From Betaproteobacteria bacterium (GTDB lineage Bacteria > Pseudomonadota > Gammaproteobacteria > Burkholderiales > Rhodocyclaceae): 43,062 nt of DNA. The stretch spans positions 1-43,062 of the forward strand of contig VEPA01000022.1 in assembly GCA_012026675.1 (NCBI GenBank), in the 5' to 3' direction. The first letter of the stretch is position 1, and each line of letters starts with the position of its first letter. The position numbers and the translations under genes are program-made. The notes beneath the pieces were generated by a model. That model was given only the letters and a program-made list of their open reading frames with translations, was not told the DNA's origin and did not search any database. Positions 1 to 43,062 of the stretch are shown here, one piece after another.

Positions 1-1192
1 GGCAGTGATAGATGAACTCGTTGCCTACATTTCCCATGGCGCGAAACACCGCCGAACCAGGCCCGGTGACGATGTGCAGGTGCGCCCACAGCGCCGTCAA
101 CGCAAGGATCAGTGGCAGTTGCTCGAGGCCTTCCCTCGCCCCCAGCCAGGCCACTCCGATGGGCGCCGAGAATACCGCCATGAAGCCCAGCGGCAGACCT
201 GCAAGGAAGCTGACGGCGCGGCTGGACTGCCGATAGAGTTCGCGAATGGCCGGCTGCTCGTCCTTCGCGGCGTGGCGCGCCGCGGCCGGCATGGTGACGT
301 TGCTGATGGTTGAGGGTACCGAAATGGCCGCTACCGGCAGCTTCGCCGACAATTCAAACAGGGCGATGCCTTTCGGCCCGAGCAGGAAGCCGGCAATCAC
401 CCGGTCGATCGAGAACAGCGCGGTTCCGAGCAGCGTGCTGGCCTGCACCGCCACGCCGAAGCCGAAAAAGTGGCGCAGCATCGCCCTGTCGAAGTGGCGC
501 GGACGGATCTCCAGACCCGGCAGGAAGCGGTGCGCGAGGCGGGCGAAGGATGTCAGCGACCAGGTGTAGCGCAGAGCGAACGCCGCCAGCAGGCTGTAAA
601 TGCCGAGGCCCGCCAGCAGGAACAGCAGGATCAGGAGTGGTTCAAGCGCATAGCCGACGATGGCGACCTTCTTTTCCTCGCGGATTCGCTGCAGGCCGTG
701 CAGCAGGTAGCAGTAAGCGCCGAGCGACAGGTCGAGCAGGAATATCGCTGCCGAGCCCATGACGAGGATGGTCGCCATCTCGCGCTGCGCGGGCAACACC
801 TTGAGAAACGCCAGCACCTGGGGCAGCGCCAGCCACAGGCCGCCCAGTACGCAGACTGCCATCAGCGACAGGGTGAAGACCCCGGTGCTGAGGAGTCGGT
901 TGATCGCGGCCGTGTCGCCCTGCGCGTGATAGCGCGCGGTGAAGCGGACGTACACATTGGAAAAGCCGACATCGGCCAGCCCGATGTACATGATGAGGAT
1001 GAAGCACGCCGACCACAGGCCATAGTCGGCCAGCGCCACATGGGACAGCACCAGCGGCGGCAGCAACAGCCGGGTGATCAGGTAAAAGGCGTTGGCCGCC
1101 ATGGCGAAACTGGCGTTGCCGGCGACATCCGGGGTTGCGCCGGAAAGCGCGCTGGAAGTGGTTGCAGCGGAAGACGGGCTGGCGTTTTTCAT
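1..1192 (-). CDS. Wzx-type polysaccharide flippase, partial (runs off left edge)
   Basis: An open frame runs leftward from the ATG at 1192 without a stop to base 1, so only the first 397 residues are visible. The protein is strongly hydrophobic with many membrane segments (for example residues 42-75 and 105-130). It carries a FSIDRVIAGFLLGP stretch, typical of the DR-x-IG-x-LG region of Wzx/MOP-superfamily lipid-linked oligosaccharide flippases. The inferred role is to flip undecaprenyl-diphosphate-linked EPS repeat units across the inner membrane. ATG 1192 is the first possible start after an in-frame TAA, but no good ribosome site precedes it. A box A element lies 32 nt upstream, closer than at the other units. 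Family assignment is good; the exact export substrate is unknown. Confidence 0.85.
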   Translation of the reverse strand, partial: MKNASPSSAATTSSALSGATPDVAGNASFAMAANAFYLITRLLLPPLVLSHVALADYGLWSACFILIMYIGLADVGFSNVYVRFTARYHAQGDTAAINRLLSTGVFTLSLMAVCVLGGLWLALPQVLAFLKVLPAQREMATILVMGSAAIFLLDLSLGAYCYLLHGLQRIREEKKVAIVGYALEPLLILLFLLAGLGIYSLLAAFALRYTWSLTSFARLAHRFLPGLEIRPRHFDRAMLRHFFGFGVAVQASTLLGTALFSIDRVIAGFLLGPKGIALFELSAKLPVAAISVPSTISNVTMPAAARHAAKDEQPAIRELYRQSSRAVSFLAGLPLGFMAVFSAPIGVAWLGAREGLEQLPLILALTALWAHLHIVTGPGSAVFRAMGNVGNEFIYHC

Positions 1193-1224
1193 GAAGCAAG
1201 CTTATCGACGCAGCGGCCCGGGTT

Positions 1225-1242
1225 GTGTCGGGAAAGTGAACT
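1225..1242 (-). promoter_or_regulatory. Box A element upstream of the flippase gene
   Basis: On the minus strand this reads AGTTCACTTTCCCGACAC, matching 14 of 18 positions of the best-conserved form (AGTTTGCATTCCTGACAC at 17607). It lies 32 nt before the ATG at 1192. A CGATAA hexamer follows 17 nt after CGACAC and could act as a -10. The element recurs in front of the other EPS transcription units in this window. Confidence 0.55.
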
Positions 1243-1292
1243 GTTGGAAAAATTCCGGTATGGCTGCGCGGCGAGAACCCGGCCACTCTGAG

Positions 1293-1314
1293 AAGGTCGG
1301 CGCTGGCGAGACGG
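1293..1314 (+). repeat. Dispersed element B, copy 1
   Basis: A 22-bp match to the dispersed AAAGTCGGCGCTGGCGAGAC-type element. It lies 51 bp beyond the box A core, on the far side from the flippase gene. Box A and element B are similarly paired at 17.6 kb and 25.2 kb. Confidence 0.55.
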
Positions 1315-1468
1315 GGATGCCGACGATTTACGTGAAAAGGCATGCAGCAGACAAGGCGCCGCGATTCCGTCCGGTGGCTTATCGCTTCGCCGCATTCCGG
1401 AGGATTACACTTCTCTGCAGATGCCACCGGCCTGGATGTCCCCGCAAAAATGCATCAGCACCCGATGC

Positions 1469-3667
1469 TCAAGGTAGAACGATTGCCAGACTGTATGGAG
1501 GAATGGAGAAACTGGCGCTTCCGTCGCGGCAGTCGATGAATTCCATTCGGGGCCGTACCTGCATAGTGTTCTCGTTGTTCGGATTCGTATCGGACCCGTC
1601 CAGCACGGCCAGTTGCAGTCGCCCTTGCGGACAGGGCAACGCCAGGGAGACCGTTACTGATTGCGGCCGTGACGACACGACGGCAAGTCGGCGCCCCTCA
1701 TCGAAAGCGACCGCGGTCAGCCCGGAGCAGGGGATACCGGCGCACGTCACCGCGCGGGTCCCGCCCGTGGCGACACGGTTCAGCATTTCGAGCGCAATCC
1801 CGGTCGGACGCAGCCGGTTGGCGTCGGCCAGGTCGCGGGTGATACCCCACAGCCGCACCAGTCCCTTGCCCTCCTGCAGATAGCTGTCGAAGCCGGCGAA
1901 GCTATATACCGCCTGTTCGCGCACGCCGGCCAGTGTTCCTTGCAGCAGGCGACGGGCGAGCGCCGCGCCGCTGGCGGCATTGGTGACGACCGCATTGCGC
2001 ATGGCGGCGTCGGCATTGCCCAGCGTGGTGTGGAAATTTTCTTCATAGACGACCAGGCGCTTGCCTTGGCGGCGGGCGGTATCGGCTTCCTGGCGAATCA
2101 GGGCATCGCTCTCCTCGAAGGCAGCTTTTCGTGCGTCTTCAAGGGAGGCTTCAGAGTCGAGTCGATAGAGGAAATAGGGCGCCACGGCGACACCGGCGGC
2201 TTCCTTTGTGCGTGCGCCGACAGCGCGCGGGCTGTCAGGATTGACGAACTGGGCATTGGCGACGGTGACGATTCGGGTGTCATTGCGGCTGCCCTCGTGC
2301 AACAGGCGGAAGGCGCGGTCGGCTACGGCGGCGTGGGTCGCAGCATCCGGAATCCCGCCGGGACGAAAGATCGTGTTCCAGTTTTCGTTGCCGAACTCGA
2401 GCATGACCGTCGTGAAGCGATGACGGTCGGCGGCCTCGCGCAGCCAGGCGCCGAACTGCCGCCACTCCGCATCGTCGAGCGTGGTCGGCGCCACCACCCA
2501 GGGTTGGGCGCCGATTTCCGCGCACAGCGCAAAAAAATCCGGCAGGCCGTAATGGTTCTGCGCCTCGTTGTCGCCGGGCCGGTAGCGTGCCGGCCGGTGG
2601 CCGTGGGTTGCGGCGAGCCGGTTGTCCAGAGTGTCCCCAAGCTGACCCTGCCAGTCGCGCAGGACGCCGGGCTGCAGTGTCTTCAGCGTATCGACAACCG
2701 CGCGCCGGAAACCGCCTGCTCCGGACACGGCTTCGCCGAGATAGGCGTCGTCGAGCAGCACCTCGCCGTGGCTGGCCTTGATCCCGAGGGTGAGAACACC
2801 GGGCGGTCCGTCGTCCCTGCCATCGAATTCGAACGCATGACGCCGCCACGACGCGTCGAGTGCCACGTCGGCATCGAGAAAAACCGCATGGCCGCCGCGG
2901 TCGAAATGCACATGCAGGCGGGCGCCGGGACTGGCGGCCCGCGCCCAGAATTCCAGGGTCCACTTGCCCTGCACCGGCAGCAGCTTGCCGGCGCGGTCGC
3001 CGATCGTATCGATGTAGTGCAGCAGTTCCGCGGGCCGCCCGGGCGTCGCCATCAGGCGCAGCGACTGTCGGCCCGGACTGCCCGGCCGCGCTTCGTCCGG
3101 CGCGCTGGCGATGCGGCTGTCCTTGCCCAGCCACCAGCCGGGCGCGGCCTGCAGGTCGGCGTTGCGGGTGAGCACCACCACGTCGCCGGCCTTGATGCCA
3201 TCGGCATTGACATCCAGCAAAATCTCCGCGAAGCCATCTGCGCGCTTCTGCGAATCGAGCACGCGCCCCCGGCGCCCAGCCGCCGTGCCGCTGCGAATGT
3301 CATAACGGCCGCCGCTCCAGAAGCCGTCGGGCCGGGCCAGCCAATGGCTGTCATCGACGATGCGGCGGCCCTCGGCCGCCTTGACGATGACGATGGTGCG
3401 GTCGAGTACGGCTTCGAAGCCGGGGTTGGCGAGTATGTTGGCGCGCAGCTGTTCGGCACCCCAGGTACCCGAGCCGCCGAGATTGAGGCCATAGCGCGGT
3501 AAATTGGCATCGAGCAGCGGGCCGTCGGGAGTCAGCGTAGCCGTGCCCGACAGCGCATTGCAGCCCGACAGCAGAAGGCCCGCCGCCAACGCGGCCCACG
3601 CACGTCGAACACGTTCCCTGCGCCGTCCCGCCAGCGCCGACTCTTGCGTGGCCGTGTTCACGCTCAA
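1469..3667 (-). CDS. Secreted lipoprotein with clan GH-A-like glycosidase domain
   Basis: This 732-residue protein has an N-terminal lipoprotein signal: a hydrophobic stretch at 23-34 and lipobox LLSGC with Cys36. Residues 200-315 look like a beta-sandwich carbohydrate-binding module. Residues 320-640 resemble a GH51/GH30/GH39-type TIM barrel. Glu428 in FGNENW fits the acid/base residue of the clan GH-A asparagine-glutamate pair, and Glu542 or Glu543 in VVYEEN fits the nucleophile. The inferred role is trimming or turnover of the EPS made by this locus, from a membrane anchor. The start is a TTG at 3667, 12 nt after the methyltransferase stop; a GTG at 3661 is an alternative. Codons 8-16 carry an element B copy. 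The exact GH family is unresolved. Confidence 0.75.
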   Translation of the reverse strand: MSVNTATQESALAGRRRERVRRAWAALAAGLLLSGCNALSGTATLTPDGPLLDANLPRYGLNLGGSGTWGAEQLRANILANPGFEAVLDRTIVIVKAAEGRRIVDDSHWLARPDGFWSGGRYDIRSGTAAGRRGRVLDSQKRADGFAEILLDVNADGIKAGDVVVLTRNADLQAAPGWWLGKDSRIASAPDEARPGSPGRQSLRLMATPGRPAELLHYIDTIGDRAGKLLPVQGKWTLEFWARAASPGARLHVHFDRGGHAVFLDADVALDASWRRHAFEFDGRDDGPPGVLTLGIKASHGEVLLDDAYLGEAVSGAGGFRRAVVDTLKTLQPGVLRDWQGQLGDTLDNRLAATHGHRPARYRPGDNEAQNHYGLPDFFALCAEIGAQPWVVAPTTLDDAEWRQFGAWLREAADRHRFTTVMLEFGNENWNTIFRPGGIPDAATHAAVADRAFRLLHEGSRNDTRIVTVANAQFVNPDSPRAVGARTKEAAGVAVAPYFLYRLDSEASLEDARKAAFEESDALIRQEADTARRQGKRLVVYEENFHTTLGNADAAMRNAVVTNAASGAALARRLLQGTLAGVREQAVYSFAGFDSYLQEGKGLVRLWGITRDLADANRLRPTGIALEMLNRVATGGTRAVTCAGIPCSGLTAVAFDEGRRLAVVSSRPQSVTVSLALPCPQGRLQLAVLDGSDTNPNNENTMQVRPRMEFIDCRDGSASFSIPPYSLAIVLP
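3623..3645 (-). repeat. Dispersed element B, coding copy in glycosidase lipoprotein
   Basis: An element B copy lies in the sense direction near the 5' end of the gene and encodes ESALAGRR. A matching copy sits near the 5' end of the histidine kinase gene at 9354. Confidence 0.45.
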
Positions 3668-3679
3668 TTGTTCCCGGCC

Positions 3680-4345
3680 TCAGCCGGCCTGCAGCTGCGA
3701 GGCGCCCGGCTTGCGGGCGCTGAGCAGGTACTGGAAGCTCAGGAGGTCGCGGAACATGCCGAAGGTCAGCCGGTCCTTCCATTGGTCCCAACTTCCCCAG
3801 GCGTAGGTCGAGCGTTCCGCGGCCAGTTGCAGGCCGGCCTGCTCGATCAGGTCGATGGCGGTGGCACGGCTGAAGAAACGCAAGTGGGTGCGGTCCATGA
3901 TGCCGGCGGTTTCATAACGCCACGTGCCGGACAGCAGCAGCGGCAGAATGACGCTGTGATGGCGGATGTTGGGCAAGCTGGCGATCAACTGCCCGCCCGG
4001 TCGCAAGAGTGCCTGCAGTCGCGTCAACGTGTCCCAGGGATCAACCAGGTGTTCCAGTACATCCAGGCAGAGGATGAGGTCGAACGAGCCCGGGGCGAAC
4101 CTGCCGATGTGCTGATCGACGTCGCCCTCGTGCAACTCGTCGAGCCGCGTGCGCGCCACGGCGGCGGCATCGGGGAACAGCTCGATGCCGGCAATCCATC
4201 GGGCGCGGCCGGACGCCTTGAGCCAGGCCAGTGTGCCGCCGCCGCCGCAACCGACTTCCAGCACGCGACCGGCTCGCGCCGGCAGCAGCGGCTCGATGTC
4301 CTTGCGCACGAAGGCGAAATAGTTGTCCTGCTTGTCCTCATACAT
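3680..4345 (-). CDS. Class I SAM-dependent methyltransferase
   Basis: This 221-residue cytoplasmic protein has the glycine-rich SAM motif I VLEVGCGGGGTL at residues 28-39 and a motif-IV-like LCLDVLEHL. This is the Methyltransf_11/23 pattern common in polysaccharide loci. The likely role is O-methylation of a sugar or lipid-linked glycan intermediate, but the acceptor cannot be read from sequence. The start ATG at 4345 has GAAGGAG upstream and overlaps the end of the GT25 gene by 8 bp, which points to translational coupling. The next gene begins 12 nt after its stop. Confidence 0.85.
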   Translation of the reverse strand: MYEDKQDNYFAFVRKDIEPLLPARAGRVLEVGCGGGGTLAWLKASGRARWIAGIELFPDAAAVARTRLDELHEGDVDQHIGRFAPGSFDLILCLDVLEHLVDPWDTLTRLQALLRPGGQLIASLPNIRHHSVILPLLLSGTWRYETAGIMDRTHLRFFSRATAIDLIEQAGLQLAAERSTYAWGSWDQWKDRLTFGMFRDLLSFQYLLSARKPGASQLQAG

Positions 4346-5081
4346 GCTGTGCTCCTTCGATTTGCAGGGGCTTGCGACCGGCGCGGTTCTTGATCCCGCG
4401 GGCCATGCCGGCCAGTTGGCGGATGAATGGCATCCGGTCGTACCACTTGTTCGGGAAGATGTCGCTGCGCGAGCTGCGCTGGCCGCCCAGCGACGGCGTC
4501 GCCATCAGCGTGATGACATCCGGGTGGTGCAGGCGGAACAGCGAATAGGCGCCATCGACGTGCATCGGGCTGCCCAGCGGATGGCCGGAGGGACGCCGCA
4601 GGCAGTCCTCGAGGTGGTCGTGCAGGGGGCGCAGGACGCGACGGTTGAGGGCATAGAAATGCGTCGTCGCCAGCGGCGCGCGGGTCTCCTGCCAGCCCGG
4701 CGTGGCGCGATCCTCGGTGGGCTCCACATGACCGAAATAGGCGAAGTCCCAGCAGCCGTCCTTCAGTCTGCCGAGCATGGCATGCGGTGCGGCGCATACG
4801 CGCGGGTCCAGCGCCAGGTCGTCTTCCATGACCAGGATGTTGTCGAGATCGTCGCGAATGGCTTCCTTGAGGATGCCGAGGTGGCTCATGAAGCAGCCGC
4901 GCGCGCCCAGGCTGGGAAACTCGCCGGCATCGGCCGGGCGTACGGCGCGAAAATAGCGGATGCGTGCGCCGTCGGCGGCCAGGCCGGCCTGGCCCAGTTC
5001 GAAATCCATTTCGCGGCGGCGGTCAATGCGCTCCGGCAGATTGACGATGACGCAGCGCTGGAACTGCTCGATCAGATTCAT
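4338..5081 (-). CDS. Glycosyltransferase family 25 (LPS/LOS-type)
   Basis: This 247-residue protein shows the GT25 signature: VIVNLPERIDRR near the N terminus, GCFMSHLGILKEA, then the acidic VMEDDLAL metal/nucleotide-binding motif. Family members transfer galactose or other hexoses onto glycans, so a role in EPS repeat-unit assembly or decoration fits. I chose the ATG at 5081 because AGGAGAG lies 5 nt upstream and the ATG forms an ATGA overlap with the stop of the Wzc-like gene. The frame could extend to 5123, but without a ribosome site. The 3' end overlaps the methyltransferase start. Confidence 0.85.
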   Translation of the reverse strand: MNLIEQFQRCVIVNLPERIDRRREMDFELGQAGLAADGARIRYFRAVRPADAGEFPSLGARGCFMSHLGILKEAIRDDLDNILVMEDDLALDPRVCAAPHAMLGRLKDGCWDFAYFGHVEPTEDRATPGWQETRAPLATTHFYALNRRVLRPLHDHLEDCLRRPSGHPLGSPMHVDGAYSLFRLHHPDVITLMATPSLGGQRSSRSDIFPNKWYDRMPFIRQLAGMARGIKNRAGRKPLQIEGAQHV

Positions 5082-7261
5082 GAGACTCTCCTGGTGTGGA
5101 ATTTCGGGATGCGCAACAGCCATAGCGGCAAGGTGACGAGGCGGGCCAGGACCGCGGTCACCCAGCCCGGCTGGGTGAAATACTCGGCCGCCTTGCGTCC
5201 GGTCAGGTACTCCACCAGCATTTCCCTCAGGTAGCCGCCGCCCTCGAAAGGCTGGACGCGATTGCCCACCACGCCGACGGCCGCCGGGGCAACCTTCTCT
5301 ATCTGGCGTCCGGCGCGGCGCAATTCGCCACGGGTGATGCCGGCGGCTTCGACGACCAGGATCAGGTGCTGCAGGTTGCGCGCCAGCATCTCGGCATCGG
5401 CCGAGAGCAGCAAGGGTGGAATATCGACCAGGACGAAGCGGAAATTCTCTTGCCAGCGGGCCGCCAGTTCGCCTAGGCGGTCGAGGCGGTCAATGTGGCG
5501 CTGGCCTGCGGTGTCGCCCACCCAGACGCGCGCCGGCAGCGTGTCTGCCGCCGGGATGATGCAGTCGGTGGCCGCGGCCTGCCCGGCAAGGCATTGGGCC
5601 AGGCCGGCGATGTCACCGGCACCGTCGCGCATGCGTGCGTCGGGCTTGAAGGCGTTGGCTTCGACCACCAGCGCGGGGCAGCCCAGAGCGTTGAGCGTGC
5701 GGCCCAGCGCCAGCGCCATCTCGCTCGATCCCGCGCCCGGCTTTACCGACGAGAAGGTAAACACGCGGGTACCGTGCTCTTCCTGCTCGCGGATCAGGCC
5801 GCCGGCCAAGCGCCGCAGTTGGTCCTCGCCGAACATCGCGGTGGCGCCGTCGCTGCTTTCCACCATCCAGCCCAGCGCGGGGATGCCGAGCACGCGCTCG
5901 GCGTCATTCACGGTATGCACGCGGCTGTCGAGCAGATCCCGGCCGACGGGGGCGAGCAGGCCGGCGCCGAGCGCGGCGGCCAGCACCATCAGGAACAGCT
6001 TCTTCTTGCCCGGGCCGAAGGGCAGCTCGGGCGGCAATGCCGGCGTGACCAGGCGCACGAAGCCGAAGGAGTTCGCCTCGGCGGCGAATTCGTTGAGGCG
6101 CTCGCGCATCACGTTGAGCTCCTTGCGGTCCTGGTCGAGGTCCTGGGGCAGCGTCATCGCCTGGTTGAACAGGCTGGCGAAGTGCGCCCCCTTCTTCTCC
6201 TGTTCGGCGAAATCGCGGGCGAGATCGGCCTCGACCTGGCGGGCCTGGTCGACCGTGGTCTGGTAGCGCGCAAGAACGCTGCCCGATACCTGCCGGGTCA
6301 GGGTGCCGATCTGTGTCTCGATTTCGGACTCGATGCGCTTCATTTCGGATGTCAGCTCGGCGTAGGCAGGATGCTTCGGGGTGAGTCCCGAGATCTGCGT
6401 CAGCAGTTCGGCGCGGCGCTTGTAGAGGTTCGACTTGAGGTTGGCAAGGCCCGGGTCGATCAGCACCGCCTCCTGCACCGAACGGGTGTTGATGTCGGTT
6501 TCGCCGCGTTTCTGGAAGGCGCCCAGCCTGGCTTCGGCGTCAAAGCGCTTGTTGCGCGCCTCGGTCAGCGCCGCGCGTTGCGCGCCGAGCACACGGTCGT
6601 AGGGGTTCTCCACCTTCTCGCCAAAGCTGCCGACGCCCAATTGCTGGCCGATTTCGGTGCGCTTGGCGGTCTTGGCCTCGATCCGGCGCAGCAGCTCTGC
6701 TTCGCGTTCTTCGATGTTTCGCTGGCGCACGTCGGCGCCATAGATGCGCTCGATCTTCATGCGGTCGAGATAGGTCTTGACCACGGCATTGACCAGGTCC
6801 GCGAGGCCTTCCTTCTTTTCGCTTTGCAGCGAAATCTCGATCATGTAGGTGTCCGGGATCGAGCGCACGCTCATCTGCGTACGCAGGCGTTCCACCGCCT
6901 GGCGCTCGCTCTCGGCCGGCAGGCGCCACACGTCGGCCTTGTCGCCGAGGCTGCGCAGGGCATCCTGCACGATGTCGTAGCGCAGCACGCTGCGGGTCTG
7001 GTGCTCGAGGAATTCGCGGTATTGGGTATTGGACGGGAAGCTCAGTTCGCCGTCATCGCGCAGGTTCTTCATGTAGCGCGGCGCCACCTGCACGGTGGCG
7101 GTGGTGGCGAAAAGGGACTGGCCCTTAATGAAAATCACCGGAATGCCGGCCAGCAACACGAGCAGAAATGCCGCCAGCGCCAGTCGCGGATGAGCGATCA
7201 GGCTGACCAGCGGCTTGATGCCGCGGCTGGGCAGATCGGCGGTAACGGCGGGGGCGGACAT
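5078..7261 (-). CDS. Wzc-like chain-length determinant with degenerate BY-kinase domain
   Basis: The 727-residue protein starts at the ATG at 7261 (AAGGGA upstream); the frame is open to 7303. TM1 is about residues 27-46, followed by a periplasmic Wzz-type domain with coiled-coil-rich residues 180-390, a PELPFGPGKKK linker, TM2 at about 422-441, and a cytoplasmic CapB/BY-kinase-like domain. The Walker A equivalent at about 504-513 reads SSVKPGAGSS, with Ser where the catalytic Lys is expected. Walker A' reads VVEANAFKP instead of an Asp-Ala-Asp form. Walker B VLVDIPP is intact. No C-terminal tyrosine cluster is visible; the tail ends in a hydrophobic segment. It probably controls EPS chain length as a co-polymerase, with doubtful kinase activity. 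It heads a box A unit with GT25, methyltransferase and glycosidase genes. Confidence 0.88.
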   Translation of the reverse strand: MSAPAVTADLPSRGIKPLVSLIAHPRLALAAFLLVLLAGIPVIFIKGQSLFATTATVQVAPRYMKNLRDDGELSFPSNTQYREFLEHQTRSVLRYDIVQDALRSLGDKADVWRLPAESERQAVERLRTQMSVRSIPDTYMIEISLQSEKKEGLADLVNAVVKTYLDRMKIERIYGADVRQRNIEEREAELLRRIEAKTAKRTEIGQQLGVGSFGEKVENPYDRVLGAQRAALTEARNKRFDAEARLGAFQKRGETDINTRSVQEAVLIDPGLANLKSNLYKRRAELLTQISGLTPKHPAYAELTSEMKRIESEIETQIGTLTRQVSGSVLARYQTTVDQARQVEADLARDFAEQEKKGAHFASLFNQAMTLPQDLDQDRKELNVMRERLNEFAAEANSFGFVRLVTPALPPELPFGPGKKKLFLMVLAAALGAGLLAPVGRDLLDSRVHTVNDAERVLGIPALGWMVESSDGATAMFGEDQLRRLAGGLIREQEEHGTRVFTFSSVKPGAGSSEMALALGRTLNALGCPALVVEANAFKPDARMRDGAGDIAGLAQCLAGQAAATDCIIPAADTLPARVWVGDTAGQRHIDRLDRLGELAARWQENFRFVLVDIPPLLLSADAEMLARNLQHLILVVEAAGITRGELRRAGRQIEKVAPAAVGVVGNRVQPFEGGGYLREMLVEYLTGRKAAEYFTQPGWVTAVLARLVTLPLWLLRIPKFHTRRVS

Positions 7262-7319
7262 CGGGGTTCCCTTGTGTGATGCAGTGGATGGCATTACACA
7301 CAAGGCCGACCGCGGGGAT

Positions 7320-7337
7320 GTGACGTAACTGCAAACT
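7320..7337 (-). promoter_or_regulatory. Box A element upstream of the Wzc-like gene
   Basis: The minus-strand sequence is AGTTTGCAGTTACGTCAC, with the first eight positions identical to the best copy. It ends 58 nt before the ATG at 7261 and directly follows the terminator-like hairpin of the preceding gene, marking a transcription-unit boundary. Confidence 0.55.
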
Positions 7338-7340
7338 CTT

Positions 7341-7373
7341 GGAAAACAGCCGCGGCGCGTTCCGGCGCGGCTG
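7341..7373 (-). terminator. Rho-independent terminator after the hybrid histidine kinase gene
   Basis: On the minus strand CAGCCGCG pairs with CGCGGCTG (8 bp, perfect, 11-nt loop) and is followed at once by TTTT. It begins 7 bp after the kinase stop codon and ends 3 bp before the next box A. Confidence 0.65.
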
Positions 7374-7379
7374 AACCGG

Positions 7380-9398
7380 CTATGTCGACGTGAAGTCGGC
7401 GGCTGCCCGTGCCAGTTGCGCGTCGATCTGATGGATCACGGCGTCGATGCGCTCATCCGGCAGGGCGCTGCCGCTTTCCAGTTCATGCGCGAGCGCGGCC
7501 AGCGCATCGCGGCCGACCGTCGCGGCGGAACCCTTGAGGCCGTGGGCCAGGCGCTTCATGGCGCTTTGCGCCGGCGCCCCGCCTGTGGCGAACAGGGTGC
7601 GCAACTGCGCCCCATCCCCACCGTGGCTGCGCAGAAAAGCCGCTCGTGCCTCGGCCAGCAATTCGTGGTTGTACAGGAAGCGTGCCTCGACGCTGCCGTC
7701 GGCCTGCGGCACATCGGCAGCGCCGGCGTCGGTCGGTGGCAGCCAGCGCGTCAGGCAGCCCCAGAGATCGTCGATGTCGATCGGCTTGGGAATGAAGTCG
7801 TGCATTCCGGCCGCCAGGCAGGCGTCCTGTTCCGTCGCGCTGGCGCCCGCCGAGAGGCCGACCACGGGCAGGGTGAAGCCTTTCTCGCGCACGTGGCGCG
7901 TGGCCTCGAGCCCGTCCATGCCGGGCATCTGCACGTCCATCAGGATCAGGTCCGGCGCCGCCGGCATCCCCGCCAGTTGCTCCAGTACCTGATTGCCGTC
8001 CTGCGCCAGCGTGGTCCGGATGCCGGCGCGCTCCAGCCAGCGCAGGATGATCAGCTGATTGACGCTGTCATCTTCGGCGACCAGGATATGGCGGCCGCGA
8101 AACTCCTGCGGTACCTCGCCCGACTGCTGGCTTTCGCCGGATTCCTCCGGTCCTTCGGCTACCTGCAGGGGAACGGTCAGGATGAAGCGGCTGCCGACGC
8201 CGGCCCGGCTTTCCACCTGCAGGTCGCCGCCCATGCCGCGCGCCAGTTCGCGGGTGATGTGCAGGCCGAGGCCGGTACCGCCGAAACGCCGCGCCGTCGA
8301 GGCATCGGCCTGGCTGAAGGCTGAAAACAGGCTGGGCAGCGCTTCCGCGGGAATGCCGATGCCGGTATCGGACACGCACAGGCGCAGCATCGGTACGGTG
8401 CCATCGGTCCGGTCGACACGCAATCCAACCTTGCCCGCCGGAGTGAACTTGATTGCGTTGCCGAGCAGATTGGTGAGGCATTGGCCCAGTCGCAAGCGGT
8501 CACCCAGGAGTCGCGGCGGCACCTCGGGTGCGACATCGAAGACAAGTTCGAGCGCCTTCCCGGCGGGGATCTGGGTGCGGATGGCGGCCAGTTCGGCGAG
8601 GAGGCCGTTGACCGGGAAGGGCAGCTGCTCGAAATCCATGCGGCCGGCTTCAAGCTTGGAGGTATCGAGCAGGTCGTTGATGATGCGCAGCAGGTTGCGC
8701 CCGGATCGCAGGATCTTTTCAAGGGTATCGCGCTGCCGGCTGTCCTGCTCGTCGAGCAGGGCGAGCTGGCTCAAGCCGATGATGCCGTTCATCGGCGTGC
8801 GGATCTCGTGGCTGATGTTGGCGAGGAATTCGCTCTTGGCCCGGTTCGCCGCCTCGGCCGCGGCGCGCGCACGTTCGATTTCGGCGGCGACCTGGCGCTG
8901 CTCGGTCACGTCGTCAAAGACGTGGGTGAAGTTCTCGTCATCGACCTGGATGGACGCAATTTCGACGACGATTTCCCGCCCGTCGCGCCGAGTCATCCGC
9001 CACTCGGCCTGGCTGATGCCCTGTTCGCCCAGCAAGGCCAGGTGGCGCTCGACCCTGGCGGCCGACGACGGGCTCGCCAGCGCCGGGAATGAAGTGCCGC
9101 AAAGCGCCTTGACGTCATGGCCGGTAATGCTCGCCGCGGCGGGATTTGCCCGCACCACCCGCCAGCGCCGATCGGTCTCGATTATTCCGGTAAGCGCATA
9201 GTCGAAATAGACGCGCGCCGCGCTGCTTGCCCTCACCAAATCCAGTCTCGAGTGCAGCGGCTCGACCAGTGCCGCAAGTGCAGCCTGATCCTCGCGCGAC
9301 AGCGATGCTAAGTCGGCCTCTTCGAGCAGTTCGCGCAGCGCGGCGATGGCGCGCCGTGCCGCCAGCGCCGACTTTTGGGAATCGGCGGGAGAGCTCAC
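7380..9398 (-). CDS. Hybrid sensor histidine kinase (PAS-HisKA-HATPase-REC-Hpt)
   Basis: A 672-residue cytoplasmic protein with no membrane segment. PAS is about 65-165. A short coiled coil leads to HisKA with His197 in SHEIRTPMNG. HATPase_c spans about 295-412, with the N-box LLGNAIKF and G-boxes DTGIGIP and GGTGLGLHI. REC is about 437-552, with Asp488 in LILMDVQMPG. Hpt is about 575-665, with His619 in AHGLKGSAA. All phosphorelay residues are intact. The start is a GTG at 9398 that overlaps the upstream TGA (GTGA), so translation is coupled to the PP2C gene. It may feed the OmpR-type regulator at 17785, but this is inference. An element B copy lies at codons 8-15. Confidence 0.92.
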   Translation of the reverse strand: MSSPADSQKSALAARRAIAALRELLEEADLASLSREDQAALAALVEPLHSRLDLVRASSAARVYFDYALTGIIETDRRWRVVRANPAAASITGHDVKALCGTSFPALASPSSAARVERHLALLGEQGISQAEWRMTRRDGREIVVEIASIQVDDENFTHVFDDVTEQRQVAAEIERARAAAEAANRAKSEFLANISHEIRTPMNGIIGLSQLALLDEQDSRQRDTLEKILRSGRNLLRIINDLLDTSKLEAGRMDFEQLPFPVNGLLAELAAIRTQIPAGKALELVFDVAPEVPPRLLGDRLRLGQCLTNLLGNAIKFTPAGKVGLRVDRTDGTVPMLRLCVSDTGIGIPAEALPSLFSAFSQADASTARRFGGTGLGLHITRELARGMGGDLQVESRAGVGSRFILTVPLQVAEGPEESGESQQSGEVPQEFRGRHILVAEDDSVNQLIILRWLERAGIRTTLAQDGNQVLEQLAGMPAAPDLILMDVQMPGMDGLEATRHVREKGFTLPVVGLSAGASATEQDACLAAGMHDFIPKPIDIDDLWGCLTRWLPPTDAGAADVPQADGSVEARFLYNHELLAEARAAFLRSHGGDGAQLRTLFATGGAPAQSAMKRLAHGLKGSAATVGRDALAALAHELESGSALPDERIDAVIHQIDAQLARAAADFTST
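9354..9375 (-). repeat. Dispersed element B, coding copy in histidine kinase
   Basis: A sense-strand copy of element B lies within the first 16 codons of the kinase gene and encodes KSALAARR. It matches the copy at 3623 in both position and reading frame. Confidence 0.45.
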
Positions 9399-12118
9399 GC
9401 CGCGGGCGCCTCGCTGCGCCGCTTGACCAGCCGGATGCTGCTGATGCCGGGCATGAGGCTGAAATAGTCGACCTGGTCGACGCAGTTATTCATGATGTAA
9501 AGGCCGAAACCACCTTCGCTGTTGCCGCTGAAGTCGGGGGTCGGGTTGTCCGGCGGCTTGAACGTGGGTCCCGGATAAATCAGCTCCACAGAAAATTCGT
9601 CCGCCTCCTGCATCAACCGGCAGGCAATCGTCGCATCGCTGAAGTAGGGCTCGGCGTGCCGCAAAATGTTGGTGGCGGCCTCGAAGCAGCCAAGGATCAG
9701 AGCATCCACATCGACCGGGGCAAGGCGGCAGGCGGCTGTCGAGATAGCGGTTCGCAGGGGGGACAATCCGTCCAGGCGCCAGGGAAGGATCAGCAGGCTG
9801 GGGGCGACCCGTTGTTCAATGGTACCGCGCGGGGCTGTGCGCCGCGGCTGGATTTCCACAATGACGGCGGTCTGGTCATCGATCAGTACATTGTTGCCGA
9901 CAAAATTGCGCACCTCCTGCCGGATCGACTGCAGCAGCGACGACGGCGGGATCGAGGCGGCGTGGGCTGCCTGCAGGATTCCGGAAAGGCGCTGAATGCC
10001 GAACTCCTCCTTGCGCTGGTTGACCGACTCGGTAATCCCGTCGGAATACACCAGGATGGCGTCGCCCGGCTCGATCGGCAGCGTGTGTTGCGTATAGATT
10101 TCGTCCTGAATCACGCCGATCGGCAGGTTGTCGCCGCAAATCAATTCGACTTGACTGGTGCTCTTTCTCGCCAGCAAGCCGGCCGTATGCCCGGCATTGA
10201 CAAAGGACAGCACGCCGGCGGCGCAATCGAAGCGGTACAGGGCCAGCGTGACGAACGCATTGAGTTCGATCAGGCGCTGAGTCAGGTTCTGATGCAGTGC
10301 GTTGATGATCTCTGCCGGGGTTGGCAACTGATGCTCGTTGGCACGTTGTGAAAACAGCTCGGCGAGGACCTTGTTGTAAGTGCTCTTTACGCCGGCGCCG
10401 ATCAACGCGGCGGGAACGCCCTTGCCCATGACGTCGCCCACCAGCAGTTCAAAGCAGTCGGGTCGGAACTGGGTGATGGCAAAGAAATCCCCGTCGATAC
10501 CCTGCGAAGGCTCGGTATAGGTAGCCAGATGGGTGCCGTGAATTCCTTCCGGCAAGTCGCCGAGCAGCAATGAGCGTTGAATTTCGCTGCCCGTCTCCAG
10601 TTCGCGCTGGCGCGCCTCCGCAAGCGCGCTCTCGACCTGCTTCTGGGCGGTGATGTCGGTTCGTATCGCCACGTATTGGTAGGGGCGGCCGTCGCCGTCG
10701 AGCCAGGGTACGATCGTTGCCGCCACCCACCATGTATCGCCGCCCTTGTTGCGGTTGACAAACTGACCATGCCAGACCTCTCCCGCGGTAATGGTATTCC
10801 ACATCTCCTCGAAGAAGGCCGCGGAGTGCAGTCCGGAATTGATGATGCGGTGAGTGCTGCCCACGAGTTCCTCGCGGCTGTAGCCGGATATATCGGCGAA
10901 TTTGTCGTTGATGTAGGTGATTACACCCCGGGCGTCGGTAATGCTGACGATGGAATGCTGGTCGAGTGCGAACTTCTGGTATTCGAGTTCACGCACCGAC
11001 TTCTTCAGCAACTCGTTGATCCGCGCCTGCTCGGCTTCGAAGGTCTTGCGTTCGGTGATGTCGCGGATGAACCCCGCAAAATACTGGCGATCTTCCGCTT
11101 CGAACGGAACCACAGCAATTTCGATAGGGAATCTTTCTCCGTTGCGACGAATCCCGGTGATCTCGATGCGCTGGCGGAGTATCGGGCCGATTCCTGTGGT
11201 CAGATAATGCCGCATGCCCTGCTCATGTGCCCCGCGCAGTTCGGGGGGGACGATGACTTCTGACATGGAAACCCCGCGCACTTCATCCGCGCGATAGCCG
11301 AATGTGCGCTCGGCGGCGGCGTTGAAGTCGACGATTTCACCGGCGTCATTGATGGTGATGAAGCAGTCGAGCGCCGCCTCCATAATGGCGCTCTTGCGAA
11401 CTTCGCTGTCGGTCAGCGCCTGATGCTGGGCTGTCAGTTCTTGCGAGACGCGATTCAGTGCCGCTGCCAGTGCCTGCGTTTCGCGCACATTGCTGTCGAC
11501 CACCAAGAGGCTACCGAGATGACTCGCCAGTTCGCCAGCAAATTCGGCAGTGGCGGCAAGATCCGAAACGATGCGGCGCAAGGGAATCCAGATCAGGAAC
11601 AGCCCGGCGAGCAGGCACAGTGCCGCAAGCAGCAGTGAGACCTTGGTGACCGTCCAGATCTGGTTGGCGATGAACTCGGGTGCGAAGTTGAGCCGGAACA
11701 CGCCATAGTCCCTGCCTCCCACCGAGATATTGCGGTTGATCGAGATCAGTCGTGCGGAAACCTGGACGCTGATAAGGTAAGGCGCCCTGATCGGCCGGCG
11801 GGAATTGTTCTCCACCCTGACCTTCCCGCCATTGATATCGATGAACTCTGCAGAGGAAAAGATGTCCCCCACGGCAGCTTTCGCCAGGGTTCGTTTGACC
11901 GTGTCGTAGTCGCCGATCACCACGCTGTCGGAGAGGGTCGGCGCAACAACGTCGGCGAGGATGCTGGCCGAATCGTAGGAATCATCGACTGCCTGAGTGA
12001 ACTGATAGTAGTAGAAGAACCCGAGCGCCGTCAGGGTGAATAGCAGCAGGCTCGCCGAATAGATGAAAAATACGCTGCCGAAGAGCGAGCGGGGCAGCCA
12101 GCGGGCTATTAAATTCAT
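9395..12118 (-). CDS. Membrane PAS-PAS-PP2C phosphatase/anti-sigma-type kinase (RsbU-RsbW-like fusion)
   Basis: A protein of about 907 residues. TM segments at about 15-38 and 160-180 flank a sensor region of about 120 residues, followed by a HAMP-like linker, PAS1 (about 245-360) and PAS2 (about 385-495). A SpoIIE-type PP2C domain (about 510-755) carries GIDGDFF, VGDVMGKG, NAGHT and YSDGITE metal-site motifs. An RsbW-like HATPase (about 770-900) carries EAATNILRHA and GGFGLYIM. Such proteins dephosphorylate and phosphorylate a STAS antagonist; a STAS gene lies 2 kb upstream in the same unit. The start is ATG 12118 (or TTG 12124); no clear ribosome site is seen, so coupling to the SBP gene 10 nt away is likely. 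The analogy is to SypE/SypA and HsbR/HsbA biofilm switches. Confidence 0.9.
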   Translation of the reverse strand: MNLIARWLPRSLFGSVFFIYSASLLLFTLTALGFFYYYQFTQAVDDSYDSASILADVVAPTLSDSVVIGDYDTVKRTLAKAAVGDIFSSAEFIDINGGKVRVENNSRRPIRAPYLISVQVSARLISINRNISVGGRDYGVFRLNFAPEFIANQIWTVTKVSLLLAALCLLAGLFLIWIPLRRIVSDLAATAEFAGELASHLGSLLVVDSNVRETQALAAALNRVSQELTAQHQALTDSEVRKSAIMEAALDCFITINDAGEIVDFNAAAERTFGYRADEVRGVSMSEVIVPPELRGAHEQGMRHYLTTGIGPILRQRIEITGIRRNGERFPIEIAVVPFEAEDRQYFAGFIRDITERKTFEAEQARINELLKKSVRELEYQKFALDQHSIVSITDARGVITYINDKFADISGYSREELVGSTHRIINSGLHSAAFFEEMWNTITAGEVWHGQFVNRNKGGDTWWVAATIVPWLDGDGRPYQYVAIRTDITAQKQVESALAEARQRELETGSEIQRSLLLGDLPEGIHGTHLATYTEPSQGIDGDFFAITQFRPDCFELLVGDVMGKGVPAALIGAGVKSTYNKVLAELFSQRANEHQLPTPAEIINALHQNLTQRLIELNAFVTLALYRFDCAAGVLSFVNAGHTAGLLARKSTSQVELICGDNLPIGVIQDEIYTQHTLPIEPGDAILVYSDGITESVNQRKEEFGIQRLSGILQAAHAASIPPSSLLQSIRQEVRNFVGNNVLIDDQTAVIVEIQPRRTAPRGTIEQRVAPSLLILPWRLDGLSPLRTAISTAACRLAPVDVDALILGCFEAATNILRHAEPYFSDATIACRLMQEADEFSVELIYPGPTFKPPDNPTPDFSGNSEGGFGLYIMNNCVDQVDYFSLMPGISSIRLVKRRSEAPAA

Positions 12119-12127
12119 GCGCAAGAC

Positions 12128-12988
12128 TTAGCGCAGATGGGCCGGCGCGGTCTTGAAGAAGTCATGGTAGGCTTTATATTCGCTGCCGTTCGAGGATAAG
12201 AAAACGGCATCTTCGTTCAGTTCGATCAGTTTCGATGCCTTGCGGATGATCTCAATTCCCGCGGGGTCCCGGGCCATGCCGATGAAGGCATCGGCCACTG
12301 CCTTGGCTTCTTTCGCCGGTACCTTGGGCGATACCATCAGCGCCAGGTCGTACACCGGCTCGGAGCTCCACAAGATCCGGTAGGCCTTCTTTTCGCGTCG
12401 GGCGAAGCCTTCGATCAACTGCGAATTTCCCCCGGCCGCCCTGACCTTGCCGCTGAAGAGCTGCGCCAGGGCGGCATCCATGTTGCCGCCGAACACCACC
12501 TTGATGTCGATGCCCCTGGACAGCAAATGCGCGTACGGCATCTTGTAGGATACCAGCGCCTCCGGGCCAGGAAAGGCGACATCCTGGCCGGCCAGTTGCG
12601 CCAGGTCGGTAATCGGCGAATCGGCGGGAACCACCAGCTGCCCAAGCAGCGGCGGCGTGTTGCGACGACCGAATACCTTCCAGCCGAGCTGCTGGCGCTC
12701 GGGGCTGAAGAGGTGGTTGGTGAAGGCGAAGTCGACTTCCTGCGCAAGCACATAGCTCGTGGTATCCGCCGACGTCCTGCCTATCTTGAGTGTCAGCTTG
12801 ACCCCGCTCTTCTGCGACACATAGCTGAGGATGGGATTCCAGTAGGCCGCCGTGAGATTGATCCCGTGCTGATTGACCGGGGAAAAATAATAGGTTTCCG
12901 CCGTTTGTGCCGTCGCCGGAGTCAGGAAGAGCAAACCCGACAGCCCGACCAGCATGACGAAAATCCGCTTGAGGCGCATTGCATTCAC
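12128..12988 (-). CDS. PhnD-like periplasmic substrate-binding protein
   Basis: A 286-residue protein with an N-terminal signal peptide (charged start, hydrophobic core, predicted cut after TPATA). The rest resembles PhnD/phosphonate-type periplasmic binding proteins: SPVNQHGINL near the N terminus, FTNHLFSPE, DLAQLAGQDVAFPGPEALVSY and a hinge AAGGNSQLIEG. The start is a GTG with GGAGG 7 nt upstream. No ABC permease or ATPase gene is nearby; instead the next gene is a membrane sensor phosphatase. A role as ligand-binding co-sensor for that protein is therefore more likely than transport (inference from context). The ligand is unknown. Confidence 0.85.
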   Translation of the reverse strand: MNAMRLKRIFVMLVGLSGLLFLTPATAQTAETYYFSPVNQHGINLTAAYWNPILSYVSQKSGVKLTLKIGRTSADTTSYVLAQEVDFAFTNHLFSPERQQLGWKVFGRRNTPPLLGQLVVPADSPITDLAQLAGQDVAFPGPEALVSYKMPYAHLLSRGIDIKVVFGGNMDAALAQLFSGKVRAAGGNSQLIEGFARREKKAYRILWSSEPVYDLALMVSPKVPAKEAKAVADAFIGMARDPAGIEIIRKASKLIELNEDAVFLSSNGSEYKAYHDFFKTAPAHLR

Positions 12989-13051
12989 GATATAGCCTCC
13001 ACAGTGTCGAGTCCAAAAAACTGATTGCGGCGGGGAGCGCGCATCGCTCGG

Positions 13052-14074
13052 TCAGGCAGCCTGCGCCAGGGGATGCGGCACGGCACGGTTCAGGTGAAAT
13101 GTCCAGGCATGGCGGACAATGTCCTGCAGGCCGGGGTATTGCGGACGCCATCCCAGGTGGTCGCGGGCGGCCGTGCTGTCGGCAATCAATCGCGCCGGAT
13201 CGCCGGCGCGGCGAGCATCGATCTTCAGCGGAATGGCGTGGCCGGTAACGGCACGCACGGCATCGACGACTTCGCGTACCGAAAAGCCCTGTCCGTTGCC
13301 CAGGTTCACCGCCAGACTGCGATCTGTCCGCCGCAGGGTTTCGAGGGCGCGCAGATGGGCTTGGCACAGGTCGCTGACGTGGATGTAGTCGCGGATGCAG
13401 GTACCGTCCGGCGTGTCGTAATCCTCGCCATAGACCGAGAGGTGACCGCGTTTGCCGAGCGCGACTTCCAGCGCGATCGGGATCAGGTGCGTCTCCGGTT
13501 CGTGGCGCTCGCCGATGAGCCCCGACGGGTCGGCTCCTGCCGCGTTGAAATAGCGCAAACAGGCACTCTTGAGTCCGTGCGCATGGTCGAAGTCGGCCAG
13601 CATGTGTTCCACCATCAGCTTGCCGCGGCCGTAGGGATTGACCGGATGCGTCGGGTGTTCCTCGTCGATGGGAATGCGCACCGGCTCACCGAAGATCGCC
13701 GCGGTGGAAGAAAACACCAGGTGCCGCACGCCGTGGCGGACCATGGCTTCAAGCAGGTTAAGGGTATTGGCGACATTGTTGCGGTAGTACAAGCCGGGTT
13801 TCTGCACCGACTCGCCGACCTGGATGCTGCCCGCAAAGTTCATCACCGCATCGAAGCGCCCGGCGGCGAACAAGGCATCCAGAGTCGCCGTGTCGGCAAG
13901 GTCGCCCTGCACGAAGCGGCCACCAAGGACGGCATCGCGATGCCCGGCGGCAAGGTTGTCGAAAACGGTGGTGTCGTAACCACCTTCCAGCAGCGCCTTG
14001 ACCATGTGCGAGCCGATGTAGCCCGCGCCGCCGACGACCAGAACTGCTTTGCCTGTCTGCTCTTTGGCTGCCAA
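13052..14074 (-). CDS. galE: UDP-glucose 4-epimerase
   Basis: This 340-residue extended SDR protein begins with the NAD-binding motif VVGGAGYIGSH (about residues 11-21). It contains the FSSTAAIFGEP and YGRGK segments holding the catalytic Ser/Tyr-x-x-x-Lys, and the GalE-specific NAAGADPSGLIGE, CIRDYIHVSDL and NLGNGQGFSVREV blocks. It interconverts UDP-glucose and UDP-galactose (or the N-acetyl forms) in the cytoplasm, supplying galactosyl donors to the EPS transferases. The start is probably the TTG at 14074, with AAAGGGGAAG upstream; no ATG is in a plausible place. The much longer open frame to 14557 is a shadow of the STAS gene. The length matches the family (about 340). Confidence 0.92.
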   Translation of the reverse strand: MAAKEQTGKAVLVVGGAGYIGSHMVKALLEGGYDTTVFDNLAAGHRDAVLGGRFVQGDLADTATLDALFAAGRFDAVMNFAGSIQVGESVQKPGLYYRNNVANTLNLLEAMVRHGVRHLVFSSTAAIFGEPVRIPIDEEHPTHPVNPYGRGKLMVEHMLADFDHAHGLKSACLRYFNAAGADPSGLIGERHEPETHLIPIALEVALGKRGHLSVYGEDYDTPDGTCIRDYIHVSDLCQAHLRALETLRRTDRSLAVNLGNGQGFSVREVVDAVRAVTGHAIPLKIDARRAGDPARLIADSTAARDHLGWRPQYPGLQDIVRHAWTFHLNRAVPHPLAQAA

Positions 14075-14109
14075 GATGCTTCCCCTTTCCTTTCGCCCTG
14101 GCGGGCTGC

Positions 14110-14448
14110 TCACAGCGCGGCCAGCGCTTCGTCGCGGGTATTGTAGATGGAGAAGATGCGATGCATGCGCACCAGCTCGAACAGGGCCTGTACCGGCTTG
14201 GCCATGGCGAACAGCTTGAGCTGGCCCTTCTTGTTGTTGACGGTGCGCAGGCACGACAACAATGCACCCAGCCCCGAGCTGTCCACAAAGGTCAGGCCGC
14301 TCATGTCGAGCAACACGCTCTGGTGGTCTTCCAGCACGGGAATCATGCGATCCTTGAAGGCCTTGACGTTGCCCGCGTCGAGGTTTTCGCTGCGGATGGT
14401 GACGATGGCGCCCTGGCCATCCTGAATCTTTTCGATATCGAGTTGCAT
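14110..14448 (-). CDS. STAS-domain anti-sigma factor antagonist
   Basis: A 112-residue single-domain protein. The FVDSSGLGALL motif at about 54-64 carries the serine normally phosphorylated by RsbW-type kinases, and the beta-alpha order fits SpoIIAA/RsbV/HsbA. The start has AGGAGA 6 nt upstream. It sits in the same minus-strand unit as the PP2C/HATPase protein at 9395, its likely kinase and phosphatase. In the Vibrio syp locus a comparable pair (SypE/SypA) controls biofilm polysaccharide; the same logic is inferred here. The downstream target, an anti-sigma factor or another enzyme, is not visible. Confidence 0.9.
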   Translation of the reverse strand: MQLDIEKIQDGQGAIVTIRSENLDAGNVKAFKDRMIPVLEDHQSVLLDMSGLTFVDSSGLGALLSCLRTVNNKKGQLKLFAMAKPVQALFELVRMHRIFSIYNTRDEALAAL

Positions 14449-14460
14449 GATGTTCTCCTG

Positions 14461-16005
14461 TTAGATGGGACGGTGGGTGATGCTGGTATTTTCGACGTTC
14501 GCGCCGACGGACGCCGAGGCGGCAGAATGGGTGCGGCCGGCGGGTCCGGCATGGCAAAGATCGCGTAACACTAACCCAAGATAGCGACGCAGCAGCTTCA
14601 GTGTCGCGCGCGGGTCATCCTGGCTGGCACAGGCCAGCGCGTCGCTGGCAAACTGGTCTTCCTGGTTGGCGGCCGCCTGCTGCAACAACCCTTCATTGAG
14701 CAGGCCGCAGCGGTATTCGGCGTACAGGTCGCGCCATTCCGGCGGCAACCGGCGCACGGCGTGCAGGCCGCGTGGGGTGGGCCCGACGAGTTGCAGGTGG
14801 CCGCGCATGACTTCGCGAAGTCCCGGATAGAAAGTGCGACAGAAGTGTTCGCCCAGCCGTGGCGGCAGGTTGCCCGGGCGCGCTTCGGGCAGTGCCATGC
14901 CGACCTGGACCTGCCCGGGCTCCGATTGAAGTCCGCGCGGGAGCGGGATGGCCGCGCTCGGTTCATATCGGCTCATGCCGCGCATCTGCCACCGGCTGGC
15001 CCAGTAAAGCGGCGCCAGGGCGAGGCGCAGGGCGCCGCCCAGCAGGCCTTGCGCCGGGACCTGTCCGTCGGGCGCAAGTTCGGCCAGCAGATTGGGGTCC
15101 GGTACTTCGGTGACGACGTTCAATGCGATGTTTGCCAGCAGGCGGCCTCTGACGATGATGCCATGCATGTCCAGTTCTTTGCCGACATAGGTGTCGGGCA
15201 TTACGACAGTGTGGCGAAGATGCGCGCCCTGGTCGATGAAAGCGCCTGAGCCGATGGCGACGTTCGGCCCGACCACCGCGCCGGCTCCCACCTTGACGTG
15301 CGCGCCGACAAACACAGGTGCGAAGAGTCTAGCCTCCGGGTGGATCTGGCAGTTGCGACTGATCATTACCGGGTTGGCCTGCGCGGCCAGCAGCCGCCGG
15401 CTGCCGTCGAGCAGGTCGGCCAGCGTGGCGACCGACAGCGGGCGTTCAATGGTGTGCGGCGACATTTCGCCCGCTTTCGTCATCAGCGCTGCCAGGGATT
15501 CGTCGGCCGGGGCCATTTCGCAGGTCATCAGGAAGGTCCCGGTATAGAGTCCCCAGCCCGTCCACCGTTGTTGCCTGCCGTCATTCCAGCACAAAGGCTG
15601 GCCGGCAGCCGCTGCCGGATCGGCGAGGACACGCAATGGCTCCAGCGGCACCTGCGCGGCATCGGCCAGCCAGTAACGCTGCTGCGGCGCAAGGCCGAGG
15701 CGGCGCACGAAACGGCCCAGCGACTCCCGCGGATCGAGGTAGTGGTAGCTCACCCGGCAGCCCCAGCGTTCGCCGGTGTGCAGGAAATCCTTGACCGGGG
15801 CGGCAGCGTCGCCGAGTGCGACATGGATGTGGCGGCAGCCGCTGCGTACCAGATGTTCCAGCGCGCGCTGGAGCAGTGATCGCTCCTGCAGCGGCAGGAG
15901 GATGGCGGGAATCCCCAGTGCCGCGTCGTCTGTCTTCGCCGCAGGGCCGGCGGTGAGCAGGATGCCAATGCCGGATGCCGTGGTTGCTGCGTTCGATGTC
16001 GTCAT
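14461..16005 (-). CDS. Nucleotidyltransferase-like / hexapeptide / sugar-transferase-tail chimera
   Basis: This 514-residue protein has three parts. Residues 10-205 have the layout of a sugar-nucleotidyltransferase (IPAILLPLQERSLLQRAL), but the usual GGxGTRL loop is not recognisable. Residues 213-290 form a left-handed beta-helix with imperfect hexapeptide repeats (IHPEARLFAPVFVGAHVKVG...VVGPNVAIGSG). Residues 385-435 resemble the C-terminal catalytic segment of bacterial sugar transferases, with RGHLQLVGPTPR in place of RGDMSLVGPRP, but no N-terminal membrane anchor precedes it. The ATG at 16005 has GGAGGAG upstream and makes an ATGA overlap with the WecG-like gene. The function is uncertain: it could regulate or assist EPS priming, or be an inactive relic. 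Confidence 0.7.
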   Translation of the reverse strand: MTTSNAATTASGIGILLTAGPAAKTDDAALGIPAILLPLQERSLLQRALEHLVRSGCRHIHVALGDAAAPVKDFLHTGERWGCRVSYHYLDPRESLGRFVRRLGLAPQQRYWLADAAQVPLEPLRVLADPAAAAGQPLCWNDGRQQRWTGWGLYTGTFLMTCEMAPADESLAALMTKAGEMSPHTIERPLSVATLADLLDGSRRLLAAQANPVMISRNCQIHPEARLFAPVFVGAHVKVGAGAVVGPNVAIGSGAFIDQGAHLRHTVVMPDTYVGKELDMHGIIVRGRLLANIALNVVTEVPDPNLLAELAPDGQVPAQGLLGGALRLALAPLYWASRWQMRGMSRYEPSAAIPLPRGLQSEPGQVQVGMALPEARPGNLPPRLGEHFCRTFYPGLREVMRGHLQLVGPTPRGLHAVRRLPPEWRDLYAEYRCGLLNEGLLQQAAANQEDQFASDALACASQDDPRATLKLLRRYLGLVLRDLCHAGPAGRTHSAASASVGANVENTSITHRPI

Positions 16006-16802
16006 GAACTCCTCCGTGTTTCAAGTGCGCGGGCAAGCGTTCCTTCGCTTCTGGCACGCAGCCAGTCACCGCCGATACGGCCAAGAAAAACCACGTTGCC
16101 CACGACATAGCGCCGCCAGAGGCGCCGGGGTTCCTGGATCAGGCGGAACAGCCACTCGAGGCCGAGCCGGCGCATCCAGAGCGGGGCGCGCGGGATGCGG
16201 CCCGAGTAATAGTCGAACAGGCCGCCGACACCGAGGGCTACGATGGCGCCGCTTGCGGCCATGTTGCGCGCTATCCAGGCTTCCTGCCGCGGGGCACCGA
16301 GGGCAACGAGGACGACGTCGGCGCCGCTGGCACGAATGCCGGCCACAACCTCGGCTTCTGCATGTGCCGGATGGTAGCCATCCCGGGCGCCGCAAATTTG
16401 CAGGCCGGGGAAGCGTGCCTGCGCCCACTCGGCGGCGGCGGCCGCCACGCCCGGCTGTGCGCCATAAAGAAACAGCCGCTGGCCCTGCTGCGCCAGCGAT
16501 TCGCATAGCCGGGGGAACAAGTCGGTGCCGTTCACGTTGTCGCGCACCGGCTGGTCCATGATCCTGCCGGCTATGCGCATGCCGATGCCGTCGATGAACG
16601 CCCAGTCGGTACTGGCCAGCGTTTCACGGTAGGATGCATCGACGGCCGCGATGTTGATGCAATCGGCATTAACGAAGCTGATCCGCGTCGGCTGCCGCGC
16701 GGCGAGGGCCGCCTCGATGGCGGCCAGCGCCTCGTCCATGGCGAGATTGACCAGACGGATGCCGTGGATGCTGATGCTGGCGGGAGCGGGAATGCTCATC
16801 AT
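16002..16802 (-). CDS. WecG/TagA/CpsF family glycosyltransferase (GT26)
   Basis: A 266-residue protein with the family blocks NADCINIAAVD, AFIDGIGMRIAGR, NGTDLFPRLCE, LFLYGAQPGVA and VALGAPRQEAWI, plus the basic C-terminal tail (EWLFRLIQEPRRLWRRYV) that attaches these enzymes to the membrane. Members add the second sugar (ManNAcA, ManNAc or glucose type) to an undecaprenyl-diphosphate-linked primer. It therefore fits directly downstream of the initiating transferase at 16809, only 6 nt away. Two adjacent ATGs (16802, 16799) follow a GAGG site; the choice between them is open. Confidence 0.92.
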   Translation of the reverse strand: MMSIPAPASISIHGIRLVNLAMDEALAAIEAALAARQPTRISFVNADCINIAAVDASYRETLASTDWAFIDGIGMRIAGRIMDQPVRDNVNGTDLFPRLCESLAQQGQRLFLYGAQPGVAAAAAEWAQARFPGLQICGARDGYHPAHAEAEVVAGIRASGADVVLVALGAPRQEAWIARNMAASGAIVALGVGGLFDYYSGRIPRAPLWMRRLGLEWLFRLIQEPRRLWRRYVVGNVVFLGRIGGDWLRARSEGTLARALETRRSS

Positions 16803-16808
16803 TCGACC

Positions 16809-17543
16809 TCAGTAGGCGCCGCGGCCCGTGATGACGGCCGGTATGGTCCGCAGCAGGAGCATGAAATCTTCCCGCATGCTTTGCCTTTCGATGTATTCGG
16901 CATCCAGCTCCACCTGCTGCGGAAAGGGGATCTCGGATCGTCCGGAGACCTGCCAGGTGCAGGTCAGGCCGGGGATGGCATCGAGGCGGCGGCGGTCGTC
17001 CAGCGTATAGCGGGCGACTTCCTTTTCCAGGGCGGGGCGCGGGCCGACCAGCGACATGTCGCCGCGCAGCACGCACCACAGTTGCGGCAGCTCGTCGATG
17101 CTGGTCTTGCGCAGGATGCGGCCGATCCAGGTTATGCGCGGGTCGCGCCTGATCTTGAAGGTGATGCCGTCGCCGTGCTGATTGGCGCTCATGATCTGCT
17201 GCTGCAGCGCCTCGGCATTCACCACCATGGAACGGAACTTGGGAAAGCGGAAGACGCGGCCCCACTTGCCGACCCGGGTCTGCCAGAACAGCACCGGGCC
17301 GTTGTCCGTGAGCTTGATCAGGATTGCCGCCAGCAGCATGACCGGCAACGCGGGAATCAGCACGGCGCTCGCCATCAGGATGTCCAGCAGGCGCTTGGCG
17401 ACTGCGCCGGCGCGGCGCGACAGGCGCCAGGCCAGACGGGAAGCGGCGGTGATCGCTTCGCGCCGCGGCGACGGCGTCAGCCGTTGTTCGAGGCGCCGCA
17501 GCTGCCGATCGCTGTAAGGTGTGGCAGGTGTCACAGGTGTCAT
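16809..17543 (-). CDS. Undecaprenyl-phosphate sugar phosphotransferase (EPS initiating enzyme)
   Basis: A 244-residue bacterial sugar transferase (Pfam Bac_transf type). It has one membrane hairpin (LLDILMASAVLIPALPVMLLAA), then TRVGKWGRVFRFPKFRSM, the catalytic Asp-Glu pair in TSIDELPQLW, RGDMSLVGPRP, and PGLTCTWQVSGRS. Such enzymes move a sugar-1-phosphate from a UDP-sugar to undecaprenyl phosphate, the committed step of EPS repeat-unit synthesis. I chose the ATG at 17543 because GGAGAGG lies just upstream; the frame is open to 17582. It heads the 10-kb unit that also carries the STAS, PP2C and histidine-kinase genes, with a strong box A upstream. Confidence 0.93.
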   Translation of the reverse strand: MTPVTPATPYSDRQLRRLEQRLTPSPRREAITAASRLAWRLSRRAGAVAKRLLDILMASAVLIPALPVMLLAAILIKLTDNGPVLFWQTRVGKWGRVFRFPKFRSMVVNAEALQQQIMSANQHGDGITFKIRRDPRITWIGRILRKTSIDELPQLWCVLRGDMSLVGPRPALEKEVARYTLDDRRRLDAIPGLTCTWQVSGRSEIPFPQQVELDAEYIERQSMREDFMLLLRTIPAVITGRGAY

Positions 17544-17606
17544 CGCCTCTCCGAAGAATGCATTGGTTTCCATGCGGCGCATTTCACCAGTTGCAGGGAG
17601 GGCGAT

Positions 17607-17624
17607 GTGTCAGGAATGCAAACT
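17607..17624 (-). promoter_or_regulatory. Box A element upstream of the initiating sugar transferase
   Basis: The minus-strand core is AGTTTGCATTCCTGACAC, used here as the reference form of the element. It ends 63 nt before the ATG at 17543 and lies in the 241-bp region shared with the divergent response regulator. No obvious -10 hexamer follows, so whether it is a promoter or an activator site cannot be told by eye. Confidence 0.6.
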
Positions 17625-17670
17625 GTTTGAAACGGAGTGCGTCCCATCCACCGATGACTGCCAAGGCCCG

Positions 17671-17692
17671 AAAGTCGGCGCCGGCGAGACGG
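17671..17692 (+). repeat. Dispersed element B, copy in divergent promoter region
   Basis: A near-perfect element B copy (AAAGTCGGCGCCGGCGAGAC followed by GG). It lies 46 bp beyond box A and 93 bp before the GTG of the response regulator, so it could affect either gene. Confidence 0.55.
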
Positions 17693-17784
17693 CGCCACGC
17701 GCCCAGCCGCGCAATAGCGGGCTTTGGCGCTACAATTCTTCGCCACACGGGACCGGCCCCCTGCGACCAGGATCAGGAGACACA

Positions 17785-18516
17785 GTGCACATAGGCATCC
17801 TTGAAGACGATAGCGCGCAGCAGGAACTGTACAAGCTCTGGTTCAACACGCCCCCGCACAGTTGCCAGTGCTACGGTACCACCAAGGGCTTCGTCGATGC
17901 TCTGCAGAAAGAACGTTTCGACCTGCTCCTGATCGACTGGATGCTGCCCGACGGGAGCGGCGACGTGGTGCTGAAGTGGGTGCGCGAACACCTGGGTTGG
18001 GAACTGCCGGTGATCTTCATCACCTCGCGCGACAGCGAGGTGGACGTCGTTACCGCGCTACGCGCCGGGGCCGATGACTACGTCGTCAAGCCGCCCAAGT
18101 ACCATGACCTGCTGGCGCGCATCGAGTCGCAGGCGCGCCGCGCCACGCCGCCGTCCCTGCTCAAGTTCGGCGCCTACGAGGTTGATCAGGAGCGGCGCGG
18201 CATCACGGTGGGCGGCAAGGCGGTCGAACTGACGCAGAAGGAATTCGAGCTCGCCTGCTACATGCTGCAAAGCCCCGGCAAGCTGCTATCGCGCGTGCAC
18301 CTGCTGGAGAAACTGTGGGGACTCAACGCCAACGTCGATACGCGTACCGTGGATACCCATGTCAGCCGCATCCGCCGCAAGCTCGAAATAGGGCCGGAAC
18401 ACGGCTGGCAGATCATCCCGGTCTATGGCTGGGGTTACCGCATCGAGAAGGTCGGCGTCGGCGAAGCTGCCGACAAGCGGGGCAAGTCAGCCAAGGCTGG
18501 CAAGGCCCCCGTCTGA
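17785..18516 (+). CDS. OmpR/PhoB-family response regulator
   Basis: A 243-residue protein. The N-terminal receiver (1-120) has the acidic pair in LEDDS, the phospho-acceptor Asp in LLIDWMLPDGSG, FITSRD and the switch lysine in VVKPPK. A C-terminal winged helix (about 130-222) shows LTQKEFELACYML and RTVDTHVSRIRRKL and ends WGYRI. An unusual Lys/Ala-rich tail of about 20 residues follows. The start is a GTG at 17785 with AGGAGA 4 nt upstream; the open frame extends to 17521, but that part overlaps the divergent promoter region. It is the only plus-strand gene in the EPS locus, has no adjacent kinase, and is a candidate regulator of the box A units. Its 3' end overlaps the opposing glycosyltransferase gene by 82 bp. 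Confidence 0.9.
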   Translation: MHIGILEDDSAQQELYKLWFNTPPHSCQCYGTTKGFVDALQKERFDLLLIDWMLPDGSGDVVLKWVREHLGWELPVIFITSRDSEVDVVTALRAGADDYVVKPPKYHDLLARIESQARRATPPSLLKFGAYEVDQERRGITVGGKAVELTQKEFELACYMLQSPGKLLSRVHLLEKLWGLNANVDTRTVDTHVSRIRRKLEIGPEHGWQIIPVYGWGYRIEKVGVGEAADKRGKSAKAGKAPV

Positions 18517-19439
18517 GCACTTGTGCAGGCGGAGAGAATGCTTCCGGGCTGCATCATGGCGTCGATTTCGGATTGACTGAGCACGCCGCGCAACAGGCGT
18601 GCGAAATTTGACGAGGCGCTGCGCAGGTACTCCGGCGTCACTGCTTTCAGATAGGGCTCGCCCCACAATCCCTCCCACAGGTGCAGGCAGTAGGACTGGC
18701 GCGCCCGGCGATAATGCCACTCCCGGCCGTGGATGGCGTGGAAGGTTCGATAGTAGGCGTGGCGAATGCCGTCGTGGCGGCGGCCAATGGCATGGACGGC
18801 AAGCCGGACCAGGTTTTTGGCCAGCCGCGTGGCCCGCTCCCGCAGGGTCGGTTGCCCGCCCCAGAGATAGCGATGCACCGGGTCGTTGTGCGTCGGATAG
18901 AAGAAGGCGTACTTGTCAACGACGTGGATGTGCTGCGGGTGTGCTTGCGCCAGTTGCCAGGGCAGCACCACCGAGTGATGGTTCCAGCGGCTGCCGTCGA
19001 AGCTGCGGTACTGGTCCTGCCACAGGGTGAGAAATTCGGCGTCCTGCCGGGCAATGATGACTGCATTGCACAGACCGGTTCCCGGCTCCATGCCCATGAC
19101 GAAATCGTCCTTCCGCAGCGGGGCGAAGGGGCGCAGGCAGATGATGTCGAGATCGAGATAGATACCACCAAAGCGTTTCAGCATCGCGAGGCGGATGACG
19201 TCGGCCATGTGCGCCGGATACTTGATCGGATTGCCGTGGATCTCATGCACGGGTTCGACCCGATTCAGCGTCAGGAGCGGGCGCGCCTTTTCCCACCACG
19301 GTCCGGTCGGCTCTTCGGTGTGGTGAAAGTAGAGATGATCCGGGCGATTCACCTTCCATGCCGTATAGACCGCCAGGAAGTGTATGAAGGAAAAGGTGCG
19401 GCCGCCGACATAGATGAAGTGGATAAGATTGGGCACCAT
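18435..19439 (-). CDS. DXD-motif glycosyltransferase (Gly_transf_sug / capsular-type)
   Basis: A 334-residue protein starting MVPNLIHFIYVGG, typical of the Gly_transf_sug family. The HMADVIRLAMLKRFGGIYLDLDIICLRPF segment contains the DxD metal/nucleotide-sugar motif (Asp-Leu-Asp) at about residue 97. It probably adds a hexose to the EPS repeat unit. No strong ribosome site precedes ATG 19439; the upstream PilZ gene stops 6 nt before it, so coupling is likely. The last 27 codons lie antisense to the end of the response regulator gene, and this C-terminal end has no recognisable fold. Confidence 0.85.
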   Translation of the reverse strand: MVPNLIHFIYVGGRTFSFIHFLAVYTAWKVNRPDHLYFHHTEEPTGPWWEKARPLLTLNRVEPVHEIHGNPIKYPAHMADVIRLAMLKRFGGIYLDLDIICLRPFAPLRKDDFVMGMEPGTGLCNAVIIARQDAEFLTLWQDQYRSFDGSRWNHHSVVLPWQLAQAHPQHIHVVDKYAFFYPTHNDPVHRYLWGGQPTLRERATRLAKNLVRLAVHAIGRRHDGIRHAYYRTFHAIHGREWHYRRARQSYCLHLWEGLWGEPYLKAVTPEYLRSASSNFARLLRGVLSQSEIDAMMQPGSILSACTSAQTGALPALADLPRLSAASPTPTFSMR

Positions 19440-19445
19440 GATTGA

Positions 19446-20273
19446 TCAGTTCGTTCTGGCGCGGAGTGGCTGATGACGCAGGATCAGGCGGCGAAGATTC
19501 TGACGCAGGGACTCGGTCGGCAGGTCCAGTGCAGCACCGATCCGTTGCGGGCCGCCCAGTGCGCTGCCTACATAGCGCAGAGTGAATCTCAGCGGAGAAA
19601 GATTTCCGTCGTGGCTGCTCACGGATGCGTCGAGGAACGTATCGTTGGCGGCCATCGCGCGCGACAACCCTTCTGGAATCAAGGCGCCGACGCCGCTTTC
19701 TGAAATATCCAGCACCTTGGCTTCTACCGGGCCGATAGCCGCAACATGGAACCTTAGCCGGGCATCCAGGGTTCGCGGCAGATGAATGCGAAAGCTGTCC
19801 CGCATCTGGGCGAAGAGTATCCAGTCCGGGATGGGGGCGATATAGCACGGTATCCCGTCGAAAGACCGTGACCCCATCAGTTCAAGCGTAAACATCAGCG
19901 GCACATTGTTGTAACGCGCCGTGATATTCACGCGGCCATCGAGCAGCAACTGGCTGTGGCTGGCATCGTTTATCAGTTGCCTAAGCAGAATGCGACCGCG
20001 AGCAGCATCTATGGACATCAGTCTCGTGTCCGCGGTGCGCACACTTCGGCGCGCCGTCAAACTGACCGGACGTCTTGTCTCGAGGACTTGCTGCAGCAGG
20101 TTCATGATTTGACGCTTGTCGCTGATGATCTGGTAGGGGCCATCGATGAATTCGACATAGGGTGCCGGGGCGGCCCGGACGCCTTCGCGCTCAGTACCTT
20201 CATTCGGTTCAATAAATCCTGGCAGGACACCCTGCCTTGCCAGTGCGCTGACGTGTGTCAGAAATTCAAGCAT
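19446..20273 (-). CDS. YcgR-like PilZ-domain c-di-GMP receptor (copy 2)
   Basis: A 275-residue protein. Residues 45-150 resemble the N-terminal YcgR (PilZN) domain. Residues 158-260 are a PilZ domain with the c-di-GMP-binding RDSFR (RxxxR) and DISESGVG (D/N-x-S-x-x-G) motifs intact. It is likely a cytoplasmic effector that binds c-di-GMP and tunes EPS synthesis or motility. AAGAGGAGAG precedes the ATG. It is a diverged tandem paralogue of the gene at 20291, and both lie between an acetyltransferase and a glycosyltransferase gene in one unit. Confidence 0.88.
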   Translation of the reverse strand: MLEFLTHVSALARQGVLPGFIEPNEGTEREGVRAAPAPYVEFIDGPYQIISDKRQIMNLLQQVLETRRPVSLTARRSVRTADTRLMSIDAARGRILLRQLINDASHSQLLLDGRVNITARYNNVPLMFTLELMGSRSFDGIPCYIAPIPDWILFAQMRDSFRIHLPRTLDARLRFHVAAIGPVEAKVLDISESGVGALIPEGLSRAMAANDTFLDASVSSHDGNLSPLRFTLRYVGSALGGPQRIGAALDLPTESLRQNLRRLILRHQPLRARTN

Positions 20274-20290
20274 TCAAACTCTCCTCTTAC

Positions 20291-21130
20291 TCAAGAATGC
20301 ACTGAACCGACGGCCTGACCCAGTCCCCCGAAAAGCAATTGATGGCGGACGATCAGATGATGCAGGCGTTTACGATCCGCAGCGGTCCCCGGATGGATGG
20401 AGGCGCCGATGCGATACTCGCCGCTGAAGTGGCGACTGACATGAACCAGATCGAGTTCGAGCGCAATCGATTCCCCATTGCCGCAGCACACGGTGGCGTG
20501 CCAGCATTCGTTGGCTGTCGGTTGGTACGATAGTTTATGGGGCAGCAACAGGCCTATGCCTCCTTCGCTGATATCGACGACACGGGCATTAAACGCGGCC
20601 CGGCCGGCCGGACTGCAGCTCAGGCGTACCGGCTGCGCCTCCCGTGGCCGTACGCGCCACGAGTCGCGCGCTTCGGAAAACAGTATCCAGCGTGGCAACT
20701 GCACACGGTAGCAGGATTTATCGACCGACTCTCCGCCGTCCGATAGATCCACGCTACACACGATTGGCAGTTCGAGGAAGCGGGCACCGAAGTTGACGCG
20801 GCCATCCTCGAGCAGCGCGGCGTGGGCGGAGTCGTCTGTCACCCGTTCGATCAGGAAATAGCCGCTAGGAGCACCTTCGATGCCGACAATCCGGCTCCGC
20901 ACCATGCGCTGCCCGCTTTGCCCGGTAAGAGTTACCTCATGCTCCATGTCCAGGATATGGCGCAATACGTGCCGGATTTGGTGCTGATCGTCGATGATCC
21001 GCCAAGGAGCATCAGGTGAACCTGGCGGAGGGCTGGATGGCGCTTTTTCTTGGTCACCATCGGCAATCGCGTTCGCCACGGCCATCATGCGCCTGGCGGA
21101 CACGCCGACGCGGGAAAGGATGCTTATCAT
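20291..21130 (-). CDS. YcgR-like PilZ-domain c-di-GMP receptor (copy 1)
   Basis: A 279-residue protein with the same architecture as its downstream neighbour: a YcgR-type N-terminal domain (about 45-150; for example DDQHQIRHVLRHIL) and a PilZ domain with RDSWR and DISEGGIG motifs, so c-di-GMP binding should be retained. A proline/serine-rich linker (residues 30-40) precedes the folded part. The ATG starts 1 nt after the acetyltransferase stop, with GAGG inside the upstream gene. The two paralogues share layout and key motifs but are clearly diverged, which suggests distinct partners. Confidence 0.88.
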   Translation of the reverse strand: MISILSRVGVSARRMMAVANAIADGDQEKAPSSPPPGSPDAPWRIIDDQHQIRHVLRHILDMEHEVTLTGQSGQRMVRSRIVGIEGAPSGYFLIERVTDDSAHAALLEDGRVNFGARFLELPIVCSVDLSDGGESVDKSCYRVQLPRWILFSEARDSWRVRPREAQPVRLSCSPAGRAAFNARVVDISEGGIGLLLPHKLSYQPTANECWHATVCCGNGESIALELDLVHVSRHFSGEYRIGASIHPGTAADRKRLHHLIVRHQLLFGGLGQAVGSVHS

Positions 21131-21131
21131 C

Positions 21132-21638
21132 TCAAACTACCTCGCGTTGAATGACTCTTGCAGGAATGCCGACGGCGAACGCGCCGGGCGGCACGTCTTT
21201 CAGGACCACGGCGTTGGCGCCGATAACGGCGTCGTCGCCGATGTGGATGTCGCCGAGGATCTTGGCGCCGGCGCCGATGTCGCCGCGGTTGCCGATGCGC
21301 GGCGCGCCGCGCTGGCCGGTGCGCTTGAGGCCGATGGTGACACCGTTGCGCAGTATGACGTCGTCGCCGATGACGGCATCGCCGCTGACGATGATGCCGC
21401 CGAAGTGTTCGATGCGCAGCCGGCGCCCGATCTTCGTTTCGCACGGCAGTTCGACGCCGGTGAGCATCTGGCACCCCGTGCGCAGGATCTTGTAGAGCAG
21501 CGAGAAGGGCTTGCGCAGGATGGTCGGGCGGACGCCGTAACGCCACTGGCCGAAGCGGTACACCCACATGACCCACAGCCCCTGGCGCCAGATGTCGCCT
21601 TCGTAGGTCTGCCAGTCTTCCTTCAGGGTAGTGATCAT
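21132..21638 (-). CDS. Serine-O-acetyltransferase-like hexapeptide acetyltransferase
   Basis: A 168-residue CysE/LbH-family protein. An N-terminal helical part (TLKEDWQTYEGD...) is followed by hexapeptide repeats with the HFGGIIVSGDAVIGDDV and GVTIG blocks, and it ends GIPARVI. Polysaccharide loci often use such proteins to O-acetylate the glycan, which is the likely role here. The frame is open to an ATG at 21737 (AGGAAG 13 nt upstream). I prefer ATG 21638 because family members begin close to LKEDW and the extra 33 residues are featureless, but the longer form is possible. Confidence 0.85.
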   Translation of the reverse strand: MITTLKEDWQTYEGDIWRQGLWVMWVYRFGQWRYGVRPTILRKPFSLLYKILRTGCQMLTGVELPCETKIGRRLRIEHFGGIIVSGDAVIGDDVILRNGVTIGLKRTGQRGAPRIGNRGDIGAGAKILGDIHIGDDAVIGANAVVLKDVPPGAFAVGIPARVIQREVV

Positions 21639-21708
21639 GGTGCGCGCGCTTTCCGTGGGCTGTTGACCGTATTGGAGCGCGGCCGGGGTGCCCGATTGCG
21701 AAGCAACC

Positions 21709-21726
21709 GGGAATGGGTTGCAAACT
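21709..21726 (-). promoter_or_regulatory. Weak box A-like element before acetyltransferase/PilZ unit
   Basis: The first eight positions (AGTTTGCA) are identical to the reference, but the GACAC half is missing, giving about 12 of 18 matches. It ends 70 nt before ATG 21638. If translation starts at 21737 the site would be inside the coding sequence and may be fortuitous. Confidence 0.25.
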
Positions 21727-21761
21727 TGTTGTGACATGGACGGCGCCCGCTTCCTGCCGCC

Positions 21762-22760
21762 CTACCAGGGGCGGCGCGGGCTGACGGCACCGCCTTGGGT
21801 TTCCAGCCAGGCGCGCTGCATCAGGCCGATCAGGCGGCCCGACTCGGCGGCCTTGGCGGCACCGGCCGGTGATCTGGCCGCCAGCGTCGCCTTCAGCCGG
21901 CGCAGTCCGTGCCACGCTGTTTCAATCCGTGCCAGCAGCCAGGCGCCCAGGCGGCCGTGATGCTTGCGGTAGTAGAGCAGCGCGCTGCGCATGCGCCACA
22001 GCACCAGCTGCGATCCGGAGGAGGAGATCTCGGCGTTCTCGACGGTTTTCGAGGACTCGCCGCCAAGGTGGCGGATGACGATGTCCGGCCGGTACCAGAC
22101 CTGCCAGCCGGCCGCCTGGAAGCGGCGGCACAGATCGACTTCCTCGTAGTAGAGAAAGAAGCGTTCGTCGAAAGGGCCGACGGCACGCAGCGCGTCGTGG
22201 CGGATGATGGCGAAGGCGCCGGGCACCCAATCGACCTGGGCCGCCTGGGCGGGATCGGCCCAGGTGCGGTCGAAGCGGCCGAACAGGCGCGAGCGCGGAA
22301 AGCGAGCGGCCAGCCCGGAGATCACCAGCACTTCATTGAGCAGGGAGGGGAAGCGCCGGGCCGAGGGCTGGTCCCTGCCGTCGCGGTCCACCAGCCGGCC
22401 GCCGGCGAGGCCGATGCGGGGCGATGCCTCCATGCAGCGGATGGCGTTGTCGAGCGCCCCCGCCGCCACTTCCGCATCGGGATTGAGCAGGATGACATAG
22501 CGGCCCCGGGCGAGCTTGAAGCCGACGTTGTTGGCGGCGGCAAAGCCGAGGTTGGTGGCGCTGCGTACCAGCCGCACCTGCGGAAATTCCCGCTCGACCA
22601 TGTCGGCCGATGCATCGCGCGAGGCGTTTTCGACGACGATGACTTCGATCGCACGCGGGCCGATGGCGGCGTACAGGCTTTGCAGGCAGCGCCGCAATAT
22701 GTCGCGCGTGTTGTAGGAAACGATGATGACGGACGCTTCGAAGGGTGGCGTTAAATTCAT
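21762..22760 (-). CDS. GT2 rhamnosyltransferase-like glycosyltransferase
   Basis: A 332-residue GT-A fold protein. It has the N-terminal ASVIIVSYNTRDILRRCL, VVENASRDAS, the NLGFAAANNVGF and LLNPDAEV (DxD-like) motifs, and the later PFDERFFLYYEEVDLCRR block typical of rhamnosyltransferase-type GT2 enzymes (WbbL-like). It transfers a sugar, possibly rhamnose, to the growing lipid-linked EPS unit at the cytoplasmic face of the membrane. ATG 22760 has GGAG 9 nt upstream; an in-frame ATG at 22775 lies 1 nt after the previous stop and is an alternative. The long open frame to 22982 is a shadow of the upstream gene. Confidence 0.9.
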   Translation of the reverse strand: MNLTPPFEASVIIVSYNTRDILRRCLQSLYAAIGPRAIEVIVVENASRDASADMVEREFPQVRLVRSATNLGFAAANNVGFKLARGRYVILLNPDAEVAAGALDNAIRCMEASPRIGLAGGRLVDRDGRDQPSARRFPSLLNEVLVISGLAARFPRSRLFGRFDRTWADPAQAAQVDWVPGAFAIIRHDALRAVGPFDERFFLYYEEVDLCRRFQAAGWQVWYRPDIVIRHLGGESSKTVENAEISSSGSQLVLWRMRSALLYYRKHHGRLGAWLLARIETAWHGLRRLKATLAARSPAGAAKAAESGRLIGLMQRAWLETQGGAVSPRRPW

Positions 22761-22776
22761 GACGGTGTTCTCCATG

Positions 22777-23961
22777 TCAGGAACCGGTGCGGTCGGTGCG
22801 TATCCAGGCGCTGCTGCGGGCGGCGCCGGCGAGGGTGGTGGCCAGCATGCGCAGTTTCCACAGCAGATAGCCGGGAACGTTCGCCAGTGACCACAGGCGC
22901 GACCAGGGCAGGCGGGCAACGCGCATGGCGGCAAGGATATGCAGGGCGACGATGAGCAGGCTGGCCACCGAAAAGCCGGCAACCCCGGCCAGCGGCGGCG
23001 TCAGGGGGATCAACAAGGCCAGCGCGGCAAGCAGCAGCACGACGTGGTAAGCCAGCGGCAGCAGCAGCAGGTCGGCCAGCGGATCGAGGAAGCGCCACTT
23101 CCCGCGCAGGATGGCGGCGGCCAGCGCGGAGCCGTGTTCGGCCAGTATGCGCAGGCGGCCGCCTTCCCAGCGCACGCGTTGCGCTCGGCTGCCCTGCTCG
23201 CCGGTGGGCATGTCGCCGCGAATCTCGGTGTCATCGGCAAACCCGACGCGAATGCCGGCGGCCACCAGCCTGAGGTGGTACTCAAGATCCTCCACCACCG
23301 ACGTGGCGGTGTAGGGAACCTTTTCCAGCACCTCGCGTCGCAGGGCGAAGCCGTTGCCGAGGATGCCTGCCGACAGTCCAAGCCGGTCGCGGCCGCGCGG
23401 ACGCAGCACGTTGAAGGCCGCCAAGGCGATCTCGGCCAGCCGCGTCCGCGGTGCGGCATCACCGTTGAGCACGGTGTAACGCGCCTGCAGCGCCGGGGCG
23501 CCGCCGGCAAAGTGGCGGCGCAGGCTGGCCAGCAGGTTGCCGGCGGCGATGCTGTCGGCATCGATGACGACGTAGGCGACGTGATCTTCGGCTGCCAGCA
23601 GGGTGAAGGCGTGGTCAAGCGCATAGCCCTTGCCGCGCCGCGTGGCGTCGTGGCGTTCCAGCACGCGGGCACCGGCGGTGCGGGCGATGGCAGCGGTACC
23701 ATCGCTGCAGTTGTCGGCGATCACCACCACATCCGTGTTGCCGTCGGCGTGCGCGATGGCCAGCAGATTGTCGAGGGTGCGGCGAATGCCGGCGGCCTCG
23801 TTGTGTGCCGGCACCAGGATGGCAACGCGGCCAGGCAGCGCCCCGGCCGCAGGATGCGTGGCTGGCAGGCTACCGGCCAGCGGCAGCAGGGCCAGGTAGA
23901 GCGTGCCGGGCAGGGTCAGCACCAGCAAGGCGATGGCAACGAATTCGAGCAGGTCAGTCAT
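22777..23961 (-). CDS. Membrane GT2 glycosyltransferase (processive-type)
   Basis: A 394-residue protein with an N-terminal membrane helix (residues 8-30), a GT2 domain (VAILVPAHNEAAGI, ADNCSDGTA, VIDADS, VVEDLEYHLRL) and the QRVRWEGGR sequence matching the Q-x-x-RW motif of cellulose/hyaluronan/PNAG-type synthases. Two C-terminal membrane helices follow (about 295-345). Despite the processive-type motif, similar enzymes in Wzx-type loci add single sugars, so the mode is uncertain. The start ATG has GGAG 7 nt upstream. It follows the pyrophosphorylase gene by 32 nt. Confidence 0.88.
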   Translation of the reverse strand: MTDLLEFVAIALLVLTLPGTLYLALLPLAGSLPATHPAAGALPGRVAILVPAHNEAAGIRRTLDNLLAIAHADGNTDVVVIADNCSDGTAAIARTAGARVLERHDATRRGKGYALDHAFTLLAAEDHVAYVVIDADSIAAGNLLASLRRHFAGGAPALQARYTVLNGDAAPRTRLAEIALAAFNVLRPRGRDRLGLSAGILGNGFALRREVLEKVPYTATSVVEDLEYHLRLVAAGIRVGFADDTEIRGDMPTGEQGSRAQRVRWEGGRLRILAEHGSALAAAILRGKWRFLDPLADLLLLPLAYHVVLLLAALALLIPLTPPLAGVAGFSVASLLIVALHILAAMRVARLPWSRLWSLANVPGYLLWKLRMLATTLAGAARSSAWIRTDRTGS

Positions 23962-23993
23962 GGCGGGCTCCGGAAGTCAGACTCGCGGCGCAC

Positions 23994-25175
23994 TCAGGTG
24001 GCCGCCGGGGCGGTGGCGACCTCCATGCTGTGGGCCATCACCCAGCGCTGCTCGTCGTTGAGCGGCATGTTCAGGCTGCGTGCGCTGGCAAACAGCCAGT
24101 CGCTGTCGGTATTACCTGCGTCGAGGACGGTGCCGTCCGCATCAAAGCAGTAGTCGTTGCCGATCACCTTGTTCTTCAGGTAGGCAAAGCCGCCGATGCG
24201 GGTGTCATCCATGACAACGCTGCGCTCGATGTGTGCGCCGCTGCCGATCACCGAGCCGGCACCGATCACGGCGGGGCCGACCAGTACCGCGTCGTCATTG
24301 ATCGTGGCACCGCTTCCGATGTAGACCGGGCCGCTGCTGCGGATCTTCGAAAAGTCGGCCCGAACATTGGAGCCGACCCTCAATCCGGAACGCAGCTCGC
24401 GGCCGGGAAGCTTGAAGCCATCGACATAGCCGACCATGACCTGCATCACCGTGCGGTGGTAGTCCTCCAGCCGGCCGATGTCGAACCAGCGGGTAAACGG
24501 CAATTCGACGCCATAGACGGGCGCGCCGGCCGCGACCAGCTGGGGAAACAGCTGGCCGCCGATGTCGAATGGACCGGAAGCCGGAATGTGGGCGAGGATT
24601 TCCGGCTCGAAAATGTAGATTCCGGTACTGGCCTGGCGGCTGCGTGCTTCACCGCGCCGGGGCTTTTCCTGAAAGCCGTGGATGCGGTTGTCGCGGTCGC
24701 ACAGGGCTACGCCGTAGTTCTCGAGTTGATCATCCGGCAGGGTTTTCAGGGCAACGGTAGCCAGCGCGCCCCTCTGGCGGTGAAAGGCCAGCATCGACGA
24801 CAGATTGATGTCCACCATGGCGTCGCCGCAGAGGACGGCAAAGGTGCTGTCGAAGAAGTCGGAGCCTTCGTGGATTTTCCGTATCGCGCCGGCTGACCCC
24901 AAGGGTTGGGTGACAGTCTTGTCATTGCTCTTGTAGCCCTCGAAGGAGTAGGACATCTGGACGCCGAAGCGATGACCGTCGCGAAAGTAGTTTTCTATCT
25001 CCGAGGCCAGATGGCTCGTGTTCACCACGATTTCGTCGAAGCGATGGGCGCGCAGCAAGTCCACCAGGGTCTCCATGACCGGCTTATGCACAATCGGGAT
25101 CATCGGCTTGGGGATGGCATTGGTCATCGGTTGCAAGCGGGTTCCGCGACCGGCGGCAAGGATGAGTGCTTTCAT
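23994..25175 (-). CDS. Sugar-1-phosphate nucleotidyltransferase with LbH domain (GMP/GDP-mannose pyrophosphorylase-like)
   Basis: A 393-residue protein. The N-terminal nucleotidyltransferase domain starts MKALILAAGRGTRLQP with the essential Gly-x-Gly-Thr-Arg loop. It carries IPKPMIPI, LCGDAMVDI (metal Asp) and the GFQEKP block. C-terminal residues 255-345 are hexapeptide repeats (VYIGSGATINDDAVLVGPAVIGAG). This two-domain layout fits mannose-1-phosphate guanylyltransferases and glucose-1-phosphate thymidylyl/uridylyltransferases; substrate choice cannot be settled by eye. It makes an activated sugar donor for the EPS transferases. AAGGAGA precedes the ATG, and box A lies 58 nt upstream. Confidence 0.88.
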   Translation of the reverse strand: MKALILAAGRGTRLQPMTNAIPKPMIPIVHKPVMETLVDLLRAHRFDEIVVNTSHLASEIENYFRDGHRFGVQMSYSFEGYKSNDKTVTQPLGSAGAIRKIHEGSDFFDSTFAVLCGDAMVDINLSSMLAFHRQRGALATVALKTLPDDQLENYGVALCDRDNRIHGFQEKPRRGEARSRQASTGIYIFEPEILAHIPASGPFDIGGQLFPQLVAAGAPVYGVELPFTRWFDIGRLEDYHRTVMQVMVGYVDGFKLPGRELRSGLRVGSNVRADFSKIRSSGPVYIGSGATINDDAVLVGPAVIGAGSVIGSGAHIERSVVMDDTRIGGFAYLKNKVIGNDYCFDADGTVLDAGNTDSDWLFASARSLNMPLNDEQRWVMAHSMEVATAPAAT

Positions 25176-25233
25176 CTGGAGTCTCCTTCTGCGTAATGGG
25201 TGGGAGGATTAGACGCCGGCTGTTCCGGCGACT

Positions 25234-25251
25234 TTGTCCGGATTGAAAACT
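25234..25251 (-). promoter_or_regulatory. Box A element upstream of the pyrophosphorylase gene
   Basis: The minus-strand core is AGTTTTCAATCCGGACAA, 14 of 18 matches to the reference. It ends 58 nt before the ATG at 25175, the same spacing as at 7320. A TCTAAT hexamer lies about 20 nt downstream and could be a -10. Confidence 0.55.
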
Positions 25252-25325
25252 TTTGGCGAACAACATTGCCTGGCGGTCGGTTGCGAAGCCGTGCCGCACC
25301 CGGTCCAAGATCTTGCGTGGCGAAG

Positions 25326-25347
25326 AAAGTCGGCGCTGGCAAGACGG
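25326..25347 (+). repeat. Dispersed element B, copy at 25.3 kb
   Basis: A strong element B copy (AAAGTCGGCGCTGGCAAGAC followed by GG) in the 199-bp gap between two minus-strand genes. It lies 74 bp beyond the box A core. Confidence 0.55.
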
Positions 25348-25374
25348 CGACGGCGTACCCTGGCAGGACCGTTT

Positions 25375-25998
25375 TCAGGCCGGCACGCGGGTCGATGATC
25401 CATAAAAGTGCTCGATGCGCTGGCGGTCGAGTGCCGCATCCGACGGTCCGGCATAGTCGGCGCGCAGGTAAGGATGGTCGGCCCAGGGCAAGGCCTGCGT
25501 CTCCGCCTCCAGCCGCGTAACGAGGTCCGCCACTTGGCCGATCACCCGTGCCGGCACGCCGCCGACGATACTGCCCGGCGGCACGTCGCGCGTGACGACC
25601 GAGCCGGCGGCGACTATTGCTTCCGGCCCGATGGTGACGCCGGGCATGATGATCGCCTGGTGCCCGACGAAGACGTTGTCGCGGATGTCTATCCTGCCCA
25701 CCTTGTCGAGCGGAAAGCTGTAGGCCTGCTTGAGCATGTTCATGACGCCGTCGCGGCCAAACAGGGTGCAGCCCGTCAGATGCACATTGCTGCCGAGGCG
25801 CACGTAAGTGGGATCGGTGATGACGACGTTGGACTGGATGAGGCACTCTTCACCCATTCCGCCGAGGCCGAAATGGCGCTTGCCGACTGGCGTCCAGGCC
25901 TGTCCATCCGGCTTGCAGATGCGACGGTACAGCGCCAGCAGGCGCCCTGTCCTGAGTGCGTAGGCGGCCAGATGCCGGCGCAGGAAATTGGCAATCAT
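25375..25998 (-). CDS. Hexapeptide acetyltransferase (WcaF/maltose-acetyltransferase-like), intact copy
   Basis: A 207-residue LbH protein. An N-terminal helical segment (residues 1-30) is followed by hexapeptide coils including [56 protein letters not shown] and GGVPARVIG, typical of colanic-acid-type acetyltransferases. It probably O-acetylates the EPS. GAGG lies 8 nt before ATG 25998; the longer open frame to 26178 overlaps the neighbour. It is a tandem, visibly homologous copy of the interrupted gene immediately upstream, 8 nt away. Confidence 0.88.
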   Translation of the reverse strand: MIANFLRRHLAAYALRTGRLLALYRRICKPDGQAWTPVGKRHFGLGGMGEECLIQSNVVITDPTYVRLGSNVHLTGCTLFGRDGVMNMLKQAYSFPLDKVGRIDIRDNVFVGHQAIIMPGVTIGPEAIVAAGSVVTRDVPPGSIVGGVPARVIGQVADLVTRLEAETQALPWADHPYLRADYAGPSDAALDRQRIEHFYGSSTRVPA

Positions 25999-26006
25999 GG
26001 CAAGCC

Positions 26007-26690
26007 TCAGGCGCTCCTGGCTACGGCTGGATGATTCAGCGGGTGAATCGCGCCGGACAGTTCCGGCCTGTTCTTCCTGGAAGCGGCTTCGCCACCGAAG
26101 AAATGCTCGATGCGCATCCGTTGCAGTTCCTCGTCCGGGGCGGCGCCATATTCGTTGTGCAGGAACAGTTCGCGCCACGGCAGGGTTTGCATTTCGTCCT
26201 GCAGCCGTGCCACCAGGGCGTCGACCCGGCCGATGCCCCTGGCCGGGACGCCGCCGAAGATGCTGCCCGGCGGCACGTCGCGGGTAACGACGGAACCCGC
26301 TGCGACGATCGCGTTGGGCCCGATCGTGACGCCTGGCATGACGATGGCCTGGTGGCCGATGAATACGTTGTCGCGAATGTCGATCTAGCCGACCTTTTCC
26401 AGCTTGAGGCCGAAGGCCCGTCGCAGCATGTTCACGCTTCCGTCATGGCCGAACAGGGTGCAGCCGGAGAGGCGGACATTGCTGCCAAGGCGCACATAGG
26501 GCGGATCTGTGATCACGACGTTGGTCTGGATGAAGCAATGCTCGCCCATGGCGTAGAGACCGTGGTGCCGCTTGACGATGGCGGCCCAGGCCATGCCGTC
26601 CGGATTGCAGATGCGGCGATAAAGGCCGAGCAGGCGCCCTGTTCTCAGGGCGTAGGCGGTGAGCACGCGACGCAGCAGGCTGGCGATCAC
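26007..26690 (-). pseudogene. Hexapeptide acetyltransferase, tandem copy broken by in-frame amber codon
   Basis: Translation from GTG 26690 gives 101 residues clearly homologous to the neighbour at 25375 (for example AYALRTGRLLGLYRRIC, NVVITDPPYVRLGSNV) up to a TAG at 26387-26385. The same frame then continues without shift through [22 protein letters not shown] and GGVPARGIG to a stop at 26007, which would make 227 residues. The intact copy has an Arg codon at the interrupted place. The rest of the frame is well conserved, so the stop is recent, a sequencing error, or suppressed. The GTG overlaps the upstream GT4 stop (GTGA). The C-terminal tail is about 20 residues longer than in the paralogue. 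Confidence 0.8.
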
Positions 26691-28024
26691 GAATGCACTC
26701 CAAGTCTGGTTTCAAAAATGCGACCGAGTCGCGCGGCATTGAGTGCCAGGTTGTATTTCTGTTGCACGCGAGCACGGCCGCTGCGGGCCAGGTACTGGCG
26801 TAGCGGACCGTCATCCATCAGGCGCGCTAGTGCAGCGGCCAGCTCGTCCGTGTCGGAGGGCGTCACCAGCAAACCGTCGTCGCCGTCGCGAATGAGTTCC
26901 GGGATGCCGGTGATGCGCGTGCTGACACAGGGAATGCCGCTGGCCATGGCTTCCATCAGCACCACCGGGATGCCTTCGGCAAAGCTGGCGAGGGCGAAAG
27001 CATCAGCCAGGGAATACCATGCGCGTACTTCGGTCTGGTTTAACGCTCCGGTGAAGCGGACTACCGACTCGAGGCTGTAGCAGGCCACCGCCGCCTTGAG
27101 ATCGGTTTCATCCGGCCCGGCGCCCACCAGCACCAGCTGCAGCTTCCGGCCCGACTGGTGCAACTTCCGGCAGGCGTCGATCAGGATGCGCTGCCCCTTG
27201 GCCGGCGTCAGGCGCCCGACGCAGAGGATGGTGAATGGCCTTTCCTCGGCCGGCCGGCGCACAGGGGCGTAGTGGTCAGGATCGACTCCGAGCGGGCAGA
27301 TCTCGAATTTGTGCCACTGGCTGGCTGGCGAAAGGTGCATGAGCTGGCTGCGAGCAAAGGCTCCGATGCAGATGATGAAGTCGGCCGCAGCGATCTTCTC
27401 CGGCAACCACTGCCCCGGGGCATCGTAAAACTCATCCGGGCCGTGGACGGTCAGCGACAGACCGACCGGCGCAAACTGCTTGAGGAGCAGCGCGACATTG
27501 GCCGCGGCGCTGGCGAAATGCACGTGCAGGTGCGTCGTGCCGTGGCTTTCCATCCAGCGCGCCAGCATCAGTGCCTCGGTGAAGTAGAAGATTCCATAGA
27601 CCTTCTGGCGCAGGTTCCAGCCGCCCAGGCCGAGGGCAAACAGCAGGGTGCGCAGCCAGGCGGCCGATCGCTGCAACGCCCACAGATGGGCGGCGATTGC
27701 GCCCACCACGCTGTGGAGCTTGACGTAGTAGGTGGCCTCCGCCTCCTGACGCTCGTCGGGCGTCATGTCGCTGACATCCCGGTCCGGTGAATTGATGGAA
27801 GCCACGTCAATGTCGAAGCCGCGCGCGCGCAACTGCAGTACCTCGCGCAGGATGAAAGTGTGCGAAACCGCCGGATAGCGGCTGCCCAGGTAGGCCAGCC
27901 GGGTGCGGCTCCCCAGCCCTTTTTCGACCGGTGGCAAAGAAGCGGCCCGCGACATGCAAGCCGAGTGCGGCGCCGGCTCTGTGGGCGACACGCGCGGCAG
28001 CAGGGTGGCGGAACTCAGCAGCAT
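26687..28024 (-). CDS. GT4-family glycosyltransferase (colanic-acid WcaL-like)
   Basis: A 445-residue GT-B protein. The N-terminal domain contains RYPAVSHTFILREVLQLRARG and HVHFASAAANVALLLKQ, the pattern of WcaL/AmsK-type transferases. The C-terminal Glycos_transf_1 domain has ILCVGRLTPAKGQRILIDA and the E-x7-E motif in FAEGIPVVLMEAMASGIP. It adds a hexose to the EPS repeat unit using a nucleotide sugar. The first 35 residues are featureless, so the start could be internal (Met24). Its first codons overlap the last 10 bp of the next GT4 gene. Confidence 0.9.
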   Translation of the reverse strand: MLLSSATLLPRVSPTEPAPHSACMSRAASLPPVEKGLGSRTRLAYLGSRYPAVSHTFILREVLQLRARGFDIDVASINSPDRDVSDMTPDERQEAEATYYVKLHSVVGAIAAHLWALQRSAAWLRTLLFALGLGGWNLRQKVYGIFYFTEALMLARWMESHGTTHLHVHFASAAANVALLLKQFAPVGLSLTVHGPDEFYDAPGQWLPEKIAAADFIICIGAFARSQLMHLSPASQWHKFEICPLGVDPDHYAPVRRPAEERPFTILCVGRLTPAKGQRILIDACRKLHQSGRKLQLVLVGAGPDETDLKAAVACYSLESVVRFTGALNQTEVRAWYSLADAFALASFAEGIPVVLMEAMASGIPCVSTRITGIPELIRDGDDGLLVTPSDTDELAAALARLMDDGPLRQYLARSGRARVQQKYNLALNAARLGRIFETRLGVHS

Positions 28025-29292
28025 GACAAAGCTCTTTCGACGAGAATTTCACGGTAGGTGTTTTCGGCAGCGGCTATCTTGGCCGCCCAGCTGTAGCGCT
28101 CCTCGACCTGCCGTCTTCCGGCCAGCCCGCGGCGCTGCCAGGCCAGCGGCTGGCGCAGCACATCGCGCAGCGTCGCGGCCAGGTCGTCGATCACCTGCTC
28201 CGGGCTGGTGAGAGGCAGCAGTGCGCCGACCTCGTTGCTGACGATTTCGCCGGGGCCACCGAAGTCAAGGGCGATCACCGGACGGGCGCAGGCCATGGCT
28301 TCAAGCAGCACGGCGCCGCCCGATTCGCGCACGGAGGGCAGGCAGAAGACATGGCAATCACGCATGCGGGCCGCGACCTGATCCAGCGGCAACGCCCCGT
28401 GGAACCGGACGCGGTCGCCAAGACCAAGCTCGTCGCGCAGCGCCGTCCATGCCTCGCGCATGGGGCCGTCGCCGACGATGTCCAGGTGCGCACCGGTGTT
28501 GTCGTCGCGCAGCCGGGCCACGGCGTGCAGTAGCATGTCCAGTCCCTTGATTGGTATCAGGCGGCCGACGAACAGCACGTGCAGGGGCCGGCCGGCGGCG
28601 GGTGCAGAAGGCCACGGCGCCGCGACGAAGCGCGAAAGCTCGACGCCGTTTTCCAGCATCATGCGGCAGCGCGCATGGTGACGTGTCGCGACGGCCTGCA
28701 AAGTGCTGCGGCTGGCGGTGAGGATGCGCGCGGCGCGGCGCGACGAACCGAGGGCGGCGTCCGCCAGGTGTCCTAGTGCGCGCACCTTGATCAGCCAAGT
28801 CGATTCCTGCTTCATGATGGCGCCAAAGCCGCGCGGATCGTTGAGGCCGCTGTTGAGCGGGCCGATCACCGTCGGCAAGCCGAGCCGGCCCAGCCAGGTC
28901 GGCGCGGCGAGCGTGACCGGTGTCACCCGATGCAGCAGGCTCCAGTGTGCGCCGTTTCGCATAAGGCCGCGCAAATGGCGATAGGCAACCAAGTCGAAGA
29001 CGAAATAGTCGAGCGACGAAACCAGAAACACGCTGTGCTCGCTGCGCGGGAAGATGCGGCGTGCCAGTCGGTACAGCGGGCCGGCGAACCACTCGGTGTC
29101 GATGTAGAGGATCTCGCTGCCGGCCATCGGTGCCCCGGCCTGTTCGAGCGCGGCCCGGTTGCGCACGTGCGTCACCAGCGTCACCGCATGGTCGGAGCAC
29201 AGGCGGGCGTACCACTCCCAGCCGATTTGCGATACCGAACCCATGCCCGGACCGCACTGATAGGCCACCAGCAATATCTTTCCTGCGTTCAT
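28015..29292 (-). CDS. GT4-family glycosyltransferase
   Basis: A 425-residue GT-B protein starting [19 protein letters not shown]. The C-terminal Glycos_transf_1 domain has [26 protein letters not shown] and the E-x7-E motif in [17 protein letters not shown]. It probably builds part of the EPS repeat unit. GGGAGG lies 6 nt before ATG 29292, which makes an ATGA overlap with the acetyltransferase stop; the longer frame to 29442 is antisense noise. Its C terminus overlaps the next GT4 gene start by 10 bp, so the cluster is tightly coupled. Confidence 0.9.
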
Positions 29293-29885
29293 GAGCGCCT
29301 CCCTCTTTGTAGGGGGATTGCCGGCACGCCGCCGACCACGCTGGCCGGCGCGACGTCGCGCGTGACCACCGCGTTGGCACCGATCACGGCCCCGTCGCCG
29401 ATATGGACGCCGGGCAGGACGGTGACGCCACGGCCGATCCACACGTTGCAGCCGATGCTTATCGCCCTGGCATCATGGCCGGAGTGGCGCGGCGCCATGC
29501 CCGGGCCGAAGCGGTGGTTGGCGTCGCGCAGGCTAGCGTACTCGCCGATGAGGCTGCCGGCGCCAATCTCGATGCCCTCGAAGGCAACCAGATGCACGCC
29601 GCGCGACAGCACCACGCCGTCACCGATGCGGATCACGCCGCTGTCGCGGGTCTCCAGATGCAGGTCGCGATAGAGGTATAGGTTGCGTCCAAATTCGATG
29701 CGGCGGGTCCCGTGCAGCTCCGGCATGCCGAGCACGATCACTGAAGGGTCGAGCTGCGGCACCTGCGCGCTCAGACACGCAAAGGACCAGAACTGGCGCC
29801 AGCGGCTGTCACCCCGGCCACCGATGCCGACGAATGGACGGATTGCCGTAGCCAAAACCTCCTTCAGTGATCCTCTCGCTTTCAT
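29289..29885 (-). CDS. Hexapeptide-repeat acyltransferase heading the EPS cluster
   Basis: A 198-residue LbH protein. The N-terminal 60 residues have no recognised motif; then come hexapeptide coils ([46 protein letters not shown]), the acetyl-CoA-site segment [33 protein letters not shown], and GGVPA. Likely EPS O-acetylation. I chose ATG 29885 because GAGGAG lies 6 nt upstream; the frame is open to 29927. It is the first gene of the rightmost EPS unit, with box A 57 nt upstream, so it marks the right border of the locus. Confidence 0.88.
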
Positions 29886-29942
29886 CCGGCACTCCTCGCA
29901 TATATCCTGGAGTGCATTTGAAAGCACAAGGCCCCATAGGTT

Positions 29943-29960
29943 GTGTCAGGAATGAAAACT
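29943..29960 (-). promoter_or_regulatory. Box A element at right border of EPS locus
   Basis: The minus-strand core is AGTTTTCATTCCTGACAC, 17 of 18 identical to the copy at 17607. It ends 57 nt before ATG 29885. The flanking CAAAG before and AACC after also resemble other copies. This is the pair of copies that best proves the element. Confidence 0.65.
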
Positions 29961-30402
29961 CTTTGCTACGTTGCACGTCGGCCTACGTGAATTTCGCCAG
30001 AGGAATCAACATGGTCTGCGCACTGGACGAAACCCGAGCAATTGTTGGCGGGTTCAGTCCACAGAGTGGCAGATGACGTGCCAGTCATCCAAACCCTGCG
30101 CTCGGCTGCTTAGTCAGGTAAAGCAGCCTTCCAGATGTCCGCTCGTCCGGTTCGGCGGGTGACCGCAGTTGGCCGGATGCCGAAGCACAGGCCTCCACGC
30201 CAAATGATCACAACTGTTGCTTTGCTGGCGTTGGCACATCTTGCACGTCTATCAGTTCTCACGGCGCACCTTTCGCCACGCCCACGGCAGCAAAGGTTCA
30301 GCATCCTGCCATAACCCCACGCGCCCCGCCTTCGCCCCAGAATCTGCGGCCTCGCAGGATGACCGCTGCGCCGCCGGTTGTTCCCTGGAGTACGAGCCGC
30401 GA
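29961..30402. other. Intergenic region at EPS border, no confident gene
   Basis: About 440 bp between the EPS locus and the crotonase gene. It holds only a possible 21-codon ORF on the plus strand (ATG 30011 to TGA 30076, preceded by AGAGGA) and a small CTGCG/CGCAG hairpin near 30345. Nothing else is recognised. The short ORF has no homology cue and may be chance. Confidence 0.4.
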
Positions 30403-31215
30403 TCAGTCCTTGAAGACCGGATCGCGCTTCTGCATGTTTGCCGCGCTGGCCTCGAATAGGTCCTTCGACATCAGCATCGCGGCATTCCAGGTGGCGATAT
30501 AGTTGAGACCGTCGGCGACGCTGTGGTCGCGAGCGTAGGTGATCATTTCCTTGCAGCCGCGGATCGACAGCGGTGACTTGGCGGCGATACTGCAGGCGAT
30601 TTCCATGACGCCTTCGTGCAGCGTTTCGGGCGTGTCGAAGCAGCGGTTGACCAAGCGCATCTGCTGCGCCTCGGGTCCCTCGACGCGGCGCCCGGTGTAG
30701 GCCAGTTCGCGCGCCATGCCGTCGCCGACGAGGTAAGGCAGGCGCTGCAGGGTGCCGACGTCGGCGGTCATGCCGACATCGATTTCCTTGACCGTAAAGT
30801 ACGCGTTGGCCGAGCAGTAGCGCATGTCGCAGGCGGTGATCAGGTCGCTGCCCCCGCCGATGCAGGCGCCATGCCCCGCTGCCAGTACCGGTTTGCGGCA
30901 GCGCTCGATTGAGGTCAGCGTGTCCTGCAGCCTGAGGATCAGGCGGCGCAGTTTTTCGCGGCGGCGGCCGTCACAGTCGTCTTCGATTTGGGAGCCCACA
31001 CCCATAAGCATGGCGAGATCAATGCCGGAGGTGAAATATTTGCCGCGCCCGACGAGTACGCCAACCCGCGCTTCCGGTGTGTTGTCCAACCACTCCATGG
31101 CCTGCTTGATTTCGTACCACATCGGTTCGCTCATGGCGTTGGCCTTGTCCGGCCGGTTGAGGGCGATGGTGGCGACGCCGGCATCTAGCGTGAGTGCGAG
31201 GGTGCTGAATTCCAT
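30403..31215 (-). CDS. Crotonase-family enzyme, dienoyl-CoA isomerase-like
   Basis: A 270-residue enoyl-CoA hydratase/isomerase family protein. The oxyanion-hole segments are KYFTSGIDLAML and AAGHGACIGGGSDLITACD. The stretch ACDMRYCSANAYFTVKEIDVG followed by MTADVGTLQRLP closely follows eukaryotic ECH1, including the acidic residues (Asp in ACD, Glu in KEID, Asp in ADVG) that catalyse delta3,5-delta2,4-dienoyl-CoA isomerisation. It probably serves beta-oxidation of unsaturated acids. AAAGGA precedes ATG 31215. It is unrelated to the EPS genes. A plain enoyl-CoA hydratase is the alternative. Confidence 0.88.
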   Translation of the reverse strand: MEFSTLALTLDAGVATIALNRPDKANAMSEPMWYEIKQAMEWLDNTPEARVGVLVGRGKYFTSGIDLAMLMGVGSQIEDDCDGRRREKLRRLILRLQDTLTSIERCRKPVLAAGHGACIGGGSDLITACDMRYCSANAYFTVKEIDVGMTADVGTLQRLPYLVGDGMARELAYTGRRVEGPEAQQMRLVNRCFDTPETLHEGVMEIACSIAAKSPLSIRGCKEMITYARDHSVADGLNYIATWNAAMLMSKDLFEASAANMQKRDPVFKD

Positions 31216-31707
31216 GTGGGTCCTTTCGGGGAGGAACAGAAGTCCGGGGGCAAAGCGAAATTGTCTCGCAGTTCACGCTTGAGGATCTTGTTGAATGCCT
31301 GAGGTTATTGCGGTGATCAATTAGTACCTCCTGCGCCTCGGAACTGATGCGCAGTATCCCGGCACGCCCTCGCCGTCAGTATTCCCGCCCGTATCTGCCA
31401 ACGGGAAGAATGCCTGCCAAGCTGAAACGATTGGCTCCCGGAAGTCAGTGGCCGCTTTGGGGAACGGCCCAGATTCAGCGGCCGGTCTGGCGATGAAACA
31501 CGAGCGGCGGCTAATGGCCGCGCTGAGTCATGGCGCAAGCTATCGTCGGTGCCCGCTTCGGGCGATGTTCTGACGCTCTCCGTCCCACCAGCGCCGACTC
31601 TTTGGGTACCGCGCGCATGAGATGAGGCAACCGGGAGTGGTCGTTGCCCCGACTCCCTCGCCTGGAGCTTGCGGCAGCCTGCGCGGTGCGCGGCGGATGC
31701 TGTCCGT
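31216..31707. other. Intergenic region with possible acyl-CoA ligase remnant
   Basis: Almost 500 bp with no complete gene. On the minus strand about 31255-31300 encodes AFNKILKRELRDNFA, resembling the extreme C terminus of AMP-forming acyl-CoA synthetases (usually ..KILKRELR..), but no upstream part of such a gene remains. An element B copy lies at 31580-31602. The rest shows no recognisable feature. Confidence 0.35.
31580..31602 (-). repeat. Dispersed element B, copy at 31.6 kb
   Basis: The minus strand reads AAGAGTCGGCGCTGGTGGGA followed by CGG, a good element B match, lying about 105 bp after the AraC gene stop. Confidence 0.5.
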
Positions 31708-32535
31708 TCAGCGGGCCAATTCGAAAGGCGAGCTGATTTCGAAAAATTCGCCTTGCATCATGGCGGACGGGGGAATGCCGAACATCTGCTGGAAGGTCCG
31801 AGTGACGTGTGCCGCGTCGGCAAAGTCCGCGGCCTGCGCAGCTGCGGTGATGGTGCGTTCGCGTGCGATGGCGAGCGTGGCTCGCGTGAGCTTGCGCCAC
31901 AGCATGTAACGCCGAAACGGCAGCCCGACCTGCTGCTTGAACAGGTGTGCGAAGCGGCTCGGCGACAAGTGAATCATGGCCGCGGCGGTTTCCGCCGACA
32001 CGCGGAGGTTGGTCGAGTCGCGAATGGCATTCAACACGGTGGTCACCCGGGGATCGCGCTGGCGGGTCGGCGGCTCGCCCGCGCACAGCGAAAGAACGCA
32101 GTGGCGGATGAGCCCGCGGACCTCCATGCTTGCGAACGGCTGCTCGCAGAATTTTCGCAGCTCCGCCAGACATGAAGAGAGGGCGGTGTCCGGAAGGAGG
32201 GTGATTTCCTTCACCAGCGCGGTGCGCAGCCATGTTCCTTCGGTCGATTCGGGATCCAGCATCAGCATGGCTGCCAGTGAGCCCTGAGCGTCGAAGGAAT
32301 GCACGACGTCCGGGCGCACGATGATGCCTGCTCCGGGCCGCCAGTCGCCGCGCGAACTGCGGATGCTTGCCATGCCATCGATGGCGATGACGATCTGGAT
32401 GGCGTGATGCGCATGGGGCGGAACGACGCCTGCGCTGCGGCCGAGGGCGAGGAAGCCCCCGTCCCACAAGTACCAGCGTGGCGCGTCGTGTCCTTGCGAG
32501 GACTTGATCGAGAAATTGCTCAATTTCCCTACCAT
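31708..32535 (-). CDS. AraC-family transcriptional regulator
   Basis: A protein of about 275 residues (290 if the TTG at 32580 is used). The N-terminal half is cupin-like, with PPHAHHAIQIVIAIDG (metal/ligand-site histidines) and GIIVRPDVVHSF. The C-terminal half has two HTH motifs, with VSAETAAAMIHLSPSRFAHLFKQQVG and AAQAADFADAAHVTRTFQQMFGIPPS. It is likely a ligand-responsive activator or repressor. It is divergent from the DedA-rhodanese gene, with a perfect dyad between them. Neither start has a clear ribosome site, so the start is uncertain. The final proline-rich AraC signature is normal. Confidence 0.85.
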   Translation of the reverse strand: MVGKLSNFSIKSSQGHDAPRWYLWDGGFLALGRSAGVVPPHAHHAIQIVIAIDGMASIRSSRGDWRPGAGIIVRPDVVHSFDAQGSLAAMLMLDPESTEGTWLRTALVKEITLLPDTALSSCLAELRKFCEQPFASMEVRGLIRHCVLSLCAGEPPTRQRDPRVTTVLNAIRDSTNLRVSAETAAAMIHLSPSRFAHLFKQQVGLPFRRYMLWRKLTRATLAIARERTITAAAQAADFADAAHVTRTFQQMFGIPPSAMMQGEFFEISSPFELAR

Positions 32536-32614
32536 GCCCGGATAGCCAGTTTGTTCAAGAACATCAGCGGATCCGTTCAATCATTATTGCGCGCACTTCC
32601 CTAACGTATGAGCC

Positions 32615-32637
32615 ATCGTGACGACAGCCGTCACGAT
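32615..32637. promoter_or_regulatory. Perfect 9-bp dyad between araC-type and dedA-type genes
   Basis: ATCGTGACG and CGTCACGAT flank a 5-bp ACAGC centre. It lies 80 bp before the AraC-like ATG and 147 bp before the DedA ATG. The symmetry and location suggest an operator for a dimeric regulator. No T-run follows on either strand, so a terminator is unlikely. Confidence 0.5.
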
Positions 32638-32783
32638 ACACAACTCAACGTGAAAACCCGGGAGACTCGATTGAAGATATTTCAGTATTGCACGCTTGCA
32701 GGTCTGTCCTCGAGGACTTGCGCGAACTTGCGTCCTGGACCGACCGCAATGTCCATCACAGCCCAACTGCGTAGAGGTTTCCC

Positions 32784-33737
32784 ATGATGCAAGAACTTGT
32801 CGCTCTCATCGGCCAGTACGGCCTGTTGATCATATTCGCACTGGTGCTGCTGGAACAACTGGGACTCCCCCTGCCGGCGCTGCCCGCCCTCGTCGTTGCC
32901 GGTGCGCTGGCCGCCGGTGGCGACCTCTCGTTACCCGAGCTCTTCGCAGCCGCAGCACTTGCTTGCATTGCCGGGGACGCCGCCTGGTATGCGGCCGGCC
33001 GTCGTTACGGCAATCGGGTTCTGAAGACGCTTTGCCGCGTGTCCCTGTCGCCGGACATTTGCGTGAATCAGGCGCAGGCGAACTTCGATCGCTGGGGCCT
33101 GGGCCTGCTGGTCATCGCAAAGTACATTCCGGGGCTATCGACGGTGGTGCCGCCTCTGGCGGGCGCAACGCGTGTCAGCTGGTCCGCCTTCCTGCTGTTC
33201 GACGGCATCGGCACCATGCTCTGGGTGGCGTCCGGTCTGGGTGCCGGCTACCTGATGCATGCGCAGGTTGCGGAATTGCTGGCGCAGGCCGAGCGCCTGG
33301 GCACCGGAGTGCTGATCCTCGTCGCCACCCTGATTGCCGGCTACATCGTGTCGAAGTGGCTGGAACGGAGGCGCCTGCACGCCATCCTTCGCTCCGCGCG
33401 CATCGACGTCGACGAGCTGCACGCGCTGATGAGTTCCGGAGCGCAGCCGATGATCGTCGACCTGCGTCCCCCCACGGCCCGCACGCTCGATCCCAGGACC
33501 ATTCCGGGAGCGGTGCCGGTGGAGCTGCAGGCTCTCCCCCTGAAATTCGGGAATCCACCCGCGCCGGGCCAGGACATCATCATCTTCTGCACTTGTCCCA
33601 ACGAAGCGGGGGCCGCCCAGGCTGCCCGGCTGCTGATGGCGCGCGGTTACGCCCGCGTCCGGACCCTGCAAGGCGGGCTCGACGCATGGATTGCGGCCGG
33701 CCACGACATGCAGAACCTTCCTGCGAGCGCCGCGTAA
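32784..33737 (+). CDS. DedA-family membrane protein fused to rhodanese domain
   Basis: A 317-residue protein. Residues 1-195 are a DedA/SNARE-assoc membrane domain (LEQLGLPLPALPALVVAGAL, GDAAWYAAGRRYG, FDRWGLGLLVIAKYIPGLSTVVPPLAG), with a last membrane helix near 170-195. Residues 205-310 form a cytoplasmic rhodanese domain ending in the active-site loop FCTCPNEAGAAQAAR and TLQGGLDAW. DedA proteins act in membrane lipid (undecaprenyl phosphate or phosphatidylethanolamine) translocation and proton-motive-force balance. The rhodanese may carry sulfur or sense redox state. GAGG lies 7 nt before the first of two adjacent ATGs. Confidence 0.9.
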   Translation: MMQELVALIGQYGLLIIFALVLLEQLGLPLPALPALVVAGALAAGGDLSLPELFAAAALACIAGDAAWYAAGRRYGNRVLKTLCRVSLSPDICVNQAQANFDRWGLGLLVIAKYIPGLSTVVPPLAGATRVSWSAFLLFDGIGTMLWVASGLGAGYLMHAQVAELLAQAERLGTGVLILVATLIAGYIVSKWLERRRLHAILRSARIDVDELHALMSSGAQPMIVDLRPPTARTLDPRTIPGAVPVELQALPLKFGNPPAPGQDIIIFCTCPNEAGAAQAARLLMARGYARVRTLQGGLDAWIAAGHDMQNLPASAA

Positions 33738-33782
33738 GGGTTTGGCGCCCGGGATTGCCTTGGTCCCCGGGGCTGATCTTCG

Positions 33783-33805
33783 CCGTTGCGCCAGCGCCGA
33801 CTCTT
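33783..33805 (-). repeat. Dispersed element B, copy between convergent genes
   Basis: The minus strand reads AAGAGTCGGCGCTGGCGCAA followed by CGG. It sits in the 72-bp gap between the DedA-rhodanese and antiporter gene ends, where a promoter role is impossible for either neighbour. Confidence 0.5.
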
Positions 33806-33809
33806 CAGG

Positions 33810-35126
33810 TCACGGCGCCGGCAGGCTCCTGCGGTGCCGCCAGAACAGGCCCATCAGCGGCTTGACGCTGGTGCCGTGGGCCAGTATGGATAGCGAGACC
33901 GCGATGAGCGTGAACTGGATCAGCTCCAGGGCCAGGTCTTCGGCGATGCCGTGCTGGATGGCATACATCAGGTAATACAGCGAACCGATGCCGCGCACGC
34001 CGAACCAGCCGACCATGCCGCGTATCGGCCAGGACGTGCGGGTGCCCAGCATGCCGACGAGGACACTGACCGGGCGCGCCACGACGAACAGGAACAGCGC
34101 CAGCGCCACCGCCCGCCAGCTCCAGGATTCGAGTATCAGTGCGCCGCCGATCAGCAGGATCAGCGTCATTTCCGAGAGCCGCTCCAGGTGTTCCTTGAAT
34201 ATCAGGGAACCAGCGCTGACGGTCGGCGGCGGCTGGGCGTCGGGGATGGGGTCTGCGGCATCCGGCCCGGGGCTGGCGATGCGCGGCGTTTGCGGGGATG
34301 CGTCGACGGCGCCGGTGAGCTTGAGTTCGGTCTGGCGCAGGGCGACCGCCGCAAAAAATACCGCCAGGAAGCCCCACGCGCCGACCAGCACGCTCAGGCC
34401 ATACACCACGCCGATCAGGCCGAGTCCGAGGAAGTCGTCCATCAGCTTGTGCTCGGGCGACTCGTGGCGCAGCTTCCATGCCACATGGGCGAGGGCGGTG
34501 CCGGCAAGGACCCCGATGGCGACTCCCGCGATCGTGGCCCACAGCACGTCGAACAGCACCCATTGCAGGCCGAATTCGCCGAGCTCGTGCAAACCCAGCA
34601 ATCCCAGGCCCAGCATCACGAAGGGAAAGGCGCTGCCGTCGTTCATGCCGGCCTTGCAGGTCAGGGTGTAGCGCAGCTGGTCACGATCGCCGGCGTGGCG
34701 GATCTGCACGTCGGTCGCCAGCACCGGGTCGGTGGGCGCCAGGATCGCGCCGAGCAGGATGCCGGTGCCCAGCGGCAGGTCGAATACGTAGAAAGCAAAG
34801 GCGGCGACCAGGGCGACGCTGACCGCCATGGATGTCGTTGCCAGCAGGATCGGCGTGCGCCAGCGCGCCAGGCTGACCGGGACGGGCATCTTGACGCCGG
34901 CGGAAAACAGCGAAATCAGCACCACCACTTCGGTCAGCGCCTCGAGCAGGGCCGATTCCTTGAGCGGATTGAAGTGGAACACATTCAGCACCGTCGGCCC
35001 GACCAGCATGCCCACCGCCAGATAGATGATGGCCGGCGTCACCGGCAGGCGCGGCAGCAGCGAAGCCGTGGCGCCCCTGGCGAGCAGGAGGCCGCCCACC
35101 AGCAGAAACCATTGTGCGTTAACCAT
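33810..35126 (-). CDS. CPA1-type Na+(K+)/H+ antiporter
   Basis: A 438-residue inner-membrane protein with about 11-12 membrane helices. It has the transport-core APTDPVLATDVQ, with the Asp expected in the ion-binding helix, and CKAGMNDGSAFPFV, corresponding to the E-(S/A)-x-x-NDG motif with Cys-Lys-Ala-Gly replacing the usual residues. A proline/alanine-rich cytoplasmic loop (about 270-300) splits the two helix bundles. It probably exchanges Na+ or K+ for H+ across the inner membrane. The C-terminal regulatory domain seen in many NhaP proteins is absent. Start ATG 35126 has no strong ribosome site. Confidence 0.87.
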   Translation of the reverse strand: MVNAQWFLLVGGLLLARGATASLLPRLPVTPAIIYLAVGMLVGPTVLNVFHFNPLKESALLEALTEVVVLISLFSAGVKMPVPVSLARWRTPILLATTSMAVSVALVAAFAFYVFDLPLGTGILLGAILAPTDPVLATDVQIRHAGDRDQLRYTLTCKAGMNDGSAFPFVMLGLGLLGLHELGEFGLQWVLFDVLWATIAGVAIGVLAGTALAHVAWKLRHESPEHKLMDDFLGLGLIGVVYGLSVLVGAWGFLAVFFAAVALRQTELKLTGAVDASPQTPRIASPGPDAADPIPDAQPPPTVSAGSLIFKEHLERLSEMTLILLIGGALILESWSWRAVALALFLFVVARPVSVLVGMLGTRTSWPIRGMVGWFGVRGIGSLYYLMYAIQHGIAEDLALELIQFTLIAVSLSILAHGTSVKPLMGLFWRHRRSLPAP

Positions 35127-35241
35127 CGTCTGTCAGGCTTTTCTCGATTGATTGGCGTGCGGGTCGTTCAGGCTAACCGGCTTCCGGATTGCGCGATGTG
35201 CGCCAGCGAACAGTCCCCTGCCACCGGTTCATGTCCCTGCT

Positions 35242-35269
35242 CTTGAAACGGGCTTGGCCGCCCCCATAT
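35242..35269 (+). promoter_or_regulatory. Sigma-32 heat-shock promoter of htpG
   Basis: The -35 CTTGAAA (35242-35248), a 13-nt spacer and the -10 CCCCATAT (35262-35269) match the sigma-32 consensus at essentially every conserved position. The htpG ATG follows 43 nt after the -10. Confidence 0.85.
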
Positions 35270-35312
35270 CGGCCTCCTGATCGCTGTTCCACGTTCCACA
35301 AGAGGATTCACT

Positions 35313-37243
<1,931 letters not shown>

Positions 37244-37244
<1 letters not shown>

Positions 37245-37389
37245 AAGCTTGCGAATAAATCTACTGCGCGTGCCGGATCGGGGCTTGGGCGGTGCTCGCT
37301 ATCCTCACGTATAACTACATACGTTCCGGTAGCTGTGCTCCGGCCGCGCCGCGCTGCGGCCCGCTCGCTACGATTTCTTCGCAAGCTTT
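37244..37389. repeat. 146-bp imperfect palindrome after htpG
   Basis: The ends are 17-bp inverted repeats with one mismatch (AAAGCTTGCGAATAAAT and ATTTCTTCGCAAGCTTT). A shorter inverted pair, ACGTAT/ATACGT at 37308-37324, has the same centre (about 37316), and partial pairing lies between. The whole can fold into one long hairpin. It starts on the last base of the htpG stop codon and ends 3 bp before the glycosylase ATG. It could be a terminator, a REP-like element or a non-autonomous mobile relic. Confidence 0.6.
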
Positions 37390-37392
37390 GCC

Positions 37393-37875
37393 ATGGAAAG
37401 GCTGACGGGCCTCGCGCCCGTCATCGACGCGCGAGCCCGGGTGCTGGTCCTGGGCTCGTTTCCGTCTACCGCCTCGCTCGCCGCACAGCAGTACTACGCC
37501 CATCCGCAGAACCAGTTCTGGCGCATCCTCGGCGCGGTGATCGGCCAGCCGCTGAAGGAAATGGACTACGCGGCGCGCATCGCCGCGGCGCAGGACGCCG
37601 GCATCGCCATCTGGGATGTGTTCGCCTCCTGCGAACGCGCCGGCAGCCTCGACACGGCAATCCGCGAGGCCCGGCCCAATGACTTGGCCAAACTGCAGGA
37701 GTCGGCGCCGGCGCTACGGCGCATCTGCTTCAATGGCCGCATGGCGGCGCGGCGCATTCGCGAGGTCGAAGCCCTCGGCTTCCAGGCTCTGGTGCTGCCC
37801 TCGACCAGCCCGGCGCACGCCGGCATGACATTCGAGCAAAAGCTCACGCGCTGGCGCGCCGCTCTGCAAGCTTAG
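37393..37875 (+). CDS. DNA-deoxyinosine glycosylase (UDG superfamily, HDG type)
   Basis: A 160-residue protein of the hypoxanthine-DNA-glycosylase branch of the uracil-DNA glycosylase superfamily. It has VLVLGSFPSTASLAAQQYYAHPQNQFWRIL at residues 17-46 with the active-site Asn in HPQN, and a late LPSTSPAHA segment matching the family's HP-(S/T)P motif II. Such enzymes excise hypoxanthine arising from adenine deamination. The length is typical (about 160). The start ATG lies just after the palindrome, with no ribosome site outside it. An element B copy falls inside at 37697, encoding ESAPALRR. Confidence 0.85.
   Translation: MERLTGLAPVIDARARVLVLGSFPSTASLAAQQYYAHPQNQFWRILGAVIGQPLKEMDYAARIAAAQDAGIAIWDVFASCERAGSLDTAIREARPNDLAKLQESAPALRRICFNGRMAARRIREVEALGFQALVLPSTSPAHAGMTFEQKLTRWRAALQA
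37697..37719 (+). repeat. Dispersed element B, coding copy in DNA glycosylase
   Basis: GGAGTCGGCGCCGGCGCTAC followed by GG, a weaker element B match read in the sense direction. It may be a chance result of coding bias. Confidence 0.3.
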
Positions 37876-37947
37876 GACCGGCGGTTTTTGCGCGACAAGT
37901 GCGGCGCCGCGAGTATGATTGTTCCCGTCATTTCGTGGGAGCCCGCC

Positions 37948-40431
<2,484 letters not shown>

Positions 40432-40606
40432 TGCGGATAGCGTAAGAGTCGGCGGTGGTAGCATCCCCAAATGTCAGGCTCGACAAAATAGAGGCAAGGC
40501 GTTGAGTAGAATGGATTCGTGAGCCGCCAGGATATTTATGCGGCCTTTCCGATGGCTTGCTTTCCATCATTTCGGCAGTGGAGTTAAGCTGGGCATCACG
40601 ATATCC

Positions 40607-41104
40607 ATGGCACATCCCGGCGTGAGAAAACAAGCGTTCGGCCTCATTGGTTGGCTTGGCGCCTCCCTCGTCACCGGGGCCATCGGAGCCGTCGCCTCGG
40701 CCAGTGCTGCGTCGTTCTATGGCGAACTCTCCCAGCCGTCCTGGGCGCCGCCTGCTTGGCTTTTCGGCCCGGTCTGGTCGGTCCTATATGTCCTCATGGG
40801 CGTCTCAGCCTGGCTCGTCTGGCGAGAACATGGCTTTCGTGGTGCTTCGACCGCTCTGAAGTTGTTCGTCGCCCAGTTGTTCGCCAACGCGCTTTGGAAC
40901 TGGATTTTCTTTGTCTGGCACCAGGGTGCGTTGTCTCTGGCCGAGATCGTCGCTCTGTGGTTGCTCATCGCCAGCACCATCTCGGCGTTCTGGCGATTGC
41001 ATAGGCTGGCGGCGCTCCTGCTCGTGCCTTATCGCGCATGGGTAAGCTTCGCCACCGCGCTGACCGCTGCGTTGTGGCGGCTCAACCCTGTGGCGCTTGG
41101 GTAA
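40607..41104 (+). CDS. tspO: TspO/MBR-family tryptophan-rich sensory protein
   Basis: A 165-residue membrane protein with five hydrophobic segments. It has the TspO landmarks FYGELSQPSWAPPAWLFGPVWSVLYVLMG, ALWNWIFFVWHQGALSLAEI and PYRAWVSFATALTAALWRLNP. TspO proteins bind porphyrins and other hydrophobic ligands and act as stress or redox regulators. ATG 40607 starts the conserved part but has a weak ribosome site; the frame is open from 40538, adding 23 unlikely residues. The upstream gap after glgP contains a partial element B near 40444. Confidence 0.9.
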   Translation: MAHPGVRKQAFGLIGWLGASLVTGAIGAVASASAASFYGELSQPSWAPPAWLFGPVWSVLYVLMGVSAWLVWREHGFRGASTALKLFVAQLFANALWNWIFFVWHQGALSLAEIVALWLLIASTISAFWRLHRLAALLLVPYRAWVSFATALTAALWRLNPVALG

Positions 41105-41321
41105 TGGACGGGCGACCCGTGCCGACTGAAGTACAGGGATTGGAGTTCTGACGAAGAAATAAGGGGGTGATCCGAAACGAAAAGCGAAATGACGCTGACA
41201 CCCCAGTGGCAGACCACAATGGCAGTGGGGAGAGCCGGTCTGCCTCAAACCACGGATGGCCGCATCGATTCAGAAAGTCGGCGCCCGCGAGACGGTCAGT
41301 CGACGTTGCAGGAGGTAATAA
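41105..41321. other. Intergenic region upstream of small ORF/SGNH gene
   Basis: About 217 bp between tspO and the possible small ORF. It holds an element B copy at 41274-41295 and no other feature I can name. Confidence 0.4.
41274..41295 (+). repeat. Dispersed element B, copy at 41.3 kb
   Basis: AAAGTCGGCGCCCGCGAGAC followed by GG, a strong element B match, 26 bp before the TTG of the possible small ORF. Confidence 0.5.
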
Positions 41322-41450
41322 TTGGGCGATGTCGCGCTCAGTCTCCCTTTCTTCGGCGACTTGACCGATGCCGCCCTGCCGGACACGCCATCAGCAGTCA
41401 TCGACATTGCCGCGCCCCGATCCGGTGCGCCGGTGCTAGAAACCCGATAG
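41322..41450 (+). CDS. Possible 42-residue small protein upstream of SGNH gene
   Basis: The frame begins with TTG at 41322, preceded by GGAGG 6 nt upstream, and ends at TAG 41450, only 16 nt before the SGNH-protein ATG. The product (LGDVALSLPFFGDLTDAAL..., ending PVLETR) is acidic, mildly hydrophobic near the start, and matches no family I know. Codon third positions are about 70% G/C, compatible with but not proof of coding. The ribosome site is the main argument. It could instead be the untranslated leader of the next gene. Confidence 0.35.
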   Translation: MGDVALSLPFFGDLTDAALPDTPSAVIDIAAPRSGAPVLETR

Positions 41451-41466
41451 CGCAAGGAGAAAAGCC

Positions 41467-42321
41467 ATGTCCAGCCTCGTCCTGTATGGAAACGAATTCG
41501 ACGGCCACCTGGAAAACGGCCTGACGCCGCAGTTCTTCAAGTACCGGATCCTGGCCGAGGGCGATTCATGGATGGATCGCAGCGCGATGTTCCATACCTC
41601 CCTGCTGCAGAAGCTGGCGCCGAAAATGGATGCCGCCGGCGATGAGGTGCTGATCATCAACTTGTCGCGTTTCGGCGATACGATGCGCCGGATGGGCGAT
41701 TGCGCCGACGGCGAGTTCGGGCTGTGGATCAATACCGATTTCGGCTGGAAGTTCGACGCCGTGTTGCTGAGCGCCGGGGGCAATGACTTCATCGACGCCG
41801 CCCGCGATCCAGCTGCCGGCCGGGGAATCCTCAAGGATCTGGCCGGCGCGCCCTTGCCGGCCCAGGGCCGGGACTGCCTCGACCGCAACGCCGTCGACCG
41901 CCTGGTCACCGGCTATCTGGCGCCAGGTTTTTCCGTCCTTTACGACGAGGTGCAGGCAAGCAGGCACGCCGGAGTGCCGATCTTCCTCAACCTCTACGAC
42001 ACGCCCGTGGCACGCAACGCGCCGGCATTTCCAGGTGGCAGGTCGTGGCTCCATGAGGCCTATGTCAAGAACGGCATTCCGCCGTCGCTCTGGCCGGATC
42101 TGACCCACGGCATCTTCGAGGAAGTCCAGGCTGCCATATCGGGATGGACCGTCGGCCGCGGCGGGCTGCATTGCGTTCCGACCCGTGGCACGCTGACCGC
42201 GGCCGACCCGGATGCGACGGGGAGCAGCGGCGACTGGCTTAATGAAATCCACCCCAACGCGTCCGGCTGGGAAAAGCTCGCGGCCGCATGGCAGAAAGCC
42301 GTCAAGCCGCTGCTGCCCTAG
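41467..42321 (+). CDS. SGNH/GDSL-hydrolase-like protein
   Basis: A 284-residue protein. The SGNH blocks are recognisable: block I AEGDSWMD (nucleophile Ser at about 34), block III-like SAGGNDF (Gly-Asn-Asp), and block V NEIHPNASGW (His). No signal peptide is seen, so it is probably cytoplasmic, unusual for an acyl-ester hydrolase of this type. The likely activity is an esterase or lipase; the substrate is unknown. AAGGAG lies 7 nt before the ATG. It is convergent with the TerB-like gene, ending 50 bp away. Confidence 0.8.
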   Translation: MSSLVLYGNEFDGHLENGLTPQFFKYRILAEGDSWMDRSAMFHTSLLQKLAPKMDAAGDEVLIINLSRFGDTMRRMGDCADGEFGLWINTDFGWKFDAVLLSAGGNDFIDAARDPAAGRGILKDLAGAPLPAQGRDCLDRNAVDRLVTGYLAPGFSVLYDEVQASRHAGVPIFLNLYDTPVARNAPAFPGGRSWLHEAYVKNGIPPSLWPDLTHGIFEEVQAAISGWTVGRGGLHCVPTRGTLTAADPDATGSSGDWLNEIHPNASGWEKLAAAWQKAVKPLLP

Positions 42322-42371
42322 GCGGCGGGCCGGGCAGGTGCCTGGAAAGCCGGCGCCAGCAGCACGGCGGC

Positions 42372-42830
42372 TCAGCCCTTGTCGCGCGCCCGCTGCTTGG
42401 CGCCAACGTAGTCGGCCTGCGAAACGTAGAGCAGGTCGGCGATCTTGCGCATGAAGTGCTGTTCGTGGGCGTCAAGGTGGCCGTCGGCGAAGGCGACCTG
42501 CCAGAGGTTTTCGACCACCTCGATTTTCTGCTCGCGGCTGAAGTGTTTGTTGATCAGCGAGGTGAACTGGAAATAGTCGGTCGCCTGTTTTGCTTCTTCC
42601 GTCGCAAGTGCCATCAGCGTGTCGACCTCCTGTGCGCAGAGGCCGAAGCGGGTTTGCAGCGCCTGCGCCACGGTCGCCGTTTCCGCGTCCGTGACCGAAC
42701 TGTCCATGCGCATCATTTCCAGCAGCAGGGCCGCCGTGGCGACGTGCAGCGCGTGTTGCGGGCCGGCGCCCGCCTGGCTTGCGGCCGGCGCGATCATCTG
42801 CGTGAAGAAGTCCCTGATGCCATCGATCAT
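42372..42830 (-). CDS. TerB-like (tellurite-resistance family) protein
   Basis: A 152-residue all-helical protein. It resembles TerB/DjlA-N domains: ALLLEMMRMDSSVTDAE and LWQVAFADGHLDAHEQHFMRKIADLL, repeating the acidic metal-binding pattern (D-x-x-x-D/E-E) twice, at about 43-50 and 115-123. The role in the cell is not defined for such stand-alone proteins (stress or membrane association). The start at ATG 42830 has only a distant GGAACG. No ter-operon partner is nearby. Confidence 0.87.
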   Translation of the reverse strand: MIDGIRDFFTQMIAPAASQAGAGPQHALHVATAALLLEMMRMDSSVTDAETATVAQALQTRFGLCAQEVDTLMALATEEAKQATDYFQFTSLINKHFSREQKIEVVENLWQVAFADGHLDAHEQHFMRKIADLLYVSQADYVGAKQRARDKG

Positions 42831-43062
42831 GCCGTGTCGTTCCTAACTTTCGTGGCGACTCGCCACCGCTTATGATGAAACACGCGAAAACGAAGTTTCA
42901 GTGGAGGCTAACGCCGGCATTATCGGCGTTAAGCGTAGCGGCCGGAGCTAACGGCGGCATAAAGGCCCGCCCCTCCCATCCGCTGCGCGGCCCACGGCTG
43001 GCTTTGCACAGCCAGCCGGCTGCGGCGGCACGACGCATGCGTCGCGAAATCCCGCCTCGCCC
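42831..43062. other. Right-end intergenic region with two hairpins
   Basis: No gene is recognised in the last 232 bp. AACGCCG/CGGCGTT (42910-42930, 7-bp loop) and GGCTGGC/GCCAGCC (about 43000-43020) can form hairpins. Neither is followed by a clear T-run, so terminator function is uncertain. Confidence 0.4.

Follow-up and report, generated by a model that had tools for sequence, protein, structure and literature searches.

The PHO box of PhoB/PhoP consists of two 11-nt direct repeat units that are read head-to-tail by a regulator with a receiver and a winged-helix domain (PMC4415409). Another conserved non-coding site has been tied to EPS loci: in a study of PEP-CTERM genes, phylogenetic profiling links a sigma-54 site, a −24/−12 motif, to both PrsR and EPS loci; the activator is of the NtrC type, and most of the PEP-CTERM operons behind the site consist of a single gene (Haft et al. 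2006, PMC1569441). The box that we describe here, from a betaproteobacterial EPS locus, appears from its sequence to resemble the PHO box in form and the PrsR site in its tie to EPS, and to match neither in sequence.

Our box shares with the PHO box a site at the −35 region and a retained −10, and may share with it a repeat form with a spacing of about 11 bp; with the PrsR site it shares the link between a conserved non-coding element, a response regulator and EPS loci. However, its repeat is TTTKCA whereas that of the PHO box is CTGTCAT, its last unit ends 19–20 nt before the −10 at most sites, and its targets were found in one EPS locus, with nothing to point to phosphate control. At phoA the distance from the last unit to the −10 is shorter than at this box. 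Unlike the PrsR site, it comes with a sigma-70-like −10 and an OmpR/PhoB-type regulator, and its copies lead the operons of a single locus; no conserved GG-N10-GC (the −24/−12 element) was visible by eye in our alignment of 17 sites. The kind of system is known, and this particular box was found in no paper: none named or described it in the literature searched (on the box, EPS control and PHO boxes, with most subscription journals outside the coverage), in agreement with a preliminary description that had known of no named motif to match it. The same literature yielded no description of the control of this EPS locus.

That preliminary description placed an 18-bp element at five minus-strand positions, 1225, 7320, 17607, 25234 and 29943, of the window, by which we mean the whole analysed stretch of 43,062 nt, and all five copies are present in the window sequence. 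The element is conserved as claimed, but it extends over some 28 bp, TTTKCnAAnAG-TTTKCAnTTCn-GACACA, and a −10-like hexamer follows downstream at a fixed distance. The alignment that defines it (A1) contains five sites from the window, one from contig C259 of the same genome, five from the congeneric genome G021, three from the Rhodocyclaceae locus L159 and three from a Quisquiliibacterium MAG. Across these 17 sites 28 bp are conserved, followed by a spacer without conservation and then by the hexamer, which is of the type TNNAAT in 16 of 17; the exception is GATAAG at 1225. In the first 14 sites the hexamer lies 20–21 nt after GACAC in 11, 18 nt in two, which are orthologous flippase promoters, and 25 nt in one (L159:9914), a tie in which TGAAAT is also present at 20 nt.

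In the window the hexamers agree with TATAAT at 4–5 of 6 positions and lie 20–21 nt downstream of the box, or 18 nt at the flippase gene. The leftmost box (minus strand, as are all that follow; 1224–1251, E = 5.2e-7) precedes this Wzx-like flippase gene (start 1192), with GATAAG (1201–1206) 18 nt after GACAC. The next (7319–7346, E = 3.4e-11) stands before a Wzc-like gene (start 7261) and those that follow it, and has TGTAAT (7293–7298) 21 nt after the box core. Between PGPT and a divergent response-regulator gene lies the box at 17606–17633 (E = 9.3e-11), with TGAAAT (17581–17586) 20 nt after GACAC; it heads a 10-kb gene run, PGPT-WecG-NTP-STAS-GalE-PhnD-PP2C-hybrid kinase, which its gene spacing suggests to be one operon. 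The remaining two precede a nucleotidyltransferase gene (start 25175) with glycosyltransferase genes behind it (box 25233–25260, E = 1.1e-7; TCTAAT, 25208–25213, 20 nt after the box core) and a hexapeptide-repeat transferase gene (start 29885) followed by two GT genes (box 29942–29969, E = 5.7e-9; TCAAAT, 29916–29921, 21 nt after GACAC). The spacing from box to start codon is 58 nt at 7320, 58 nt at 25234 and 57 nt at 29943, and 63 nt at 17607 if counted to one of several possible starts, as the preliminary description had it; at 1225 it is 32 nt.

Because a conserved box is followed by a hexamer at a fixed distance, we read each box with its −10 as a promoter. The −10 of the flippase promoter stops 8 nt short of the ATG both in the window (1190–1206) and in G021 (L101, near 7620), and we therefore predict a leaderless or nearly leaderless transcript. 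A scan of 17400–30100 returned no standard sigma-70 promoter (mean of 1.9 in shuffled sequence), which says little, because the scan demands A as the second and T as the last base of the −10, a pattern not found in the three window hexamers of that region. Rfam gave no matches in the window. A half-match that had been noted at 21709 was rejected as a box: the model gives no match there at E ≤ 10, and the position falls within the opening codons of an ORF that has an open and similar counterpart in G021. The identity of the copies at 17607 and 29943 in 17 of 18 positions is correct, but it means little by itself, as 81 pairs of window 18-mers differ by no more than one mismatch.

We then asked how far the box is confined to the locus in its own genome (3,576,610 bases or 3.58 Mb in 267 contigs, from an assembly that is 86% complete). 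A short pattern is weak by itself: the 12-mer AGTTTKCANTYC with up to two mismatches was found 18 times in the window against 17.9 expected, and so is not enriched. With the 18-mer, all three matches genome-wide at up to one mismatch fell in this 43 kb, as did four of eight at up to two mismatches, the fifth being on the adjoining contig C259; at up to three mismatches there were 45 matches against 21 for the reversed pattern. Matches of the 18-mer to its own sites are expected because the pattern was drawn from them. A model built from sequence only on the 17 sites, those of the window included (R1), gave eight matches at E ≤ 10 in this genome (150 of 758 candidates scored; the E-values are rough). 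Six were below E = 1e-6, namely the five in the window and C259:3148, and the next stood at E = 0.025 and 0.34. The scores of the six are partly so by construction because all six were in the training set; the finding is the absence of further matches beyond them. None of these matches fell in the non-EPS part of the window, which had been described as free of copies.

Apart from one mismatch, the first 82 bases of C259 repeat the left end of the window in its minus-strand reading, and the flippase gene continues on C259. All six sites therefore most likely belong to one EPS locus. The gene behind the C259 box encodes a PAS-GGDEF-EAL protein and is followed by one for a PEP-CTERM protein, so that beyond the left end of the window the EPS locus contains this boxed pair (L103, on C259 of G000, 3232–5580). 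C259 also carries, in the opposite direction, a Wzy_C-like gene below the Pfam cut-off. The match at E = 0.025 (C249:2783; L210, 2783–2828), with TGAAAT, stands before a gene for a small secreted-type protein and is a weak, possible seventh site outside the locus.

Next, we looked for the box in other genomes. In the genus, R1 matched at E ≤ 0.1 in two of 31 genomes, the own genome G000 and G021, and these same two alone hold the regulator (E ≤ 1e-40) and the EPS glycosyltransferase (E ≤ 1e-60). Under stricter filters, which scored 37 and 13 candidates per genome in the family and order searches and may let weak sites escape, 10 of 150 genomes of the family sample matched at E ≤ 0.1, only G000, G177 and G198 of them below 0.01, and seven of 399 genomes of the order sample matched at E ≤ 0.01, own genome included. 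Such a scan of the own genome and its relatives had been proposed at the outset, and in the own genome the strong model matches lie together in the EPS locus rather than scattered.

A matrix made from the window's five sites only was run on 64 loci picked by their PGPT protein and not by motif, which form the independent set (L106 and L099 are one contig, and L159 and L206 overlap); the loci L101, L205–L209, L263 and L264 give no independent support because they were fetched for the presence of the motif. Nine matches above 22 bits were found in five of the 64 loci, none in the reversed control, and 59 loci had none. A −10-like hexamer (at least 4 of 6) at 18, 20 or 21 nt followed eight of these nine against four of 17 weaker matches and four of 20 control matches, although both the offsets and the 22-bit line were set after earlier sites and controls had been seen. 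Eight of the nine came from three MAGs, in whose EPS loci the five-site matrix thus recovers the box, and the ninth (L153) lacks a −10. In G021, G177 and the Quisquiliibacterium MAG the boxes precede genes that match those of the window (PGPT, nucleotidyltransferase, hexapeptide transferase, flippase and GT2, not all in each), mostly with 53–87% protein identity to their window counterparts; automated choice of frame or start was wrong at some sites (e.g. G021 17488), and the gene assignments rest on a second comparison too. In G198 a box precedes a GT25-like gene close to the regulator, and another, partial box precedes the STAS-PP2C-kinase genes, with no PGPT match in the 52 kb examined; G333 has regulator and box, with no PGPT match in its 5.2-kb contig.

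Looser searches behaved differently. A 17-mer with up to one mismatch gave 41 matches in 30 of 61 relatives; outside G000 and G021 there were 35 matches in 28 genomes, against 15 for the reversed pattern in all 61. When one match per genome was read (30 of the 41), two of the 28 outside G000 and G021 had a −10-like hexamer at 18, 20 or 21 nt and one passed 22 bits (G005, without a −10). Several single candidates were set aside: the G499 box (37.7 bits) has no −10 and its genome no regulator match at E ≤ 1e-60, so that it is probably due to chance, as are the partial matches in G373 and G553. A weak box-like site with TGTAAT in the Chitinilyticum locus L134 scored 14.6 and 18.3 bits, within the control range, and no regulator orthologue lies in that stretch.

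The best candidate for a protein that reads the box is the OmpR/PhoB-type response regulator encoded in the locus (17785–18516, plus strand; receiver and Trans_reg_C by Pfam), as the preliminary description had suggested. Its residues E7, D8, D51, T80 and K102, which we take to be the usual phosphorylation-site residues, are invariant in 14 aligned homologues. An orthologue with 52–100% identity is present in all seven genomes that have box and −10 at model or matrix strength (G000, G021, G177, Quisquiliibacterium, G198, G295 and G333), in G295 on a contig other than that of the box. When the own genome is left out of the order sample, the five of 398 genomes whose orthologue scores above 260 bits contain all three near-full-length matches (p = 1e-6), a line chosen after the gap had been seen; with all six matching genomes p was 2e-5, and with a preset cut of E ≤ 1e-60 (27 of 398 genomes) it was 0.005. 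Conversely, EPS loci with STAS and PGPT and no regulator orthologue in the examined stretch (L134, L113 and the L129/L130/L132 group) had no R1 match at E ≤ 1. The co-occurrence is nevertheless incomplete, as no box was detected in four further genomes that encode an orthologue: G070 (66% identity; 29 kb around the gene searched and, under stricter filters, the whole genome at E ≤ 0.1), G443 and G385 (52–56%; 40 kb searched in each) and L136 (55%; its 8.8-kb contig searched). Nor does a box of R1 strength precede the regulator's own gene.

The repeat structure of the box gave a modest signal. Lag 11 scored highest among lags 5–17 (0.43), with p = 0.004 for lag 11 itself and 0.077 over all lags, and over their first six bases units 1 and 2 show an agreement of 0.65, higher than at any other lag from 6 to 22. 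The inverted-repeat score over nine pairs (0.468) is no lower than the direct-repeat score (0.429), and the sequence thus suggests an 11-bp period only modestly. The box adjoins or replaces the −35 position, with the sigma-70-like −10 downstream.

We propose, with a probability of roughly 70%, that each site is a regulated promoter whose repeats would form the operator of the OmpR/PhoB-type regulator, which would activate the EPS operons through sigma-70 polymerase. The operator would comprise two 11-bp-spaced repeats (TTTKCA-N5-TTTKCA) and a third, degenerate unit, GACACA. If the first base of the −10 is set at −12, the repeats would span about −59 to −43 and GACACA about −37 to −32, in the place of a −35, and this placement would fit an activator set against RNA polymerase. 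The phosphorylated regulator would bind the repeats, recruit sigma-70 polymerase and turn on the operons of one EPS locus, including the GGDEF-EAL gene just outside the window; we infer binding, activation rather than repression, and transcript starts at the box promoters. The earlier idea of a locus-wide promoter or operator site is supported, with the sites nearly confined to the locus. The hybrid histidine kinase behind box 17607 (PAS, HisKA, HATPase, receiver and Hpt; 7380–9398, minus strand) is a candidate partner that may feed the regulator by phosphorelay. A STAS gene (14110–14448, minus strand) and a SpoIIE-type phosphatase are present as had been described; the STAS protein and the PAS-SpoIIE phosphatase (9395–12124) possibly form a partner-switch module behind the same box, and may act on the same pathway.

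Co-occurrence differs from binding, and the box could be read by another transcription factor, linked or encoded elsewhere, with the response regulator co-occurring through the shared locus; G070, G443, G385 and L136 would then be expected cases, and an AraC-type regulator (31708–32580) adjoins the locus. We consider this unlikely. The AraC gene had no tblastn match (E ≤ 1e-8) in the examined stretches of the six other box-carrying genomes, repeat and placement fit an OmpR/PhoB factor, and G198 and G333 keep regulator and box together where PGPT went unmatched.

More improbable still is that the box serves as the −35 element of promoters recognised by an alternative sigma factor released by the STAS/PP2C switch, a role that the preliminary description had also raised, and for which the STAS, SpoIIE-type phosphatase and HATPase_c_2 domains encoded behind box 17607 would speak. 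Conservation extends over about 28 bp upstream rather than over just two short hexamer-like elements, which exceeds what a sigma factor reads and is more than a −35 would occupy; the hexamer downstream resembles TATAAT, as for sigma-70; no sigma-factor family appeared among the matches listed for 38 window ORFs, many of them scanned against one library; and the STAS loci with no regulator orthologue in the examined stretch show no box either. Finally, the sites might be recently duplicated pieces of a single promoter, or chance resemblances, with no regulation in common: the consensus was drawn from the sites themselves, near-identical 18-mer pairs abound in the window and loose matches are scattered over other genomes. 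Against this, conservation is restricted to the box and the −10 while the spacers are unconserved, the boxes precede matching genes in other genomes at the protein identities given above, and the reversed control produced nothing above 22 bits in the 64 protein-chosen loci; we regard this reading as very improbable.

A broader proposal, to which we give even odds, is that the OmpR/PhoB-type regulator and its 28-bp operator make up a self-contained, portable unit. Its regulon would be closed within one patchily distributed EPS locus, would move with that locus between betaproteobacterial genera, and would join a phosphorelay, the STAS/PP2C switch and c-di-GMP turnover to slime production. For this EPS locus the analysis offers a promoter motif together with a named candidate for its regulator and a defined list of targets (six transcription units). 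If regulation by this protein is right, a nearly closed regulon is built into a large polysaccharide locus, the control of which could be tested with one protein and one 28-mer.

Two further features of the window deserve mention. At 19446–21130 the EPS locus contains two adjoining genes with PilZN (YcgR-type) similarity, the second near the Pfam cut-off, and this pair suggests c-di-GMP control at the protein level. A dispersed repeat with the core CGCC[AG]GCGCCGACT, separate from the box, occurs in the window at 3629, 9360 and 33789 on the plus strand and at 17673 and 37700 on the minus strand, with variants near 1295, 25328, 31580 and 41272. It has at least 40 matches in the own genome, and some copies lie 40–100 nt upstream of the boxes at 1225, 17607 and 25234.
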